Of a stretch of 64,000 nucleotides of DNA, positions 1 through 64,000 are shown piece after piece. The first letter of the stretch is position 1, and every line of letters starts with the position of its first letter. Origin of the DNA: Pontibacillus chungwhensis (GTDB taxonomy: Bacteria > Bacillota > Bacilli > Bacillales > BH030062); contig NZ_CP126446.1 in assembly GCF_030166655.1 (NCBI RefSeq), forward strand, positions 3,906,001 through 3,970,000, written 5' to 3'. The notes beneath the pieces are model-generated. The model saw only the letters and a program-made list of their open reading frames with translations, was not told where the DNA came from and did no database searches. A program made the translations under genes and the position numbers.

Positions 1-671
1 GTGTTATGGAACTTCAAGGCTTCTCCGTCTAACTGTATCCCCATGCGATCTCCCGTTGAAACGTTATATGGATTGTGAAAGAACGCTTCTACACTACTTT
101 CCTCCAAGTAAGATTCATGATGACTTACGACGACCCTGACATCTACCTCTTTATCGTAGGAAGGGCGCTTATCATGACTTAACCCGATCCTTTTACGAAC
201 GACCGTATTTGAACGACTATACAACGTATCTCCCGAGTGGATAGTACGTCCCATTTGACCCCGTTCATAAACCGATTGACTGCCTAGAATCATTTCTGAG
301 TCCAGGCCTCCTTGCACTGCTATGTAAGCTCTCACCCCTTCCACTGGGCCTTTAAACGTAAGGGGAGCTCCCTTTTTCCATAAGAACGTGGACCATAGAG
401 GGGCTTTTCTTCCATTTAGCTTAGCATCTAAATTCGCCCCCGTTATAGCTACTACATGATCGCGGGAAGCTCGGAATGTCGCCCCTCCCATCGTCACTTC
501 AATACACGCAGCATCGAGTGGATTTCCTACTAAACCATTTCCAATTTGAAGCGCTATTTTATCCATGGCACCAGAGATAGGTACACCGTATTGCTGATAC
601 CCAAACCTTCCCATGTCCTGGATGCTCGTTACGATTCCTGCTTTCTCTACTGTACATAATGGATAGGACAC
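1..671 (-). CDS. pxpC: 5-oxoprolinase subunit C (biotin-dependent carboxyltransferase family), 3' end cut by window
   Basis: This is the first ~223 residues of a PxpC/KipA-type protein; the coding sequence continues past base 1. PxpC acts with PxpA and PxpB in ATP-dependent opening of 5-oxoproline (pyroglutamate) to glutamate in the cytoplasm. Visible family features are an early VEKAGIVTSIQDMGRFGYQ segment, then GAMDKIALQIGNGLVGNP, and STGDRMGIQL near the cut. The chosen start is GTG at 671, with a GGTGG-like ribosome site about 10 bases upstream inside the end of pxpA. Only 2 bases separate it from the pxpA stop, so it is the fourth gene of a pcp-pxpB-pxpA-pxpC operon. The family call is firm. 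The start is less sure, because nearby codons could also serve. Confidence 0.9.
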   Translation of the reverse strand, partial: MSYPLCTVEKAGIVTSIQDMGRFGYQQYGVPISGAMDKIALQIGNGLVGNPLDAACIEVTMGGATFRASRDHVVAITGANLDAKLNGRKAPLWSTFLWKKGAPLTFKGPVEGVRAYIAVQGGLDSEMILGSQSVYERGQMGRTIHSGDTLYSRSNTVVRKRIGLSHDKRPSYDKEVDVRVVVSHHESYLEESSVEAFFHNPYNVSTGDRMGIQLDGEALKFHN

Positions 672-673
672 GT

Positions 674-1438
674 CTATGATCCACCCACTTTACAGACATC
701 AATATCTTTCTTCTTTAATAAATCTTTTATATGCTTGGCATGCTTGTAGGCTGAATCTCCGTCTCCATGAAAACAAATCGTATCTGCTTCAAGGGATATT
801 GTCCTCCCATCAAGAGAAGAGGTTGTTCCATCTTGAATAATAGAAAGAACCTGTTTCTCAATCTCCTCTAGGCTTGTCAGGACAGAGCCTTTCTCCGATC
901 GCGGGGAAAGATACCCTTCTGAGGTGTAAGCACGGTCTGCAAATGCTTCTCTGGCAACAGTTAACCCCATCTTCTCCCCTGCATGAACAAGCTCACTATT
1001 GCTTAATCCAAACAAAATTAATTTTGATTCAAAATCATACACCGCTCTAGCAATGCTTTCTGCCATGTCCTTATCCTTTGATGCCATATTATAAAGCGCA
1101 CCATGGGGCTTTACATGCTGCAGCTGAACTCCTTTAACCCGGCATACCCCAGCAATAGCACCAAGCTGGTAAGTCATTAAGTTATAAACCTCGGACGGAC
1201 TCACTTTAAACTCTCGACGTCCGAAACCAAATAAATCTTGAAAACCAGGATGAGCTCCAACAGCTACCCCTTCTAATCGGGCTTGTTCAATCGTCTCTGC
1301 TAGTACATTGTAATCCCCTGCATGGAATCCACAAGCTACATTGGCTGAGGTAATGACTTTCATTAGCTGTTGATCTTCTCCAACTTGGAAGGCGCCGTAA
1401 CTTTCTCCAAGATCTGCATTTATATCAATGTGCGTCAT
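674..1438 (-). CDS. pxpA: 5-oxoprolinase subunit A (LamB/YcsF family)
   Basis: The product is 254 residues, the usual length of PxpA. The N-terminus reads DINADLGESYGAF, the hallmark of LamB/YcsF proteins, followed by ITSANVACGFHAGD, VGAHPGFQD and VKPHGALYN, whose His/Asp residues belong to the family active site. Together with PxpB and PxpC it hydrolyses 5-oxoproline to glutamate at the cost of ATP. A GGAGGCG ribosome site precedes the ATG. It lies 2 bases after pxpB and 2 bases before pxpC, so translation is probably coupled. The chemistry is established for the family and the assignment rests on clear motif identity. Confidence 0.95.
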   Translation of the reverse strand: MTHIDINADLGESYGAFQVGEDQQLMKVITSANVACGFHAGDYNVLAETIEQARLEGVAVGAHPGFQDLFGFGRREFKVSPSEVYNLMTYQLGAIAGVCRVKGVQLQHVKPHGALYNMASKDKDMAESIARAVYDFESKLILFGLSNSELVHAGEKMGLTVAREAFADRAYTSEGYLSPRSEKGSVLTSLEEIEKQVLSIIQDGTTSSLDGRTISLEADTICFHGDGDSAYKHAKHIKDLLKKKDIDVCKVGGS

Positions 1439-1440
1439 GT

Positions 1441-2181
1441 CTACGCCTCCTTGTTTATGATTTCAATGGTATAGGACCCGTTATGAATCCGTTTTAGTAT
1501 ATCTTCGTACTCTTCTTTTGGAACCGGTCGGAAACGGATGTAATCTCCCATTGCGATTAAGAAAGGTTCTTCCCGTGTAAAATCAACGATGGGAACGGGC
1601 GTTTGCCCAATAATATTCCAACCTCCTGGTGAAGCAACTGGGTACACCCCTGTCTGACTCCCCGCAATTCCGACTGATCCAGCCTCAACACGGGCGCGAG
1701 GCTTCTCTAAACGAGGCGTCGCTATCCGCTCGTCCATTCCGCCAAGGTAAGGGAACCCTGGTAAAAAGCCAATCATATAGGTCAGGTAGTCTCTTGAAGA
1801 GTGAAGATCAATGACGTCTTCTACTGAAAGGTTGTTCTCCTTTGCAACTTGTTGCAAATCTTCCCCTTCTTGCCCCCCGTAATAGGTTGGTAGAGTTACT
1901 ACCTTAGAAGAACTGCTGTGATCTTCTTCATTAGCCGCTTCCCATATGTATTCTAGCTTCTGTCTCATTTGTTGGAACGAAACAAGCTTTTCATTAAAGT
2001 AAACGGTTAAGACGGTATAACTAGGCACAATATCGGTGATCGGATCAAACGCATGGCGCTTGATCGATTGATAGAGCTTTAATATGCGCTCATGAATTTC
2101 TTGTGAAATATGATTTGGAAATACAACCTTTATTCCGTTTTCTCCAAATGGTACGTACTGAATATCTCTCATCTTCATCAC
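1441..2181 (-). CDS. pxpB: 5-oxoprolinase subunit B (KipI family)
   Basis: The product is 246 residues. Diagnostic stretches are YMIGFLPGFPYLGGMDERI, RARVEAGSVGIAGSQTG and YPVASPGGWNIIGQTP, all typical of PxpB/KipI. In B. subtilis the homologue KipI also inhibits the sporulation kinase KinA, but a location beside pxpA, pxpC and pcp favours the 5-oxoprolinase role here. Start choice is ambiguous: GTG 2181, ATG 2178 and ATG 2172 are in frame, and the only purine-rich signal (AGGTGATG) overlaps the first two. Only 3 bases separate it from the pcp stop. Confidence 0.93.
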   Translation of the reverse strand: MMKMRDIQYVPFGENGIKVVFPNHISQEIHERILKLYQSIKRHAFDPITDIVPSYTVLTVYFNEKLVSFQQMRQKLEYIWEAANEEDHSSSSKVVTLPTYYGGQEGEDLQQVAKENNLSVEDVIDLHSSRDYLTYMIGFLPGFPYLGGMDERIATPRLEKPRARVEAGSVGIAGSQTGVYPVASPGGWNIIGQTPVPIVDFTREEPFLIAMGDYIRFRPVPKEEYEDILKRIHNGSYTIEIINKEA

Positions 2182-2184
2182 CTG

Positions 2185-2787
2185 CTATTCTAAACTATCA
2201 ATGCATGTTTTAATACCTTCAAGCAAATCACGATGGGACCAACTTGGAATTCTTTTATGTTGAATAGCTAATTCGTGGGAAGCAGGAATGTGAATGAACC
2301 CTGCCTTCGTATTCAACTGATGAGACTGTATATAAAACAAAGCTCTGTACATCACATTGTTACACAAATACGTACCCGCTGTATTTGAAATATCTGCCGG
2401 TAGTTCTTGTTCGGCTAATCGATTGACCATGTTACGAATCGGTAGGGTTGAAAAAATCGCATCTGGTCCCCCCTCTTCAATCCATTCATCGCGAGGAACC
2501 CTCCCAGAATTGTCAGCATCTCCATCGTTACAATTGATCGCGACTCTTTCTGGGGTAATCTTATACCGACCACCTGCTAGCCCAAGGGAAATAACAGTAT
2601 CTGGTTTTGTTTCTTCAATATGCTGAACAAGTTGTTCACCAGACCGGCCAAACTCTACCGTTAATATCTTTCCTACTATTGTATAACCATTGATTATTTG
2701 TCCGTCTAACTCTTCGACAATCTTCATTGTTGGGTTAACCGGAAAGTCCAAAAAAGGCTCGAAGCCTGTTAAAAGAAGTTTCTTCAT
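2185..2787 (-). CDS. pcp: Pyrrolidone-carboxylate (pyroglutamyl) peptidase, C15 family
   Basis: This 200-residue cysteine peptidase removes N-terminal pyroglutamate from peptides. The N-terminus MKKLLLTGFEPF and the catalytic triad are visible: Glu80 in ITPERVAIN, Cys142 in NTAGTYLCNN and His166 in AGFIHIP, matching the spacing of known Bacillus Pcp. It is the first gene of the operon. Its product, free 5-oxoproline, is the substrate of the three downstream subunits, so the operon forms a complete pyroglutamyl-peptide-to-glutamate route. Upstream bases 2788-2898 must hold the promoter, but I could not pick convincing -35/-10 boxes. Confidence 0.96.
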   Translation of the reverse strand: MKKLLLTGFEPFLDFPVNPTMKIVEELDGQIINGYTIVGKILTVEFGRSGEQLVQHIEETKPDTVISLGLAGGRYKITPERVAINCNDGDADNSGRVPRDEWIEEGGPDAIFSTLPIRNMVNRLAEQELPADISNTAGTYLCNNVMYRALFYIQSHQLNTKAGFIHIPASHELAIQHKRIPSWSHRDLLEGIKTCIDSLE

Positions 2788-2898
2788 TGTTGCCGTACCT
2801 CCTCATGTATGGAATAAACCACTCACTACCCTATTCCATATCCCCATAAAAAAATCCTGCCACCTATCCCATGCCTTTATCTCTCTACCATAACAACG

Positions 2899-2940
2899 CG
2901 TGCCAGACACCCTTTATCTCACTAAAGGGTGTCTGGCACG
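2899..2940. repeat. GTGTCTGGCACC-type palindrome, 18-bp arms
   Basis: Two perfect 18-bp inverted arms (2899-2916 and 2923-2940) surround a 6-base loop. The arm contains the GGTGTCTGGCACG and CCCTTTA motifs shared with elements near 4251, 23705, 31211, 31818 and 31867. It sits between the convergent ends of no genes: pcp is transcribed away from it, and the MFS gene ends a few bases to its right, so it may also serve as that gene's terminator hairpin. Confidence 0.8.
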
Positions 2941-2943
2941 ATG

Positions 2944-4116
2944 TTAGGTTGATTGGTTGGATTTCTTTGTATCCATAAAGAATGTGGTTAAGGTCATGAG
3001 TGCTAGGAAGACAAGAACGACACTAAAGCCGCCTGTTTTACCGAACACTTCTGAGGCAACTCCGACGATATACCCTGCAATACCGCCGCCAATACCTGCA
3101 GCAATATAAATTAACCCAAGAGCTGATCCGCCTGTTTTGGAAATAGATGTACCAAATGCGGTACCCGTCGGGAATAAGGTTGAGAAGAAGAACCCTGCAC
3201 CTGCGAATAAGTAAGGAAAACTATTGGCGTAAAGGAAGCTGATCCCAATCATGACAACCGCCCCGACAGAAAAGGCGATTAAAATGGTGCGCTCATTTAA
3301 CCAATTGGTGAGGTAAGCCACCCCTAAACGTCCAATCATAAAGAAGACTGAGAACAAGGATAGGATCCCCGCAACCATATCTTCCTTTTCAGCATTTGAT
3401 AGTCCTCCTAAATCAAGCCCCTTCAAATAAGACGGGAAGAAGTTCGTAAAGGAGACTTCCGCTGATACTTCAAGCATTAAGAAGACCATTAAGAAGACAA
3501 ATTGTGCGTCTTTCAACATCGGTATGAAAGCTTTAATATCAACTTTCTCTGCACGACCATCCGGGAAGTTTGTAGAGGTTACATATATGATTACAGCCAC
3601 TAAGCTTGCTGCGATACCAATATAAAAATATCTCCAGGATGCGAATTGGAATAAGTAATTTAAGAACTGCGGAAAGACGACCATCCCAAGTCCATAAACG
3701 CCCATAGCCAAGTTAAACATTCGGTTTTGTTTATCCGGATAAGCGGATGGAATAATTGCATTTGATGCGACACCAAGGGAACCAAGCCCAAAGCCAACAA
3801 TCATGTAGAACCCTAAAAAGAACGTTATGTTAGGTGCAAACCCTGTTCCAAGGAAACCAATACCCATGACGATCGAGCCGATGATCGTCATAATGCGAAG
3901 GCCCTTCTTATCGGTATAATACCCAATGAGTAAACTTGCTAATGTAAAACCAAGCTGAAATATAAATACGACTAATCCAAACTGACTCATATCAAGACCA
4001 AGGTCTTTCTCAACCTGATCAAGTACAATCCCCTTTGTATTCGTTACACCACCAGATATAAACTGAGTGAACATCAAGATCACGAGGGCGTGTATACTCT
4101 TTCCTTTTGTTGACAT
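2944..4116 (-). CDS. MFS transporter, substrate unknown
   Basis: This is a roughly 390-residue integral membrane protein with about 12 hydrophobic segments. The loop after helix 2, GYYTDKKGLRIM, is the MFS signature between helices 2 and 3, and an equivalent loop lies near the middle after helix 8. An in-frame TTG at 4131 would add five residues. I prefer ATG 4116, because a GGAGG ribosome site lies 7 bases before it and would be inside the longer version. The gene stands alone, with palindromic repeats on both sides. Nothing in the sequence indicates the substrate. Confidence 0.85.
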   Translation of the reverse strand: MSTKGKSIHALVILMFTQFISGGVTNTKGIVLDQVEKDLGLDMSQFGLVVFIFQLGFTLASLLIGYYTDKKGLRIMTIIGSIVMGIGFLGTGFAPNITFFLGFYMIVGFGLGSLGVASNAIIPSAYPDKQNRMFNLAMGVYGLGMVVFPQFLNYLFQFASWRYFYIGIAASLVAVIIYVTSTNFPDGRAEKVDIKAFIPMLKDAQFVFLMVFLMLEVSAEVSFTNFFPSYLKGLDLGGLSNAEKEDMVAGILSLFSVFFMIGRLGVAYLTNWLNERTILIAFSVGAVVMIGISFLYANSFPYLFAGAGFFFSTLFPTGTAFGTSISKTGGSALGLIYIAAGIGGGIAGYIVGVASEVFGKTGGFSVVLVFLALMTLTTFFMDTKKSNQST

Positions 4117-4250
4117 TGTTCTGACCTCCAACTATTCCACTATAGTTTTAATGTGTGATTCTGCAGAATTGATTCCCAGCCAAACCCTCACTAAAACTTA
4201 CAAAAACAATGACAACGTTTACCTAAACAAAAAATTACTCTTTAGCCAAC

Positions 4251-4320
4251 TAAAGGGTGCCAGACACGCGGTTACTCTTTAACGCGTGACCGTACAAACG
4301 GGTGTCTCACACCCTTTACT
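4251..4320. repeat. Degenerate copies of the GGTGTCTGACACC palindrome
   Basis: TAAAGGGTGCCAGACACGCG (4251-4270) and the self-complementary GGGTGTCTCACACCC (4300-4314, followed by TTTACT) are part copies of the element seen at 2899. The arms have diverged, so the long hairpin is largely lost. Confidence 0.6.
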
Positions 4321-4329
4321 CTTTTACAG

Positions 4330-4368
4330 CAAAAAAGAGCGCTGGAGGTGAATATTCCAGGGCTCTTT
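4330..4368 (-). terminator. Intrinsic terminator of the DUF523/DUF1722 gene
   Basis: Read on the minus strand, AAAGAGCCCTGGAA pairs with TTCCAGCGCTCTTT across a short loop and runs into TTTTTT. It lies a few bases beyond the stop codon at 4374. Confidence 0.7.
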
Positions 4369-4373
4369 ATGCT

Positions 4374-5345
4374 TTACGTATAGGCTCTTCCTTTACCGGA
4401 GTCGCTGATTTCTACGAGGTCTTCCGGATAGGGTTGGAAATATGTTTGGCTTAGGAGGTACTCATCATCGAAGCGAATAACCCAAGACTTTAATATGCCG
4501 AGGATGGTGCTGAGAGGAATTTTTTCCTCATAGTATTTGTCCAGCTCCTCGAGGAAATAACGCTTTTCTTGTCTTGTGAGTTCGTTCTTGAAGTACCCCA
4601 TAATATGCTGGCATACGTTTACGTTTGATTTTCGACTTGGTGCTCTCCTTAGCATCCAGCCTAGTTTCTCTTCGTAGGAATCTAACACCTCTTCCATTGA
4701 GAGCTGATTATGATTCGCCACAATCCTTCCCATATCCTTCAATGTGGTCTGGTTGTAAGACATGAATAAGTATTTGTTCTCAGAATGGAAAGCGACTAAT
4801 TTCTTCATAGACGGAGATTCTTTCATTTCCCGAAAGGCCGCAAAGGTAAAAAGCTTCGTGAAGAAATGCTCCCTAATCCGGAAATTCTTTAATCGCCCTT
4901 CTTCCTCGATCGCCAGGGCTTCATGTTCTGACAGGACTTCTTGTGCGAATAACCCTTTAGTCTTCCCAACGACAGGCGACTTCTCTATTTTGTCGTACAC
5001 TTTTACGTCTTGAATTCCACAAGTAGGGGACCGATTCTTCAGTAAAAACCCATCCACATCGGGTAAAGAATTTAGAAATCCTTTCGCAAAATGAGTCATC
5101 GATTCTGTTAGATCATCTCCGCTAGAAGGTTGTACTAAGCGCTCTTCATCCCCCTTTCGAACGATGCGAATCACATCGCGGGGGACGCCAAGACCTATTT
5201 CCATTTCGGGGCATACTGGTATAAAGGTTACATAAGGCATCAACCGCTGAACGACTTTATCCGGTATTCGTTCGCCGTTATACCGTACATCATCAAATTC
5301 TAGACATTTACTTACGACCAATTTAGGCGTTGCAAACGTTCGCAT
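4374..5345 (-). CDS. DUF523-DUF1722 protein, RudS-like tRNA 4-thiouridine desulfidase homologue
   Basis: The 323-residue protein fuses an N-terminal DUF523 (TudS) domain (about 1-150) to a C-terminal DUF1722/YbgA domain (about 190-300). Characterised TudS domains carry an Fe-S cluster held by three cysteines and remove sulfur from thiouracil. The two-domain RudS proteins act on 4-thiouridine in tRNA. Here Cys14 (VVSKCLEF), Cys45 (FIPVCPEMEIGLGVPR) and Cys109 (NRSPTCGIQDVKVY) stand in the expected places, so the cluster ligands look intact. It is monocistronic, with a GAGGGAT ribosome site and its own terminator. Specific tRNA activity is inferred from domain architecture. The fused form is often linked to photolyase; here photolyase is 17 kb away. 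Confidence 0.8.
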   Translation of the reverse strand: MRTFATPKLVVSKCLEFDDVRYNGERIPDKVVQRLMPYVTFIPVCPEMEIGLGVPRDVIRIVRKGDEERLVQPSSGDDLTESMTHFAKGFLNSLPDVDGFLLKNRSPTCGIQDVKVYDKIEKSPVVGKTKGLFAQEVLSEHEALAIEEEGRLKNFRIREHFFTKLFTFAAFREMKESPSMKKLVAFHSENKYLFMSYNQTTLKDMGRIVANHNQLSMEEVLDSYEEKLGWMLRRAPSRKSNVNVCQHIMGYFKNELTRQEKRYFLEELDKYYEEKIPLSTILGILKSWVIRFDDEYLLSQTYFQPYPEDLVEISDSGKGRAYT

Positions 5346-5629
5346 ATCGAATCCCTCATTTTTAGAAATAATGTATGTTCATTGTAGGCTCCATTCCCGT
5401 TAGTTTCGAATTTCAATAGTTTTTATTCTTTCCCTGAACCGATTGTTTCATCACTCATCCTTAAGAAAGATGATTCCTATCGACTACGTGTCATGCATAA
5501 AACTAGTTAGGTTTTCGCATATCTATTCACTTCCATAAATTTTTATTAGCATTTTTATATTACATGTATTAAAATGAATTCTGTTGTATTTTTATGTCGG
5601 AAATTCTGTACACCAGGAGGGTTAGTCCC

Positions 5630-6997
5630 ATGAATTCAAATAATAAATTTCCATTTAAACCAAAGAATCATCTTCTGTTTATTCTTCCATCCCTCATTGG
5701 GATTGTATTATTTATGACACCAATGAAATTCGAAGATAGCATTACGATTCCTATTGCATTCTTCGCATCGAAATTACAAGAGGCCTTACAAGCTCAACTG
5801 CCCGCGATTATGACTATTATTATTACATTGACTGCTGGCCTTACTCTTTTGGCTAAGCTGACAAACGGGCAAGTGGTGAAGAAATCACCGTTCTTCACAG
5901 GTCTTCTGTTCGTTCCATGGTCCTGGACGCTGATTCGGGTCGTCGGCGCTGTATTTGCCATTATGACGTTTTATAAATTAGGACCTGAAGAAGTTTACTC
6001 CAGTGCAACAGGCGGACTCTTATTAGGTGGAGAAGATAGTTTGCTTCACATCCTATTTACGGTCTTCCTCTTTGCGGGAATGTTTTTACCACTGCTGTTA
6101 AACTTCGGACTGCTTGAATTCTTCGGAATTATGCTAACGAAAGTCATGCGTCCCCTCTTTACGTTACCTGGTCGTTCTTCGATTGATTCCCTGGCCTCAT
6201 GGCTTGGGGACGGGACAATCGGCGTCTTGTTAACAAGTAAACAGTATGAGGAAGGACACTATACGAAACGTGAAGCTGCGGTAGTCGGAACCACTTTCTC
6301 AGTCGTATCGATTACATTTACGCTTGTGGTTATTGACCAAGTAAAACTTGCTGACATGTTCGTACCGTTCTATGCCACCGTCCTTTTGGCTGGTGTCGTA
6401 GCTGCGATTATCATGCCACGCATTCCGCCCCTTTCAAGAAAAGAAGACTCTTATGTAAGTGGTGAGGAGAAAAAGCCTGAGCCTGGAACGCCAAAAGGCT
6501 ATAACGCTTTTTCTTGGGGATATTACAAAGCTGTCGAACGAACGAAACAAGCCCCAAGCTTACCTCAGTTTCTGAAACAAGGAACTCAAAACATTTTAGA
6601 CATGTGGATGGGGGTTGCCCCGATTATTATGGCGATCGGTACAGTCACACTGATTATCGCTGAACACACTCCGTTCTTCTCGTGGATCGGGATGCCATTT
6701 ATTCCACTGCTCGAGCTATTCCAAATTCCAGAAGCAGCAGCGGCTTCAGAAACGATCCTGGTTGGATTCGCCGATATGTTCCTCCCAGCTTTAATGGGAA
6801 GCACGATCGAAAGTGAGATGACTCGCTTTATCATTGCGGCTCTATCGGTTACACAACTTATTTATATGTCTGAAGTTGGTGGTGTGGTATTAGGGTCTAA
6901 GATTCCGATTAACTTTAAAGAGTTATTTATTCTCTTTATTGAACGTACCCTGATTACACTTCCTGTAATTACAATCGTCGCGCACTTCTTATTCTAA
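5630..6997 (+). CDS. YjiH family membrane protein with nucleoside-recognition (Gate) domain
   Basis: The 455-residue protein has about ten membrane spans. The segment GRSSIDSLASWLGDGTIGVL followed by TFSVVSITFTLVV and a second conserved block SETILVGFADMFLPALM are typical of YjiH/Gate-domain proteins, which are thought to move small solutes or ions. The substrate is unknown. An upstream in-frame ATG at 5594 exists, but a perfect AGGAGG at 5615-5620 sits 9 bases before ATG 5630, which decides the start. The gene is monocistronic and followed by a strong terminator. The 5346-5629 gap upstream is AT-rich and holds no other gene that I can see. Confidence 0.82.
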   Translation: MNSNNKFPFKPKNHLLFILPSLIGIVLFMTPMKFEDSITIPIAFFASKLQEALQAQLPAIMTIIITLTAGLTLLAKLTNGQVVKKSPFFTGLLFVPWSWTLIRVVGAVFAIMTFYKLGPEEVYSSATGGLLLGGEDSLLHILFTVFLFAGMFLPLLLNFGLLEFFGIMLTKVMRPLFTLPGRSSIDSLASWLGDGTIGVLLTSKQYEEGHYTKREAAVVGTTFSVVSITFTLVVIDQVKLADMFVPFYATVLLAGVVAAIIMPRIPPLSRKEDSYVSGEEKKPEPGTPKGYNAFSWGYYKAVERTKQAPSLPQFLKQGTQNILDMWMGVAPIIMAIGTVTLIIAEHTPFFSWIGMPFIPLLELFQIPEAAAASETILVGFADMFLPALMGSTIESEMTRFIIAALSVTQLIYMSEVGGVVLGSKIPINFKELFILFIERTLITLPVITIVAHFLF

Positions 6998-7001
6998 TAC
7001 C

Positions 7002-7037
7002 AGCCCCGCAAGTGTTGATACTTGCGGGGCTTTTTTA
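7002..7037 (+). terminator. Intrinsic terminator after the YjiH gene
   Basis: CCCCGCAAGT and ACTTGCGGGG form a perfect GC-rich hairpin followed by CTTTTTTATT. Confidence 0.9.
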
Positions 7038-7089
7038 TTGTTCCCCTCTTAAGGTGAACCATTTAAGTGTAGATGCAACACTCTACTTC

Positions 7090-7307
7090 CTAATATGGCA
7101 TGTTTCCGTTTTTTCATTTATGGCAAAGGTGGTTCGGGAAATTGCGAGACTCCTGCGGCAGTAGGAGCCTAGGGGAGACCCCACAGAGAGCGCAAGCGAA
7201 CGAGGAGGCTTCCCAGCTCGCCGCGGAAAGCGAGTGATTTCCCGAACCACCTTCCGCTCAGACTAATGCTAACGGAAACATTCTCACTTTCCGGTGCTCC
7301 ATATTAG
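7090..7307. repeat. Long-hairpin repeat, copy R1 (complete)
   Basis: This 218-bp element has three nested perfect inverted repeats: CTAATATGG (7090-7098) with CCATATTAG (7299-7307), TGTTTCCGTT (7101-7110) with its complement (7271-7280), and a 17-bp stem AAGGTGGTTCGGGAAAT (7126-7142) with its complement (7237-7253). The interior carries GCGAGACTCCTGCGG, GGGGAGACCCC, GAGGAGGCTTCCC and CCGCGGAAAGCGAGTG, the core shared by all copies here. No credible ORF is present. Similar core motifs are common in Bacillaceae intergenic DNA. Function is unknown. Confidence 0.85.
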
Positions 7308-7380
7308 AGCCTTATATGGAAGGCGTTTAAAATCAACAATCAACTTTAACAAAACTATTCATTAAAGTAAGACCCCATGA

Positions 7381-7411
7381 AAAAAGACAGAGGAAAACTC
7401 CCCTGCCTTTA
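7381..7411 (-). terminator. Probable terminator of the DJ-1/PfpI gene
   Basis: On the minus strand GGCAGGGGAG and CCTCTGTC can pair around a TTTT loop and run into TTTTTT. The stem contains a mismatch and lies about 60 bases past the stop codon. Confidence 0.5.
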
Positions 7412-7467
7412 TCTATAAAACGTATCCCCTGAGAGGCTTTTCCTGTCATTGGGTTACGGTTTACACA

Positions 7468-8130
7468 TTATTGTCCGAGCTTTTGAACGACTTTTCGAGC
7501 CGCTGCTAAACTGGATTGTGGATTCTGGCCTGTAACAAGATTTCCATCCGCTTCTACATGTTCGGTATAGTTCGGTTCAGCCATAAAGTTTGCTCCGATC
7601 TCTGTTAGACGCGTTTCTAGCAAGAAAGGCACCTTTTCATCAAGTCCTTGGTCTTTCTCTTCCGCATTCGTGAAAGCAGTTATTCGTTTTCCATCAATGA
7701 ACGGCTTTCCATTCTGGTTCGTTACCCCAACGAAGGCTGCGGTGCCGTGACAGACGGAACCGATAACTTTATCTTGTTCAAAGAAAGGCTGCAGGGCTTT
7801 CTTGATCGCTTCGTTATCTGGGAAGTCAACCATGGTTCCGTGCCCGCCTGGTAAGAAGACGCCGTCATATTCCTCAGTGTTCAAATCACTTAGAACAGCT
7901 GTATCCTTAAGAGGCTCCATAACCCCTTCCCATTCGTCTGGCTCTTCCCCAGAAATACTATGTGGATCAATTGGGATTTCGCCACCAGCAACGCTTGCTA
8001 CGGTCACGTCATATCCTGCTTGTGTAAATTCCATAAAGGGTTCAGCAAACTCTGATAGCCATAAGCCTGTCTGATGATCTTCATCTAACCGACCTGCATT
8101 GGTTACGATCATTAACATTTTCTTTGCCAT
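7468..8130 (-). CDS. Type 1 glutamine amidotransferase-like protein, DJ-1/PfpI superfamily (Hsp31-like)
   Basis: The 220-residue product belongs to the class I glutamine amidotransferase-like DJ-1/PfpI proteins. The nucleophile elbow GSVCHG gives Cys127-His128. An acidic residue is available in GLWLSEFAEP (Glu27 or Glu30), and VFLPGGHGTM is the typical strand-turn before helix 4. Members of the Hsp31-like branch act as stress chaperones and as glyoxalase III or protein-repair enzymes; which activity applies here is not shown. An AAAGGAG site 8 bases upstream fits the ATG at 8130. The gene is monocistronic. Confidence 0.88.
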   Translation of the reverse strand: MAKKMLMIVTNAGRLDEDHQTGLWLSEFAEPFMEFTQAGYDVTVASVAGGEIPIDPHSISGEEPDEWEGVMEPLKDTAVLSDLNTEEYDGVFLPGGHGTMVDFPDNEAIKKALQPFFEQDKVIGSVCHGTAAFVGVTNQNGKPFIDGKRITAFTNAEEKDQGLDEKVPFLLETRLTEIGANFMAEPNYTEHVEADGNLVTGQNPQSSLAAARKVVQKLGQ

Positions 8131-8318
8131 TTTTACACACTCCTTTAATTCAACACGCTTAAACGAATCTCTACTTGTTTTCTTATCACTAAATGAGTGA
8201 ACTTAAACCTCTAGGCACCTTTCTAATAGGTTTAAGACTCATAGAAATGGGAAGGTAAAACGTAATCACCCAGCCAAACTCACATTACCTATATCAAAAG
8301 AAAAGGAGAGTTGAACAG

Positions 8319-8552
8319 TTGACACACAAACGCCCGTATTCTGTTCATCGCAGACATTTAATCGTATTCTTTCAAACCCAAGAGTGGGTAAAAAACTGGC
8401 GCGGTGCCAGTAAACCGAATATCCAGACCCTTTCCCTTTTCACTGGATATTCTGAAGAAAGCATCATTGAATCTATGGAGTTCGGGCATCCGTCTCTGAT
8501 TGAGAAGAAACCAGAATTCCGTAATTTCGTTAGAAGCACAGCAAGAGTTTGA
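8319..8552 (+). CDS. Small hypothetical protein with helix-turn-helix-like segment
   Basis: This is a possible 77-residue protein. An AAAGGAGAG ribosome site stands 8-10 bases before a TTG start, and a good terminator follows about 60 bases after the stop. Residues 33-55 (IQTLSLFTGYSEESIIES) resemble the second helix-turn-helix of sigma-factor region 3 or 4, but the match is short and is my impression only. I do not recognise the family. The opposite-strand reading frame here is longer but lacks a ribosome site and has an unlikely composition. Confidence 0.45.
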   Translation: MTHKRPYSVHRRHLIVFFQTQEWVKNWRGASKPNIQTLSLFTGYSEESIIESMEFGHPSLIEKKPEFRNFVRSTARV

Positions 8553-8612
8553 TGAGAGTTTATGGCTTGGGTAACTGTCTGATTCTTTGACCTTCATGCA
8601 ACAGGCAGGCAT

Positions 8613-8650
8613 AGAAAAGAGGCGCTTGGATTCAAGCGCCTCTTTTCTAA
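8613..8650. terminator. Bidirectional intrinsic terminator
   Basis: AAAAGAGGCGCTTG pairs with CAAGCGCCTCTTTT around GATT. It sits between the convergent small plus-strand gene and the acyltransferase gene and has T-tracts in both directions. Confidence 0.85.
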
Positions 8651-9663
8651 TGGGTAGAACCTGAGCCCACTTCTTTAACAGGATACTTCTTAACCTTCCA
8701 TCCAAAGGATTTCCACTGAAGAATCGGTGTCATGAGCGTCACGGCAGGTTTCGAGACAAATAGTCCCATTATAATAAACGAAAATGTCACAAGATAAATG
8801 ACATCATACGGAGAGTAAACATGAATTAAGTCGTGTTCACGGATTAACTGGATCACGAAACCATGCAATAAATATACATAAAGCGTATATGCTCCATACT
8901 TTGTCCATGAATAGGTCTTAGTTGGGATCCATGCTAAGACACTAAACGCCATGGAGATACTCACCGCATAACACGCTAATCGGATAAAGCCTCCCCATTC
9001 AGGCATTCTGAGCACTGTGTAAGACTTTGACCCAAAGAACCAACTTGTATCAAATGAAGGAGCGAAGAGAATGGCGAGTGCGACAGAAAGCATAACGCCG
9101 AGTGCCAACACTCTCGTTCTTGTCTCACGTAACCAGTTCATTTCATCTGTGCCAATCCAATGACCGATTAAGAAGAACGGGAAGAATACAAATGTTCTCG
9201 ACAGACTGAACGAATGATCAATCCCACTCATATATCCTACTAAGACACCAATTTGAATGGATATAAAGATCGCCATGTGCTTTGGCAATCGTCTATACCA
9301 ATAAAGCATAATGTGCCAACAGAACAGACTCACCAGGAACCAAAGAGCCCATTGCGGCTCAAATGGAGGCTTCCACCATCCAGACTTCCCTATGAGAGCA
9401 TAATAGATTGTATAAATAGCTTGAAAACTTAAATAAGGAAGCAGGAGTTTCTTCGCCAACTTTAAGGCATATGTTTTATTCATTTTCGCTTGAGCGAAAT
9501 ATCCAGAAACGATTATAAATGCAGGCATGTGGAACGTATAGATCCACTTATAAAGTACGTTGTATAGCGGGTGCTGATCCGTAAAGGGCTGAATCACATG
9601 CCCGAATACGACAAGAAACATTAAAATCCATTTTGCATTATCGAAATAGGCTTCTCTCTTCAT
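8647..9663 (-). CDS. Acyltransferase family 3 membrane protein
   Basis: The 338-residue integral membrane protein starts with FDNAKWILMFLVVFGHVIQP, the N-terminal segment with the conserved His of acyltransferase-3 (fucose 4-O-acetylase-like) proteins, and continues with WIYTFHMPAFIIVSGYFAQ and about ten membrane helices. Proteins of this family acetylate sugars or cell-envelope polymers on the outer side of the membrane. The acceptor is not indicated. An AAAAGGAGGGG site precedes ATG 9663. The gene is single, so its role stays open; cell-wall or exopolysaccharide modification is the likely range. Confidence 0.85.
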   Translation of the reverse strand: MKREAYFDNAKWILMFLVVFGHVIQPFTDQHPLYNVLYKWIYTFHMPAFIIVSGYFAQAKMNKTYALKLAKKLLLPYLSFQAIYTIYYALIGKSGWWKPPFEPQWALWFLVSLFCWHIMLYWYRRLPKHMAIFISIQIGVLVGYMSGIDHSFSLSRTFVFFPFFLIGHWIGTDEMNWLRETRTRVLALGVMLSVALAILFAPSFDTSWFFGSKSYTVLRMPEWGGFIRLACYAVSISMAFSVLAWIPTKTYSWTKYGAYTLYVYLLHGFVIQLIREHDLIHVYSPYDVIYLVTFSFIIMGLFVSKPAVTLMTPILQWKSFGWKVKKYPVKEVGSGSTH

Positions 9664-9769
9664 AACAAACCCCTCCTTTTAGAACGGTTACCACAACCGT
9701 TCGTATATAAGAGGGGGTTTAGGAAGGATGTTATTGAATTGTAATCCTTGTATCACGTAATCGTAATGT

Positions 9770-10624
9770 TTAGGATGTTTTCTTTGACGTTGACTTCTGT
9801 TCGTTCCCAGTTTTAGCAGATTTCTTCTTCGTCGATTTCTTTTTCGTTTTCTTATTATTCTTATCGAGCGACTTCTCGAGTGCCTCCATTAAGTCTGTTA
9901 CATTATCCGGCGTAGGCTTTGGCTCAGCGGTAGAAATGTCTTCATTGTTCTTCTTCGCCTCGATTAGATCAAGGAGCGCTTGACGGTAATCATCCTTATA
10001 TTGTTCAGGATCAAAGTCACTGGTTAGCTGCTCTACAAGTGTCTTCGCTGTTTCTAATTCTTTTTTCCCTAACTCCATCTCTTCAGGTACATTCGGTACT
10101 TCCTTCACGTCTCTGACCTCATCAGGATAATGAATGGTCTCCATCACTAATGTATTCTCATACACCCTTACAATCGCCAGCTGTTCTTTGGATCGTATGA
10201 TAATTTTGGCTACCCCAATCTTCTCTGTATCCGTAAGAGTTTGCCTTAGTAAAGAGTAAGCCTTTGTCCCTCCTTCATCAGGAGAGAGATAATAACTTTT
10301 CTCAAAATAAATCGGATCTATATCTGATAACTTAACGAAGTCCATGATCTCAACCGCTTTAGAAGACTGCTCCTTCTTTAATTCCTCTAGTTCTTCGTCA
10401 TCTAACACAACGAACTTATTCTTTGCATATTCATACGCCTTCACAATTTCTTCTTTCTCTACCTCACGTTCACACACCGGGCATGTACGTTCATATTCAA
10501 TCGGTGATTTGCACTCATCATGAAGCTGACGCAGGCTAATATCTTTATTTTCTGTTGCTGAATGAAGTTTGACCGGAATATTCACGAGACCAAAACTAAT
10601 CGTCCCTTTCCACATTGTATGCAT
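9770..10624 (-). CDS. ku: Ku protein for non-homologous end joining
   Basis: The 284-residue product is bacterial Ku, which encircles DNA ends as a homodimer and recruits LigD. The N-terminus MWKGTISFGLVNIPVKLHSA is diagnostic, and a CxxC pair (TCPVCERE) follows near residue 50. The last 40 residues are almost entirely Lys, Ser and Thr, the basic DNA-binding tail of Bacillus Ku. GTG 10633, ATG 10624 and ATG 10615 are possible starts. I choose 10624 because GAGGGTGA ends 5 bases before it. It diverges from ligD across about 105 bases, which must hold both promoters. In B. subtilis the pair (ykoV/ykoU) is expressed in spores. Confidence 0.95.
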   Translation of the reverse strand: MHTMWKGTISFGLVNIPVKLHSATENKDISLRQLHDECKSPIEYERTCPVCEREVEKEEIVKAYEYAKNKFVVLDDEELEELKKEQSSKAVEIMDFVKLSDIDPIYFEKSYYLSPDEGGTKAYSLLRQTLTDTEKIGVAKIIIRSKEQLAIVRVYENTLVMETIHYPDEVRDVKEVPNVPEEMELGKKELETAKTLVEQLTSDFDPEQYKDDYRQALLDLIEAKKNNEDISTAEPKPTPDNVTDLMEALEKSLDKNNKKTKKKSTKKKSAKTGNEQKSTSKKTS

Positions 10625-10729
10625 AGGATTCACCCTCTTTTTCTTTTAGCGTTTGCAACAAGGCTTTGTTTTATGATGAAACGAGTAAATCAGGAAGGGT
10701 TAGGTACACTAGTGGAAAAGGAGGTTCTT

Positions 10730-12517
10730 ATGCTAAAACCTATGCTTCCAACGCTCACTGAAGATACTCCCGAAGGACCGTCATGGGTGTATGAAGTGAA
10801 ATATGATGGTTTCCGCGCATTACTCCATTGGACCAAGGAAAACGTTACTCTAACAAGTCGAAATGGAAATGACCTAACCGATCAGTTCCCAGAAATTATT
10901 AAAGCAATAGCCGATCAAACGCCATCCGTTAAAAACGAACTCCCCCTTTTGCTTGACGGTGAAATCTGTATCCTCACGACTTCTATTCAAAGTCAATTCT
11001 CACTCTTGCAAAAGCGGAACAGAATGCGAAGTAAAGATCCTATAAATCAAGCCGCAGCGGAACGCCCTGCCACCTTTGTCGCGTTCGACCTTCTTAAACA
11101 AAATAACGAAACCTACATGAGCCAGTCTTATCAAGAAAGGCGCAAAAGACTGGGAAAGTGGAAAGACTGTGTACACATTGTGGACAGCTACTCCAATTTA
11201 AAAGACATTCAAGAGCTTGTTTTCTTGCACAGAGGAGAAGGAATTGTAGCAAAGAACAAGAAAAGTACCTATAAACCTGGTGAACGGAGCAATGATTGGC
11301 TTAAGATTAAAAATTGGCGAGTGATTCAAACGGTGCTTACCGCTTATAAACCAGAGAACGGCTATTTCCATGCAGCTGTGTATAAAGGGGATAACCTTGT
11401 GGATGTGGGTTCTGTGAAACACGGTCTGTCCACAGAGGGTCAACAAACTCTTCAAACTTTCTTTACAAATAAAGGACAAAAATCCGGAGATCTCTATACG
11501 CTCCAAACGGGTGTCTGCGTAGGAGTTCGGTGCCTCCATGCTCAGAAAAATGATTTACGAGAGCCGATGTTTGATTCATTTTTACTAGAGTTATCCCCAG
11601 AAGACTGTACCTTGGATCAAATGGAGTGGGATTTATCCCTTTTTCCACAAATGGAGTATACGAATCTTGATAAAACCCTTTGGCCTGGGCCGCCTTTTCA
11701 AAAGCGAGATCTGTTGATGTATTTACGAAAAGTAGCTCCTTATCTTTTGCCTTTTGTGAAGGATAAGAAGTTAACGGTGATTCGCTTTCCTGAGGGGATC
11801 GATGAGGAATCCTTCTTCCAAAAGCACTTGCCAGACTATGCGCCAATGTTTGTTAACCGACTAGAGGGATCTGAGGAGACTTATATGATCTGTAACGACC
11901 TCCCCACGCTTCTCTGGCATGGGAATCAAGGAGCTATTGAGTATCACCTTCCATTTGAAAAAGTGGATGAAACAGCACCAGATGAGATTGTCTTTGACCT
12001 TGACCCACCTGAACGGGAGGCCTTCCCTCTCGCGATCAAAGCCGCTACCCTTTTAAAAACCATATTTGATCGGCTCGAACTACTGACTTTTGTTAAGACA
12101 AGCGGCGGAAAAGGCATGCAAGTTCATATTCCTATACAGCCTGGAAGCTTAACGTATGAAGAAACCCGTGCATTCACTGAGAAGGTCGCTCAATTGGTGA
12201 TAGGGCAACATCCCGACCTGTTTACAACCGAACGCTTAAAAAAGAATCGGGGCAACCGCCTCTACATTGACTATGTTCAGCATGCTGAGGGTAAGACCAT
12301 TATCTCCCCCTATTCCCCTCGAGGTCGGGAGGGCGCAACTGTAGCAACACCGCTTTACTGGGAGGAAGTCAAGGAGACATTAGATCCTTCCTCTTTCCAT
12401 ATCGGAAATACATTAGATCGCCTCGAAGAAATAGGATGTCCATTCGCTTCTTTCCATGAAACACGAGAAGCCCAGAACTTACAGCTCGTTAAGAAATTGA
12501 TTGAAGAAGAATCGTGA
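10730..12517 (+). CDS. ligD: NHEJ ATP-dependent DNA ligase LigD (ligase plus polymerase domains)
   Basis: The 595-residue protein joins double-strand breaks with Ku. The ligase domain is N-terminal, with nucleotidyl-lysine Lys24 in YEVKYDGF, LLDGEICI, EGIVAKNKKSTYKPGERS and WLKIKNW as successive ligase motifs. The LigD polymerase (primase-like) domain follows from about residue 310, with EYTNLDKTLWP and the metal-binding FDLDPPE near residue 420. No phosphoesterase domain is present, as in B. subtilis LigD. The reading frame is open back to 10562, but AAAGGAGG immediately before ATG 10730 and homology starting at MLKPMLPTL fix the start. A terminator shared with the next gene follows. Confidence 0.96.
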   Translation: MLKPMLPTLTEDTPEGPSWVYEVKYDGFRALLHWTKENVTLTSRNGNDLTDQFPEIIKAIADQTPSVKNELPLLLDGEICILTTSIQSQFSLLQKRNRMRSKDPINQAAAERPATFVAFDLLKQNNETYMSQSYQERRKRLGKWKDCVHIVDSYSNLKDIQELVFLHRGEGIVAKNKKSTYKPGERSNDWLKIKNWRVIQTVLTAYKPENGYFHAAVYKGDNLVDVGSVKHGLSTEGQQTLQTFFTNKGQKSGDLYTLQTGVCVGVRCLHAQKNDLREPMFDSFLLELSPEDCTLDQMEWDLSLFPQMEYTNLDKTLWPGPPFQKRDLLMYLRKVAPYLLPFVKDKKLTVIRFPEGIDEESFFQKHLPDYAPMFVNRLEGSEETYMICNDLPTLLWHGNQGAIEYHLPFEKVDETAPDEIVFDLDPPEREAFPLAIKAATLLKTIFDRLELLTFVKTSGGKGMQVHIPIQPGSLTYEETRAFTEKVAQLVIGQHPDLFTTERLKKNRGNRLYIDYVQHAEGKTIISPYSPRGREGATVATPLYWEEVKETLDPSSFHIGNTLDRLEEIGCPFASFHETREAQNLQLVKKLIEEES

Positions 12518-12534
12518 AAGAAATTATACAAAAG

Positions 12535-12571
12535 AGGCTTAGAGATCTAAAACTCTAAGCCTTTAATTTTT
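12535..12571. terminator. Bidirectional terminator between ligD and the hydrolase gene
   Basis: AGGCTTAGAG and CTCTAAGCCT form a perfect 10-bp stem with TTTAATTTTT on one side and an A-rich tract on the other. Confidence 0.85.
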
Positions 12572-13562
12572 CTGTATTCAGTTGCGTTAACCAATCGAGT
12601 GTCTGTTCATTGTAGACAGATTCACCGACCTTGGTATGAAGTTCTACATGTTCGCCGTCCTGGACCGTTCGTAGTTGCGTCAAAGGGTGAGACTGCTTTG
12701 AATAAACACTTTCAATGACCTCATAGAAAGCATCCCGATCTGAAGTCCCATGCCAGAAAAGGATGGGGATGTCACTACTGGTCTTGAACACATTTTGTAT
12801 AGGGTGATCGTCTTTCCTAAATCCCATCTTTCTCTTCCATAAAAGATATAGAAAAGGAAGCGATATGTAGACAGGAAGCCCACTCCAAACATGTAATTGC
12901 CTCGCAAGTATGGAGGGAGTCACAACAATGGAAGAGTCTAAGATAATCGCATCCACTAAAGGTGTGACCTTATTGACTGCATAGTATAGCGACGTATTTC
13001 CTCCGTAAGAATACCCGATTAAACCAACAAATTCGTGCCCCATCTCTTTAGCATAGTCCACAACCGTGGCAAGGTCTTCGCTCTCTAGAGCACCACCTGT
13101 AACCTTATGAGCTCCTTCTCTTTCTCCAATTGGATATTCAAAGGTAATGACCGAATACCCTCGTGCTGCGAAGTACTTAAATTGCTCATAAGAAGACTCT
13201 CCTAATTGCTCCCTGGAGAGGCCGAAGCCATGGGAGTAGATAAGGACTGGATTCCCAACCGATGCTTGGGTTGAAGGAATATACCATCCCTTAATCGGAT
13301 GACCAGTTGGGGTTGTTAACTCTATATCTCTATAATTTAACCCCACTTCCTTTTGTGGGTTACTCGTTGCGGTCGCCATTTTGTCATTGTTCAATGACGT
13401 GAAGATATGATTGTAGATCATAAAGAAACCTATTATGTAGATAAGAATTAAAGTGGTATCCATTCCTATATACCACAGCCAGCTTCCACCAAAGATAAGG
13501 CGAGAAAAAGGAATAGCTAGCACTAGAGCGAAGGCACTATACAGTATTTTTCCGATAATCAT
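12555..13562 (-). CDS. Membrane-anchored alpha/beta hydrolase
   Basis: The 335-residue protein has two N-terminal hydrophobic helices (about 1-52) followed by an alpha/beta-hydrolase domain. The oxyanion region YSHGFGLSREQLG, the nucleophile elbow GLIGYSYGG, and a C-terminal HGTSDRDAF (Asp) and DGEHVEL (His) supply a complete Ser-Asp-His triad. The family includes BAAT/dienelactone-type hydrolases and esterases; the substrate cannot be read from the sequence. GAGGATGGGAGAG precedes ATG 13562. The gene shares a terminator with the convergent ligD. Confidence 0.85.
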   Translation of the reverse strand: MIIGKILYSAFALVLAIPFSRLIFGGSWLWYIGMDTTLILIYIIGFFMIYNHIFTSLNNDKMATATSNPQKEVGLNYRDIELTTPTGHPIKGWYIPSTQASVGNPVLIYSHGFGLSREQLGESSYEQFKYFAARGYSVITFEYPIGEREGAHKVTGGALESEDLATVVDYAKEMGHEFVGLIGYSYGGNTSLYYAVNKVTPLVDAIILDSSIVVTPSILARQLHVWSGLPVYISLPFLYLLWKRKMGFRKDDHPIQNVFKTSSDIPILFWHGTSDRDAFYEVIESVYSKQSHPLTQLRTVQDGEHVELHTKVGESVYNEQTLDWLTQLNTEKLKA

Positions 13563-13689
13563 TCTCTCCCATCCTCTTTGAATACCATTATCTTTTCATA
13601 AAAATTGGATAATTTCTACTATTTTTTCAATTAACACAGATAAAAAAGCATGGATTATGAACATCCATGCTTACTCCGATCCGTATATC

Positions 13690-14853
13690 CTATCGTTCCC
13701 CAACCGCAACTTCACTCCGTTGGCGCGTCATGGAGAATACAGCAGCTCCTAGAGCAATGACAATAAACACTCCTCCAACTGTTGCGTTATACTCTACAGA
13801 GGCCCGTTCAATCACAATACTTCCAATGGACGAACCAAGAGCAATTCCGAGGTGAAGGCTTGAGTTATTTAAGCTCTGTTGAATATCTGATGACTCAGGG
13901 GCTGATTCAATCAGATAGCTTTGTTGAGCAGGAGTTACAGCCCAGCTGAGCATACTCCAGATCACCATCACGATTAAAAACAGCGGAAACGAGAACGTCG
14001 TGTAAGGTATGAGGAATATGGAGACGGCAAATACCGAAATAATCCCTAATACCGAAGGCTTTGTACCGAAACGATCGGCTAACATGCCACCAACGCCTCC
14101 TCCTAATACAGCGGCAACGCCAAAGATCAGATAAACAATACTGACCCACGTTCCGTTCAACCCCATTGTCGTTTTTAAGAATGGAGTTAGATACCCGTAT
14201 AACGTCAAGTGACCGGCCAGAAATAGAAAGGAGGTCATTTGCGCAAACAGAATCTTGTGATCCTTAAGCGTCTTCAGTTGCTCTTTTATAGGGATTGATG
14301 GTTTAGGCGCAATGCGTTCCATAAAGAAATATACGCCTGCCATTGAAAGCAATGTTAATACGGTGATTAACACAAAGGGAGCACGCCACCCAAAAGCGTT
14401 TCCTAGCATTAACCCGAAGGGAACGCCCAATACGAGCGAGCCGCTGATTCCCATAAATACAATGCCAATCGCTCGTGCACGATACGCATCGCTGACAATG
14501 TTTGAAGCAAGTGTTACACAAAGTACGACAAGGAGCGCCCCACTAGCTGCTGAGACCATTCTGGCTGCCATCAAAACAGCATACGTCGGCGCAAATACGG
14601 CAATGATATTTCCTACCAAGAACACAACGAGTGTCCATAACGTCAGTTTCTTTCGCTCGATTTGAGACGTCATGGCTAAGAGAATAGGACCAGCAATCGC
14701 AAATACGACAGAAAAAATTGATATTAAGAGTCCTGCTTTCCCTACTGTAACGCCAAGATCTAGCGCTACTAAGTCTAAAATTCCACCTATAATCAGTTCG
14801 ACCATGCCTACTACAAAGGCAACGATCGTTAATAGATATACACGCTTATCCAT
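13690..14853 (-). CDS. MFS efflux transporter (DHA1-like)
   Basis: The product is about 387 residues with 12 predicted membrane helices. It begins VYLLTIVAFVVGMVELIIGGI and has an early SIFSVVFAIAGPILLAM, then the basic loop SQIERKK, as in AraJ/YdhP-type arabinose- or drug-efflux permeases. The frame is open to 14955, but the extra 34 residues are hydrophilic, unlike any MFS start, and GAGAGGGCGG lies directly before ATG 14853. It is divergent from a TrmB-like regulator, with a palindrome between them, so it is probably the regulator's target. Substrate unknown. Confidence 0.87.
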   Translation of the reverse strand: MDKRVYLLTIVAFVVGMVELIIGGILDLVALDLGVTVGKAGLLISIFSVVFAIAGPILLAMTSQIERKKLTLWTLVVFLVGNIIAVFAPTYAVLMAARMVSAASGALLVVLCVTLASNIVSDAYRARAIGIVFMGISGSLVLGVPFGLMLGNAFGWRAPFVLITVLTLLSMAGVYFFMERIAPKPSIPIKEQLKTLKDHKILFAQMTSFLFLAGHLTLYGYLTPFLKTTMGLNGTWVSIVYLIFGVAAVLGGGVGGMLADRFGTKPSVLGIISVFAVSIFLIPYTTFSFPLFLIVMVIWSMLSWAVTPAQQSYLIESAPESSDIQQSLNNSSLHLGIALGSSIGSIVIERASVEYNATVGGVFIVIALGAAVFSMTRQRSEVAVGER

Positions 14854-14874
14854 CCATACCGCCCTCTCATTTTC

Positions 14875-14894
14875 GTTACCACTATAATGGTAAC
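14875..14894. promoter_or_regulatory. Candidate operator between the MFS and TrmB-like genes
   Basis: GTTACC (14875-14880) and GGTAAC (14889-14894) are a perfect inverted repeat with an 8-base AT-rich spacer. The spacer includes a TATAGT reading on the minus strand, a possible -10 box for the MFS gene. It starts 21 bases upstream of the MFS start, so binding here would block its transcription. Confidence 0.5.
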
Positions 14895-15027
14895 TCCAAA
14901 AACTTGAAAGTACAAGCCCAAATTCTATGACCCCCCAGGGTGCCCCACCTTCCACCTGTCCTTCTCACATAAGAAATTCAGATATGCTAAGATAGAGCTA
15001 ACGAATCGAACGAAAAGGGAGCTATGA

Positions 15028-15789
15028 ATGATGCTTCAACCATTTGGATTTACACAATATGAAAGCAAGATATATGAAGCCCTCATTTCTATCAATGAAC
15101 CCCTTGATGCAACGGGAATTGTTAAACGATCTGGCGTCCCCCGCTCAAAGGTGTATGAAGTGCTTCATCGTATGAGTGAAAAAGGTATGATTTTAGAATC
15201 TACGGTTGATAAGAAACGACAATATACGGCTTTACCAATTGAATCAACCATTGAGAAACTAAAGGCCGACTTCGAGGCAAACGTTGAACATTTACGGAAT
15301 ATCCCTACCGTTGAAACGCCGTCTGATGATCGAGTATGGACATTAAAAGATGATCAATCCATCCAGGCCGTTCAAAGGGAAATGATTAAAGAGGCAACAG
15401 ATTCCATTATTATTTCGGGGTGGGCTGATGACTTACGCGTACACCTGCCGTTACTCGAGGAGTTTGAACGAAATGGAGGAGAGGTAGAAGTTCACACCAT
15501 CGGTGAACTGAATACATCCATTACCAATGTGTCGGTATTAGTGCCAAACTCTATGCACGAAGCATTAGAACGAAGTCGCATTCTTATCATCGACCATCAA
15601 GTGATGATTTTTGCTGGCATTGAACAAAACGTTTGGCAAGCTATTCAAACAGAATCACAGCCTTTGGTTAAATTCTTTAAAGAATTTTTCTACCATGATG
15701 TGGCCTTAACTGAAATTACTAAGAAATACAGTGATACCATCTTAGAGGATTCGAATATTCGGGAATTGCTTTTGAAATTACGGTATTAA
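15028..15789 (+). CDS. TrmB family transcriptional regulator
   Basis: The 253-residue protein has an N-terminal winged helix (about 1-70: GFTQYESKIYEALI, GVPRSKVYEVLHRMSEKGMI) characteristic of TrmB regulators, then a C-terminal domain of the PLD-like effector-binding type (IIISGWADDL, LVPNSMHEALERSRILIIDH). TrmB-like proteins usually sense sugars or other small ligands and repress adjacent transporters. It diverges from the MFS gene across 174 bases that contain the GTTACC/GGTAAC palindrome. AAAAGGGA lies 7 bases before ATG 15028; ATG 15031 is an equal alternative. The ligand is unknown. Confidence 0.87.
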   Translation: MMLQPFGFTQYESKIYEALISINEPLDATGIVKRSGVPRSKVYEVLHRMSEKGMILESTVDKKRQYTALPIESTIEKLKADFEANVEHLRNIPTVETPSDDRVWTLKDDQSIQAVQREMIKEATDSIIISGWADDLRVHLPLLEEFERNGGEVEVHTIGELNTSITNVSVLVPNSMHEALERSRILIIDHQVMIFAGIEQNVWQAIQTESQPLVKFFKEFFYHDVALTEITKKYSDTILEDSNIRELLLKLRY

Positions 15790-15827
15790 AAAAACCTCAC
15801 CAACTTGACGTTGGTGAGGTTTTTTCT
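15788..15827. terminator. Bidirectional terminator
   Basis: AACCTCACCAAC (15793-15804) pairs perfectly with GTTGGTGAGGTT (15810-15821), with A- and T-tracts on both sides. It serves the convergent TrmB-like and surface-protein genes. Confidence 0.92.
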
Positions 15828-18713
15828 TTACTTAATTTGTTTGTGTAGCATGTAAACCACTTTCGCTGCTTGTCCGCGATTTGCATTTGCTAATGGGTCA
15901 AAGTCATTCCCATTATACCCTTCCATGATACCAAGCTCTCTGGCAGCATCGATATAGTGGTTAAAGTAATCATTGATTTCATTTTCATCATCGTACATGT
16001 AATCTTCAGTCACTTCATATTCCATACCCATTTTTGCCTCATAGGCTTCAACTAGCATAACAGCCATTTCCTGGCGTGTAATGGAGCGATGAGGAGCAAA
16101 TTTAGTTTCAGATATTCCATCTGTAATACCAACCTGGTAGGCAGCAGCTACTTCATCTGCAAATGTGTCCCCCACATCATCAAATGGAACTTCCATATCT
16201 GTTTCAAACCCAAGTGATCTTACAAGAATGGCTGTAAACTCACCACGTGTGATCTCTCTTGCAGGTTCAAAATGGTTTTCGTCTACTCCTTTTACGACAC
16301 CTTGATCAGCAAGGGCCTGAATTGGTTCATAAGCCCAATGGTCTTTCGGTACATCTTCAAACATAGCTTCTTCGACTGGTTCTTTATCTTCCGTTTCAAA
16401 TTGTTCAGGATACTGATTCACGATCGCACCACTGAATAGTTTAGCCGGCGTAAACATATGACCATATCCACTACGCGCAATTCTCCATGCCGCATCATAA
16501 TCTTCGTCGACGTATTTATCGAACGTCTTCGTCAACTGGTCAACGTGCACTGCCAATCCTTGTGCCAATTTAGCAGATGGAACGCGACCGTCTGTTGCCT
16601 GATCCATAAATAGAGAGAAGTCTTTACGATAGTCATCTAACTCATCAAGGGCTTTTTGTTTCGCTTCTTCATCATCACTGGCTGTTGCCTTTACGTAATC
16701 AACAAAGTAGCCGATATGTGAGCTCCACAGATCTTTAAATTGTTCGCCTGCCTCATCCCCGTAAACAGATCCAATGGCAGAAGCCAATTCTTCTGTATTC
16801 ATAGATAGGGTTTTAACATTGGCATCAAACTCTGGTGCTCCTTCAATGCCGTTTTGCATCGCCTGCTGAGCTAGGGCAAAGTGCTCAGACAGAAGGAAAT
16901 CAAGGCGGGAACGAAGCTCAGCCGCAGGTGTCATCGCTTTCGTTTCGTTATATTCTTCAGGGAACTGGCTTACGATCGCACTAGACAGACCTTTACTGGT
17001 CATATACATGTGTTCCATCGCATTACTCTGAATCATATACGCTTTCTCATAGTCTCCATCAACGAATGCTTCAAATCCATCGATAAGTTGATCCTTATGA
17101 GTTTCAAGCCCTTCAGCAAGACCTTCCGCTTTTAGTTTTCCATCTGTTGCAGTAGAGATGAATTGAGAGAATTCTTCTTTATAGTCAGAAAGGTTATCTA
17201 ATGCCTCCTGCTTGGCTTCTTCGTTGCCTTCACCTGTTGCTGTTACATAATCAACGAAGTAACCAACGTGGTCGCTCCACAGGTCTTTAAATTGTTCGCC
17301 AGCGTCTTCTCCATATACGTTTGTCATGGCCATGGCTAAATCATCTGTGTTTTTGCTAAGCGCTTCAGCAGCCTGGGAGAAGTCTTCGTCCCCGTTTGCT
17401 CCTTTACGCATCGCTGTCATCGCTAAATACACATGCTCAGAGAATAAACGATCAAGGGTTGCGCGAAGTTCAACCGCAGGAGTTGAAACGGTTGGGCCAT
17501 CCATTTCTGTTGTAAATAGATCTGGATATTGCTTCACAATCGCACTGCTAAATAGCTTCGCTGGAGTAAACATGTGGCCATATCCTTCACGGGCGATTTC
17601 CCAAGCTTTGTCATAATCTTCATTTACATACGCATCGAATGTTCCCGTTAGTTGTTTAACGTGTGTTTGAAGACCTTTGGCAAGTCCATCTGCCGGCACG
17701 CCACCATCTGTTGCTGTACTCATAAAGGAAGAAAAGTCTTCACGATATTCATCCAGCTCATCTAACGCGTCCTGACGTGCTTCTTCATCTTGTTCCCCTG
17801 TTGCCACCACGTAATTAACGAAATATTGAATATGAGAACTCCAAAGCTTCTTGAACTTCTCTTCTCCTTTATCTCCATAGACGGAGCCAATGGTCGCAGC
17901 TAGCTCATCTGTGTTCGCATTTAGCGTATTAAGATTTGCCTCAAATTCCGGTGCTCCCTGGATGCCATTTTGCATCGCTTGTTGAGCAAGCGCAAAGTGC
18001 TCAGACAACAAGAAATCTAAATCAGAACGAAGCTGGGCAGCTTTCGTAACTGATTTCGTCGAATTGAACTTGTCAGGATATTGATTCACAATCGCACTTG
18101 AGAGCCCCTTACTCGTCATATACATATGCTCCATGGCTTCACTTTGAGTCTCGTAAGCTGCTTCATAGTCTCCTTCTACAAATTCGTTAAAGCCTCTGAT
18201 TAGCTGATCTTTATGCGTTTCTAACCCTTCAGCTAATGCCTCAGCTTTAAGCTGTCCATTGGTAGCGTTTGAAATAAACGTAGAGAATTCTTCTTTATAA
18301 TCAGAAAGGTTAGCAAGCGCTTCTTCTTTCGCATCTTCATCCTCAGCAGCCGTAGCCTTTACATAATCTACGAAGTACCCAACGTGATCACTCCATAATT
18401 GATTGAACTTCTCACCGGCGTTCACTCCATAAACACTGGCCATCGCCATTGTTAAATCTTCTGTATTTCCATTTAAAGCTTCTGCAGCTTCTTCAAAGTC
18501 AGGGTCTCCGTTTGCCCCTTTCCTCATCGCTGTCATCGCTAAGTACACATGCTCAGAGAACAGTTTATCAAGCGTTGCTCTAAGCTCAACCGCTTCCGTT
18601 TGTACTGTTGGCTTCATCACTTTCTCTCCGTGATTGTCTGCAAATGTAATGCTACTTGGAATAAGCAAAGAAGCACTTAACGCCCCTGCTGTTACAACTC
18701 GTTTAATATTCAA
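15828..18713 (-). CDS. S-layer-homology surface protein with four histidine-bearing helical modules
   Basis: The 961-residue exported protein has a signal peptide (about 1-25, ending ITFADN). Four ~175-residue modules alternate as A1 (41-216), B1 (225-400), A2 (412-587) and B2 (596-772), followed by three SLH domains (about 784-835, 844-890, 908-960) that tie it to the cell wall. A1 and A2, and B1 and B2, are 371-372 residues apart, so an A-B pair was duplicated. Each module has four histidines at equivalent places: SEH, SxH before the YFVxYV helix, THxxQL or its variant, and a HM motif. The composition is acidic, as in halophile surface proteins. I do not know the module's family; metal or haem binding is only suggested by the histidines. 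The TTG start has GGGAGGT upstream. Confidence 0.85.
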   Translation of the reverse strand: MNIKRVVTAGALSASLLIPSSITFADNHGEKVMKPTVQTEAVELRATLDKLFSEHVYLAMTAMRKGANGDPDFEEAAEALNGNTEDLTMAMASVYGVNAGEKFNQLWSDHVGYFVDYVKATAAEDEDAKEEALANLSDYKEEFSTFISNATNGQLKAEALAEGLETHKDQLIRGFNEFVEGDYEAAYETQSEAMEHMYMTSKGLSSAIVNQYPDKFNSTKSVTKAAQLRSDLDFLLSEHFALAQQAMQNGIQGAPEFEANLNTLNANTDELAATIGSVYGDKGEEKFKKLWSSHIQYFVNYVVATGEQDEEARQDALDELDEYREDFSSFMSTATDGGVPADGLAKGLQTHVKQLTGTFDAYVNEDYDKAWEIAREGYGHMFTPAKLFSSAIVKQYPDLFTTEMDGPTVSTPAVELRATLDRLFSEHVYLAMTAMRKGANGDEDFSQAAEALSKNTDDLAMAMTNVYGEDAGEQFKDLWSDHVGYFVDYVTATGEGNEEAKQEALDNLSDYKEEFSQFISTATDGKLKAEGLAEGLETHKDQLIDGFEAFVDGDYEKAYMIQSNAMEHMYMTSKGLSSAIVSQFPEEYNETKAMTPAAELRSRLDFLLSEHFALAQQAMQNGIEGAPEFDANVKTLSMNTEELASAIGSVYGDEAGEQFKDLWSSHIGYFVDYVKATASDDEEAKQKALDELDDYRKDFSLFMDQATDGRVPSAKLAQGLAVHVDQLTKTFDKYVDEDYDAAWRIARSGYGHMFTPAKLFSGAIVNQYPEQFETEDKEPVEEAMFEDVPKDHWAYEPIQALADQGVVKGVDENHFEPAREITRGEFTAILVRSLGFETDMEVPFDDVGDTFADEVAAAYQVGITDGISETKFAPHRSITRQEMAVMLVEAYEAKMGMEYEVTEDYMYDDENEINDYFNHYIDAARELGIMEGYNGNDFDPLANANRGQAAKVVYMLHKQIK

Positions 18714-18832
18714 TAAATAACCTCCCTAATGTTTTGCCACCGCCGAACGCTGTTGAAATATGTATAAAATCTGTGCTGAAATAAGCATTAAATAATGACC
18801 ATGACTTAGGTCTTATTCCTCTCTGAAGAATA

Positions 18833-18847
18833 TTTAAACGCTTTCAA
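18833..18847 (-). promoter_or_regulatory. Candidate cre (CcpA) site upstream of the surface-protein gene
   Basis: On the minus strand TTGAAAGCGTTTAAA matches the cre consensus WTGNAARCGNWWWCA at 14 of 15 positions (the C near the end is A). It lies about 120 bases upstream of the surface-protein start, in a 200-base intergenic stretch with no gene. Confidence 0.5.
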
Positions 18848-18911
18848 ACCGATTGAACTCAAAAATCTTGCATTTGAGATATACTTTTATAGATTCTTGA
18901 CGGAATCAGGC

Positions 18912-18945
18912 AAAAAAAAAGAATGGGTTGAATTAATCAACCCAT
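18912..18945 (-). terminator. Terminator of the glutamate dehydrogenase gene
   Basis: On the minus strand ATGGGTTGA and TCAACCCAT pair around TTAAT and are followed by a run of nine T. The stem overlaps the last codons of the gene. Confidence 0.88.
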
Positions 18946-20165
18946 CCACGTGCGTACATCGCATCACCTAACCGCTTCACTGCTAAGTAGAAGGCAGCGT
19001 GGCGCATACTTTTATCAATATCTTCTTTCATATCATAAACTTCCTGGAACGCAATAGACATGTCTTTATCTAAGCGCTCGTTAACGACTTCTTTCGCCCA
19101 GTGGTCGTGCATATCGTTTTGCATCCATTCAAATGCAGAAACCATCACGCCACCTGAGTTACAAAGAATATCCGGGATGACGAACACCCCGTTTTCTGCC
19201 AGGATATCGTCGCCTTCTTCCGTTGTTGGACCGTTTGCTGCTTCAGCTACAATCTTGGCTTTAATCTTCGGTGCTGTGTCTTTCGTTAACTGGTTTTCAA
19301 GCGCCGCGGGTATGAAGATGTCACACTCGACATCAAAGATCTCTGTTGGATCTTTCTCGTCTGTATACCCTTTTAACGTTTCATTTTCTTCCATATACTC
19401 TAGCATATCCGGAATGTCTAAACCGCTCTCATCATAGACGAGCGTATCCACATCGGCGATAGCCGTCACCTTCATCCCTTTTTCGTAAAGAGATTTGGCT
19501 GTAACCGAACCTACATTGCCGAAGCCTTGAATAGCTACTGTGGACTCTTCCGCATCCATATCTAACTTCTTCAGCGCTTCTAATATGTTAATGACCACGC
19601 CACGGCCTGTTGCCTCTACGCGACCTTCAGAACCACCAACAACTGGAGGTTTCCCTGTGATGAAACCAGGAATATTGCGGCCTCTTAATTTGAAGAACTC
19701 ATCCATCATCCAGCCCATGACACGACCATTCGTGTTCACATCTGGTGCCGGGATATCTTTTTGAGGTCCAATAACCGGTTCGATCTGCTGAACGTATTGG
19801 CGGCTTAGCCGCTGTAGTTCACGTTTTGATAATGTACTTGGGTCAATTTGAACGCCACCTTTGGCCCCTCCAAAAGGAAGTTTTAAAATGGATGTTTTCA
19901 TCGTCATCCACATGGAGAGAGCCACAACTTCTTCTTCACTTACATTTTCGTGAAAGCGAATGCCACCCTTACCAGGACCTAAGAGGTCACTATGAACGGA
20001 GCGAAAACCTGTATAGGTCTCGATCGTTCCGTCGTCTCTTTCAAGAGGAATCGAAATTTTAATGCAGTGCTTGGGTTCCTTTAAGATTTGATAGACAGAA
20101 GGGGATAGATCCAGCTCTTCTACTACCTCGTTGATTTGCTTTTGTAACCAATCTAATGTGCTCAC
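18933..20165 (-). CDS. gudB: Glutamate dehydrogenase (Glu/Leu/Phe/Val dehydrogenase family)
   Basis: This ~410-residue NAD-type dehydrogenase interconverts glutamate and 2-oxoglutarate plus ammonia. Visible features are GGIRFHENVSEEEV, LPFGGAKGGV (active-site Lys region), GPQKDIPAPDVNTNGRVMGW, the Rossmann motif AIQGFGNVGS and AEAANGPTT. Its overall order follows B. subtilis RocG/GudB closely. The frame extends to 20198, but GAAGGAGTGA four bases before GTG 20165 favours a start at STLDWLQ. It may take up glutamate carbon from the peptide and pyroglutamate routes, though it is not in one operon with them. RocG and GudB types cannot be separated by eye. Confidence 0.93.
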   Translation of the reverse strand: MSTLDWLQKQINEVVEELDLSPSVYQILKEPKHCIKISIPLERDDGTIETYTGFRSVHSDLLGPGKGGIRFHENVSEEEVVALSMWMTMKTSILKLPFGGAKGGVQIDPSTLSKRELQRLSRQYVQQIEPVIGPQKDIPAPDVNTNGRVMGWMMDEFFKLRGRNIPGFITGKPPVVGGSEGRVEATGRGVVINILEALKKLDMDAEESTVAIQGFGNVGSVTAKSLYEKGMKVTAIADVDTLVYDESGLDIPDMLEYMEENETLKGYTDEKDPTEIFDVECDIFIPAALENQLTKDTAPKIKAKIVAEAANGPTTEEGDDILAENGVFVIPDILCNSGGVMVSAFEWMQNDMHDHWAKEVVNERLDKDMSIAFQEVYDMKEDIDKSMRHAAFYLAVKRLGDAMYARGWVD

Positions 20166-20228
20166 AGAGTCACTCCTTCGTCTTAGTCTATAAGACATCT
20201 TCCCAAAGCAAGCACTGCCGAAACCAAA

Positions 20229-20681
20229 TTATGGTTTCCTTCTTAAGAAATTAAGGAAGCGCTTCACCATATTCCCCTTCACTTCAGGGCTCGTACCGGT
20301 TACCTCCTCTTGTAAAAAAATCTCCTCTACATCTACAGCGTGCTCATACGTGAGGACAGCTCCGAGGTCAGAATTGGCTTCTCGGTTATTAATTACCGTA
20401 TATTCAAGTCCGTGTTTTAAAGCACTATCTCGGTAGGCCTTATAATAACGGGAACTAATCTTACCATTGAGGAGAAGATGGGCTTTCGGGTTATTCTTCA
20501 TAACCTCCTCCATCTCTATAGCCCCTTTCCCCTTCATAACCTGTCCCTTCGTCAGCGCGAACACGACACGTTCTCGAATGGTACCTAAATAACGCTTCCT
20601 CTCTCCAGGCTTTGTTTCAGGCGTACCATAGATCCCATTTTGTAAATAATCTTCTACTTGTTTATCACTCATCTTGTTCAT
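20229..20681 (-). CDS. yueI: YueI family protein (DUF1694)
   Basis: The ~150-residue protein matches the Bacillus YueI/DUF1694 family, with ERKRYLGTIRERVVFALTKGQ near the start and AHLLLNGKISSRYYKAYRD in the middle. The fold is related to ribosomal L7Ae-like proteins by general appearance (a small alpha/beta protein), but its function is not established. Two in-frame ATG codons (20681, 20672) fit the AAAGGATG signal. The second has the better spacing. It lies 64 bases upstream of gudB on the same strand and may be cotranscribed. Confidence 0.82.
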   Translation of the reverse strand: MNKMSDKQVEDYLQNGIYGTPETKPGERKRYLGTIRERVVFALTKGQVMKGKGAIEMEEVMKNNPKAHLLLNGKISSRYYKAYRDSALKHGLEYTVINNREANSDLGAVLTYEHAVDVEEIFLQEEVTGTSPEVKGNMVKRFLNFLRRKP

Positions 20682-20766
20682 CCTTTATCTGGTGTATCTT
20701 TTTAGAGTCCCCAACACCCCAGGAACCATGTGAATACCTTCACTATAAGAAAAAGAAGACACAAAT

Positions 20767-20797
20767 AAAAGCCCAAACACAAGGTTTGGACTTTTTC
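20767..20797. terminator. Terminator after the aminopeptidase gene
   Basis: AAAGCCCAAAC and GTTTGGACTTT pair with one G-T type mismatch around ACAAG, with A and T tracts on either side. It follows the minus-strand aminopeptidase and precedes yueI. Confidence 0.75.
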
Positions 20798-20805
20798 GTT
20801 ATGCT

Positions 20806-22047
20806 TTATTCAAAATCAATGGCCCAATTTCCGTTTCGGAAAATCGGTTCAGACGTACCATCTTCATAGACCCCATCAATATCCATCTCAGCAGACCCCA
20901 TCATAAAGTCTTCATGGACCATACTCTCATTAACCCCGTGCTTGGCTTTTTCTTCTTCACTCATATCAGAACCGCCTTTTACATTTGTAGGATAAGCGCC
21001 TCCTAAAGCTAAGTGACAAGATGCATTCTCATCATACAACGTGTTAAAGAAGATAAGCTCTGATTGAGAGATCGGAGAATGGTGAGGAACAAGCGCTACT
21101 TCACCTAGATGGCGAGCTCCTTCATCGGTATCAAGAAGAAGTTTTAACGTCTCTTCGCCTTGTTCTGCTTTGAAGTCTACAACTTTTCCATTCTCAAATT
21201 TCAATGTAAAGTTCTCAATTAGATTGCCTGCATAATTCAATGGTTTCGTGCTTGTTACGGTGCCATTGACTCCGTCTTTATGTGGCATTGTGAATACTTC
21301 TTCAGTCGGCATATTCGGATTAAACTTCACCCCGTCTTGAGATTTCGTATCTCCTCCATGCCAAATGTGGTTATCCACTAATTGAAGAGAGAGATCTGTT
21401 CCTGGCCCTTTATATACCAGCTTTTTGTACTGCTTTTCATTCAAGTAAGCACGGGCTTTTCGTAACGTTGCGTTATGCTCTTCCCACGCTGCAATTGGAT
21501 CGTCCTGATCAATTCGTGTGATCTTAAAGATTTGATCCCATAGCTGATCCATCGCTTCTTCTTCTGTAGCACTCGGGTAAATCTTCTTCGCCCAATTTAC
21601 TGTTGGAACAGAGACGATTGACCATGTAATCTTGTCATTCATCACATATTGCTGGTATTCCTTCATGGCTTGGCCGCCTGCTTTGTTGGCTGCTGCCACG
21701 CGATTTGGATCGATGTCTTTCAGTAGATCGGGATTCGGCGCATAGATTGAAAGAACAGAAGCTCCGTCCTTGGCATAACTCATGACCTCGTCTACTTTCC
21801 AACCGGGTACATTCTCTAACACTTCCATGGGAGCATTCTTCATTTTTAAGTACGTTAAATCTTCATCTGACCAACGAACGTGTACATCTTTCGCTCCTGC
21901 CTCGTAAGCTCGCTTGGCAACGATTCTTACAAAATCGGCATTCTCCACGCTCGAATTAATCACTAACGCTTGGCCTTCTTGTAAATTAACCCCTGTATGT
22001 ATAGCAAGATCTGCATACTTTTGTAGCTGTTGTTCCGTTGGTTTCAT
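20806..22047 (-). CDS. ampS: M29 family metallo-aminopeptidase
   Basis: The 413-residue product is an AmpS/PepS/AmpT-type aminopeptidase (M29 clan), a cytoplasmic dimetal enzyme that trims N-terminal residues from peptides. The N-terminus LQKYADLAIHTGVNLQEGQ, the middle KGPGTDLSLQL and NMPTEEVFTMPHKDGVNG, and the metal-ligand region LGEVALVPHHSPISQS with HLALGGAYP are typical. GGAGGGAAA precedes ATG 22047. It is a single gene between two terminators. With Pcp it adds to the peptide-degrading capacity seen in this window. Confidence 0.92.
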   Translation of the reverse strand: MKPTEQQLQKYADLAIHTGVNLQEGQALVINSSVENADFVRIVAKRAYEAGAKDVHVRWSDEDLTYLKMKNAPMEVLENVPGWKVDEVMSYAKDGASVLSIYAPNPDLLKDIDPNRVAAANKAGGQAMKEYQQYVMNDKITWSIVSVPTVNWAKKIYPSATEEEAMDQLWDQIFKITRIDQDDPIAAWEEHNATLRKARAYLNEKQYKKLVYKGPGTDLSLQLVDNHIWHGGDTKSQDGVKFNPNMPTEEVFTMPHKDGVNGTVTSTKPLNYAGNLIENFTLKFENGKVVDFKAEQGEETLKLLLDTDEGARHLGEVALVPHHSPISQSELIFFNTLYDENASCHLALGGAYPTNVKGGSDMSEEEKAKHGVNESMVHEDFMMGSAEMDIDGVYEDGTSEPIFRNGNWAIDFE

Positions 22048-22105
22048 GGTTCATTTCCCTCCATAATCCTTTTCTTTTTTCTATTTTCTTATTATTTCAT
22101 ATTTT

Positions 22106-22146
22106 CAAAACCTTGCCTAGTCAAAGAGATAGAGGCAAGGTTTTAG
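22106..22146 (-). terminator. Probable terminator of the photolyase gene
   Basis: CAAAACCTTGCCT and GGCAAGGTTTTAG are complementary over 11-12 bp with a 14-base loop. The T-tract on the minus strand is short (TTTTGAAAAT), so it may be a weak terminator. Confidence 0.6.
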
Positions 22147-22175
22147 GAGTAGAAATTGCAAAAGTGAGTCTGCCT

Positions 22176-23615
22176 TCATGAATCTTTGCGCTGTTCAAAT
22201 ACTTCGATCGCACGCTTTCGCATCGTTTTATGATCAACGCTTGGTTCTGGATAATCTTCCCCTATTTTACAGTTGTACTGGTTTTGTTCTTCATCCGACA
22301 TTTTGGATGGTTCATGAATATATTTCTTCGGAACATCTTTTAGTTCAGGAAGGTAGGATCTGATAAATGTTCCTTCTGGGTCAAACCGTTCAGATTGTCT
22401 GGTTGGATTGAATACGCGGAAATAAGGGACAGCATCTGTTCCAGTTGAGGCCGCCCATTGCCAGCCGCCAATATTTGAGGAAGCATCATAATCAATGAGG
22501 CATTCTTCGAAATATCGTTCCCCTTTTCTCCAGTCCATCAAATAGTCCTTTGTCAGGAATGAAGCCACGACCATCCTTAGACGATTGTGCATCCACCCGA
22601 TGGTATTCAACTGACGCATAGCCGCGTCCACAATCGGATATCCGGTCTGCCCTTGCTTCCACTTCTCAAAGTACTCTTCATCCTGGTTCCAATCAATTCC
22701 CTGGTATTGATCGCTGACTTCTTCGTCCTTGCTGTTTGGATAAATATAATAAATCATATTATAAAAATCCCGCCAGGCAATTTCAGAGATATACGTCTCA
22801 AGCCCTTTCGACTCTCCGTTATCTTCTTTAATCTCCATGGCTTTGTGATAGACGGTCCGCGGGGAAAGGACGCCATTTTTCAAATAAGGAGAAATCATAC
22901 TCGTAGCATTCTTCGATGGGAAGTCTCGATTTTCTTCATAGTGATGGACTTTATGATGGAGAAAATGAGCCAACCGCCCAACAGCTGATCGTTCCCCTAT
23001 GTGATTCCATTCTTTCGTGCATTTGGAGAGGAGGTCTCGAAAGGCTTTCTCCCCTCTCTTGAATTGATCGGTATAATCTGCCCCAAGTTCAGAAAGCTTC
23101 TGCTTATCAACCCTGAATACGGCGGGCTTTTCTAATGAGGACCACATCCGATAATAGGGGGTGAAAACCTTGTAATAGCCCCCATCTTTTTTATGAACTT
23201 CTTCAGCCCCATGTATATGGGCATCAACAAAGCTCTCTACATCTATGCCTTGAGCTTCGAGCCACTTGTTTACTTTCTGATCCCGTTCTCTTCCAAAGCC
23301 TACTTCGTCTTTATTATAAAAAACAGAACGGATCGCAAAGTCTTGGTCTAGTAAGTGTTGAAAGGCTTCTTCTACTTCCCCTGTTATAAAGTGGATAGGG
23401 AAGTCATATTCTGCTGCGTGGTTGATTAGATCCTCAAGCGTTCGGAAGAAATAATCATGGCGAACCGTGAACGATTCATTAAGCGATGGGTGTATATGAA
23501 ACAATCCGAGTACTTTAGCTCTGGATTGTTCAGCATCTTTTAAAGCATAATACAACGCCTTATGATCACTCAGGCGTAGATCTTGCCGAAACCAAACGAT
23601 GTTCACCTTTTGCAT
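22176..23615 (-). CDS. phr: Deoxyribodipyrimidine photolyase
   Basis: The 479-residue flavoprotein repairs cyclobutane pyrimidine dimers with light. The N-terminal photolyase domain starts VNIVWFRQDLRLSDHKAL. The C-terminal FAD-binding domain shows EIAWRDFYNMIYY, GQTGYPIVDAAMRQL, GWMHNRLRMVVASFL and GGWQWAASTGTDAVPYFRVFNP, the class I photolyase motifs with the FAD-contacting Asn-Arg pair and the electron-transfer tryptophans. AGGAGGAGGTG lies before ATG 23615. It is monocistronic. The RudS-like gene at 4.4 kb, linked to near-UV physiology, is in the same window but not adjacent. Confidence 0.95.
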   Translation of the reverse strand: MQKVNIVWFRQDLRLSDHKALYYALKDAEQSRAKVLGLFHIHPSLNESFTVRHDYFFRTLEDLINHAAEYDFPIHFITGEVEEAFQHLLDQDFAIRSVFYNKDEVGFGRERDQKVNKWLEAQGIDVESFVDAHIHGAEEVHKKDGGYYKVFTPYYRMWSSLEKPAVFRVDKQKLSELGADYTDQFKRGEKAFRDLLSKCTKEWNHIGERSAVGRLAHFLHHKVHHYEENRDFPSKNATSMISPYLKNGVLSPRTVYHKAMEIKEDNGESKGLETYISEIAWRDFYNMIYYIYPNSKDEEVSDQYQGIDWNQDEEYFEKWKQGQTGYPIVDAAMRQLNTIGWMHNRLRMVVASFLTKDYLMDWRKGERYFEECLIDYDASSNIGGWQWAASTGTDAVPYFRVFNPTRQSERFDPEGTFIRSYLPELKDVPKKYIHEPSKMSDEEQNQYNCKIGEDYPEPSVDHKTMRKRAIEVFEQRKDS

Positions 23616-23704
23616 AAGGCACCTCCTCCTTCATTCTATACCCCATCCTACCCAAACCTCACCACACTTATAAACTCTCAATGCGTCCAGAGGCACACCC
23701 CTTC

Positions 23705-23798
23705 GGTGCCTGACACCCTTTAGCGAAATAAAGGAGTAAAGGAGTAAAGGGTGTCTGACACCTTATGACTCGCTAAAGCAATAAAGGGTGTCTGACAC
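23705..23798. repeat. GGTGTCTGACACC palindrome, two and a half copies
   Basis: GGTGCCTGACACCCTTTA (23705-23722) is inverted as TAAAGGGTGTCTGACACC (23745-23762), with one mismatch over 18 bp. A third arm in the same direction as the second lies at 23782-23798. The loop contains a duplicated AAGGAGTAAAGGAGT. It separates phr from the end of the LysR gene. Confidence 0.8.
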
Positions 23799-23807
23799 GT
23801 GGCGGGG

Positions 23808-24686
23808 TTATTTGTGAGATTGTATGAGGTTATAGAAGACGGTGGTGGCTTTGGTGTGCATAGGTTTCTGGCGCAGGAGGATAGAGAAGCTTCGTTTTAA
23901 GGTGGCTTTTGGCAAATCAATGACCTCTAAGGTTTCCATAGCCATCTCTTTACGGATCGTCCACAGTGATAGGAATGTGAGACCTAGTCCTGCCTCCACC
24001 GATTCTTTTATAATTTGGGTGCTTCCAAACTCCATTCGCTCTGTTGGGTCAATTTCTACATTTTCAAACATGCGCTCGGTTGCCTCCCGAGTTCCTGATC
24101 CCTTCTCTCTTGTAATCCACATCGCTTGCTCTAAATCATGTACCGTAACTTCTTCTTTTTGTACTAGTGGGTGGTCGTGTGAAGCTACAATCTTCATTTC
24201 ATCATCAGCAAACGGATGCACATCAATAGAAGGCTCTTCCACCTCTCCTTCAACAATCCCAATATCAAGCGCCATGTCTGCTACCTGTTTAGCGATATCC
24301 TGAGTATTTCCTATCGTAATCTTAGGGTGAATCGACGGATACTCTTTTCGCATTTGTGCAATAATGCGTGGTAACACATATTCCCCGTACGTATAGCTTG
24401 CTCCAATGGAAAGCTCTCCTTTGGGCTCATTATATAATTCATGAATTAAATGATGCATCGTCTCCTGATGCCCAATCATCTGCTTGGCGTGCTCATAGAC
24501 GATCTCGCCTGCTTTAGTCAGAACCATTTTCTTATAGGTTCGATCTAACAACTTAACGCCCATCTTGGACTCTAATGATTTAATGTATTGGCTTACAGCT
24601 GGCTGGGTCATGTAAAGGTGTTCCGCTGCTTTCGAAAATCCCTGTTGCTCGACTACGGTAATAAATACTTTATACATATCATTCAT
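23808..24686 (-). CDS. LysR family transcriptional regulator (CysL-like)
   Basis: The ~292-residue regulator has an N-terminal winged helix (FITVVEQQGFSKAAEHLYMT, QPAVSQYIKSLE) and a periplasmic-binding-like effector domain from about residue 90. The middle LSIGASYTYGEYVLP is typical of the CysL/YwfK/YeiE branch, which often governs sulfur or sulfite genes. It is divergent from a YeiH-type exporter and a TTATAAG palindrome lies between them, so control of that exporter and autoregulation are likely. Start ATG 24686 is preferred over GTG 24695, because GAGGTG sits 6 bases before it. Confidence 0.9.
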   Translation of the reverse strand: MNDMYKVFITVVEQQGFSKAAEHLYMTQPAVSQYIKSLESKMGVKLLDRTYKKMVLTKAGEIVYEHAKQMIGHQETMHHLIHELYNEPKGELSIGASYTYGEYVLPRIIAQMRKEYPSIHPKITIGNTQDIAKQVADMALDIGIVEGEVEEPSIDVHPFADDEMKIVASHDHPLVQKEEVTVHDLEQAMWITREKGSGTREATERMFENVEIDPTERMEFGSTQIIKESVEAGLGLTFLSLWTIRKEMAMETLEVIDLPKATLKRSFSILLRQKPMHTKATTVFYNLIQSHK

Positions 24687-24701
24687 TTTAAACACCTCGC
24701 A

Positions 24702-24721
24702 TTATAAGCGATTACTTATAA
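24702..24721. promoter_or_regulatory. Candidate LysR-type operator
   Basis: TTATAAG (24702-24708) and CTTATAA (24715-24721) form a perfect inverted repeat with a 6-base spacer. It has the T-N11-A form of LysR boxes and lies 16 bases before the LysR start. A further half site CTTATAG lies near 24747 toward the exporter. Confidence 0.55.
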
Positions 24722-24791
24722 CCTATATTATTATGATTTATTTCACTTATAGACCTACCAAGCGTAACATAAATCAACGGAGGTGCACGTT

Positions 24792-25787
24792 ATGTATACA
24801 TTCTTATCTCGTTCTCCGTTCCTTGGAGGAATTGGGTTTACCTTTATATTAGCCGCTTTCGGAATTTTACTGGCTGGGCTACCAGGCTTTCAGTACATTG
24901 GCGCTTTAGCCACTTCCATTCTGTTAGCGATTTTGTTTCGCCAATTGTTCGGTTATCCTACAGCCCTTGCTTCTGGTTTGCAATTTTCCACGAAGAAATT
25001 ACTTCGGGTTGCGATTATTTTATTCGGATTGAAACTCAACATAGACGTTGTTTTAAATGAAGGTCTTGGCTTATTAGCTAAAGGAGCTGGCACGATTATT
25101 GTAGCTATAACCTTAACGATGATCCTGTCTCGCTGGTTTAAAGCAAATACAATGATCTCCATGCTTCTGGCCGTTGGAACAGGAGTATGTGGAGCTGCTG
25201 CGATCGCTGCTGTGTCTCCAATCTTAAAATCTAAAGAAGAAGACACTGCCTTAAGTGTTGGCATTATCGCCCTTGTAGGAACCATCTTTGGTATTGCCTA
25301 TACCATCATCGGTCCACTTCTTCCCCTATCAGCTGAACAGTACGGAATATGGTCTGGTTTGAGCCTGCATGAGATCGCTCACGTGGCACTAGCAGCTGAA
25401 CCGGCTGGCGAAGATGCTCTGGCTATGGCTCTCCTTGCGAAGTTAGGAAGGGTGCTGTTATTAATCCCTCTTTCCTTTATCCTTGTATTTTGGATGCGTC
25501 GTAAACGTCACGATGAGACAGAGGCACAAGTGAACTTCCCATGGTTCTTAATTGGTTTTATCGTCATGAGCTTAGTAGGGACGTATCTTTTAGGGGACGT
25601 CATTCCGACATCTGAAGCTTTCTTAACAGGGGTTTCACATGTCACAACATTCTTACTGGCCATGGCGATGAGTGGCCTCGGACTTAACGTAAGTCTAGCC
25701 AGTATTAAATCAAAAGCAATGCGCCCTCTTGCTGCAATGCTTATCACCTCTGTCGTACTGTCCTTTATGGCTTACTTTGTTTTATAA
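24792..25787 (+). CDS. YeiH family putative sulfate exporter
   Basis: The ~331-residue membrane protein of the UPF0324/YeiH family has about ten helices. Conserved stretches are RVAIILFGLKLNIDVVL, AVGTGVCGAAAIAAVSPIL, GLSLHEIAHVALAA and AMSGLGLNVSLASIK. Family members are named putative sulfate exporters, and the usual neighbour is a LysR regulator of the YeiE/CysL type, as here. ATG 24792 follows GGAGG by 8 bases; GTG 24783 lies inside that signal and is rejected. Transport of sulfate or a sulfonate is inferred from family naming, not from direct motifs. Confidence 0.88.
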   Translation: MYTFLSRSPFLGGIGFTFILAAFGILLAGLPGFQYIGALATSILLAILFRQLFGYPTALASGLQFSTKKLLRVAIILFGLKLNIDVVLNEGLGLLAKGAGTIIVAITLTMILSRWFKANTMISMLLAVGTGVCGAAAIAAVSPILKSKEEDTALSVGIIALVGTIFGIAYTIIGPLLPLSAEQYGIWSGLSLHEIAHVALAAEPAGEDALAMALLAKLGRVLLLIPLSFILVFWMRRKRHDETEAQVNFPWFLIGFIVMSLVGTYLLGDVIPTSEAFLTGVSHVTTFLLAMAMSGLGLNVSLASIKSKAMRPLAAMLITSVVLSFMAYFVL

Positions 25788-25830
25788 AGTGAAACCGTGA
25801 CACCCGCCCTGCCCCTTTTACGGGAAACGC

Positions 25831-25854
25831 ATATGGTATGAGAGAATACCATAT
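25831..25854. promoter_or_regulatory. Palindrome upstream of the yjcZ-like gene
   Basis: ATATGGTAT (25831-25839) and ATACCATAT (25846-25854) are perfect inverted arms with the spacer GAGAGA. The site ends 23 bases before the start codon, where a promoter is expected, and could be an operator. The right arm CATATTCC also resembles the -10 of a mother-cell sigma factor, but this is weak. Confidence 0.4.
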
Positions 25855-25877
25855 TCCAAATCAAAGAGGTGGAGCAC

Positions 25878-25979
25878 ATGTCTAACAGTTATGGTGGAGG
25901 ATTTGCTTTAGTAGTTGTGTTATTTATTCTTCTAATTATTATCGGCGCTGGAGCGTTCAGCGGCGGATACGGATACTAA
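25878..25979 (+). CDS. yjcZ: YjcZ family tiny transmembrane (sporulation-associated) protein
   Basis: The 33-residue protein starts MSNSYGGGFALVVVLFIL, has one hydrophobic helix (about 9-23), and ends GAFSGGYGY. This Gly/Tyr-flanked single-helix layout is the hallmark of the YjcZ/tiny-TM family found in spore-forming Bacillaceae, often expressed in sporulation. GAGGTGGAG precedes ATG 25878. Its stop codon is the first three bases of the 155-bp tandem repeat that follows. A palindrome lies just upstream. Family membership is clear; the molecular role is not known. Confidence 0.88.
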   Translation: MSNSYGGGFALVVVLFILLIIIGAGAFSGGYGY

Positions 25980-26214
25980 TCCCAAAAGCATAAGCCCCCC
26001 GGTTAGCAACGTATAGACTGGACTGAGCCGGCGTGAGATAAAGGAAACACGATGAGCATACGCGAATCGATGTTGACTTATCGATCAGAGGTGAGGGAAG
26101 TCTACTAGTTGCTGGGGACTGGAGCTAGATGTAATCCCAAAAGCATAAGCCCACCGGTTCGCAACGTATAGACTGGACTGGGCCGGCGTGAAATTTTGGA
26201 AACACAATGAGCAT
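25977..26214 (+). repeat. Tandem 155-bp repeat, candidate structured RNA
   Basis: Copy 1 (25977-26131) starts TAATCCCAAAAGCATAAGCC and contains AACGTATAGACTGGACTG, GGAAACACGATGAGCATA and an ATCGAT-N8-ATCGAT hairpin. Copy 2 (26132-26214) repeats the first ~80 bases with few changes, then meets a terminator. No ORF with a ribosome site is present. The high conservation outside coding DNA, together with CCGG...CCGG and other self-complementary blocks, suggests a structured element, but I do not recognise an RNA family. Confidence 0.55.
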
Positions 26215-26215
26215 A

Positions 26216-26252
26216 AGAAAGCGGGCACCCTTAAGGGATGCCCGCTTCTTTA
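26216..26252. terminator. Bidirectional terminator
   Basis: AAGCGGGCACCCTT and AAGGGATGCCCGCTT form a long stem with one internal mismatch. It ends both the plus-strand repeat region and the minus-strand DUF4003 gene. Confidence 0.85.
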
Positions 26253-27239
26253 TGATCCGTCTCCACCGCTTGAAACCACTGCAGAACTGCTAGCGAGAAC
26301 CGCCACCATTGCCGCTTGCTGAGCTTGGATAATGGCCTCCACCGCCGTATATAAACTGGTTTCTATGAACCCTGTATCTTCTGTCCGTTCACTAACAACC
26401 ATATTTGTGGCAACCTTTACGTTCATTTCAGGATACCATTTGAACAACTTCTCTTTTCCGAGCTTTTCGGATAGTTGTTGCACCTTAGCTACATACTCGG
26501 TTCCATCTTCCATTAAGGCCAACATCCCCATCTCAGGATAATAAGCTTGTTTTCCTTTTAAACCATGCTCCACGAATGCTGATTTTACTTGTAAAATTCG
26601 ATCAACCAGCACTTTCTCCGGCTCCTCTGAAGGAAGGGCAAGAATATGGCTAAGAAACTGTAGTTGATTCCCTTTTGTAAATCCTTTCTCATTTAAATGA
26701 GCGTAAAAGGCTTCTACATAATTAATAAGAGCCTCTTCCTCCTTATCCACTTCTCCTAACAGCACAGAAAGGGGATAATCGGTGTTCGTTGTCAGAAATG
26801 GATGTTCCACACGCATTCCTTTGTAAATCGAGCGGGCCCGCTCTACAAGGGGTGAATTTAATTCTTTATGTTTCAAGAAGTGAACCATAGCGGCAATATA
26901 GGTGAAGACCCCGCGCTGAAACTTCTCATCTACGAACCCTTCATATACTTCTAAGTATTTATGAAACATCTCTTCTGGTTCTTCAAAATAAATATCTAGC
27001 ATAGCGGCCGTCGTAAACCTGGCTTGCGACTTTAACGTTGAAAACATGCCTACTTGGTCTTTTATATAATCGCTCAGACGTATGAAACGTTCCATATCAA
27101 ACTCTTTTTCATTCACCATATACATAGAAGCAATCATCATATGGATTTGATTATTAGAGACTGACCACTTTAGCTTCTTTTTCAACCTATGAGTGATGTC
27201 TATATATCGATTCATCTTGTATGCTAACTGTTCTTCCAA
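26250..27239 (-). CDS. DUF4003 family protein
   Basis: The 329-residue, mostly alpha-helical protein looks like a member of the Bacillaceae DUF4003 family, with YKMNRYIDITHRLKKKLKWS at the start and YPLSVLLGEV in the centre. The C-terminal 40 residues (AIIQAQQAAMVAVLASSSAV...) form an amphipathic Ala/Ser-rich tail ending GGDGS. No enzymatic motif or signal peptide is seen, and no function is established. It starts with TTG 27239, preceded by AAGGAGCG at good spacing. It is monocistronic, ahead of the rib operon terminator. Confidence 0.75.
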   Translation of the reverse strand: MEEQLAYKMNRYIDITHRLKKKLKWSVSNNQIHMMIASMYMVNEKEFDMERFIRLSDYIKDQVGMFSTLKSQARFTTAAMLDIYFEEPEEMFHKYLEVYEGFVDEKFQRGVFTYIAAMVHFLKHKELNSPLVERARSIYKGMRVEHPFLTTNTDYPLSVLLGEVDKEEEALINYVEAFYAHLNEKGFTKGNQLQFLSHILALPSEEPEKVLVDRILQVKSAFVEHGLKGKQAYYPEMGMLALMEDGTEYVAKVQQLSEKLGKEKLFKWYPEMNVKVATNMVVSERTEDTGFIETSLYTAVEAIIQAQQAAMVAVLASSSAVVSSGGDGS

Positions 27240-27313
27240 GAAAACACGCTCCTTACCGTTCAGTTTCTAGTATAATCTACGGGCGTGTCCATTGTTTTGT
27301 TTCAAAAAATGTA

Positions 27314-27341
27314 AAAAAGAAGGCGTAGCGCCTTCTTTTTG
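27314..27341 (-). terminator. Terminator of the rib operon
   Basis: GAAGGCG and CGCCTTC pair around TAG, extended by AA/TT on each side, with a T-tract on the minus strand past the ribH stop. Confidence 0.85.
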
Positions 27342-27348
27342 TTCTGCC

Positions 27349-27819
27349 TTATCCTTCAAACGATTTGTTTAGCGTAGCCATTTCGATCGCAGCTGTAGCT
27401 GCCTCAAATCCTTTATTCCCAGCTTTTGTACCCGCACGTTCAATCGCTTGTTCAATCGTTTCCGTTGTAATGACTCCGAAAATAACAGGAACTCCTGTCT
27501 GCATCGCAGCTTGAGAAACTCCTTTGGCCGCTTCTCCGCAAACGTAATCAAAGTGTGGAGTAGATCCACGAATAACGGCTCCAAGTGTAATAACTGCGTC
27601 GTATTTCCCCGTATCCGCCATGCGTTTTGCGATCATCGGGATTTCAAAAGCGCCTGGTACATAAGCTACGTCTACGTCCTCTTCTGCTACCCCATGACGC
27701 TTAAGGGCGTCTTGAGCTCCTTCGTTTAATTTACTTGTGATGAAATCATTGAAACGTCCAACAACAATTCCTACTTTTAAACCTGTACCAACTAAGTTGC
27801 CTTCAAATGTTTGTCCCAT
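27349..27819 (-). CDS. ribH: 6,7-dimethyl-8-ribityllumazine synthase
   Basis: This 156-residue subunit condenses 5-amino-6-ribitylaminouracil with 3,4-dihydroxy-2-butanone 4-phosphate, the penultimate step of riboflavin synthesis, and usually forms an icosahedral 60-mer. [50 protein letters not shown] with the catalytic His, and [24 protein letters not shown] are all typical. AGGAGGACG precedes ATG 27819. It is the last gene of the operon, 12 bases after ribBA. Confidence 0.97.
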
Positions 27820-27831
27820 GTTTACGTCCTC

Positions 27832-29025
27832 CTAATAGTGAAATAGATGTCCTAATTTGGATTGTTTTGTGCTTAAATACCGCTCATTCTCTTCGCGTCT
27901 TTCGATTTGAATCGGAACGCGGTCGACAACTTCTAGACCATACCCTTTTAGACCTGTAATTTTCTTAGGGTTGTTCGTGAGTAAGTTTAATTGAGTAATG
28001 CCAAGGTCTTTTAAGATTTGAGCTCCAATACCATAGTCTCTAAGATCTGCTGCGAAACCTAGCTTTTCATTCGCTTCGACTGTATCCAGTCCTTGTTCTT
28101 GCAATTTATAAGCGTGCATCTTGTTCAGAAGACCAATGCCACGACCTTCCTGACGCATATAAAGAAGGACCCCTTTACCAGCTTCATCAATTTGCTTTAA
28201 AGCAGCATGCAGCTGTGGTCCACAGTCACATCGATACGAACCGAATACGTCACCTGTTAGGCATTCTGAATGAACACGGACTAGAGTTGGCTCATCTGGT
28301 TGAATGTCCCCTTTCACAAGGGCCACATGTTCTTTGCCATCAATCTCATTTGAATAGCCAACAGCTCGGAACTCTCCGTATTCAGTCGGTAAATTAATTT
28401 CTACTTCACGCTGGACTAGCTTTTCTTCACGGTTTCGATATTGAATAAGATCTTGGATCGTAATCATCTTTAAATCATGTTCGTCTGCCATCTTACGAAG
28501 ATCTGGTACGCGTGCCATTTCACCGTCGTCTTTAATAATTTCACAGATGACACCAGCCGGTTGTCCACCTGCTAGCTTCGCTAGATCCACTGCGGCTTCT
28601 GTATGACCTGCTCGTCTAAGCACGCCTCCTTCTTTAGCTAAGAGAGGGAAGACGTGACCTGGTCGTTTGAAGTCTTGTGATTTTGCCTCTGGACTTAGAA
28701 GCTGTTGAACCGTGACGGAGCGCTCTGCAGCTGATATTCCGGTTGAAGTTGTTTTGTGATCAATACTGACCGTAAACGCTGTACCGTGAGGGTCTGTGTT
28801 GCGCTCAACCATCGGAAACAGTTCTAAGCGATCAGCAAGTTCTTCTGTTACAGGTGTACACACGAGCCCTTTCCCGTAGGTGATCATAAAATTAATGACT
28901 TCAGGGGTGGCGTGTTCAGCAAGGGCAATAAGGTCTCCTTCATTCTCACGATCTTCATCATCACAAACAATGACGACCTTCCCTTGTTTCAAATCGTTTA
29001 GTGCATCTTGTATCGAATCGAACAT
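27832..29025 (-). CDS. ribBA: Bifunctional 3,4-dihydroxy-2-butanone-4-phosphate synthase / GTP cyclohydrolase II
   Basis: The 397-residue fusion supplies both precursors of riboflavin. The N-terminal RibB domain (about 1-200) shows [20 protein letters not shown] and [24 protein letters not shown]. The C-terminal RibA domain shows [20 protein letters not shown] with the zinc cysteines, then GPQLHAAL and [19 protein letters not shown]. The length and order are as in B. subtilis. It lies 26 bases after ribE, with GGAGTG before ATG 29025. Confidence 0.97.
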
Positions 29026-29051
29026 ATTCGTTCACTCCATTTTTGTGAGGA

Positions 29052-29699
29052 TTATTTAAATCCGTTTTCTTCTAGAAATCCAGCTGTAATGGTTGAGGGG
29101 TTCGTCTGTTGTTGTTTCGATAGGAAATTCACAACATATTTACCGAGCATATCAATCTCCATATTCACTTGGTCTCCTGTTCCCTTCTTACCGAGCACCG
29201 TGTGTTCAACAGTATGAGGAATAAGAGAAATCGTAATCGTTTGGTTCTCAACTCCAAATACCGTTAAGCTTGTGCCGTCTACAGCTACGGATCCTTTATA
29301 GACAAAGTAATCCATCAGCTCTTCCGGCAGTTCGATCGTATAGTAAATGGCATTGGATTCTTGTTTCTTACTCGTTATGGTGCCCACACCATCAACGTGT
29401 CCTGAAACCATATGACCACCGAAACGACCATCAGCTTTCATGGAGCGCTCAAGGTTCACAGGACTCCCGGTGCCGAGCTCATTTAAGTTTGTAGCATGGA
29501 ACGTCTCAGGCATCACATCAAACCGCGCTTCTGTCTGAGTAAAATCCGTTACCGTTAAGCATACGCCGTTTACGGAAATGCTATCCCCGAGATGTACATC
29601 TTCTACTACCGTTTTAGCATCAACGGTTATTTCCATTGCTTCTTGCCCTTTTTTGATTCCTTTCACAGAACCTACTTCTTCAATAATTCCAGTAAACAT
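29052..29699 (-). CDS. ribE: Riboflavin synthase alpha subunit
   Basis: The 215-residue protein dismutates two lumazine molecules to riboflavin. It has two similar lumazine-binding halves: MFTGIIEEVGSVKGI...SVNGVCLTV with MPETFHATNL in the first, and MVSGHVDGVGTI...AVDGTSLTV with LIPHTVEHT in the second. The frame is open to 29750, but MFTGIIEEVG is the universal start and AGAGGTGAAACG lies before ATG 29699. It nearly abuts ribD, whose stop is 10 bases upstream. Confidence 0.97.
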   Translation of the reverse strand: MFTGIIEEVGSVKGIKKGQEAMEITVDAKTVVEDVHLGDSISVNGVCLTVTDFTQTEARFDVMPETFHATNLNELGTGSPVNLERSMKADGRFGGHMVSGHVDGVGTITSKKQESNAIYYTIELPEELMDYFVYKGSVAVDGTSLTVFGVENQTITISLIPHTVEHTVLGKKGTGDQVNMEIDMLGKYVVNFLSKQQQTNPSTITAGFLEENGFK

Positions 29700-29709
29700 C
29701 GTTTCACCT

Positions 29710-30801
29710 CTATTGATTAGGTTTTGATACGATTTTGATGTCGTTGCCAAGATGAATCACTTCTTCGATCTTTAGGGACATTGCTTCTTCTAAGGAATGT
29801 ATTCCTTGGCCGCCAATTGGAGTTGGGGCATCATGCCCTCCAATCACTTTAGGTGCGATGTAGGTGATCATTTGCTGAACCATGCCTGCTCGTACAAACG
29901 CATCATTCACAGTTGCTCCGCCTTCTACATACAAGGAAGTGACCCCTTTTTCACCAAGCAGATGCATCACGTCTTCAATCGCTATAGTAGGACTCGTCAT
30001 CGTGATGACTTCTACATGGGAATAAGCGTTATACGCCTCTTTCTTTACTTGATCAACTTGATTCCCCGTTATAATCCAAGTAGGGGCTTCAGGGTCCTGA
30101 ATTAAGGGAGTTTCTATAGGAGTGCGTAAATGTGTATCCAGTACAATTCGGATCGGGTTCTTTCCACCGTCAGGTAAGCGTGTTGTCAGCCTTGGCTGAT
30201 CCTTTATCACGGTGTTCACACCAACTAAAATAGCGTCATGCTTATGACGATCCTTATGGACATCTGCGCGCGCTTCTTCACCTGTAATCCACTTGCTCTC
30301 ACCTGTGGCTGTTGCAATCTTTCCGTCTAACGTCATCGCGCTTTTAAGAGTTACATAAGGTATTTTAGTTGATATAAAGTGATAAAAGACTTCGTTCAAG
30401 TTGTCAGCCTCTTCTTTTAATACATCCGTGACCACTTCAATACCAGCTTCCCTAAGCTTCTTGATCCCTCTCCCTGCTACTTGTGGATTTGGATCAAGGG
30501 TCGCCACAACAGCTCGCTTAATTCCGGCTTCTACAATCCGGTCGGCACATGGAGGTGTCCTTCCATGATGGCTACATGGCTCAAGGGTTACATAAATGGT
30601 TGCACCTTCAGCATCTCGTCCAGCCATATCTAGCGCATGGACCTCAGCATGGGCATGGCCTGCTTTCAAATGCGCTCCCATACCAACCACTTCTCCATCC
30701 TTCACTACTACAGCACCAACGGATGGATTCGGGGAGGTCTGCCCGATTGTGGCCTGAGCCATTTCAATTGCCGTTCTCATATACCTCTCGTCCTGGTTCA
30801 C
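29710..30801 (-). CDS. ribD: Bifunctional pyrimidine deaminase/reductase RibD
   Basis: This 363-residue enzyme performs the second and third steps of riboflavin synthesis. The N-terminal deaminase has zinc ligands in GHAEVHALDMAG and EPCSHHGRTPPCADRIVEAG. The C-terminal reductase begins at about residue 145 (VTLKSAMTLDGKIATATGESKW) and contains DAILVGVNTV and LYVEGGATVNDAFV. GTG 30801 follows AAGGAGGTGGGA. It is the first gene of the operon, directly downstream of the FMN riboswitch and its terminator. Confidence 0.97.
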   Translation of the reverse strand: MNQDERYMRTAIEMAQATIGQTSPNPSVGAVVVKDGEVVGMGAHLKAGHAHAEVHALDMAGRDAEGATIYVTLEPCSHHGRTPPCADRIVEAGIKRAVVATLDPNPQVAGRGIKKLREAGIEVVTDVLKEEADNLNEVFYHFISTKIPYVTLKSAMTLDGKIATATGESKWITGEEARADVHKDRHKHDAILVGVNTVIKDQPRLTTRLPDGGKNPIRIVLDTHLRTPIETPLIQDPEAPTWIITGNQVDQVKKEAYNAYSHVEVITMTSPTIAIEDVMHLLGEKGVTSLYVEGGATVNDAFVRAGMVQQMITYIAPKVIGGHDAPTPIGGQGIHSLEEAMSLKIEEVIHLGNDIKIVSKPNQ

Positions 30802-30828
30802 ATTCCCACCTCCTTATCTTTGTCCATA

Positions 30829-30866
30829 TAAAAAACCCTGAGGAAGATACACTTGCCCCAGGGTCT
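30829..30866 (-). terminator. Riboswitch-controlled terminator ahead of ribD
   Basis: On the minus strand ACCCTGGGG pairs with CCTCAGGGT across a short loop and is followed by TTTTTTAT. It is 30 bases before the ribD start and 90 bases after the FMN aptamer, so it is the attenuation hairpin. Confidence 0.88.
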
Positions 30867-30955
30867 CATGTGAGTGTTTTAAAAAAACGGACATACGTCC
30901 AGAATTTTCTGACTACGGCTGGTTTTATACTTATCACCAGTAAAGTCTACTCCTA

Positions 30956-31098
30956 TTCCTTCTCCCATCCGGACTTTAACCGTCGGCTTTGGTTTCTCAC
31001 CAAATCAACCGCAAAGCGTACTCTGCGGGTCGCGGGCTAGCAAGGCAAAAGCTTGATCACCGCCGGTTGGGATTTTCACCCGACCCCGAAGGAACTAT
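30956..31098 (-). ncRNA. FMN riboswitch (RFN element)
   Basis: Read on the minus strand, the conserved RFN blocks occur in order: CCTTCGGGGTCGGGTGAAA, CCCAACCGGCGGTGAT, AGCCCGCGACCC, GGTGAGAAACC, AAGCCGACGGTTAAAGTCC and GGATGGGAGAAGGA. These form the six-helix FMN aptamer. With FMN bound, the downstream terminator is expected to form and shut off ribDEBAH. Confidence 0.97.
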
Positions 31099-31210
31099 TC
31101 GATTATCAAAATACGATTGTACACCTACACTATAATTTATTTTACAACCACACGCAACGAAAAGACACCGCTATCTGGCCGAATCACTTCCCTGCTCTAA
31201 AGTGCTAAAT

Positions 31211-31259
31211 GGTGTCTGACACCCTTTCGCGCTGTAAACCAGTGAAGGGTGTCAGACAC
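31211..31259. repeat. GGTGTCTGACACCCTTTC palindrome
   Basis: Left arm 31211-31228 and right arm 31244-31259 (GAAGGGTGTCAGACAC) are complementary. It lies downstream of the OsmC gene and upstream of the FMN riboswitch promoter region. Confidence 0.75.
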
Positions 31260-31283
31260 ACTGGGCCGCTTTAGTGCAGTGAA

Positions 31284-31730
31284 TCATTTTACAGTAAGAG
31301 TTGGATCTAGAGAAATCTTTACATTCCCTTTTACTGCTCGAGAGATCATACAGCTTGATTCAGCTTTTTCAACGAGCTTTTTAAGCTTCTCAAACTGTTC
31401 CTCTGTTGCCTCTTCTTTCAGAGAAACGACGGGACGATGAATGATTTCATCATATGAAATGACGCCTTTCGTTACATCTACAATTCCTTCTGAGGTCATG
31501 CTCATTTCGTTTAGCGGAAGCTCAGCGCGCTCAATCATTGCCCCGAGGGTGATGATATAGCACGTCGCAGCCGCTCCTAAGAGCATTTCGTCAGGATTAG
31601 TCCCGATCCCTGGTCCGTCCATTTCAGGCGGAATTGAAATTTCTGTTTTAAGTCGATCTGTTTCGATCTCCCCCACTGTATTACGGCCACCAGGCCACTG
31701 TGCAGTAAGTTGAAAATGATGCTTCGGCAT
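31284..31730 (-). CDS. OsmC family peroxiredoxin-like protein
   Basis: The 148-residue OsmC/Ohr-fold protein probably reduces organic hydroperoxides through a cysteine pair. The two catalytic cysteines are present: Cys57 in LLGAAATCYII and Cys127 in ESSCMISRAVKGN. Early residues HFQLTAQWPGG and PDEMLLGAAATC fit the SACOL1771-like branch. The frame opens at 31787, but AAGGAGGC lies 7 bases before ATG 31730 and the longer start has no ribosome site. It is monocistronic. Confidence 0.88.
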   Translation of the reverse strand: MPKHHFQLTAQWPGGRNTVGEIETDRLKTEISIPPEMDGPGIGTNPDEMLLGAAATCYIITLGAMIERAELPLNEMSMTSEGIVDVTKGVISYDEIIHRPVVSLKEEATEEQFEKLKKLVEKAESSCMISRAVKGNVKISLDPTLTVK

Positions 31731-31817
31731 GTGAGTGCCTCCTTCTTCTACTAAAACAATCTTCCCCAAACGTATCACACCTCCCACTTAAAACAAAGTC
31801 ACCCGCTTTAACACAAT

Positions 31818-31885
31818 AGAGCAGTGCAGGGTGTCAGACACCCTGCACTGCTCTAAAGCATCATAGCGTGCCTGACACCCTTTAG
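31818..31885. repeat. 37-bp near-perfect palindrome plus part copy of the GTGTCTGACACC family
   Basis: Bases 31818-31835 and 31837-31854 are exact complements around a single A, containing GCAGGGTGTC. A second fragment CGTGCCTGACACCCTTTAG follows at 31867-31885. They separate the divergent OsmC and CrtI-like genes. Confidence 0.8.
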
Positions 31886-31954
31886 CCTACTAACGTGAGA
31901 CAGGGTTACTGGGGTGTTGTATAATGTTTGGAAAGTATGGAAAGGGGTGAGGGA

Positions 31955-33424
31955 ATGGAGCGGTATGATGTGATTGTGGTTGGGGCTGGATTTGGCGGAT
32001 TAACGTCTGCTGCTTTGTTAGCGAAGGCTGGGTTTTCCGTTGGGGTCCTTGAAGCTTCTAATGAACTTGGTGGATGTGCAGGCAAATTTGACCGACATGG
32101 GTATCGCTTCGGAGCCGGTGCAACGGTCGGGATGGGTTTTGAAGAAGGCGGTGTTTTGAAGCGTCTCTTTGAGGAACTGGATGTAGAATTACCGCCCATG
32201 ACTTCGCTTGATACGATCATGAATATTTACACGCCCCATGATACCATTCACTATTACCAGGAAACGGAACGTTGGTTTCAAGAAGTAGACCGTGTTTTCC
32301 CTAATCGCAGCGAGCAAGTCAAGCGCTTTTACAATGAAGTGTTTAAAATTGGCGAACGAATTGATCGGCTTCTTCTGGACCTCCCTGTCTTCCCGCCCAA
32401 TAGATGGAGAGATTGGCCGAAGCTTTTCAAGTACGTTAATGCTAATTCGGTTGCCCTTACGCCGTACCTGACCCAAACCGTTATGGATCGCTTGAAGGCC
32501 TATAACCTCCATCAAGACGAAATGTTTCTGTCTTTCTTAAATGGTCAACTGATGGACAGTGTTCAAACAACAGCGGCTCATTGCCCGGCTTTCTTAGGTT
32601 ATGCGGCCCTTCAAACCTTTCATAAAGGGGCCTTTTCAGTCGAAGGAGGACTCGCGACCATCGCCGAGAAATTAGCTGACTCCATTAAAGCAAATGGTGG
32701 GGATGTGTTACTCAGACGACCTGCACAACGGATTGTCCCCCAAGTGGACGGCTGGATGGTCTCAAGCAGAAGGGAACGCCAGTATCAAGCGGGTAGGGTC
32801 ATCTTAAATAACTCCCTCCATAATTTCCACCATCTGTTCGAGGATTCCGTACACAAACAATCTGTTGTACAAAAGGATGATTTAACGGCTTCCTGGGGAG
32901 CCTTTATGCTCTACCTTGGTGTTGAAGACGTTTACCCAGGAGATGTGCTTTATCACCAGATTATTCAGGATCAAAACAAACCTTTATCAGAGGGAAATCA
33001 ATTCCTCCTCTCCTTTTCTGGCAAAAACGACCGGAGAATGGCTCCAGAAAACAAGAGGGCCATCACCATCTCAACGCATACCGAAGTTGCCCAGTGGTGG
33101 AAACGGGATGACTACGAAGCATTAAAAGAAACCTATACAGAACGCATTCTAACTGGCATTGAACAATATTTCCCTTCATTCAGATCGACCATTGATGTTT
33201 TGATGCCAGGAACCCCTGTTACATTTGAACGTTTCGTTAAGCGTGATAAAGGACGTGTAGGAGGGTATATTCCAGATGGTCGCTTCAGCTGGTTGAAGAG
33301 CCAATCGATCTACACCGGACTTGAAGGAGTTTATGCTTGCGGAGATACGGTTTTCCCTGGAGCGGGGACACTCGGAACTTCCTTATCCGGTTGGATGGTC
33401 GCAAACGAAATTCAAAAGAGCTAA
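31955..33424 (+). CDS. FAD-dependent phytoene desaturase/CrtI-like oxidoreductase
   Basis: The 489-residue product starts with a dinucleotide-binding motif YDVIVVGAGFGGLTSAALLAK and an FAD-contact stretch VLEASNELGGCAGKFDRHGYRFGAGATV, and ends with YACGDTVFPGAGTLGTSLSGW, the C-terminal FAD motif of the CrtI/CrtN/all-trans-retinol saturase family. Members desaturate or oxidise carotenoids, but no carotenoid gene is adjacent, so the substrate is open. GGGGTGAGGGA precedes ATG 31955; the in-frame ATG 31928 lacks a ribosome site. A bidirectional terminator follows. Confidence 0.85.
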   Translation: MERYDVIVVGAGFGGLTSAALLAKAGFSVGVLEASNELGGCAGKFDRHGYRFGAGATVGMGFEEGGVLKRLFEELDVELPPMTSLDTIMNIYTPHDTIHYYQETERWFQEVDRVFPNRSEQVKRFYNEVFKIGERIDRLLLDLPVFPPNRWRDWPKLFKYVNANSVALTPYLTQTVMDRLKAYNLHQDEMFLSFLNGQLMDSVQTTAAHCPAFLGYAALQTFHKGAFSVEGGLATIAEKLADSIKANGGDVLLRRPAQRIVPQVDGWMVSSRRERQYQAGRVILNNSLHNFHHLFEDSVHKQSVVQKDDLTASWGAFMLYLGVEDVYPGDVLYHQIIQDQNKPLSEGNQFLLSFSGKNDRRMAPENKRAITISTHTEVAQWWKRDDYEALKETYTERILTGIEQYFPSFRSTIDVLMPGTPVTFERFVKRDKGRVGGYIPDGRFSWLKSQSIYTGLEGVYACGDTVFPGAGTLGTSLSGWMVANEIQKS

Positions 33425-33446
33425 TCCAATGGATTAGCTCTTTTCA
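33419..33446. terminator. Bidirectional terminator
   Basis: AGCTAATCC and GGATTAGCT pair around AAT and are followed by CTTTTC. It overlaps the ends of the convergent CrtI-like and MFS genes. Confidence 0.8.
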
Positions 33447-34633
33447 CTTGAATCAAGGGATAGCCAATTGACCAAAACAAGAACAACACATAAAGCCGCA
33501 AAGCTATAATAGATCAATCCAGGCGCTTCTTTCATAAAGATTGCAATCACAGGAGGACCGGCAGCCACGCCTACAAAACGAATGCTGCTATAGATCGACG
33601 TAATGGTTCCCCTTTCTTCTTTAGGGATCCCTTCTGTAATAAAGGCATCCATACAGGGTAAAGCTACCCCAATGCCAGCTCCAGCTACTGATAAGAGGAG
33701 TAAAAAGACCAGCAATCCTGTATCACCCCTGACAAACAAGAAACTAAGAGCTGCCACGCTGTTCCCTGCTACAATCATCCATTTCATAAACGTTTTATTC
33801 TCCCCAATCTTACACCCAGACGTATAGGAAGCGATGCACAGAAAAAGGAGAGGAACAGCTAAATAGAAACCTTTCGTTACCCCTAGCTTCTTAAAATCAT
33901 CTTCTAATACATTTGAGAAGTGAAACAATAAACCAAATAAAACAAACATAAGCACCCCACCTGTTATAAAAACAGAAAAGATCCAGTGCTTGTTCTCTTT
34001 AATTAAATCCTTTGTATTCTTCACAAACTGACCAATCGTTGATTTCTTCTCCTCTTCCTTATCCTTTGGAACCTTTACAAGAAACATGACCAGCAGAATC
34101 GAAACGAGAGAAAGGACCGGAATAAACAGAAATGGAAAATACCAAACCACCACAGCCAACAATGCACCTAGTATAGGACTAAGCACCTTCCCAAATGTAT
34201 TCGCTGTTTCAATAATTCCAAGCCCTTTGCTGATCTCTTTTTGATCCTTAAACATATCCCCAACGGTTGGAATTACAACAGGGAACGCCCCTGAAGCCCC
34301 AATCCCTTGTATGAATCGTCCAACTAAAATAAGCCAGTAGGGATTCTCCATCAACCAGGCTGCAACCGTTGCAATCCCTCCTCCTACTGCGACCGTAATT
34401 AGACTTGGAATGATAATTTTCTTCCTCCCCCATTTGTCAGACAGGTAGCCAAACACGGGAATGAGGGGAATCGCTATTACTGAATAAATGGTGATGATTA
34501 AGCTAGACTGGAAAGACGTGATGTTCATTTCCCGCTCCATCAGGGGGAGTACGGGGATTAACATTGAATTCCCGAGCGTCATCATGAGGGGGATGGACGC
34601 TAGAGCAAATAAGTCCCACCGTTTGTCCTTCAT
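33434..34633 (-). CDS. MFS transporter, probable multidrug efflux
   Basis: The 399-residue, 12-helix protein begins MKDKRWDLFALASIPLMM and continues GNSMLIPVLPLMEREMNIT, a typical DHA1 drug-efflux start. The MFS loop GYLSDKWGRKKIIIP follows helix 2, and GRFIQGIGASGAFPV is the helix-5 antiporter motif C region. GERGT-like loop EERGTITSIYSSIRFVG lies in the second half. ATG 34633 has AGGAG 8 bases upstream; the longer frame (34684) has none. Substrate is unknown. Confidence 0.88.
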   Translation of the reverse strand: MKDKRWDLFALASIPLMMTLGNSMLIPVLPLMEREMNITSFQSSLIITIYSVIAIPLIPVFGYLSDKWGRKKIIIPSLITVAVGGGIATVAAWLMENPYWLILVGRFIQGIGASGAFPVVIPTVGDMFKDQKEISKGLGIIETANTFGKVLSPILGALLAVVVWYFPFLFIPVLSLVSILLVMFLVKVPKDKEEEKKSTIGQFVKNTKDLIKENKHWIFSVFITGGVLMFVLFGLLFHFSNVLEDDFKKLGVTKGFYLAVPLLFLCIASYTSGCKIGENKTFMKWMIVAGNSVAALSFLFVRGDTGLLVFLLLLSVAGAGIGVALPCMDAFITEGIPKEERGTITSIYSSIRFVGVAAGPPVIAIFMKEAPGLIYYSFAALCVVLVLVNWLSLDSSEKS

Positions 34634-34749
34634 ACACATTACTCCTACTATTAAAGATAAATTGCTATAGCTATTTTGTGTCATTTAGGGTGTGTTCCAT
34701 CCCCCTCATTTATTGGAATTTCAATAAGCTCCATCTTCCGAAATGAAGG

Positions 34750-35035
34750 GAGTGTTTCCGTTTGCCGAAATTGAGTGTAAGGTGGTCCTGGAAACCACTC
34801 GCTTTCCTGTGGGGAGCTGGTGAGCCTCCTCAGCCGGCAAGCCGGCTTCCGGGGTCTCACCTAGATTGAAATGTGCAAGCGTGGTGCCTAGGACCGTACG
34901 GATAAGACAGCTTTTTGGAAAAGGCGTTTAGCCTTTGGAAAAAAGATGACTTATCGCGCTAGGTCCTCCACGCTGGAACTAGCCTAGGCTCCACTTCCCG
35001 CGGGAGTCTCGCCGTCCCCGGGCAAGCCCTACCTT
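34750..35035. repeat. Long-hairpin repeat, copy R2 (interrupted)
   Basis: The left half carries GTGTTTCCGTT, AAGGTGGTCCTGGAAACCACTC, GCTTTCCTGTGGGGAGC and GAGCCTCC, and the right half carries CCTAGGCTCC, CCCGCGGGAGTCTCG and CCCCGGGCAAGCCCTACC. The halves are separated by a 118-bp insert at 34865-34982. The closing stems do not match each other, so this copy looks chimeric. It fills most of the 34634-35227 gap, which otherwise shows only a promoter region for the next gene. Confidence 0.75.
34865..34982. mobile_element. 118-bp hairpin element inserted in repeat R2
   Basis: The insert is flanked by CCTAG on both sides (34860-34864, 34983-34987) and absent from the other copies. Its outer halves GCGTGGTGCCTAGGAC and GTCCTCCACGC and inner halves CGGATAAG and CTTATCG, then CTTTTTGGAAAAGGC and GCCTTTGGAAAAAAG, make one long imperfect hairpin. 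It has no coding capacity and resembles a MITE or a palindromic REP-like unit. Confidence 0.55.
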
Positions 35036-35227
35036 AAATTTGAATAACGCCTCCACGTAATGTGGGATGGAAGGAACGCAAGCTTTTTTAGATACAAAAA
35101 ACCAACGATCTCAATTCCAAATGTTCGATATAAAAAGGCGATATAAAACCATTTAAAATCAAAACCAATTTTACAAAAGGCGTATGCCAAAAGAGATGAT
35201 ACAATAGAGAAAAAGGAGAGGATTTTC

Positions 35228-36148
35228 ATGAAACAGTTATCACAGGAGGCTTTTAAACGGGCGCGCAATTGGGTCATGATGAATGGGCGGCCGCTTGAGC
35301 AGGCTTTGTTTGCACATGAGTTTGAGAATGGGCCGGCTGATGATGTTTTAAATGCCCTTCATGCCTATCAGAACGTGGATGGGGGTTTTGGCAATGGCTT
35401 AGAGCCGGATATTCAGTTGCCTGATTCGTCCCCGATTGCAACGTCGGTGGCACTTCAGCACTTGGTTCGGTTTGCGGAGGAGCCTAAGGCAGATACAATG
35501 ATCCGCGAGGCGATTCGTTATTTGGAATACTCATTTTTAGAAGAAAGACAAGGTTGGTTGGCTGTACCTGAGAAAAGTAACGATTTTCCTCATGCATTCT
35601 GGTGGACGGTCCATGAGAACGGAATGTCTTGGATTGATGCGAATTGGGGGAATCCTAGTGCTGAGTTAATTGGCTACTTGTACTTATTTGAAGAATACGT
35701 AACTGCCTTACATATTCCAAAGTTAATCGATCAAGCGATCCAGCATTTCCTAAGCTTAGAGTCCTTCGATTCTGAACATGAGGTGTATTGTTATTTGCGT
35801 CTATTCGCGATGGTTCCATCTCAGCGCACTGAAAAGGTAGAGCGACAATTAACGAAAGCTGTTCAATCGCTCGTTAAATTGGATAGGGAGAATTGGGAGA
35901 ACTATGTACCATTCCCACTTAAATTTATCCCCTCCCCTGGCTCTCCTGACTTTGGAATTCCGTCTTTTAAAGTCGAAGACAACTTGGATTTCTTTGTAGA
36001 GAAGATCGAAGAGAATGGAAAGCTAACGCCTACATGGGAGTGGAATGATTATCCAGAATCTTGGGAGAAAGCTTACCAGCACTGGAGTGGTATCCTTACA
36101 GAAGGTACTCTTAGTGCTTTAAGCCGCTTTGAGCGTCTTTCCAAATAA
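35228..36148 (+). CDS. Prenyltransferase/terpene-cyclase-like alpha-toroid protein
   Basis: The 306-residue soluble protein contains HAYQNVDGGFGNGLEPDIQ (about 48-66), a QxxDGGFG repeat of the squalene-cyclase/prenyltransferase alpha-alpha toroid, and helices with spacing like that fold, for example AIRYLEYSFLEERQGWLAVPE. A DxDD cyclase motif is not evident, so enzymatic activity is doubtful. AAAAAGGAGAGG lies 8 bases before ATG 35228. It stands alone with its own terminator. The call rests on one clear repeat and general shape. Confidence 0.65.
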   Translation: MKQLSQEAFKRARNWVMMNGRPLEQALFAHEFENGPADDVLNALHAYQNVDGGFGNGLEPDIQLPDSSPIATSVALQHLVRFAEEPKADTMIREAIRYLEYSFLEERQGWLAVPEKSNDFPHAFWWTVHENGMSWIDANWGNPSAELIGYLYLFEEYVTALHIPKLIDQAIQHFLSLESFDSEHEVYCYLRLFAMVPSQRTEKVERQLTKAVQSLVKLDRENWENYVPFPLKFIPSPGSPDFGIPSFKVEDNLDFFVEKIEENGKLTPTWEWNDYPESWEKAYQHWSGILTEGTLSALSRFERLSK

Positions 36149-36153
36149 TCTAC

Positions 36154-36194
36154 AAAACCCGGTTTTAGCATGGCGCTAAAACCGGGTTTTTGTT
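36154..36194. terminator. Bidirectional terminator
   Basis: AAAACCCGGTTTTAGC and GCTAAAACCGGGTTTT pair perfectly over 16 bp around a short loop. Confidence 0.92.
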
Positions 36195-36496
36195 TAATCT
36201 GTAATAATCATGCCCGGAGCTTCTGTTAAGTACTGCATAAGATTGTCTACGTCCGCTTGTACCTTCTGCCACTGATCAGATGCCAAAGCTTTTTGTAAAC
36301 GGTCTTTGTTGTCAAATTCAATTTCAGTCACTTGATACACATCCTGTTTCGTATGAACAGAATGAGAAACGGAATGGATGACGGTGTTGATGACACCCTC
36401 CATCGAATTGGCTAAAGGCATATGGATTTCTTCATAATAATCTTTAAATGCTTGTTGATCCGTCGGGGGCGGATACATGACCATGATTTTTGCCAT
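36194..36496 (-). CDS. EthD family reductase-like small protein
   Basis: The 100-residue dimeric alpha/beta-barrel protein starts AKIMVMYPPPTDQQAFKDYY followed by EEIHMPLANSMEGV, the EthD signature (YPPP...H.PL). Family members include accessory proteins of ether degradation and small redox or cofactor-binding proteins; no specific activity is clear. The frame opens at 36520, but CAGGAGGGA sits 7 bases before ATG 36496. It is monocistronic, divergent from the cytochrome bd genes. Confidence 0.85.
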   Translation of the reverse strand: MAKIMVMYPPPTDQQAFKDYYEEIHMPLANSMEGVINTVIHSVSHSVHTKQDVYQVTEIEFDNKDRLQKALASDQWQKVQADVDNLMQYLTEAPGMIITD

Positions 36497-36643
36497 CTTA
36501 ATCCCTCCTGCATCTTTCATTCCCCTATCCTCCGTACGACAAACAACGATTCACCCACTTGGAACACCCTCCAAATCCATGCATAAATTCCAAAAGGTAT
36601 CGGCATAACTAAACTGACATCGAAACCAATAATGAGGTGAGTA

Positions 36644-37978
36644 GTGGTGGATACAGTTATGCTGGCACGTGCTCTATTTGGCACGTCTCTTGGCTTTCAC
36701 ATTATTTATGCCACGATCGGGGTAGGTGTGCCCCTGATGATTATCGTGGCTGAACTTATGTATATCATTACCAAAGACGAAGATTACAAGATCATGGCAA
36801 AGCGATGGACAAAAGGCTTTGCCATCTTATTAGCTGTTGCGATTGCATCAGGAACCATAGTAGGGGTATTAATTTCTCTCTTATTCCCTGGATTCATGCA
36901 AATCGTCGGGCAAGTCATTGCCTTACCTTTCCAAATTGAGATCTTTGCTTTCCTAATAGAAGCCGTCTTTATGTCGATCTACCTCTATGCAGCTGATCGA
37001 TTACCGACCCCGCTTCGCTTAATCAGTATCATTTCTGTGGCCATTGGGGCCGCTGCATCAGCTATTTTAATTACCGATGCTCATGCCTGGATGAACACAC
37101 CGGCCGGTTTTGAAATGAATGCTAACGGAGAAGTCATAAACGTGAATCCTTGGCGCGCCTTTTTTAATCCGAGTTTTGCCGTTACCGCTATCCACGTTAC
37201 GGTATCTGCCTATATGACCGTTGCCTTTCTTGTTGGATCCATCGCAGCAGCTCGCTTGCTTAAAAGTACGATCACAGATCAGGAACGCCGCTACCATAAG
37301 AAGAGCATTACGCTTGCGATCTACATTGGAGCAATCATGTCTCTTGCTACAGCCATAAACGGACACGAAACGGCTCAGATGCTCCATGAATACAATCCTC
37401 GTAAATTAGCGGCAGCAGAAGGTTTGTTTGAAACCACTACACATGCCCCCCTCTCTGTCGGAGGTTGGACATCACGTGAAGATGAAGAAGTAAAATATGC
37501 GATTGAAATTCCTTATGCCTTAAGTTTTCTGGCAGGTGACCGCTTTGACACCGAAGTCAAAGGGCTCAAAGAGTATCCTGAAGAGCTATGGCCTCCCCTT
37601 TTCGTCCATACTTTGTTCAACGTCATGGTCGGAATCGGCACCATGCTTATAGGCTTATCCTTCTTCGCGATCTTCTGGAGATGGATTCTGAAAAAAGAGC
37701 TCCCCGGATGGATGCTTGCTCTCTTTGTAGGCGGAGGACCTCTTGCGATTATCGGAATTGAGGCCGGGTGGTGCTTTAGCTGTATAGGCAGACAACCCTA
37801 TACCATTGTCAATGTCTTAAAAACCAGTGACGCCGCCACTCACGCTAATAACGTCGGAATCTTATTCGCTTTATTTGTGACGCTCTATTGTATCTTGCTT
37901 ATTGTAACCGTAGCCGTGATGGTCTCCTACTTTAAGCGTCACCCTGTAGAACCAGAACTTGTTGAGAAAGGGGTATAA
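36644..37978 (+). CDS. cydA: Cytochrome bd-type ubiquinol oxidase subunit I (YthA/CydA)
   Basis: This 444-residue membrane subunit carries the haems of a bd-type quinol oxidase. His19 in GTSLGFHIIYATIG is the b595/d-side axial ligand position, GHETAQMLHEYNPRKLAAAEG is a conserved helix, and GWCFSCIGRQPYTI is the C-terminal signature. The quinol loop (between helices 6 and 7) is short, as in Gram-positive and CIO-type enzymes. GTG 36644 has GAGGTGA upstream; GTG 36647 is possible. It overlaps none of cydB, which follows after 3 bases. The cydCD assembly transporter is absent here. Confidence 0.92.
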   Translation: MVDTVMLARALFGTSLGFHIIYATIGVGVPLMIIVAELMYIITKDEDYKIMAKRWTKGFAILLAVAIASGTIVGVLISLLFPGFMQIVGQVIALPFQIEIFAFLIEAVFMSIYLYAADRLPTPLRLISIISVAIGAAASAILITDAHAWMNTPAGFEMNANGEVINVNPWRAFFNPSFAVTAIHVTVSAYMTVAFLVGSIAAARLLKSTITDQERRYHKKSITLAIYIGAIMSLATAINGHETAQMLHEYNPRKLAAAEGLFETTTHAPLSVGGWTSREDEEVKYAIEIPYALSFLAGDRFDTEVKGLKEYPEELWPPLFVHTLFNVMVGIGTMLIGLSFFAIFWRWILKKELPGWMLALFVGGGPLAIIGIEAGWCFSCIGRQPYTIVNVLKTSDAATHANNVGILFALFVTLYCILLIVTVAVMVSYFKRHPVEPELVEKGV

Positions 37979-37981
37979 GAA

Positions 37982-39007
37982 ATGGAAGAATCCTTACTGG
38001 CTGTCGCAATCCTTTGGAGTATTCTTTTTCTATACTCTATTACCGGGTCTATGGACTTTGGAGCTGGTTTCTGGGGTATGGTGTACGGAAAAAGAAAAGA
38101 TTCGACAGCTTCTAAAATAGCAAACCGATTCCTCTCACCTACCTGGGAAGTGACAAATGTATTTCTCGTATTATTTGTCGTGTCTCTCGTGGCGTTCTTC
38201 CCTTTCGCCGCCGGTATGCTCGCTACTGTTCTCTTGCTACCAGTCGGGCTTGGTCTGATTTTATTAACCATTCGTACAACCTTTATGGTATTTGAAGGGA
38301 AGACAGAACGATTTAAAGATCTTCTGCGCATTACGTCCGGGGTGACAGGGTTAGTCCTTCCCGCACTCCTTGTTAGTATATTACCCATAACACTTGGGGG
38401 CTTCATAGCTTTTGAGGAAGGCTATCCGCAATTGTTATACGGAAAGCTATTATCTAGTGTGACGGTTTACATGCATATTGCTTTTGGCCTTAGCACGGCA
38501 CTCTTTCTCTCTGCTTTGTTCTTAGCCGATTATGCACGTGAAGCAGGTGATGAGACGGCTTACCATACGTATCGCCGTCACGCAATCTGGCTTGGACCTT
38601 TATCTTTAATTATTGCGGTCTTAACGATATTCACTATGCCAGAAGAAGCATCCTGGATCGTAGAAAATTTCCGCGAGAATATGTATGGTTTTGGTATGTC
38701 CGTCACGCTGTTTTTAATCGGGTATGTATTGCTGTTTGTTAAGCGACCAAATGGTGATGTTGGATACTCCCGCTTGTCCGTTGTGTTTGTCGTACTTCAA
38801 TACGGGTTTGCCATTTATGCCTACGGATCGGCTCATTTGCCGTATATGGTGTATCCTCATTTAACTATTGAGGAAGGATTCACAAATCCAACGATGTTTA
38901 ATCAATTACTCATCGCTTACATCATTGGACTTTGCATCCTGGTTCCTGCTTTCATTCTTCACTGGAAACTGTTCCTAAAAGATAAACGCTATTTAAAACA
39001 AGACTAA
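37982..39007 (+). CDS. cydB: Cytochrome bd-type ubiquinol oxidase subunit II (YthB/CydB)
   Basis: The 341-residue, eight- to nine-helix partner of the preceding subunit. Family marks are the N-terminal AILWSILFLYSITGSMDFGAGFWG (the CydB start with a conserved Asp) and LSPTWEVTNVFLVLFVVSLVAFFP. It is directly downstream of cydA on the same transcript and followed by a terminator. Gram-positive YthAB is a second bd oxidase in B. subtilis; whether this organism also has cydABCD elsewhere cannot be seen. Confidence 0.92.
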   Translation: MEESLLAVAILWSILFLYSITGSMDFGAGFWGMVYGKRKDSTASKIANRFLSPTWEVTNVFLVLFVVSLVAFFPFAAGMLATVLLLPVGLGLILLTIRTTFMVFEGKTERFKDLLRITSGVTGLVLPALLVSILPITLGGFIAFEEGYPQLLYGKLLSSVTVYMHIAFGLSTALFLSALFLADYAREAGDETAYHTYRRHAIWLGPLSLIIAVLTIFTMPEEASWIVENFRENMYGFGMSVTLFLIGYVLLFVKRPNGDVGYSRLSVVFVVLQYGFAIYAYGSAHLPYMVYPHLTIEEGFTNPTMFNQLLIAYIIGLCILVPAFILHWKLFLKDKRYLKQD

Positions 39008-39050
39008 AAAAAGAGCATGAGATCGCTTTTCGATCCCATGCTCCTTTTTA
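39007..39050. terminator. Bidirectional terminator
   Basis: GAGCATGAGATCG and CGATCCCATGCTC pair with one mismatch, with an A-tract before and TTTTTA after. Confidence 0.9.
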
Positions 39051-39695
39051 TTAACGATAACCTTCTTCGTCTTTTTCCTGCAAAGAAATGAGAATATAAA
39101 TAAGCGGTCCGAGTAGTGGCAAAAATCCTAACGGCCAGTAGCTCTTTAGTGAGGAGCCCTTATGATAGTAAGTGTGATGCGCAATCCCTAGCAAAGAGAG
39201 AAGGGTCAGCATTATGAAATCGATCGTCATCGTATGTACAAACCGTGACTCCAAAAAGGCTTCTTGATAGGCAATCATACTTCCATATCCTACTCCGTAT
39301 CCCACTAAACCAACTGATAAGATAAGAAGGACAAGCGGGAAAGTGCGTCCTTTGAGAATCTCATACACCTTCTCAGAAGTACGATTCTTTCTTTTACGGC
39401 TTTCATAATGAAAGATAAAGTATGGAAATAAAGCGAAAGCTCCTAAAACAAATGAACCGAGCACAAATGGCCACGCTGGTATGGAAGCACGATCTTCGGT
39501 CACTAAAAGGATCGCAAAAACCATAGGCCATACGCCAAGCAAACTAAAAACGGCTACTAACATAGGATCAGGAGCATCCATTGTTAGTATTTGCGTAAGG
39601 TAGTCGGTATCCCCTTCTTTAATAGGAGCTAGAAAGAAGGCATAGACGATAAAGAGAAGCCAGATCGCTAACATGATGGACTTCAGTTGTCTCAT
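39051..39695 (-). CDS. Hypothetical membrane protein
   Basis: This 214-residue protein has about six hydrophobic helices, including LVAVFSLLGVWPMVFAILL, and a short basic loop SRKRKNRTSEK in the middle. I do not recognise a family with certainty. Its ATG overlaps the stop codon of the upstream 64-residue gene (TAATG), so the two are translationally coupled and probably work in the same process. It ends at the terminator shared with cydB. Confidence 0.72.
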   Translation of the reverse strand: MRQLKSIMLAIWLLFIVYAFFLAPIKEGDTDYLTQILTMDAPDPMLVAVFSLLGVWPMVFAILLVTEDRASIPAWPFVLGSFVLGAFALFPYFIFHYESRKRKNRTSEKVYEILKGRTFPLVLLILSVGLVGYGVGYGSMIAYQEAFLESRFVHTMTIDFIMLTLLSLLGIAHHTYYHKGSSLKSYWPLGFLPLLGPLIYILISLQEKDEEGYR

Positions 39696-39889
39696 TAACG
39701 ATCAGCCTCCCAGTCCTTTTTAAAACGCTCAATCTTCCCTTCAATATCTTTCATCATTTGTAATAAACGATCCAAGTCTTCCGGGTCGGTATGAGCGCTA
39801 TCCATTGACTCAACCACCTCCGACAGCATATGAAATCGGTTCGTTAAGTATTGAAGCTGCGATGCTTTATCTTCTACGGATTTCCCCAT
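39695..39889 (-). CDS. SE1561 family small protein
   Basis: The 64-residue hydrophilic protein reads KASQLQYLTNRFHMLSEVVE and then a predicted coiled coil (LDRLLQMMKDIEGKIERFKKDW). It fits the small SE1561-like family of Bacilli, of unknown function. AAAGGAGGGATCAT gives a strong ribosome site. It heads a two-gene unit with the membrane protein that starts at its stop codon. Confidence 0.72.
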   Translation of the reverse strand: MGKSVEDKASQLQYLTNRFHMLSEVVESMDSAHTDPEDLDRLLQMMKDIEGKIERFKKDWEADR

Positions 39890-40000
39890 ATGATCCCTCC
39901 TTTCTATTCTTTTCTCTAACCTCTTTTATAATAAACCTTTCAATCATTCTTATTACGACAAAAACCCCGCAACCACTCCCCGTGACTGCAGGATTTTTAA

Positions 40001-42037
40001 CTATGATAAAATTTTTCGATGTAAGAGGCATGCCTTCTCAACTTCCTCTGGAAGAAGAGGCTTGAAGTAATAGTAGCCTTGTATATAGTCACAGGAATAC
40101 GAATGAAGAAGGTCAGCCTGGTCGGCATGCTCAACTCCTTCAACTGTCACTTCCATTCCGAGGTGCTGTGCCAATGAGATGATGGTGGATACAATCGATT
40201 GTTGCTTCTGATCATGAACAAGATCGTCCACAAATGACTTATCGATCTTTAGTGTATCAATCGGTAACCGTTGTAAATAATTTAGTGAAGAAAGGCCTGT
40301 CCCGAAATCATCCAGGGCTATGCGGATTCCTAATTTCCTTAGGTGATCGAGTGTATTAACCGCTTCATCAATATTTTTCATAACGGAGGTTTCAGTGATC
40401 TCGAGTTCAACCTTACTTGGGGCCATGTTGTATTCCCCAACTAAGTCATGAACCATCTTATAAACGTTCCCGTACTGAAAATGAATGGCGGAAACGTTAA
40501 TCGAAACGCGATCAATTGGAATGCCAGATTCCTCCCACACCTTCATCTGATGGATCGCTGTACGCATTACCCATTCCGTAATGGAGACAATCAGTCCGTT
40601 CTTCTCAGCCAAAGGAATGAATTCTCCCGGCGAGATGGAACCAAGAGAGGGGTGATTCCAACGAATAAGGGCCTCTACTTTATTAACCTCAGAGGTGGTC
40701 GCTGTCACTTTAGGCTGATACCTTAATGTAAACTGCTCCCGCGAAGCTGCTTGGCGGAGTTCTGATAAGAGATAACGACCTCGTTCATTTGAATGAACAG
40801 AAGAACTGTAGATCTGAATCGTATTCCGGCCAATTTCTTTTGCATAATGAAGGGCTTGTTCCGCTTCACTAAATAGATCATCTTCGCAATCTGGATCAAA
40901 CACTTTCATACTCGCTCCAATGGATAGAGTCGTCTTAAACTGAAACTGTTCATAGGAAAATGTCATCCCTTTTATCTTCTCTTGAATGTCTTCAAGCATA
41001 TGCCATAGTTGGCTGTACGACACATCTTTTCGTACTAAGACTCCGAAGCGATTTCCGTCAAGGCGTGCAATGGTTAAATTAGGATTGTCAAACGCCATAA
41101 TAGCCTCACCCAGTTGGGATAGCACCTTGTCCCCTGCCTTGTACCCAAATGAGTCATTTACCCATTTAAAGTGATCGACATCAAATAAAATACAAACAAT
41201 CTTATGTTGCTTATTCCTGGCTTTCTTCAATAACTCTTCGTATTTCATAAGGAAATGCAATCGATTTGGTAACCCTGTAAGCAAATCATAATACGCTAAG
41301 TGCATCGTGCTGCGGTTTTCGACTCGTGAGAGCAAGATAACAGCAGATAACACAAGCGACATAATTAAAGAAACAGATAAGATCAGAAATACTTTGTTGC
41401 CAGTCACTTCCGTAGACAACTGCGCTCCCTCTTCGATATAAAAACGGACGGATTTCATACCAATGTAATGCATGCTAGCAATCCCTCCTCCCATCAAGAG
41501 GGCGCTTAATCCTTTATAAAAAACAAATTGCTTGGATTGCACTACTTTAAAGAGTAAAAGTGCTATAAAAGAGACGACTACCGCTACCATTAAAGAAAGG
41601 AAGACATAGCCTATATTATATTCCATGCTCACCCCTGGTATGGTCATGGCCTTCATCCCTAAATAATGCATCGATGTAATCCCTATTCCCATGAAAAAGG
41701 ACGAACTGAGTGTAGGAATTCTTCCTGCGATTTCTTTATCTAAAATATAAAAAGCTATGTAAGAGGAACCAATTGCAGGAATAATCGATAAAAAGGTCAT
41801 CCACCAGTTATAATGCACCGGCAACCCCACTTCAAATGCTGTCATTCCAATAAAGTGCATCGACCAGATGCTTAACCCCATCGTTGTCGCACCGACACCT
41901 AGCCAAATCCGTTTCATTTCTCTTCTTGAACGCATGATATGCTGACAGATATCTAATGCGAGGTAAGAGCCAATAATGGCCACCGTAATTGAAAGTAAGA
42001 CAATTTCTTTGTCGTAATACCCCAGTATTTCTTGCAT
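40001..42037 (-). CDS. MHYT-GGDEF-EAL cyclic-di-GMP protein (degenerate GGDEF)
   Basis: The ~678-residue membrane protein has an MHYT sensor (about 1-240) with three SMHFIGM/SMHYLGM/SMHYIGM motifs within seven helices, thought to bind copper and sense gases. A GGDEF domain follows (about 260-410), but the signature is RLDGNRFGVL instead of GGDEF, so cyclase activity is unlikely. The EAL domain (about 430-670) keeps VEALIRW, EITETS, LDDFGTGLSS, KIDKSFV and VEGVE, so phosphodiesterase activity is probable. Start ATG 42037 has GGGGAG 8 bases upstream. It is monocistronic. Confidence 0.92.
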   Translation of the reverse strand: MQEILGYYDKEIVLLSITVAIIGSYLALDICQHIMRSRREMKRIWLGVGATTMGLSIWSMHFIGMTAFEVGLPVHYNWWMTFLSIIPAIGSSYIAFYILDKEIAGRIPTLSSSFFMGIGITSMHYLGMKAMTIPGVSMEYNIGYVFLSLMVAVVVSFIALLLFKVVQSKQFVFYKGLSALLMGGGIASMHYIGMKSVRFYIEEGAQLSTEVTGNKVFLILSVSLIMSLVLSAVILLSRVENRSTMHLAYYDLLTGLPNRLHFLMKYEELLKKARNKQHKIVCILFDVDHFKWVNDSFGYKAGDKVLSQLGEAIMAFDNPNLTIARLDGNRFGVLVRKDVSYSQLWHMLEDIQEKIKGMTFSYEQFQFKTTLSIGASMKVFDPDCEDDLFSEAEQALHYAKEIGRNTIQIYSSSVHSNERGRYLLSELRQAASREQFTLRYQPKVTATTSEVNKVEALIRWNHPSLGSISPGEFIPLAEKNGLIVSITEWVMRTAIHQMKVWEESGIPIDRVSINVSAIHFQYGNVYKMVHDLVGEYNMAPSKVELEITETSVMKNIDEAVNTLDHLRKLGIRIALDDFGTGLSSLNYLQRLPIDTLKIDKSFVDDLVHDQKQQSIVSTIISLAQHLGMEVTVEGVEHADQADLLHSYSCDYIQGYYYFKPLLPEEVEKACLLHRKILS

Positions 42038-42183
42038 GCATACCACTCCCCAAAGCCACTGGGTCTTTTTATTTAGATTTTATTACATAATTGGAAGAAG
42101 TGGAATAGTTTACATTGTTAATATTTTTAAGAACCCGGAAAATAAGAGGTTATCCTGTAGGTTTGCCATTCATCTACCTACAA

Positions 42184-42215
42184 AAAAAAGAGCCCAGACA
42201 CGGGCTCTTCTTTCT
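42184..42215 (-). terminator. Terminator of the zinc-ribbon membrane protein gene
   Basis: AGAGCCC and GGGCTCT pair around AGACAC next to an eight-base A-tract (T on the minus strand). Confidence 0.8.
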
Positions 42216-42948
42216 ATAAACCGAATGGATTTAACATGTTATTAATCATTAATTCCTCAGAAAGTATGCGGAACACGATAAAGAATGCGATGTGGAAGAT
42301 CAACGCTGCATATAAAGGATCCAACTTACTGGATGGCGTCCGATAACTGTAAATAGTCAACGTTGCACTAATAAAGATTCCTGCTATCCCTAATAACGCA
42401 AGGTAGCTAACTAGCGTATACATGGTAAGAATAGAGCACACGAAAGCAAGGACTACAAGAACGGTAGGGGCAATCATCCAACTGCCAAACCGGGCTACAA
42501 CAGACTGAATCGATAGCTCAGAATGACCTGGCTTTACCACTCCGAAGAGTACACCAACACATACAGCCATGAGGAGTAACAAATAGAAGAAAGGCTGAAT
42601 GACAACGTTAGAGAAAGAAATGCTCGCCCCCATAAAACCGCCTACTGTTCCTTTTAAAAATACGAAGATGGATAAAGGTATAAACAAACAAAATAAAAGT
42701 ATTGTAATAATTCCATTCACAAATCCAACCCCACTGCTTGTTTCCGCTTGCTGTGTAGGGAACTTTACTGTGTTTACAACATGATGCCAATAGTTTTTGG
42801 ATACTTGCTTGCCTTGATTCAAGTACGTCTTCGCCTGGCTTGATTGTTCTGGTTCACTTGAAGCTGCGACTTGCTGAGTCATCTCACACTTCGGGCAAGA
42901 TCCGTCCTCTTCAACGGGAGCCCCACAATCTGTACAATATTGTTCCAT
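42214..42948 (-). CDS. Zinc-ribbon membrane protein
   Basis: The ~244-residue protein has an N-terminal zinc ribbon CTDCGAPVEEDGSCPKC (two CxxC pairs), a polar linker with Gln/Ser, and five to six membrane helices from about residue 75. It resembles the Bacillaceae group of zinc-ribbon plus membrane proteins (YvbJ-like, DUF6574-like), whose function is unknown. GGAGAGGTGAG lies before ATG 42948. It is monocistronic. Confidence 0.72.
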   Translation of the reverse strand: MEQYCTDCGAPVEEDGSCPKCEMTQQVAASSEPEQSSQAKTYLNQGKQVSKNYWHHVVNTVKFPTQQAETSSGVGFVNGIITILLFCLFIPLSIFVFLKGTVGGFMGASISFSNVVIQPFFYLLLLMAVCVGVLFGVVKPGHSELSIQSVVARFGSWMIAPTVLVVLAFVCSILTMYTLVSYLALLGIAGIFISATLTIYSYRTPSSKLDPLYAALIFHIAFFIVFRILSEELMINNMLNPFGL

Positions 42949-43068
42949 CAACTCACCTCTCCTTACTTCTTGTTAGACTTTTCAAGTATAACAATTTGTT
43001 TCCAATTCGTGTGAAAAAGCCTTATAAAAGAAGTAAGAAGTCCTATAGAAGGACTTCTTTTTTAAAAG

Positions 43069-43851
43069 TTAAGATATAGTGTCATGCTCTGCTTCTTCTT
43101 CAGTGCTCGATAAGAACCAGCCAGCTACTGCAATAAGAACGAGGACACTGTAGAAGATGACCTTCCATAACACAGAATGAGCGAAATCGTGCGGAAGGAT
43201 GTGCAGGGAAGGGTGAGCAAGTACGGTTATAACCAACTTCACACCAACCCATCCTACAATTACGAAGGCCGCTGTCTCTAGACCAGGCTTTCGTTTTAGC
43301 AGATCCACAAATTTATTAGCCGCAAATCGCATGATGATAATACCGATCATCCCACCCGCTAATACAACAAGAAACTTACCACCATCTAGACTTCCAATGA
43401 CAGGAAGCGGGGTTTCCGGTAACGAAACAGCCAAGGCTACCGCCGCCAGAATCGAATCTACCGCGAAAGCCATATCTGCTAGTTCCACTTTGAAAACGGT
43501 CATCCAAAAACCGCTTTTCTTCTCCTCTTTCTTCTCCCCGTCCTCGTCATCGTCTTCTTTTCCTTTTACCCTTTGCTTCCAAAGATGATTAATCGAAATA
43601 AAGATTAAGTAAGCCGCTCCGAGCGCTTGAACTTGCCATACATCAATTAGGAACGAAATAATGAATAACGACCCTGTTCGTAATACAAACGCTCCTGCCA
43701 ATCCGTAAAATAGTGCTTTTTTACGTTGTTCTTCAGGTAAATGTTTAACCATTACAGCTAAGACAAGCGCATTGTCTGCTGCTAAAACACCTTCTAACAG
43801 GACTAGAACAATTAATACCCAACCATATTCAAATAACAACTGAAATTCCAT
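43069..43851 (-). CDS. TerC family membrane protein, probable Mn(II) exporter (YkoY-like)
   Basis: The 260-residue protein shows the TerC features: LVLLEGVLAADNALVLAVMV near the start and KVELADMAFAVDSILAAVAL in the middle, with conserved Glu, Asp and Asn in the membrane that probably bind metal. A charged cytoplasmic loop KGKEDDDEDGEKKEEKK separates the two halves. The yybP-ykoY riboswitch upstream supports a role in Mn(II) export or metalation of secreted proteins, as known for YkoY/YceF. The frame opens at 43899, but GGAGAGAGG fixes ATG 43851. Confidence 0.93.
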   Translation of the reverse strand: MEFQLLFEYGWVLIVLVLLEGVLAADNALVLAVMVKHLPEEQRKKALFYGLAGAFVLRTGSLFIISFLIDVWQVQALGAAYLIFISINHLWKQRVKGKEDDDEDGEKKEEKKSGFWMTVFKVELADMAFAVDSILAAVALAVSLPETPLPVIGSLDGGKFLVVLAGGMIGIIIMRFAANKFVDLLKRKPGLETAAFVIVGWVGVKLVITVLAHPSLHILPHDFAHSVLWKVIFYSVLVLIAVAGWFLSSTEEEAEHDTIS

Positions 43852-43879
43852 GACCTCTCTCCTTTTTTCCATTACTAAA

Positions 43880-43911
43880 AAAAATAGCCTTACCAACATG
43901 TGGTAAAGGCC
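43880..43911 (-). terminator. Second terminator in the terC leader
   Basis: On the minus strand GCCTTTACCA and TGGTAAGGC pair with a single-base bulge, followed by TATTTTTTTT, 30 bases before the terC start. It comes after the riboswitch terminator. Confidence 0.65.
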
Positions 43912-43912
43912 A

Positions 43913-43950
43913 TTAAAAAAGACCTTTACACATGCATGTGTAAAGGTCTT
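43913..43950 (-). terminator. Riboswitch terminator in the terC leader
   Basis: AAGACCTTTACACATG and CATGTGTAAAGGTCTT make a 16-bp perfect stem, followed on the minus strand by TTTTTTA. The 5' half overlaps the last conserved bases of the aptamer (AGCAAGACC), as expected for an ON switch that melts this hairpin when Mn is bound. Confidence 0.9.
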
Positions 43951-44036
43951 GCTAACAACGTGAACGTTGCCAATAAAGCCGGAGATTTCTCTCGCAATGA
44001 CGACTTTATTGTGCAGCTACTCCCCTTTAGGAACCG
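43943..44036 (-). ncRNA. yybP-ykoY manganese riboswitch
   Basis: The minus strand reads AAAGGGGAGTAGC, then a GTCGTCA stretch, CCGGCTTTATTGGCAACGT and TTGTTAGCAAGACC. These are the conserved blocks of the yybP-ykoY (Mn2+-sensing) motif. It lies 100 bases upstream of a TerC gene, its usual partner. Confidence 0.92.
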
Positions 44037-44053
44037 ACTATTTAATTATCTTA

Positions 44054-44082
44054 ATCATATTCATTTCTCACGTATTTGTCAA
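44054..44082 (-). promoter_or_regulatory. Sigma-A-type promoter of the riboswitch-terC transcript
   Basis: On the minus strand TTGACA (44077-44082) and TATGAT (44054-44059) are separated by exactly 17 bases, and the riboswitch begins about 20 bases downstream. Confidence 0.75.
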
Positions 44083-44264
44083 TAATAAAATAGTCTTCTC
44101 GTATTGTTAGCTATAACCTTTACGCTCCGCCGTCTTCCAGCGCCATCACCTGATTGCTTTTGCCTGCCGTGCAGATCAAGCTGTCCGACTTTTTCTTGAT
44201 TCTCGTTATAGATATCAGTTTTCCCCGCTGAGAAGAACGTATCCTCAAAATATCGAATTGACAT
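44079..44264 (-). pseudogene. Truncated/frameshifted remnant, N-terminal part of a LURP-one (tubby)-like protein
   Basis: GGTAGGAGG lies 7 bases before ATG 44264, and the first ~32 residues (SIRYFEDTFFSAGKTDIYN, then EKVGQLDL) look like the start of the ~170-residue LURP-one-related proteins of Bacillaceae. The current frame then gives an Arg/Gln-rich stretch and stops after 61 codons. Shifting by +1 after QLDL reads TAGKSNQVMALEDG, more protein-like, before a stop. So the gene seems frameshifted and has lost its 3' part. Its end overlaps the -35 box of the terC promoter. It may instead be a real 61-residue protein. Confidence 0.45.
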
Positions 44265-44346
44265 CCCTTTTCCTCCTACCAGACGTTTCACCTTTATACA
44301 AGGCTCTGTTAAAGTTGGTTGTTGATTTTTACACGTCACATAGTCC

Positions 44347-44563
44347 CTAATATGGGGCGCCGGAAAGTGGAATAGTTCCGTTAGCGTTAGTTAGAGCGTA
44401 AGGTGGTTCGGGAAATCACTCGCTTTCCGCGGCGAGCTGGGAAGCCTCCTCGTTCGCTTGCGCTCTCTGTGGGGTCTCCCCTAGGCTCCTTCTGCCGCAG
44501 GAGTCTCGCAATTTCCCGAACCACCTTTTCCGTATTTAGAATAACGGATACATGCCATATTAG
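44347..44563. repeat. Long-hairpin repeat, copy R3 (complete, inverted relative to R1)
   Basis: CTAATATGG (44347-44355) and CCATATTAG (44555-44563) bound the element, and AAGGTGGTTCGGGAAAT (44400-44416) pairs with 44511-44527. It is the reverse-complement orientation of R1 at 7090 and shares its stems and outer ends, but with a few base changes inside. Confidence 0.85.
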
Positions 44564-44580
44564 AAAATAGAGTTGAACCT

Positions 44581-44745
44581 ACGCGACCACCCACAGCCGT
44601 AGGGCCGCCTCGTGTGGGGCCGCGGAAAGCGAGTCGTTCCCCAGACACCCCAAGCACGAGTCAATAAAGACGGTCCTATCTACACTTAAATGTCTCAGCT
44701 TTGGGTATTGAACAAGACTATAAAATAACAACACTAAACGATAAC
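44581..44745. repeat. Long-hairpin repeat, half copy R4 with flank segment
   Basis: GGCCGCGGAAAGCGAGTCG and about 110 bases beyond (44624-44745) are an inverted near-identical match to 60523-60641. The other half of the hairpin is missing. The whole gap between R3 and the pgcA terminator holds no gene. Confidence 0.75.
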
Positions 44746-44762
44746 AGATCCTTATATTAAGA

Positions 44763-44797
44763 AAACACCTATCTTCCATGAAGGAAAACAGGTGTCC
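44763..44797 (-). terminator. Terminator of the pgcA operon
   Basis: On the minus strand ACACCTGTTTTCC and GGAAGATAGGTGT pair with mismatches in the centre and are followed by TTTTCTT. Confidence 0.65.
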
Positions 44798-44803
44798 TAA
44801 GTT

Positions 44804-46543
44804 TTACTTAACCGATTCTTGAATAACACTTTCCATTTTCGAAACCATTGCTTCTTTCAGCTCTTCCAAACGCTCTGCACTTGTTTCCGGAGCGTCTGTT
44901 TTCACTCCGAAGTAGCATTTGATTTTAGGTTCTGTACCGGATGGGCGGAGACAGCACCATGCGTCTTCTTCCAAAATGTACTTCACTACATTTTCTTTCG
45001 GAAGATCGATGGTTTCAGATTTGCGTCCATCTAAGAACGTACGAGTTTGATCGGAATAGTCCTCTACAGCTATGACTTTATAGGAACCAATCTGACTCGG
45101 CTGCTCTTCGCGGAAATGATCCATAATTTGTTGGATCTTCTCCGTTCCTTCTTTTCCTTTTAACGTAAGGGAGTGTAACCCTTCGAGATAATACCCATGG
45201 CGCTCATACAGACTTCTAAGAGCTTGGTAGAGGGTCTTCCCTTCTTGACGCCAGTAGGCAGCTAATTCACTTGCTGTGATGGCTGCTTGAACGGCATCCT
45301 TATCACGAACATATTCATCCACTAAGTAGCCATAGCTCTCTTCAAAACCATACAAGAATGTGCCATCGCCCGTTTCGTTAAAGGCTTCAATTTGTTCAGC
45401 TATAAATTTGAAGCCTGTCAGCGTTTCGATCATGCGGGCTCCGTAATGTTCGGCTACTTTTCGTCCCATTTCAGTGGTTACAATGGTCTTAATGACAGTA
45501 GCATCTTCAGGAAGTGGAGTCGTTTGAGAAAGGAGATAGTCAATCGTTAACGTTCCTAGCTGATTTCCCGTTAACACTTCATATTCCCCTTCTTCATTCT
45601 GAACAGCAACACCTAACCGATCCGCATCAGGGTCTGTTGCAATTAAGAGGTCTGCACCTTTTTCTTTTCCTAATTCAATGGCTTTTGCAAAGGCTTGATG
45701 CTCCTCAGGATTTGGAGAAGAAACTGTTGAGAATTCAGGGTCCGGCTTCGCCTGTTCCTCAACAACATGTACATTTGTAAATCCGGCCTGTTCTAAACCA
45801 TTTAAAACGGGTTGATAAGCTGTGCCGTGAAGAGGCGTAAACACGATCGAAATATCCGATTGTTCACGAATCATTTCTGGGTTGCGAATAATCCCCATTA
45901 ACCGTTCCATATAGGCCTTGTCCACATCTTCTCCAATCCAGTTCAACAAACCGTCTCTCTCGATTTCTTCCTGATCAAGGACAGGGACAGTTAATTCACT
46001 TTCAACACTGTTTACATAGGAAATTAACTCATTTGCCTCAGCAGGAGGCATTTGAGCCCCTTGGTCGTTATACACTTTAAACCCATTGTACTCTGGAGGG
46101 TTGTGACTAGCTGTAATCATAATCCCAGCTGCCGTTTGAAGGTGGCGTACTGCGAAAGAGAGGTATGGAGTTGGGCGAAGAGATTCATACACATATGCTT
46201 TAATACCATGTGCTCCTAACACACGCGCTGCCTCAACACTAAATTCTTGAGACATGTAGCGAGAGTCATAAGCAATCGCGACGCCTTTATCACGTGCACC
46301 CTCAATGTGTTCAAGCATGTAAAGTGCTAGCCCTTCAACTGCTTTTCGGATCGTATACGTATTCATTCGATTGGTGCCTGGCCCTAATATGCCACGCATT
46401 CCACCTGTTCCGAATGTCAGGGTTTTATAAAAAGCGTCTTCTAGTTCAGCAGGATTTTCTTCCAATTCCTTGAGCTTTACTCCAAGATCCGTTTCTAATT
46501 CATCGTATTGCTTCCATTTTTCGAAAGTTGCTTTCCAAGTCAT
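44804..46543 (-). CDS. pgcA: Phospho-sugar mutase (alpha-phosphoglucomutase type)
   Basis: The 579-residue enzyme interconverts glucose 1- and 6-phosphate, feeding UDP-glucose for envelope polymers and glycolipids. FGTGGMRG occurs near residue 45, the phosphoserine loop is GIMITASHNPPEYNGFKVY (Ser146), the metal loop is ATDPDADRLG, and sugar binding is at GFEESYGYL. CLRPSGTEPKIKCY is the C-terminal phosphate-binding loop. Length and motifs match B. subtilis PgcA. AAGGGGGA lies before ATG 46543. It follows an RpiR-type regulator gene after 12 bases, so the two form an operon. Confidence 0.94.
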   Translation of the reverse strand: MTWKATFEKWKQYDELETDLGVKLKELEENPAELEDAFYKTLTFGTGGMRGILGPGTNRMNTYTIRKAVEGLALYMLEHIEGARDKGVAIAYDSRYMSQEFSVEAARVLGAHGIKAYVYESLRPTPYLSFAVRHLQTAAGIMITASHNPPEYNGFKVYNDQGAQMPPAEANELISYVNSVESELTVPVLDQEEIERDGLLNWIGEDVDKAYMERLMGIIRNPEMIREQSDISIVFTPLHGTAYQPVLNGLEQAGFTNVHVVEEQAKPDPEFSTVSSPNPEEHQAFAKAIELGKEKGADLLIATDPDADRLGVAVQNEEGEYEVLTGNQLGTLTIDYLLSQTTPLPEDATVIKTIVTTEMGRKVAEHYGARMIETLTGFKFIAEQIEAFNETGDGTFLYGFEESYGYLVDEYVRDKDAVQAAITASELAAYWRQEGKTLYQALRSLYERHGYYLEGLHSLTLKGKEGTEKIQQIMDHFREEQPSQIGSYKVIAVEDYSDQTRTFLDGRKSETIDLPKENVVKYILEEDAWCCLRPSGTEPKIKCYFGVKTDAPETSAERLEELKEAMVSKMESVIQESVK

Positions 46544-46555
46544 TTGGTATCCCCC

Positions 46556-47305
46556 TTATGGTTTTCGTGTCTTACGTATATACGATTCAAACAGCATATC
46601 TAAAAGAAGTGTTAATGTGGCTCGTACTGTAATATCAAAACCTGCATAGGAGGCTTTAGGCACGCGAGCATTGATCGATAACGAGGTTAACTGCGCCAAT
46701 GAACTTGAAGTGGTATTCGTTATGGCGACAGAGCGAATGCGACGTCCGTTCAACTGTTCAATCAAATCGAGCAAGAGTTCCACTTCTCCACTCGAAGAGA
46801 TGCATAGAACCAAATCCTCTTCTTCAATCCAACTCGGTAAAAGATGGATCATATGAAGCTCGTACACATAAGTGGACGTCTGATTCATTTGCATAAGCTT
46901 CTTGCTTAAATACTCTCCTAGAGGCTTCGTGAGCCCTATAGCGACAACAACAATTCTCACCGCATCTTTCATGGCATCGGTAATTTCTTCAATTACACGC
47001 CCGTCTATGGAATTTAACGCATGTTCCATAATGTATTTATATTGATCTACTATGTTATCTGCTTTGGCTACAGATGTGGAGTGGTGGTCCCTTAGAACAT
47101 ACTTTAGTTCAGCGAATCCATTCAATCCTAAATGGTGGCACATCCGTACAACGGTTGTCGTTGAGACATTGTTTACTTCTGCCATCTCAGTAAGCGACAT
47201 TCGTTTCGCTTCCCCTATATGGGCTTCTATATAAGCTAGAACATGACGCTCAGCATGTGTAAGTAGATGTACTTTGTCTGTAAATAAATCAACTGGTGTC
47301 TTCAT
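46556..47305 (-). CDS. MurR/RpiR family transcriptional regulator
   Basis: The 249-residue protein has an N-terminal RpiR helix-turn-helix (MSLTEMAEVNNVSTTTVVRMC, about 36-56) and a C-terminal SIS phosphosugar-binding domain (LCISSSGEVELLLDLIEQL, about 160-180). Such regulators sense phosphosugars. Its position as the first gene of a unit with pgcA suggests regulation by a sugar phosphate related to glucose phosphates, which is inference. GAGGAGCC precedes ATG 47305, and a TATAAT box lies near 47337-47342 on the minus strand. Confidence 0.9.
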   Translation of the reverse strand: MKTPVDLFTDKVHLLTHAERHVLAYIEAHIGEAKRMSLTEMAEVNNVSTTTVVRMCHHLGLNGFAELKYVLRDHHSTSVAKADNIVDQYKYIMEHALNSIDGRVIEEITDAMKDAVRIVVVAIGLTKPLGEYLSKKLMQMNQTSTYVYELHMIHLLPSWIEEEDLVLCISSSGEVELLLDLIEQLNGRRIRSVAITNTTSSSLAQLTSLSINARVPKASYAGFDITVRATLTLLLDMLFESYIRKTRKP

Positions 47306-47413
47306 ATTCCGGCTCCTCTGTGGTCATTCGCCCTAAATTATAACATAATTCAGACAAGTAAATGAGGTCATCTTCATGACAGATGACGACAAAAAGCGCA
47401 AATTTCAATTAAC

Positions 47414-48673
47414 CTACGCGTTTGTGCGACTATAATTGTCGAAAAGCCTCAACAAGTCTTGTGCCCATTCAATAGCGTAACGGTATTCACCAAATAGCGC
47501 ACCTTGTGGCATATCGAACGTAAGACATCGATCACGTATCTCCCCCCACTCAGCTTTCTCGATGGAAGTACATAAATCCAATGCTTCCTTATACTCATTC
47601 GAGAACCCCATTAACGCTTCCTTGATGTCTCGATGAAGAGGAAGTTCCACAACGCACTCTTCCATTGGTCTTTGTAGAAAGACAGGGATACACGATAACA
47701 TCCCCGTTAAGAAAAAGCTGGATGCTTCCTTCTCCTTGCCGATCAAATAGGAGATTCGTTCACATAATTTGGCTCGTATGTAACAAACCTTCATGACTTC
47801 ATAAGGAATCGAATCGGTCTTAGCACCCATTTCCTTCAACATTAATACATAGGCCCACTTCTTCACCTCATCAAATCCTAGCAACATTATAGCTTGAGCG
47901 ATTGATTTAATAGGTTCGATGCGACGGTAGGCTAAAGAATTAATAAGCTTTAATAATTTATAAGATAGCGATACATCTTTTTCAATCTTCTCTGCCACCG
48001 CTGAGACGACCGGTTCAGGTTGAGACAATTCTTTAATTAACTCGATATGTTGGAAAGCAGGAAGAGATGTATCGTAGGAGGTCATGATGACAGGCTTACT
48101 GAAAAAGAAGCCCTGGTAATAGGCAAAACCTAATGTTTTCAACTCCAGATACTCTTCGTAGGTTTCTACTTTTTCAGCTAATAGTTCTAATCTGTAGGTA
48201 CTGATTTGGTCTTTTAAAGCTTTGATTTCTTGAATGGAATACTGACGAATATCTACTTTCACAATATCCGCTAGATTGAGTAATTCATTTATGTATGGTT
48301 GATTCTGGTGGTAAACAAAATCATATAAGGCAATCTGGTATCCTTTAGCCTTCAAGATGCTACATCTGTCTACAACCTCCGCTGTTAAAGGAATGTTCTC
48401 CAACACTTCAATAACAAGCTGATTATGAGGGAAACAAAATGGGAGTTCGCTTTTGAGCAAATTCTCTGTGAAGTTTACAAAACATTTCTTTTGGTCTGCT
48501 ATTTTACTAAATCCCATATGGTAAAAACTATTCAACATCACTTCTGCTGTCGCCTGATCCCCATCAATCCCTGTGAAGCCTTGATCCAACTTTGAACCCC
48601 TATACAACAGCTCGTAAGCCATGACTTCACATTGATTATTAAATATGGGCTGCCGCGCTACATATACCTCCAT
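47414..48673 (-). CDS. yuxH: EAL-HDOD domain protein (YuxH-like)
   Basis: The 419-residue protein starts VYVARQPIFNNQCEVMAYELLYRG, the YuxH signature, with an N-terminal EAL-like domain (about 1-200) and a C-terminal HDOD domain (about 200-400; LSYKLLKLINSLAYRRIEPIKSI). The EAL domain lacks the catalytic residues: the EAL motif reads ELL, and the DDFGTG loop reads YDFVYH. So it probably does not cleave c-di-GMP and may act as a binding or scaffold protein. AAGGGTG precedes ATG 48673. It is monocistronic. With the MHYT-GGDEF-EAL protein it shows that cyclic-di-GMP signalling operates here. Confidence 0.87.
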   Translation of the reverse strand: MEVYVARQPIFNNQCEVMAYELLYRGSKLDQGFTGIDGDQATAEVMLNSFYHMGFSKIADQKKCFVNFTENLLKSELPFCFPHNQLVIEVLENIPLTAEVVDRCSILKAKGYQIALYDFVYHQNQPYINELLNLADIVKVDIRQYSIQEIKALKDQISTYRLELLAEKVETYEEYLELKTLGFAYYQGFFFSKPVIMTSYDTSLPAFQHIELIKELSQPEPVVSAVAEKIEKDVSLSYKLLKLINSLAYRRIEPIKSIAQAIMLLGFDEVKKWAYVLMLKEMGAKTDSIPYEVMKVCYIRAKLCERISYLIGKEKEASSFFLTGMLSCIPVFLQRPMEECVVELPLHRDIKEALMGFSNEYKEALDLCTSIEKAEWGEIRDRCLTFDMPQGALFGEYRYAIEWAQDLLRLFDNYSRTNA

Positions 48674-48881
48674 AGAAGCACACCCTTCTTCCGTACTATA
48701 TACTCAAATATATCCCATATTTTACAATTTAGGAACTCCTTTTTGTAAAGATTGATTATGATGCCCCTGCATAGATTCCATTTTTATAAGAGTACACCAA
48801 TGAGAAAAAGGGAATTTCCATTTTGTATAGAACCAACTATAATTAAGAAAAAGACTCAAAATAAGAAAGTAGTGGTCATGA

Positions 48882-49958
48882 ATGTACCATAAGAAATGGT
48901 TCCAAACCTTAGTGGGTATCATTTTGGTTTGTTTGCTATTTTGGCTATTGAAACATATTGAATATGTATACGAGCCGATCTTTACATACATAGGGGCTAT
49001 CGCCTTTCCTGTTATTGCGGCAGGCGTCCTCTATTATATTTCCAGGCCGGTTGTCCATCTATTAGAGAGGTACCGTGTACATAGAATTCTAGCGATCTTC
49101 TTCGTGTTTATCTTATTCGTCCTGATTGTATATTTGATCGTGACGTTTATTGCTCCGATTGCACAAGAACAATTTACACGATTTGTAGATAATCTACCTG
49201 CGATGATTCGCGAAGTGGAAGGCATTATCGACTACTGGCAGAGTAATCAAGTCATCATTCCTGATCAGTTCTCATCTGCCATCACCGACGCTCAAAATGA
49301 ACTGTTTTCGAGAGCCCAAGAGATTACAGGAGCTCTTACAACATTCGTGATCGGGATGGTTACTTCCCTTGTCCAGTTCTTATTCTTGCTGATCCTCGTT
49401 CCGTTTTTCCTTTTCTATATGTTAAAGGACGGAGAGAAACTGCAACCATTTCTGGCCAAGTTCTTTAAAGATAAACGTGCTGCAAGCTTAACACGTTTGT
49501 TTAAGCGAATTGATCACACATTGTCCTCCTTTATTCAAGGACAGTTGACTGTTAGTTTCTGTGTAGGAGTCCTATTGTTTATCGGATATACCATCATTGG
49601 ATTACAATACTCCTTATCACTGGCCCTCTTCGGTATGGCCACAAACGTCATTCCATTTGCCGGCCCTTATCTGGCGGTCATCCCGGCCATATTGGCTGCT
49701 TTCTTCCAGGATCCGTTTATGATTTGGTATGTCATTATCATCATGATCGTAGCTCAACAGATTGAAGGGAACTTAATATCTCCTAATGTAATGGGGAAAG
49801 CACTAAGCATTCATCCCCTCACAATCATTACGCTGATCTTAGCCGCAGGAAGCATTGCAGGGTTTATTGGCCTGCTCTTTGTCATTCCGTTTTATGCGGT
49901 AGTGAAAACGATTATTGGTCACTTTTATGAAGAAACATTTGATGCGAGAGAGCTTTAA
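48882..49958 (+). CDS. AI-2E family transporter
   Basis: The 358-residue membrane protein has the PerM/AI-2E fold: an N-terminal pair of helices, a soluble loop (about 110-150), and GQLTVSFCVGVLLFIGYTIIG, then ATNVIPFAGPYLAVIPAILA and ISPNVMGKALSIHPLTIITL near the C-terminus. Family members export autoinducer-2 or act as Na+/H+ antiporters; the role here is not shown. The start ATG at 48882 has a weak ribosome signal (AGTGGT), unusual for this window. A terminator follows. Confidence 0.88.
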   Translation: MYHKKWFQTLVGIILVCLLFWLLKHIEYVYEPIFTYIGAIAFPVIAAGVLYYISRPVVHLLERYRVHRILAIFFVFILFVLIVYLIVTFIAPIAQEQFTRFVDNLPAMIREVEGIIDYWQSNQVIIPDQFSSAITDAQNELFSRAQEITGALTTFVIGMVTSLVQFLFLLILVPFFLFYMLKDGEKLQPFLAKFFKDKRAASLTRLFKRIDHTLSSFIQGQLTVSFCVGVLLFIGYTIIGLQYSLSLALFGMATNVIPFAGPYLAVIPAILAAFFQDPFMIWYVIIIMIVAQQIEGNLISPNVMGKALSIHPLTIITLILAAGSIAGFIGLLFVIPFYAVVKTIIGHFYEETFDAREL

Positions 49959-49960
49959 AC

Positions 49961-50001
49961 AGGAACCGAGTGTGGTAAGGAACCACACTCGGTTTCTTTG
50001 T
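49961..50001 (+). terminator. Terminator of the AI-2E transporter gene
   Basis: AACCGAGTGTGGT and ACCACACTCGGTT pair perfectly, followed by TCTTTGTTT. Confidence 0.88.
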
Positions 50002-50156
50002 TTAATCGAGCAAGAATTGGAGGCATGAAGGTTCGCCCCTTCGGTAATAGAAAAGCTTGGCAGATTGCTCAGGGTCCTTTAGGAGCCCTTTTCGATTCCC
50101 TTTGTTAAAATGGACTTATTCAACACATACTACAACTCGAGGAAAGAAGGGGTAAC

Positions 50157-51353
50157 GTGACGAATCAACCAGAGAAATTATGGAACTCATCCTTTATCTT
50201 TTTAATTCTAGCCAATTGGTTTACTTTCATGAGCTTTCAAATGCTCATCCCGACTTTACCTCCATACATGGAAGAGCTGGGCGGTTCGAAGTTTCAAGTT
50301 GGACTCGTGACCACACTATTTTCGATTGGGGCTATCCTGAGCAGACCATTTATTGGACACCTCTTGCAAACGCAAACGAGAAAGCGGCTTGTAGTCTTAG
50401 GTTCTATCTCTTTATTAACCATCACCTTACTCTACTCATTCACAACAGCCGTACTGGTCTTTTTAGCTTTCCGCTTTATTCATGGATTAGCTTGGGGTTG
50501 GTCTTCTACGACAAACGGAACCGCTGCGGTGGATTTGGTTCCTAAGAAACGAATAGGGGAAGGAATGGGGTACTTCGGACTGAGTGTCACGATTGGCATG
50601 ATTATCGCGCCAAGTCTTGGCATTTACCTCTATCAGAACTTCTCTTTTCCAGTCCTTATTTATACTTCTGTAAGTTTAGGGACCATTTCTTTAATCCTGT
50701 TTACACTCACCCGGTTCAGAACTCCTGAAAATATTAAGAATAAGAGTTTGAAGGATGAACCATTCACATTTTGGGGATCAATGATCGAAAAGCGGAGCTG
50801 GTTTCCTGCTATGATCTCTTTCTTTAACACGTTCGGGTACGGGTCTATTGTAACGTTTATCGTTATTTTTGGTCAGGAACAAGGCATCGATCAAATTTAT
50901 TTATTCTACCTTTTTAATGCCGTGTTAGCCACGATTATGAGACCTATTACAGGAAAATGGTTTGATCGTAAAGGTCCATGGCTCTTGATTATGGTCTGTT
51001 CTGTCCTCGCATTTGCTGGTATGTGGACGATCGCCCTTGCCGACAACTTCTACTACATCATTGCAGCCGGAATTCTTTTTGGGGCCGGATTCGGTTCTAT
51101 GATGCCCGCCTTTCAAGCCTGGGTCATTTCAAAGACCACACAGGAACGAAGCGGAATTGCAAACGGGATGTATTATTCGACCATTGATCTTGGGATTGGA
51201 CTAAGTGCCCTTCTTCTTGGATTCATCTCGAATTACGTAGAAACGGCAACCCTTTTTAAAATTTCAAGCGCCTCTTTCATTATCGTTTTATTCTTAACTT
51301 TCTTTGACTATCAGAAGAATAAAGATGTAGAGTGGGAGAGCGAACAGAGCTAG
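50157..51353 (+). CDS. MFS transporter (YfmI/YwoG-like)
   Basis: The 398-residue protein has about 12 helices and starts SSFIFLILANWFTFMSFQML, then IPTLPPYMEELGGSKFQVGL. The first MFS loop is FIGHLLQTQTRKRL and helix 5 reads FIHGLAWGWSSTTNGTAAVD. This is the Bacillus branch of drug/metabolite exporters related to YfmI and YwoG. GTG 50157 is preceded by GAAAGAAGGGG. It is monocistronic; the substrate is unknown. Confidence 0.86.
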   Translation: MTNQPEKLWNSSFIFLILANWFTFMSFQMLIPTLPPYMEELGGSKFQVGLVTTLFSIGAILSRPFIGHLLQTQTRKRLVVLGSISLLTITLLYSFTTAVLVFLAFRFIHGLAWGWSSTTNGTAAVDLVPKKRIGEGMGYFGLSVTIGMIIAPSLGIYLYQNFSFPVLIYTSVSLGTISLILFTLTRFRTPENIKNKSLKDEPFTFWGSMIEKRSWFPAMISFFNTFGYGSIVTFIVIFGQEQGIDQIYLFYLFNAVLATIMRPITGKWFDRKGPWLLIMVCSVLAFAGMWTIALADNFYYIIAAGILFGAGFGSMMPAFQAWVISKTTQERSGIANGMYYSTIDLGIGLSALLLGFISNYVETATLFKISSASFIIVLFLTFFDYQKNKDVEWESEQS

Positions 51354-51489
51354 TTCCTCTTCCACTTTTACCGCTTCTGTCTAAAATTGTTTATAATTTC
51401 TAAATTTTTTAATAATTAAAATTGACAGCCTATACGGGATGTTGTTACGATTACATCAGATTTTGGAGACAGTTTTGACGATTCATAAA

Positions 51490-51618
51490 AATTTGTCGAA
51501 ACTTTCGATTCAACTGTTGCATCAATCAACATTTATGTAGTAAACTATTTTATGTTTTTGCCGTTACCATTAAGCATTTTGCTTATTTCTACACTTTGGT
51601 CTGAATTTTCGAAAAATT
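51490..51618 (+). promoter_or_regulatory. brnQ control region with two CodY-like boxes and a candidate promoter
   Basis: AATTTTCGAAAAATT (51604-51618) matches the CodY consensus AATTTTCWGAAAATT at 13 of 15 positions, and AATTTGTCGAAACTT (51490-51504) at 11 of 15. Between them TTGCAT (51517-51522) and TAAACT (51541-51546), 18 bases apart, could be a sigma-A promoter. CodY repression of branched-chain amino-acid uptake is known in Bacillus. The remaining leader 51619-51707 shows nothing further. Confidence 0.6.
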
Positions 51619-51707
51619 TTGTCATATGGAAACTGTAACGGTTTTCTGACTCGTTGGAAGCAATCAGCGAGATCCCAATCTACACCTATATGAGAGGAGA
51701 ACCATAT

Positions 51708-53063
51708 ATGACGAAAAAAGATACCGTAACCATAGGCTTTATGCTCTTTGCCCTATTCTTTGGTGCAGGGAATTTAATTTATCCACCACAACTTGGTATA
51801 GAGGCTGGATCTTCATACTGGTCTGCCATTGCTGGTTTTATTATTACAGGCGTAGGCCTTCCGATATTGGCAGTTACTGCTATTGCCTTTGTAAATGATG
51901 ATGCGAAAGCACTTGGAAGCCGTGTTCATCCATGGTTTGGATTGATCTTTACATCTCTGATTTATTTAGCGATTGGTCCATTCTTTGCTATTCCTCGTGC
52001 AGCTAACGTAGCTTACGAAACAGGGATCAAACCTATGGTCGGTTCCGCCGGTGAAGGTTCGTCTGCGTTATTGATTTTCTCTATTATTTTCTTTGCTTTG
52101 GTATTTTGGATTAGCTTGAACCCATCTAAGATTGTAGACCGAATCGGTCAATGGTTAACTCCGATTCTTCTTATCGCTATGGTGGCCCTGAGCATCGCGA
52201 GTTTCCTAACGTTTGATGCTCCTATGCAAGAGCCAACAGGCAAGTATAGTGCTGCACCGTTTTTTGAAGGGTTCCTTGAAGGTTACCTTACAATGGATGC
52301 CATTGCAGGTCTTGCCTTTGGAATTATCGTTGTGACGGCTTTAAAAGAACGCGGAGTCACAGATCGTAAAACAACGATTAAACAAACCATTAAAGCAGGC
52401 TCTGTTACGGCTATTGGCTTAATTGTTGTATATGGCTCCATCGGGTGGATGGGAGCTAAGATGGCTTCTATGGGCTCTTATGCAAATGGTGGGGAGATTT
52501 TAGCGGACGGAGCGAACATGTTATTTGGCTCATTCGGCGCATTATTGCTTGGTACCATTGTAGCCCTGGCATGCTTCACAACGTGTATTGGACTAACTGT
52601 AGCTTGTTCTCAGTTCTTCTCAAACACCTTTAAGAGCGTTAAATACACTCACGTTGCCATCGTGTTCACATTAATTAGTTTTGGATTAACAAATATGGGA
52701 TTAAGTCAGATTATCGCTTACTCTGTTCCAGCCCTTGTGTTCATCTATCCGTTAGCGATTGTATTGATTGTATTATCATTCTTTCACAAATTATTTAATG
52801 GCTCGAAACATGTCTATCGCGGGGCTCTTATCTTCACAAGTGTGATCGCCATTTACGATGGTCTAGAAGCATTCAACGGAGAAGAAATTACAGCCTTTAA
52901 GAACGCTCTCGACTTCCTTCCACTCTTTGCAGAAGGTCTTGGTTGGGTTATTCCAGCAGCTGTAGGTGCCTTAATCGGAGGGGTCATTGAATTCGTTGCC
53001 TTCTTTACTAAAAAAAAACGTAACTTAGCTGTCAAAGACACAAGCTATAAAGCTTCTTCCTAA
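51708..53063 (+). CDS. brnQ: Branched-chain amino acid transport carrier (LIVCS family)
   Basis: The 451-residue, 12-helix symporter imports leucine, isoleucine and valine with a cation. TIGFMLFALFFGAGNLIYPP is the universal BrnQ start, and RAANVAYETGIKPMVG and ACFTTCIGLTVACSQFF are further family blocks. The frame is open to 51654, but GAGAGGAGA 8 bases before ATG 51708 and the family start fix the N-terminus. It is a single gene with CodY-like boxes upstream and a terminator downstream. Confidence 0.95.
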   Translation: MTKKDTVTIGFMLFALFFGAGNLIYPPQLGIEAGSSYWSAIAGFIITGVGLPILAVTAIAFVNDDAKALGSRVHPWFGLIFTSLIYLAIGPFFAIPRAANVAYETGIKPMVGSAGEGSSALLIFSIIFFALVFWISLNPSKIVDRIGQWLTPILLIAMVALSIASFLTFDAPMQEPTGKYSAAPFFEGFLEGYLTMDAIAGLAFGIIVVTALKERGVTDRKTTIKQTIKAGSVTAIGLIVVYGSIGWMGAKMASMGSYANGGEILADGANMLFGSFGALLLGTIVALACFTTCIGLTVACSQFFSNTFKSVKYTHVAIVFTLISFGLTNMGLSQIIAYSVPALVFIYPLAIVLIVLSFFHKLFNGSKHVYRGALIFTSVIAIYDGLEAFNGEEITAFKNALDFLPLFAEGLGWVIPAAVGALIGGVIEFVAFFTKKKRNLAVKDTSYKASS

Positions 53064-53064
53064 T

Positions 53065-53105
53065 AAAAAGCCTCAATTCCCTTCTGGAGTTGAGGCTTTT
53101 CTTTA
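53065..53105. terminator. Terminator of brnQ, also usable from the opposite side
   Basis: AAAAGCCTCAA and TTGAGGCTTTT form the stem, with a central GGAGT/TTCCC-like region, followed by CTTTATT. Confidence 0.85.
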
Positions 53106-53270
53106 TTGTTCTGGATCTATATCGTTGTTCGTAAGGGCCCAAATTTGTTGTTTGTGATATTGTAGCAGTTTATAAAAATGGTCAAAAAGTGGCTGATCCA
53201 AGTGCTGATATTGGCGTGCCAACTGCTCAAAAATAATCGCTTGACGCGAGTGAAAGTCAAGATCCTGCAT
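53103..53270 (-). CDS. Small hypothetical protein, 55 residues
   Basis: GAGGAGGAGAGGAT stands immediately before ATG 53268-53270, a strong ribosome site, and the frame runs 55 codons to TAA. The product is MQDLDFHSRQAIIFEQLARQ followed by Gln/His/Leu-rich helical sequence with a DHFYKLLQYHKQQ segment and ends NNDIDPEQ. It is likely a soluble helical protein. I do not recognise the family. It ends exactly at the brnQ terminator, so both genes use that hairpin. Confidence 0.62.
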   Translation of the reverse strand: MQDLDFHSRQAIIFEQLARQYQHLDQPLFDHFYKLLQYHKQQIWALTNNDIDPEQ

Positions 53271-53380
53271 ATCCTCTCCTCCTCATCTTTTCTACACCCA
53301 TTTATCATATGTATCCATCAGCTTATCTAATACCACATTTCTTGTTGTTTCTTATTATTAGAAACCAACCCACAGAAAAT

Positions 53381-53421
53381 AAAAAAAGAGCATCGATTGC
53401 GTTCACAATCCATGCTCTCTT
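53381..53421 (-). terminator. Terminator of the NhaP-type antiporter gene
   Basis: AGAGCAT and ATGCTCT pair with an inner ATTG/CAAT stem, next to AAAAAAA on the left (T on the minus strand). Confidence 0.78.
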
Positions 53422-53428
53422 CCTTGCT

Positions 53429-55285
53429 TTATTTATTTTCGGAACTCTCGTTTTGCTGTTCATTCAACTTACTTTGGATCTTCTTAAACTCTTTACTTGG
53501 AGGCATCAGACTGACTAACACATCCCCACTCTCACCTTTTGGTTGAGATTTGTGAGTGTAGAACACAATCTTGCCGGAAGGTTTAAGGATATATAATAGT
53601 AGGGTTTCAGGGTGTCGTTCTTCTAGATACTGCGAGTAAGGGTATTGTTCTGTAATATTCGTTTTCCTGAATACGAACCCACCATCAATCTTCTCATTCA
53701 GACGTTCCCACGTGGCCTTCTGATTGAAGAGTAAGCGCCCCCCAATCGTATTGCCCATGTCTTGTAGGTCATCTCCACGACTATTGTGAAGGGTTAATTG
53801 GAATAAATTATTACGACCGATCTCTGGTACGAATGTGTTACAAACGAGTGCATTGTAAGAGTCCAACTCTGAAGCTGCCACCATATAATCATATGGCGTC
53901 ATATCAAGATGGTACTCAGTCTGCTCTGAGAGAATCTCTTCCTTCATAAACGGAATGCCCTCTTTCCTAGCTGTCACTAGACGCTGCCACGAAGAGTCCG
54001 TAATTAAAACGGGTACCTTCAAATCTTGCAAGGACTTCGCAAGCCCTGTACTGAAGCTTGAAGCACCTACGAGAAGCACACCAGGTTGTCCATCGATTGA
54101 TAAATCCAACTTCTTCGCAAGCCATCCAATCGAAAATCCGTGGGCACAAACGGTAGCAAATACTAGAGCAAATGTTAGAGAGGTCAGGATTTGCGCATCC
54201 TCGAAACCTGCTTCAAGAAGGACATTTGCGAAATAACCAGCAACCGTTAATGCAACAATACCTCTTGGCGCTATCCAACCAACCAGGGCCCGTTCCCCAA
54301 AGGATAGGTCCGTTCCGATCGTGGACAACCATATAGACAGAGGACGAACGACAAAGAGCATCAATAGAACAAATGCAATAATCTGAATATTGAAGATCTC
54401 CATTAGGGTCTCAACTGTAAGAGATGCTGTTAACATGACAAATATAGCTGATACAAGGAGGACTGAAATGTTCTCTTTGAAATTCCTCATATCCTCAATA
54501 GAAGAAATGTGCATGTTGGCAAGTGTCATCCCCATCGCCGTTACAGCCAGTAATCCTGTTTCATGAGCAATCTCATCTGCTAACGTAAAGCAGAAGATGA
54601 CGACAGCGAACATCACAGGAGACTTCAGGAACTCTGGGACGTGTCCATGTTCAAACATCCAGCCTAACCCCTTACCAAGCACATAACCAATGATAACGGC
54701 AAATAGGGAAGCTAAGAAGAACATCAGCAACGCATTTCCTGTTACGTCATCCGCCATAAGAAAATCAATGATTTCAAATGCAAATACAGCAAGCAATGCG
54801 CCAAACGGATCGACAATAATTCCTTCCCATTTTAAAATGGCAGCAGGACGCGGCTTTAATTTTGCTTGTCTAAGGAGAGGCAAAATAACGGTTGGGCCTG
54901 TTACAATAAATAGCCCACCAATCACGAAAGCTACAGCCCAGGAAAGACCCGCAACGTAGTGAGCGGCTAACGATCCTAATAACCACGCAAGAAACGCTCC
55001 AATCGTTACAATACGAAAGACAGGTCGTTGAAGTCCTTTCACTTCTCTGAAATCAAGGCTCAAACTACCTTCAAAGAGAATAATCGCAACAGCAATGGAG
55101 ACGATCGGAGTAAATAAATCTCCAAAGTCTTCTGCTGGCTGGAGCACTCCTAGTATAGGTCCTACTAACAGTCCTACGATGGACATCACGACAATGGCAG
55201 GTATACGGAACCTCCAACCTAGCCACTGTGAACCGACGCCTAATGCGCCTATTAGCATAAAATCAAATAAAATCGAGTGAAACAT
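53429..55285 (-). CDS. CPA1/NhaP-type Na+/H+ antiporter with C-terminal nucleotide-binding domain
   Basis: The 618-residue protein has 12-13 helices (about 1-390) with AVAIILFEGSLSLDF, FIVTGPTVILPLLRQ and ILKWEGIIVDPFGALLAV, the substrate-binding Asp region of NhaP-type exchangers. The RGIVALTV segment is typical for helix 11. A Rossmann-like TrkA-N/RCK domain follows (PGVLLVGASSFSTGL, about 400-520) and probably regulates it. It expels Na+ in exchange for protons and fits a halotolerant life style. AAAGGAGCG precedes ATG 55285. It is monocistronic. Confidence 0.92.
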   Translation of the reverse strand: MFHSILFDFMLIGALGVGSQWLGWRFRIPAIVVMSIVGLLVGPILGVLQPAEDFGDLFTPIVSIAVAIILFEGSLSLDFREVKGLQRPVFRIVTIGAFLAWLLGSLAAHYVAGLSWAVAFVIGGLFIVTGPTVILPLLRQAKLKPRPAAILKWEGIIVDPFGALLAVFAFEIIDFLMADDVTGNALLMFFLASLFAVIIGYVLGKGLGWMFEHGHVPEFLKSPVMFAVVIFCFTLADEIAHETGLLAVTAMGMTLANMHISSIEDMRNFKENISVLLVSAIFVMLTASLTVETLMEIFNIQIIAFVLLMLFVVRPLSIWLSTIGTDLSFGERALVGWIAPRGIVALTVAGYFANVLLEAGFEDAQILTSLTFALVFATVCAHGFSIGWLAKKLDLSIDGQPGVLLVGASSFSTGLAKSLQDLKVPVLITDSSWQRLVTARKEGIPFMKEEILSEQTEYHLDMTPYDYMVAASELDSYNALVCNTFVPEIGRNNLFQLTLHNSRGDDLQDMGNTIGGRLLFNQKATWERLNEKIDGGFVFRKTNITEQYPYSQYLEERHPETLLLYILKPSGKIVFYTHKSQPKGESGDVLVSLMPPSKEFKKIQSKLNEQQNESSENK

Positions 55286-55501
55286 AGGTTCGCTCCTTTA
55301 TGATCTTGTTAAGTACATGTATGGATTTCATTATCTTACCCATTCAGTCGTACGGACGATTCAAAAAAACACAGATATAGAAATATTCTATACGCGCATC
55401 GGCTATCTGTAAATGATTTGGTCTGTAAAATTATTATGACAATCTTAAGAACGAGGAATGTAAGTGAGAAATTACAGCGATACATTAAGACCGTGAGCAC
55501 T

Positions 55502-55546
55502 AAAAAACCCCATTTCCCGTGGGTTATGGGAAATGGGGTTTTAAAA
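55502..55546 (-). terminator. Terminator of the quinone-oxidoreductase gene
   Basis: AACCCCATTTCCC and GGGAAATGGGGTT pair perfectly over 13 bp with an A-tract at the left. Confidence 0.9.
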
Positions 55547-55555
55547 TTATTTGAT

Positions 55556-56503
55556 CTAGCAAGCAGAAGGTATCATTTGAATGACAATTTTACCTCTTGC
55601 ATGGTGGGATTCACTCAGTTCATGAGCATCCCTTAACCCTTGCTCACTAAATGGATATTTGTGACCTACGATTGATTTAACTTTTCCTTCAGAGATCAGG
55701 TGCGCAATCTGTTGAAGTTGTTCGCCTTTAGGGTTTAAGAAAACATGCTCTGCTTCTACCCCGTACTCTCGAGCTTTGTCTTCATCTGGCACATCCGTAA
55801 TGGATACAAGCTTCCCACCCTTACGTAATACCTGATAGCTCTGTTCTTGAATATCTCCTCCAAGTGTGTCGAGCACAACATCAAATTCATCTAGGACATC
55901 GTAGAAGTTCTCTTCCTTATAATCAATAAAATGATCCACCCCTAACGTCTTCAGGAGTTCTTCATTTTTACCGCTTGCGGTTGTAGCCACATAAGCACCG
56001 GCCCATTTCGCTAGTTGGATCGCATAGCTTCCGACTCCTCCTGAACCTGCATGAATCAGAACCTTATCTCCTTCTTCAACGTTCGCTGCATCAAACAAAC
56101 ACTGCCACGCTGTTAGTCCTGCTAACGGCACTGCAGCGGCGTCTTCAAAACTAAGACGTTCTGGCATATGGGCTAATAGGTCTTGTTCTACAGCTACATA
56201 CTCTGCATACGTACCGTTTGGCGTGGTTGCAGGGCGGGCAAATACACGATCGCCTACCTGGTAACCATCCACGTTGTCCCCTACTTCTTTAATCGTGCCG
56301 GCGACATCCCAACCTAGGATGATCGGGAAGTTCCAATCTAACATCTCTTTTAGATACCCTTCACGAACTTTCCAATCAATCGGGTTAATGGACGTTGTAT
56401 GGATTTCAATTAGTACTTGATCTTGATTTATTTCAGGCGTTGGAACCTCTTTTTCTTTTAATTGATCTTTTCCACCATATTGTTCAATAACAACTGCTTT
56501 CAT
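55556..56503 (-). CDS. NADP-dependent quinone oxidoreductase-like (zinc-less MDR)
   Basis: The 315-residue protein begins MKAVVIEQYGGKDQLKEKEV, the typical start of zinc-independent medium-chain reductases, with TTSINPIDWKVREG and LAGLTAWQCLFDAANVEEG. The NADPH-binding loop VLIHAGSGGVGSYAIQLAKW is at about 140-160. These enzymes reduce quinones or enals and often serve in detoxification. No zinc ligands are present. GGAGCG precedes ATG 56503. It lies upstream of its own terminator and downstream of the TTGAGCCG array. Confidence 0.92.
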   Translation of the reverse strand: MKAVVIEQYGGKDQLKEKEVPTPEINQDQVLIEIHTTSINPIDWKVREGYLKEMLDWNFPIILGWDVAGTIKEVGDNVDGYQVGDRVFARPATTPNGTYAEYVAVEQDLLAHMPERLSFEDAAAVPLAGLTAWQCLFDAANVEEGDKVLIHAGSGGVGSYAIQLAKWAGAYVATTASGKNEELLKTLGVDHFIDYKEENFYDVLDEFDVVLDTLGGDIQEQSYQVLRKGGKLVSITDVPDEDKAREYGVEAEHVFLNPKGEQLQQIAHLISEGKVKSIVGHKYPFSEQGLRDAHELSESHHARGKIVIQMIPSAC

Positions 56504-56625
56504 GATGAATGACGCTCCTTTCTGGAATATCTTCTGTACTGTACCCGGAAATGTTTAGAGCTACGCATGAAAGAGCGAATTGCATCGTTTGGATGGAACG
56601 AGTGGCGGGGCCCTGAGTGGGTAGC

Positions 56626-56756
56626 TTGAGCCGGACTGGCGTGGCTTGAGCCGCCCCCGCACCGATTTGAGCCGTTCTCCCCCTACTTGATCCGTCCACG
56701 CTTCTTTTGAGTCGTTATTTTTAGCTCTTGAGCCGTTATGTCAAAATCTTGAGCCG
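56626..56756. repeat. TTGAGCCG array, seven units at 20-21 bp
   Basis: TTGAGCCG or one-base variants (TTGATCCG, TTGAGTCG) occur at 56626, 56646, 56667, 56687, 56707, 56728 and 56749, i.e. 20, 21, 20, 20, 21, 21 bases apart. The sequence between units is not conserved. The whole 56504-56790 gap contains only this array and two flanking spacers. Confidence 0.85.
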
Positions 56757-56790
56757 CCGCCACCGCACCGACGTCCCACTCAGTAGCCAC

Positions 56791-56823
56791 ATAAAAAAAA
56801 GATCGCCCGAAGGCGATCTTTTC
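56791..56823 (-). terminator. Terminator of the BCCT transporter gene
   Basis: AAAAGATCGCC and GGCGATCTTTT pair around CGAA next to an A-tract. Confidence 0.9.
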
Positions 56824-56825
56824 AT

Positions 56826-58361
56826 TTAGCGAAGTTTTTGATTCTCATATAGTTCTTTCGAAACTTTTGGTGCTAACCAAAGGATCGGGAAGAGGAAGAT
56901 GGATACGGGTACGGCTGTTACGACAATAAAGGATTGTAGCGCATTAATCGCTCCATCTCCGCCGCCACCGATAAAGAGAAGGATAGCAGCGATGGCCCCC
57001 ATTAGGATTGACCAGAATACGCGTAAGGAAACTTTCGGGTCACCTTCACCTGATACTGCCATTGCAATCGTATAAGACATGGAGTCTCCCGTTGTAATAA
57101 CGAAGATAATCGTTAATAACAAGAATAACGGGGAGATGATGCTTGCAAGTGGCAATTGTTCCGTAATGGCAATCATCGCAGCTGGCATTCCTCCGTTACT
57201 TAGCTGTTCAGACACAGAACCTGCTACATCCATTTCGTAGAAGATTCCTGCGCCCCCAACGACTGTGAACCAGAACGTTGTAACAAGCGGAGCAATTACA
57301 CCGACAGCCATGATAATTTCACGGATGGTACGACCTCTTGAGATACGACTTACCAGAATCGCCATCATTGGCGCATATCCAATAAACCAACCCCAGAAGA
57401 ATACAGTCCAGCTACCTAACCAAGCTGTGTCAGCTCGGAAAGTACTTAGGGAAATAAAGTTCTCTGCATAGAATCCGAATGAAGAAATGAATTTATCAAT
57501 AATAAATCCACCAGGACCAAAGATCACTACGAATAAGATCAGGCCAATCGCGAGACGCACATTAAAGCTACTTAGCCACTGGATTCCTTTGTGAATTCCT
57601 GTAATAGCTGAAATGGTCGCTACCACGACAAGGCCGATGATAATCGCAAGTTGCGTCGCGAACGTATCCGGGATCCCGAATAACGCTTGGAAACCGTAAC
57701 TTGCTTGTAGTCCTAAGAATCCAATTGGACCAATTGTTCCTGCTGCAACGGCAATGATGGCTGCCGCATCAACGATCGTACCGATGATACTTGTACGAAG
57801 TCTCTCACCAAACAAAGGATAAAGAAGCGTTCTTGGCTTCATCGGCATTCCTTTATGATAATACCCATACATCATAACGATCGCACTTAACGTACCAAGG
57901 ATTGCCCAAGCTAAGAAGCCCCAGTGCATGAAACTTTGAGCCAATGCAGGCATAACCGCTTCTGGCGTCATAGCTTCAATGCCGCTATTAATAGGAGGTA
58001 CTGTCATGAAATGATACATTGGTTCAGCAGCGGCCCAGAATACGCCCCCGCCTGCTAACAGTGTAGCCATAATAATGGATAACCATTTGAACGTGTTCAT
58101 CTCTGGTTTTTCCATATTACCAAGTTTCACTTGACCATATTTTGAAAAAGCTACATAAAGAGCAATTATAAAGTTCAATAACATCAAGACTTGCCAGAAC
58201 GCTCCGAAATACTTAACGGACCAGGCAAACCCTTCATTAACAAATGTTTTAACAAAATCAAGATTAATAATTCCAGCGATAACGAATGCGACTAGTAAAC
58301 CGCCACTAATTCCAAAGACGGGCCAGTCTATTTTTGAGGTTTTTTCCTCTTGTTTATTCAT
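56826..58361 (-). CDS. BCCT family transporter, compatible-solute uptake
   Basis: The 511-residue 12-helix transporter of the betaine/choline/carnitine family has the N-terminal SKIDWPVFGISGG start, LAGGGVFWAAAEPMYHF (109-118) and HKGIQWLSSFNVRLA in the centre. The usual box of residues 323-329 is WGWFIGY instead of WAWWISW, replacing two of the tryptophans that form the betaine site in BetP/OpuD. So the solute may differ from glycine betaine. ISRGRTIREI follows. It fits osmoadaptation. It is monocistronic with a terminator. Confidence 0.9.
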   Translation of the reverse strand: MNKQEEKTSKIDWPVFGISGGLLVAFVIAGIINLDFVKTFVNEGFAWSVKYFGAFWQVLMLLNFIIALYVAFSKYGQVKLGNMEKPEMNTFKWLSIIMATLLAGGGVFWAAAEPMYHFMTVPPINSGIEAMTPEAVMPALAQSFMHWGFLAWAILGTLSAIVMMYGYYHKGMPMKPRTLLYPLFGERLRTSIIGTIVDAAAIIAVAAGTIGPIGFLGLQASYGFQALFGIPDTFATQLAIIIGLVVVATISAITGIHKGIQWLSSFNVRLAIGLILFVVIFGPGGFIIDKFISSFGFYAENFISLSTFRADTAWLGSWTVFFWGWFIGYAPMMAILVSRISRGRTIREIIMAVGVIAPLVTTFWFTVVGGAGIFYEMDVAGSVSEQLSNGGMPAAMIAITEQLPLASIISPLFLLLTIIFVITTGDSMSYTIAMAVSGEGDPKVSLRVFWSILMGAIAAILLFIGGGGDGAINALQSFIVVTAVPVSIFLFPILWLAPKVSKELYENQKLR

Positions 58362-58722
58362 TTAGGTTACCTTCTCCTTTGAATTTTTTTTGCCTTTCAA
58401 ACACAGTGACATACTATCTCATACATAAATAGGTCATGTAAAGGAGGAAACTCAGTTCATTCTGAAGAATAGTATTAGCAAAGCACTCCCCTCCTATGCA
58501 CAATATGGTCTTTCATCTTTCTCTCCCCGCCACTCATATCCTCGAAACGATTTATCCCTATTTCCCACTTTTTTACGTAATTTTATGGAACTTTACCTTT
58601 TTCTTCTTCATTTTCTATTCCCGCCCTTTTTTCATCTATTTCCGCTGCTTCTTTCTCATGGTAAGATGGTACAAGATTTTATTTCGCTTTCGTTTAGTAC
58701 ACCTATAAAGGACGGTTGTCTT

Positions 58723-60510
58723 ATGATGGATCACGCACACCGCGTTTTAGAACAGTACTTTGGCTTCTCTTCGTTTCGATTTGGCCAGGAACCGTTAATT
58801 GAACATGCTTTAAATAAGAAGAATGCTCTTGGAATTATGCCAACGGGTGGCGGGAAGTCCCTTTGCTACCAAATTCCAGGTCTTCTGTTAGATGGAACAG
58901 CTGTTATCATTTCTCCACTTATTTCCTTAATGAAGGACCAAGTGGACTCTTTGAACTCTCACGGTATTACAGCTACGTACATTAATAGTTCCTTATCATA
59001 CGAACAACAATCTGAACGGATGTTTGATATTCAAAAGGGGCGATATCAGTTTGTGTATGTCGCACCTGAGCGATTCGATTCGGAAGGATTTATACGCTCT
59101 CTTCGGCGCACCCGGTTATCTCTTATCGCATTTGACGAAGCCCACTGCATATCGCAATGGGGGCACGATTTCAGACCTAGTTATCGTTCAGTCGTAGGTC
59201 AGATCCAGAAGCTTGGCGAGCTACCTGTTGTAATGGGACTGACGGCCACAGCTACAGAAGAGGTCACAAGAGATATACAACGCCTTCTTTCTATTGAAGA
59301 TCAACACGTTGTGAATACAGGCTTCTCCCGAGATAATTTACATTTTCAGATTGTAAAAGGAAAAGAGAAGCATGATTTCATTCAGGATTATATTCGAACG
59401 AGGCCTAAAGAATCGGGGATCATTTATGCAGCAACAAGGAAAGACATCGATCGCTTGCATCAATGGCTCAGCCGCGAAGGGGTTAAAGTGGCTAAATACC
59501 ATGCAGGTTTATCCGAGCACGAACGTAAGAAGGCCCAGAACCAATTTATCCAGGATGAAGTGACAGTTATGGTTGCGACTAACGCATTTGGCATGGGGAT
59601 CGACAAGTCCAACGTACGTTACGTCATCCATTATGCTATGCCTATGAACATTGAGTCCTATTATCAGGAAGCAGGACGCGCAGGACGTGATGGCGAACAG
59701 AGTGACTGTATCTTGCTCTTCTCGGCCCGGGATATTCACCTTCAAAAATTTCTCATTGAGCAATCGTTGATGGAAGATGAGAAGAAAACCGAAGAATACC
59801 AGAAGCTTCAACAGATGGTGAATTACTGCCATACGGATAAATGCCTTCAGGAATACATGCTGACTTATTTTAAAGATCCATTTGAACATGAACCGTGTGA
59901 GAAATGCAGCAATTGCCAGCACACAGGGGTTATAAAAGATATCACAAGAGAAGCTCAAATCATTCTGTCTTGTGTAAAGAGAATGAACCAACGTTACGGT
60001 TCAGGACTCGTAGCGAAAGTGCTCAAAGGTTCTAAAAGTCAAAAGGTAAGAGAGACCCATTTTCACACGCTTTCGACGTACGGTCTATTATCGAACTTAA
60101 GGGAAAAAGATATTACCCAGATGATTCAATTCTTAGTCGCAGAAGGTTATTTGGCTGTAGAAGATGGAAAGTTCCCGCTTCTGAAACTTACGCAGGAATC
60201 ATTAACCGTCCTTAAAGGGGAGAGAGCGGTTCAAATGATTATCGAAACTGCTCCAACTACACACAGAGAGACAGACGTAAATGAAGATCTCTTTGAAAAA
60301 TTGCGCATGTTAAGAAAGCAGCTTGCTGAGGAACACAAAATCCCACCCTATGTTGTCTTCTCGGATGCTACGCTGAAAGAATTTTGTCTGGTGAAACCTC
60401 AAAATAAAGCAGACATGCTTCAAGTAAAAGGTGTCGGTGAGAAGAAATTCGAGCAATATGGAGTCATATTCCTTGAAGCTCTTCAAGAAGAAACGCATCA
60501 ATATTCCTAA
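58723..60510 (+). CDS. recQ: ATP-dependent DNA helicase RecQ
   Basis: The 595-residue protein unwinds DNA 3' to 5' in recombination and repair. It shows the Walker A GIMPTGGGKSLCYQIPG, DEAH box AFDEAHCISQWGHDFRPSYR, helicase motif VATNAFGMGIDKSNVRYV, AGRAGRDGEQSDC, zinc cysteines CHTDKC and CEKCSNC, winged helix, and an HRDC domain at the C-terminus (about 515-590; FEKLRMLRKQLAEEHKIPPY). The frame is open to 58585, but homology starts at HRVLEQYFGF and AAAGGACGG precedes ATG 58723. The leader 58362-58722 is T/C-rich with no other gene seen. Confidence 0.95.
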   Translation: MMDHAHRVLEQYFGFSSFRFGQEPLIEHALNKKNALGIMPTGGGKSLCYQIPGLLLDGTAVIISPLISLMKDQVDSLNSHGITATYINSSLSYEQQSERMFDIQKGRYQFVYVAPERFDSEGFIRSLRRTRLSLIAFDEAHCISQWGHDFRPSYRSVVGQIQKLGELPVVMGLTATATEEVTRDIQRLLSIEDQHVVNTGFSRDNLHFQIVKGKEKHDFIQDYIRTRPKESGIIYAATRKDIDRLHQWLSREGVKVAKYHAGLSEHERKKAQNQFIQDEVTVMVATNAFGMGIDKSNVRYVIHYAMPMNIESYYQEAGRAGRDGEQSDCILLFSARDIHLQKFLIEQSLMEDEKKTEEYQKLQQMVNYCHTDKCLQEYMLTYFKDPFEHEPCEKCSNCQHTGVIKDITREAQIILSCVKRMNQRYGSGLVAKVLKGSKSQKVRETHFHTLSTYGLLSNLREKDITQMIQFLVAEGYLAVEDGKFPLLKLTQESLTVLKGERAVQMIIETAPTTHRETDVNEDLFEKLRMLRKQLAEEHKIPPYVVFSDATLKEFCLVKPQNKADMLQVKGVGEKKFEQYGVIFLEALQEETHQYS

Positions 60511-60522
60511 ACGAATGACTCT

Positions 60523-60708
60523 GTTATAGTTTAGTGTTGTTATTTTATAGGCTTGTTCAATACCCAAAGCTGAGACATTTAAGTGTAGATGGGGCCGTCT
60601 TTATTGAGTGCTTAGGGTGTCTGGGGAACGACTCGCTTTCCCGAACCACCTTACGCTCAGACTAGCGCTAACGAAAACATTCTCACTTTCCGGTGCTCCA
60701 TATTACAG
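60523..60708. repeat. Long-hairpin repeat, chimeric copy R5
   Basis: Bases 60523-60641 are an inverted near-identical copy of the flank at 44624-44745. Bases 60640-60705 continue CCCGAACCACCTTACGCTCA and TCTCACTTTCCGGTGCTCCA, matching the right end of R1. The whole interior of the hairpin is absent, so it is a junction of two different copies. Confidence 0.75.
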
Positions 60709-60718
60709 AACCAAACGA

Positions 60719-60757
60719 AGAAAACTCCGATTCTGGTTCAGAATCGGAGTTTTCTAT
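60719..60757 (-). terminator. Terminator of the GGCT-like gene
   Basis: GAAAACTCCGATTCT and AGAATCGGAGTTTTC form a 15-bp perfect stem around GGTTC. Confidence 0.9.
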
Positions 60758-60760
60758 CTG

Positions 60761-61408
60761 CTAGGCCTGCTCAGCTACTTGTTGAACGAATTGATGAATC
60801 TCTTCTCTAGAGTAGTGCTCAGGCACACCTGGCTTTTCGTATAAATAGGTTGTAATACGTTCCACATCTGTCGTATAAGCTTCCATAAATCCTCGAATTA
60901 ACATCGCAAGATAAGGAGTAGATGGCCGAGTGATAGTTTGTTCACTTAGTGGTTTCGGATTGGTAAACGTAAAGATTGGGTACCCTTCTTGATTGCCCGC
61001 ATGAAGAAGATTGCCATAGTAAGAATCTTCATCAATAACAAGCGATCCTTCGTTTAACACTTGTTCAATATCCACTTCCATATCCTCTACGCCATTTTCC
61101 TGGCGGACGACGTCTTCGAATTGCTCTTCTGTAATGAGATACATTCTTCCCCAAGTTTCTGTCTGTTCGTCTTTCACTGTATCAATAAAAGCACCCGCTC
61201 CGTCCCAGCGGTCAGACCATCCTGAGAAGTAAAGCTTATAGGGTAAGCTTACAGGGCTATTCTTCAGGGGGAGGGTACAATCCCGGCTACCCACTTCTCT
61301 TCTGTTGGACCCAGGTGGTTGCCCTCCTTCAATATAACAGCGGAACCGATTTTCAAATAGGTTTGATCCGAAACTTGCATACCATACGTAGTTGTCTTGC
61401 TTGCTCAT
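60761..61408 (-). CDS. Gamma-glutamylcyclotransferase-like fold protein
   Basis: The 215-residue protein starts YVWYASFGSNLFENRFRCYI, the YxxYGSN-type start of the gamma-glutamylcyclotransferase/AIG2 fold, and has KLYFSGWSDRWDGAGAFI and WGRMYLITEEQFEDVV. A catalytic Glu of true cyclotransferases cannot be pinned down. An acidic composition fits other proteins here. GGGTGGAG precedes ATG 61408. If it makes 5-oxoproline it would feed the Pcp/PxpABC route of the window, but this is speculation. Confidence 0.65.
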   Translation of the reverse strand: MSKQDNYVWYASFGSNLFENRFRCYIEGGQPPGSNRREVGSRDCTLPLKNSPVSLPYKLYFSGWSDRWDGAGAFIDTVKDEQTETWGRMYLITEEQFEDVVRQENGVEDMEVDIEQVLNEGSLVIDEDSYYGNLLHAGNQEGYPIFTFTNPKPLSEQTITRPSTPYLAMLIRGFMEAYTTDVERITTYLYEKPGVPEHYSREEIHQFVQQVAEQA

Positions 61409-61651
61409 TATTCTCCACCCTTTTCTGTAATGGTTCTGTTACTAGTTGTTGACTATCATGTATTTTCATATAAATCCTCGTATATATCACGTGAAGCTGA
61501 GAATTAACAATCGGGGTGGTCCGTTATGTTTGCTGAGCGCTCGGGCTTGCTCGGGGACCACTCGCTTTCCTACGGGGAGCCGGGAAGCCTCCTCGTTCGC
61601 TCACTGAAGTGAACCCCAAATTTAGGACTTCTATTTGTTAGAAATTGTTAG

Positions 61652-62488
61652 TTATGCAGCTAGTTGATGCTTTTCTCTATAAGAGATTGGACTTGTTTTC
61701 AATTTGGATTTAATTCGATCATGGTTATAGTAATGCATATATTCATCAAGCTCTTGTTTGAAGTGATCTACACTATTAAATTCGCTTATGTAAAGGAATT
61801 CTGACTTCATAATTCCAAAAAAGTTTTCCATGACGGCATTGTCGAGACAGTTTCCTTTGCGAGACATACTTTGTGTAACGCCATATTCTTTAAGAGCTGT
61901 GCGGTATTGAGGCATTTGGTAATGCCAGCCTTGGTCTGAGTGTAAGAGAAGGTCATCGCCTTCTTTAAGGCGTCCTAGAGCCTTGTATAACATCTTTTCT
62001 ACTAAAGAATAGGTAGGGCGATGGCCAATCGTGTATCCGATCACTTCTCCGTTATAAAGATCTAAAACAGTAGATAGGTACAGCTTTTCACCAAATACTT
62101 TGAACTCCGTGATATCTGTAACCCATTTCTGATTAGGAAATTCGGCTTCAAAGGCGCGTTCTAACAGGTTTTGAGCGATTTGGCCAACTTTCCCTTTATA
62201 AGATTTATATTTTTTCACACGAACCACACTTGAAAGACTCAATTCTTTCATTAGACGATAAACTTTCTTGTGGTTTACATGATGCCCTGTGTTCTCTAAT
62301 TCTTGTTGAACACGTCGGTATCCATAACGACCTTTATGTTTATGGTAGATGGACATGATGCGCTCTTTTAAGCCTTGATCTGGATCAGGTTTATTGATTT
62401 TGGAAAGATGGTAGTAAAAATTACTTCTAGATAAACCAGCCATCTTAATTAATTCGTGAAACGGATAGGTGGACCTTAATTCATTCAC
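61652..62488 (-). CDS. IS3-family transposase OrfB
   Basis: The 278-residue integrase-core part has the DDE residues Asp125 (WVTDITEF), Asp185 (LLHSDQGWHY) and Glu221 (VMENFFGIMK), with 35 residues between the last two as in IS3 enzymes, and an N-terminal HTH_21-like region SRSNFYYHL. It overlaps the orfA stop by one base with a GTG start. A slippery A6C stretch (near 62496-62502) lies just before the orfA stop, and the frame is -1 relative to orfA, so the real transposase is likely an OrfAB fusion made by -1 frameshifting. Confidence 0.93.
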   Translation of the reverse strand: MNELRSTYPFHELIKMAGLSRSNFYYHLSKINKPDPDQGLKERIMSIYHKHKGRYGYRRVQQELENTGHHVNHKKVYRLMKELSLSSVVRVKKYKSYKGKVGQIAQNLLERAFEAEFPNQKWVTDITEFKVFGEKLYLSTVLDLYNGEVIGYTIGHRPTYSLVEKMLYKALGRLKEGDDLLLHSDQGWHYQMPQYRTALKEYGVTQSMSRKGNCLDNAVMENFFGIMKSEFLYISEFNSVDHFKQELDEYMHYYNHDRIKSKLKTSPISYREKHQLAA

Positions 62489-63012
62489 TACTTGCGTTTT
62501 TTCGCTTTTGGTGATTTTTCCTTTTCGTGAATTAAGGTTCTTAACTTTTTTAGATAAGCGTTCTCCATACGTAGGTACTCGACTTCTTTTTGAATAGCTT
62601 CAGTATCTATTGCCTGGTCTTTTTTATCATTTTTCTGGTTGTTGGTTTCTTCTGATGACATTCTGGCAGCCCTCTCTTTAGGTGATTCGAGGGCTGCCAT
62701 ACCGCCTTTTTTCCATTTCTTCTTCCACCTACGGACCATAGAGGGATCCGGGATCTGAAAAATGGCTGAGGCAGCCCGAATCGAATAACTCGATTTTTCG
62801 ATAAATTGAACAATCTTCAGTTTAAAGGCAGCCGTGTAATTTGTATAGAGGAAATGGAAAGCTTGTTCCCCATGATAAGTATATAATTGAACCCAATATC
62901 GGATAACCGAGTTGTCAATGTTTAACCGCTTTTCTAGATCGCGATAACTTACGCCACCATTTATATACTCTTGGGCAGCTTGAAGCTTTTCGGTGGGAGT
63001 AAATCTTCCCAT
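62488..63012 (-). CDS. IS3-family transposase OrfA
   Basis: The 174-residue DNA-binding subunit starts MGRFTPTEKLQAAQEYINGG and carries two helix-turn-helix segments (VSYRDLEKRLNIDNSVIRYW and SYSIRAASAIFQIPDPSMVR) followed by a coiled coil rich in Glu/Lys, QKEVEYLRMENAYLKKL, as in IS150-type OrfA. Residues encoded beyond 63012 come from flanking repeat DNA and have no ribosome site, while GGGGGA precedes ATG 63012. Confidence 0.92.
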   Translation of the reverse strand: MGRFTPTEKLQAAQEYINGGVSYRDLEKRLNIDNSVIRYWVQLYTYHGEQAFHFLYTNYTAAFKLKIVQFIEKSSYSIRAASAIFQIPDPSMVRRWKKKWKKGGMAALESPKERAARMSSEETNNQKNDKKDQAIDTEAIQKEVEYLRMENAYLKKLRTLIHEKEKSPKAKKRK

Positions 63013-63210
63013 AAATGATCCCCCTATTTTTGTCCTAAGATAGGGGGGCACTTCACACGCTCTCTGCGGGGTCTCCCCTAGCTCCTTACCCCGCGGGAGT
63101 CTCGCAGTCCCCGAGCAAGCCCTAAGAATAAGTGGATGAACGGACCCGCGTCTTATATGGGGAGAATCTATTTCCCCCAAATGTCACGTTTTCGTTCACC
63201 ATAATATTGC

Positions 63211-63341
63211 TAAGGTGGGACTGGAAACTGCGAGACTCCCGTGGGCAGAAGAGCCTAGGTGAGACCCCGGAGGCCGGCCTGCCGGCTGAGGAGGCTCACC
63301 AGCTCCCCACAGGAAAGCGAGTAGTTTCCAGTCCCACCTTA
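63211..63341. repeat. Long-hairpin repeat, copy R7 (complete)
   Basis: TAAGGTGGGACTGGAAACT (63211-63229) and its exact complement (63323-63341) close the element. The interior carries GCGAGACTCC, GAGCCTAGGTGAGACCCC, an inner GGCCGGCCTGCCGGC hairpin, GAGGAGGCTCACC and CAGGAAAGCGAGTAG. AGCTAACGGAAACATTCC follows just outside, as in R1. No ORF. Confidence 0.85.
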
Positions 63342-63454
63342 CACCCCATTAAGCTAACGGAAACATTCCCTACACTTATATTCTTCATTATTCTAACAAT
63401 TCTTTATCTTTTAAAAAACCCATCCCCCTTTTCATAACAGATCATATATTCATG

Positions 63455-63488
63455 AAAAAACGCTTAGAGTGCTTGACTCTAAGCGTTT
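63455..63488 (-). terminator. Terminator of the thioesterase gene
   Basis: AAACGCTTAGAGT and ACTCTAAGCGTTT pair perfectly around GCTTG, with AAAAAA to the left. Confidence 0.9.
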
Positions 63489-63501
63489 GAATCGGACGTA
63501 T

Positions 63502-64000
63502 TTACTTTCTAATCCATGGAAAGTCTGTTCCGAATTTGTTAGCAAATTCTTTAGATACACTACGGCGTGCTTTACGTTGAGTGGCACGGTCTGCGGCTCC
63601 GTCGTGTAACCATTTTTCCTGTTCTGTTTCAGGATAAACCGGAGGAACTTTAGATGGGTTATTATTTTCATCAACGGCAACCATCGTTAAGAAGGATGTC
63701 GCACATACTTTTCGTTCTCCAGAAAGAAGTTCTTCCTTAACAGCTTTTACGAACACTTCCATTGATGTATTCTTTGTCCAAGTGACAAAAGCTTCTAGAC
63801 AGATCGCATCCCCTGCGTTTACAGGGTATAAGAAGTCAACAGAGTCTGTAGAAGCGGTAACGACGTTACAACGGGCGTGACGGGTAGCAGCGATGGCTGC
63901 GACGTCATCGATGTAAGCCATTAACTGACCACCAAACAGTGTTCCGTGGTTGTTCGTATCTGTAGGTAAAACGTGAGAGTTCTTAACAACTAGTGATTCA
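63502..64000 (-). CDS. Acyl-CoA thioesterase, hotdog fold (YkhA/BACH-like), 5' end cut by window
   Basis: At least 165 residues are visible and the frame is open to the window edge, so the start lies beyond base 64000. The first visible residues ESLVVKNSHVLPTDTNNHG followed by TLFGGQLMAYIDDVAAIAA are the active-site loop of YkhA/acyl-CoA hydrolases; the Asn-His-Gly...Gly-Gly and Asp residues line the catalytic centre. SVDFLYPVNAGDAICLEAFVTW and the C-terminal RRSVSKEFANKFG follow. It cleaves medium- or long-chain acyl-CoA, preventing its accumulation. The in-frame ATG at 63921 would remove the catalytic loop and is rejected. Confidence 0.92.
   Translation of the reverse strand, partial: ESLVVKNSHVLPTDTNNHGTLFGGQLMAYIDDVAAIAATRHARCNVVTASTDSVDFLYPVNAGDAICLEAFVTWTKNTSMEVFVKAVKEELLSGERKVCATSFLTMVAVDENNNPSKVPPVYPETEQEKWLHDGAADRATQRKARRSVSKEFANKFGTDFPWIRK

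Follow-up and report, generated by a model that had tools for sequence, protein, structure and literature searches.

A family of covarying long hairpins in Pontibacillus chungwhensis and its relatives, part of it within transposon-like ends

Introduction

Several kinds of short repeats in bacteria resemble the hairpin family described here. Bacterial MITEs, of which RUP, NEMIS, Bcr1, ERIC and EFAR are listed in the available sections of one paper (PMC3733652), share with it a short, non-coding and mostly intergenic element that can fold and, in a subset of the present family, has terminal inverted repeats and target duplications. Unlike MITEs, the present family is order-wide, has a conserved, covarying core, carries either a single hairpin or a head-to-head pair in each element, and often occurs as hairpins without recognisable ends. 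REPs are given in the same sections as 20–40 bp palindromes tagged GTAG or CGTC (PMC3733652). REP/RAYT systems likewise consist of hairpin repeats with head-to-head pairs, whereas our hairpin is several times longer than 20–40 bp, a subset of it has ends and 8-bp duplications, and no RAYT lies nearby. In B. halodurans and S. aureus, the stem-loop repeats named Bhal-1 and Sta-1 to Sta-4 measure 74–136 nt (460 for Sta-2) in the accessible part of their description (PMC2267715); they may belong to the family described here. Finally, tsr24 (RF02577) is a 238-nt Rfam model described as an S. aureus small RNA; it is not named in the available part of PMC7392542. Searching the open-licence literature, we found no paper that describes the hairpin family.

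Results

Hairpin copies in the window

We analyzed a 64,000-nucleotide stretch of the P. chungwhensis genome (hereafter the window), in which the following features were delineated.

7100–7281, plus strand: R1, complete core with outer stem; outer arms ATGTTTCCGTT (7100–7110) and AACGGAAACAT (7271–7281)
7126–7253, plus strand: R1 hairpin; closing stem paired, inner loops conserved
34778–35030, minus strand: R2, a hybrid with closing arms that do not pair, holding a nested repeat
34861–34982, minus strand: nested repeat in R2, about 120 nt, CTAG at each edge; at the same place in other copies
44302–44751, R3 on the minus and R4 on the plus strand: composite element; left end GGCTCTGTTAAAG, right end AACAGATCC
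44400–44527, minus strand: R3 hairpin with paired closing stem
44618–44651, plus strand: R4, a 3' fragment of a second hairpin type
60614–60652, minus strand: R5, a deletion hybrid with arms that do not pair, within a decayed composite element
61543–61604, minus strand: R6, 3' half, with an arm complementary to that at 63096–63123
61605–63055 (approximate bounds), minus strand: IS3-family insertion sequence in the R6 apical loop; GTG at both junctions
63056–63123, minus strand: R6, 5' half
63188–63364, plus strand: R7, complete copy; outer arms GTTTTCGTT (63188–63196) and AACGGAAAC (63356–63364) pair with one mismatch
63211–63341, plus strand: R7 hairpin with a 21-bp closing stem (predicted fold)

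A sequence-only reading of the window had listed seven copies or part copies with common interior motifs and closing stems that differ from copy to copy; the positions, the motifs and the stem variation were all confirmed. It had also held that every complete stem pairs. This is true of R1, R3, R7 and the split R6; the remaining three, two hybrids (R2 and R5) and a fragment (R4), are unpaired. In R2, the 5' arm (AGGGCTTGCCCGGGGAC) and the 3' arm (GTTTCCAGGACCACC) fail to pair and a further repeat lies between them, and R5 joins the 5' arm of one type to the 3' arm of another, again without pairing. R6, listed as a single copy, is in fact only half of a hairpin: its other half, missing from the earlier list, lies beyond the IS3-family element, and the two arms are complementary across the insertion, i.e., one hairpin has been split. 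Overall, five of the eight pieces (the seven listed and the missed half of R6) form four complete hairpins, and three are without pairing. That first reading did not mention an outer stem, head-to-head pairs of copies, ends bordered by 8-bp duplications or the link to tsr24.

In the core of about 180 nt, an outer stem is followed by an asymmetric internal loop and a closing stem of 17–19 bp, and this leads to inner helices whose internal loops are conserved (GAGACTCC opposite GGAAAGCGAG, and GAGACCCC opposite GAGGAGGCT); the hairpin itself is about 128 nt long. In the predicted folds of R1, R3 and R7, the long closing stems are paired throughout, with wobbles at the inner end only. Folding of these three copies surpassed dinucleotide shuffles by 6.8, 7.2 and 9.4 SD, respectively, and none of 200 shuffles was as good in any of the three. 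The opposite strand of R1 folds well too (z = −6.3).

Abundance and pairing across the genome and the order

A covariance model of the hairpin yielded 121 matches in the P. chungwhensis genome at E values of 0.001 or better (best, 1.1e-31), obtained by scoring 150 of 761 first-look candidates. The motif GAGGAGGCTN{3,12}GC was found 60 + 112 times against 5 + 1 for the reversed pattern, some places being counted repeatedly through the variable gap. The model also matched at least 44 of 61 related genomes (its own genome and genus included), often with dozens of copies, and these counts are floors as at most 56 candidates were scored per genome. The motif had been called widespread in Bacillaceae, and this was borne out and extends to allied families.

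Closing stems elsewhere in the genome pair as those of the window do. Setting aside 7 truncated matches of the 121 leaves 114 near-full-length copies, and 111 of these pair at ≥14 of 17 closing positions, letter-shuffled copies reaching at most 12; the three that do not pair are R2, whose 13 of 17 reflects a chance register, and two others. This pairing is achieved by many different sequences: 106 copies in a single register carry 64 different arms, and the 68 copies with perfect stems carry 37. Of 567 combinations that joined the arms of different copies, 145 also reached ≥13 paired positions because many copies have a type in common.

The copies also follow a rule in their arrangement, with 22 of 23 close pairs head-to-head (−/+).

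Covariation and mismatch bias

Next, we evaluated covariation in an own-genome alignment of the 106 matches at 1e-12 or better in 81 loci, with overlapping and truncated loci left out. Two-sided changes were present at 29 of 45 pairs, and 95.8% of cells were paired, compared to 81.5% when shuffled and 36–47% when slid. In other genera, two-sided changes occurred at 36 of 45 pairs, with 90.9% of cells paired versus 73.3% in the control. These percentages are to be read with two reservations, i.e., cells are not independent because the sequences counted are related, and sequence sets A2, A3 and A4 come from fitting to a model that follows RNA rules, a procedure that favours the model's own pairs. 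A 98-locus sample combined 79 of 120 fetched loci (without L208 and L221–L260) with 19 loci of relatives; its GCGAGACTCCTGCGGGA columns are conserved by sample choice because the 79 were fetched with this exact pattern. The outer stem covaries as well: it reaches ≥7 bp in 87 of 111 copies, with a mean of 8.10 versus 5.75 for mispaired copies. The covarying hairpin family proposed from the window alone thus stands, with covariation well above both shuffled and slid controls, and arms that changed together suggest that folding matters to the spread of the element.

Rare mismatches were biased towards G.T over A.C in other genera (38:16 in the closing stem, 55:25 in the inner helices), whereas the own genome displayed no such bias (11:9 closing, 18:15 inner). 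Across all cells, fixed wobble pairs included, the G.T:A.C ratios were 106:15 inner and 48:9 closing in the own genome, and 147:25 and 59:16 in the others; the inner loops are conserved and some wobble pairs are fixed. A symmetric DNA cruciform, one of the forms initially envisaged, is made less likely by the excess of G.T over A.C in the other-genera copies.

Decay and exchange between kin

We matched 25 kin pairs by hand from synteny and used 12 of them for divergence, dropping flanks below 80% identity. Stems had diverged by 2.0% and flanks by 5.9%; the lower divergence of stems would be consistent with selection on copies already in place rather than during spread. Among 18 changed pairs, 15 were altered on one side only and 10 were unpaired in one genome. 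A different hairpin type, as judged by eye, occupied 8 of the 25 kin sites. Gene conversion, raised early on as a simple origin of the stem pattern, retains a role in that exchange does occur at these 8 of 25 sites, even if separate insertion at the same place would look alike, but it is hard to fit to 37 arms among 68 perfect copies.

Ends, duplications and mobility

Where the ends of a copy can be recognised, they are GGCTCTGTTAAAG inverted repeats flanked by AT-rich 8-bp duplications; such ends and duplications mark a subset of the family, the terminal inverted repeats being present in the end-selected loci and in R3/R4. In the own genome, 15 of 98 loci keep an end (≤2 mismatches, either side), compared to at most 2 in a wrong-orientation control. 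A strict end pattern was found in 16 of 397 genomes of the order, far fewer than bear the hairpin, and the covariance model detected a hairpin in 15 of 30 fetched end-bearing loci, so that ends and hairpin are not tied. Duplications in these 30 loci had no mismatch in 5, ≤1 in 12 and ≤2 in 14, non-exact second ends being accepted only with a matching duplication; in 16, a second end was not found. When second ends were located by exact sequence and the duplication ignored, all four loci had duplications, with 2, 0, 0 and 0 mismatches. Within the 14 loci with both ends, 10 of which hold a hairpin found by the model, the longest open frame was 104 aa, and no transposase gene occurred inside end-bearing loci (14 read end to end, the other 16 over their first 300 bases).

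The family is mobile: some places that hold an element in one genome are unoccupied in its kin, and such gains and losses occur between kin that are 90.5% identical. In the cleanest case, a 615-bp composite in kin genome G005 is flanked by AATTGTTT/ATTTGTTT, and kin genome G006 is without it. The R3/R4 composite of the window, flanked by the 8-mers TTATACAA and TTATATTA (2 mismatches), is missing at the syntenic place in both G005 and G006.

Candidate transposases and vehicles

Elements of the ISL3 and IS6 families make 8-bp duplications and have ends starting with GG. In genomes picked mostly for GGCTCTGTTAAAG ends, IS6-type profiles matched 2 of 10 and ISL3-type profiles 4 of 11. No IS6 or ISL3 element had GGCTCTGTTAAAG ends, as scanned for paired ends plus duplication at a set of loci that included the IS6 loci and as inspected at 7 of 10 ISL3 loci (without L352, L354 and L356). 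One ISL3-type element, in genome G175, starts with GGCTCTAGAATATTTGTTGGGG, which matches GGCTCTGTTAAAG up to GGCTCT and then differs. A search for an autonomous element was negative with the IS6/ISL3 profiles in these 10 and 11 genomes, with the ends across the P. chungwhensis genome, and among viral contigs, none of which carried either of two exact patterns; phage records gave no match to one 457-nt query. Six plasmid records from Peribacillus and Priestia contained weak matches.

Four Y1 transposase genes occur in the genome; one is short and IS200/IS605-like, and the other three are longer. A RAYT-type partner had been suggested as one possibility for the hairpins; Y1 genes are indeed present, but this candidate is not supported, as the 1.5 kb around each of these genes contain no hairpin match at E up to 1. 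Other repeats, as judged by eye, adjoin three of them.

Relationship to tsr24

At gathering score, Rfam returned only an FMN riboswitch, elsewhere. The only credible Rfam match to the hairpin family was tsr24, below its gathering score. The tsr24 consensus shares inner sequence and structure with the family (GGCGAGACUCCUGAGGGAGCAG ... CACCCUAGGAAAGCGAAG), and model R1 likewise matches six of the six tsr24 loci that were fetched from other genomes. Across 120 genomes of the order, the tsr24 model gave E values of 0.001 or better in 29, with a best score of 48.1 against a cut-off of 50, i.e., none of the 120 reached gathering score, and the window's genome had no match. Taken together, tsr24 looks like a relative of the hairpin family.

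Discussion

We interpret the family as non-autonomous, MITE-like elements distributed across the order, with a conserved folding core, which move in part as DNA transposons and whose fold is selected during propagation; we put the probability of this reading at roughly 0.57. Specifically, at least part of the family would move by DNA transposition through its GGCTCTGTTAAAG ends, leaving 8-bp AT-rich target duplications, with a DDE-type transposase probably supplied in trans and a cargo of either a single hairpin or a head-to-head pair. Selection on the fold would act while element lineages spread, and on one strand, as RNA or single-stranded DNA. Resident copies would afterwards decay, swap sequence and gather nested insertions.

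Three other explanations can be weighed against this evidence. The hairpin may be a structured RNA useful to the host, i.e., a small RNA or mRNA-end element spread by mobile elements and kept by host selection, with tsr24 as one example. The Rfam listing of its relative tsr24 as a small RNA, with model R1 matching all six fetched loci, is consistent with such a role, as are the conserved inner loops, the fixed wobble pairs and the lower divergence of stems than flanks (2.0% vs 5.9%, 12 kin pairs). Orientation relative to tandem genes, however, shows no preference (29 co-directional and 38 opposite, n = 67, from crude ORF calls), kin at 90.5% identity gain and lose sites, rare mismatches in the own genome lack a G.T bias, and 0 of 120 genomes reach the tsr24 gathering score; overall we consider a host RNA unlikely. 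Somewhat less credible still is covariation without any selection, in which hairpin-templated mutation (strand switching) and exchange between copies keep the arms complementary. It would account for own-genome arms being mostly Watson-Crick with few wobbles, and exchange is seen both in the hybrids R2 and R5 and at 8 of 25 kin sites; yet the mismatched inner loops are conserved and stay uncorrected, 15 of 18 changed pairs in the 12 kin pairs changed on one side, and G.T is in excess across genera.

BIMEs resemble head-to-head hairpin pairs, and a REP-type system would have a Y1 (RAYT-like) transposase work on a folded single strand. The BIME-like pairs, the one-strand folding bias across genera and the presence of Y1 transposases in the genome all point in that direction. 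We nevertheless regard it as very improbable, given that the four Y1 genes have other repeats next to three of them (by eye) and no hairpin within 1.5 kb, that the end-bearing subset has terminal inverted repeats and 8-bp target duplications, and that a binned tally of copies by replication arm (origin at dnaA) gave 55 versus 66, i.e., no strand preference.

A bolder reading, which we advance as doubtful, is that the hairpin is a selfish fold: an order-wide, strand-specific RNA or single-strand motif, from Bacillaceae to tsr24, that would ride DNA transposons, have its shape selected in each round of spread, and act as a landing hub for other elements. With hundreds of natural variants of one fold, the family allows a direct test of whether selection on the fold operates in copies already in place or in the lineage that spreads. 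Should movement require the fold, this would be a case of a DNA transposon dependent on a structured core.

Other elements have landed within the hairpins in several cases, i.e., the IS3-family element in an apical loop and two nested repeats at fixed loop sites.

Covariation of the hairpin stems

The hairpin repeats are best read as MITE-like elements whose folded core covaries and which have spread across an order. In the window, at 3.906–3.970 Mb of the 4.17 Mb genome, the shared motifs were confirmed at all seven positions (R1–R7) listed by the sequence-only reading, which had also held that complete stems pair. This held for R1, R3 and R7, intact hairpins with paired closing stems (the long stem enclosing the inner helices) that fold 6.8 to 9.4 SD better than dinucleotide shuffles, and for R6, whose complete design pairs across an interrupting IS3-family insertion sequence (5' half at 63056–63123; one ORF of the insertion sequence matches NF033516, E 2.4e-99, profile search), but not for the hybrids R2 and R5, whose arms do not pair, nor for the fragment R4. 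R1 folds strongly on its opposite strand too (z −6.3; −65.0 vs −68.6 kcal/mol), as expected for any long palindrome.

A covariance model of the family built on 19 copies (model R1) matched the genome 121 times (63 plus, 58 minus). When we checked for unpaired closing stems elsewhere in the genome, the claimed complementarity persisted: 111 of 114 near-full-length copies had ≥14 of 17 Watson–Crick pairs, 52 of these 111 having all 17, while letter-shuffled control copies reached 12/17 at most. The 106 copies aligned in one register carried 64 different 16-nt arms, and the 68 copies with perfect Watson–Crick pairing at all 16 positions still carried 37. Overall, 95.8% of cells in these 106 copies were paired, vs 81.5% with 3' letters shuffled among copies and 36–47% with partners slid, and 29 of 45 pairs displayed two-sided changes. 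For 101 matches in other genera, most from loci obtained via one exact motif, the corresponding values were 90.9% vs 73.3% shuffled, with two-sided changes at 36/45 pairs. An outer stem lies mostly ~22–26 nt upstream of the closing stem with a downstream counterpart, reaching ≥7 bp in 87/111 copies (49 different sequences, without register correction) and a mean length of 8.10 vs 5.75 when flanks from different copies were combined. Since it is paired beyond the closing stem, the folding unit spans ~180 nt.

Inferred selection on the fold

Because G·T on one strand is A·C on the other, an excess of G·T suggests a single folding strand. Among rare mismatches, the two were about equal in own-genome copies (18:15 inner, 11:9 closing), while across genera G·T exceeded A·C (55:25 inner, p 0.001; 38:16 closing, p 0.004; cells not independent). 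With fixed wobble pairs included, G·T was in excess in both sets (own genome 106:15 inner, 48:9 closing). This excess counts against a symmetric cruciform, one of the forms originally proposed. We infer that selection acts on lineages during spread and little on resident copies. However, over the 12 kin pairs compared, of 25, stems had diverged by 2.0% compared to 5.9% for flanks and unpaired hairpin columns, which counts against selection at the spread stage only, and some constraint on resident copies, or exchange between copies, may act. By eye, hairpin type differs at 8/25 kin sites; only one flank aligns well at most of these, so that replacement and separate insertion are indistinguishable there.

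Mobility and element ends

The window aligns collinearly with two kin genomes, G005 and G006. Three sites hold an element in both kin and none in the window's genome, and three others (R2, R3/R4, R5) are filled in the window's genome and empty in G005, with the R5 site in G006 retaining a remnant with an element end. A comparison of G005 with G006, whose aligned blocks total 362 kb at 90.5% identity and whose contigs carry 39 hairpins each, also shows several sites that are occupied in only one of the two. The cleanest case, with an empty site in G006, is a 615-bp G005 element that contains a minus/plus pair, terminates in GGCTCTGTTCAAG and TTAACAGAGCC and is flanked by AATTGTTT/ATTTGTTT.

The end pattern GGCTCTGTTAAAGTTN{2,12}GTTGATTT occurs in 16/397 genomes of the order, with 0 matches for the reversed pattern. 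Among 30 fetched end-bearing loci, an 8-bp duplication with a second end was found in 14 at ≤2 mismatches, 12 at ≤1 and 5 at 0, some second ends being accepted only given a matching duplication; for the four located by exact sequence alone, duplication mismatches were 2, 0, 0 and 0. The 14 two-ended loci span 95 to 678 bp, with a longest internal open frame of 104 aa. A search with IS6 and ISL3 profiles yielded no autonomous element. The model detected a hairpin in 15/30 end-bearing and 10/14 two-ended loci; by eye, some end-bearing loci without a model match contain hairpin remnants, and several contain none. Only 15/98 hairpin loci of the own genome retain, on one side or the other, an end with no more than two mismatches (at most 2 loci in the wrong-orientation control); either ends decay while hairpins persist, or the hairpin spreads in further ways. 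The genome has six places with GGCTCTGTTNAAG ends: four adjoin hairpins, one is in a gene and one is intergenic, the ORFs at these last two being judged by reading.

Grouped by locus (98 in all), the 121 matches give 75 singles, 22 minus/plus pairs, 1 minus/minus pair and 0 plus/minus pairs, with gaps within minus/plus pairs of 54–101 nt in 15/22 and 189–292 nt in the remainder. Such a strict orientation rule suggests that the head-to-head pair is one unit, rather than two chance insertions. Along the chromosome (G000:C1), hairpins are nearly missing near the expected terminus (~1.66–2.69 Mb, 3/121 in 5/20 bins) and directly past the origin (0–0.41 Mb, 1/121 in two bins; dnaA at base 340).

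Distribution and relation to known families

Model matches were present in 44/61 genomes (own, genus, family and order), with ≤56 candidates scored per genome; some genomes reached this limit, and counts are "at least" values. In GTDB genomes, at least 120 stretches contain an exact 17-base core motif; among the 120 listed, 116 are titled Bacillaceae and allied genera, including Sporolactobacillus, Pullulanibacillus and Jeotgalibacillus, and of the other four, two are titled Pseudomonas sp. ISL-84, one is a Treponema MAG and one an unspecified Bacillota MAG. The Pseudomonas and Treponema records bearing this Bacillales motif (L208, L257, L248) are probably mislabelled or mixed assemblies.

No Rfam family matches the hairpin at gathering scores, and searches of an open-licence literature library found no description of the repeat. 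At permissive thresholds, tsr24, an S. aureus small RNA, matches the hairpin of one fetched locus, L319 (27.4 bits, E 1.3e-4), and its model matches 29/120 genomes of the order, 0 above gathering score and 0 in the window's genome. Because model R1 matches 6/6 fetched tsr24 loci, tsr24 most likely belongs to the hairpin family.

Insertions into the hairpin

Window 61605–63055: IS3-family element, ends TGAAGTG..., in the apical loop of a hairpin
L068:1446: IS ends TGAAGTG..., in or near the apical loop of another hairpin
L241 (Halobacillus litoralis), minus: IS ends TGAAGTG..., in or near the apical loop of a third hairpin
Window 34861–34982: nested repeat of ~120 nt, at the hairpin CTAG
G000 828199, 1114309, 1120579, 1326673, 3879465: further copies of the nested repeat
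G000 1180691: probable copy of the nested repeat (split match)

Given three different hairpins hit, one in another genus or species, the IS with TGAAGTG... ends appears to target the apical loop; IS3-family elements targeting REP loops are known. The nested ~120-nt repeat also lies in a G005 hairpin whose G006 ortholog is uninterrupted, and a second insert (~64 nt) occupies another fixed loop place.

Other repeats and features

The suggested RAYT association of the hairpin is not supported, none of this genome's four Y1 transposase genes having a copy closer than 1.5 kb. A second palindromic repeat, of GGTGTCTGACACC type, is found both in the window and beside a Y1 gene, which makes the two a likely REP/RAYT pair of this genome. 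Different repeats, of GGGACAGGTTC type, lie near Y1 genes in L269 and L270 (by eye).

Window 2899, 4301, 23705, 23750, 31211, 31830: GGTGTCTGACACC-type repeat
L268:1950–2030: GGTGTCTGACACC-type repeat adjoining a RAYT-like Y1 transposase gene
Window 30953–31097, minus: FMN riboswitch (119.9 bits)
Window 15828–18713: 961-aa ORF with four diverged repeat units (D1), spacing 552–564 bp
Window 25977–26215: two 84-nt direct repeats, 90% alike

Sequence resembling the 84-nt direct repeats lies at a different syntenic place in G005 and G006.
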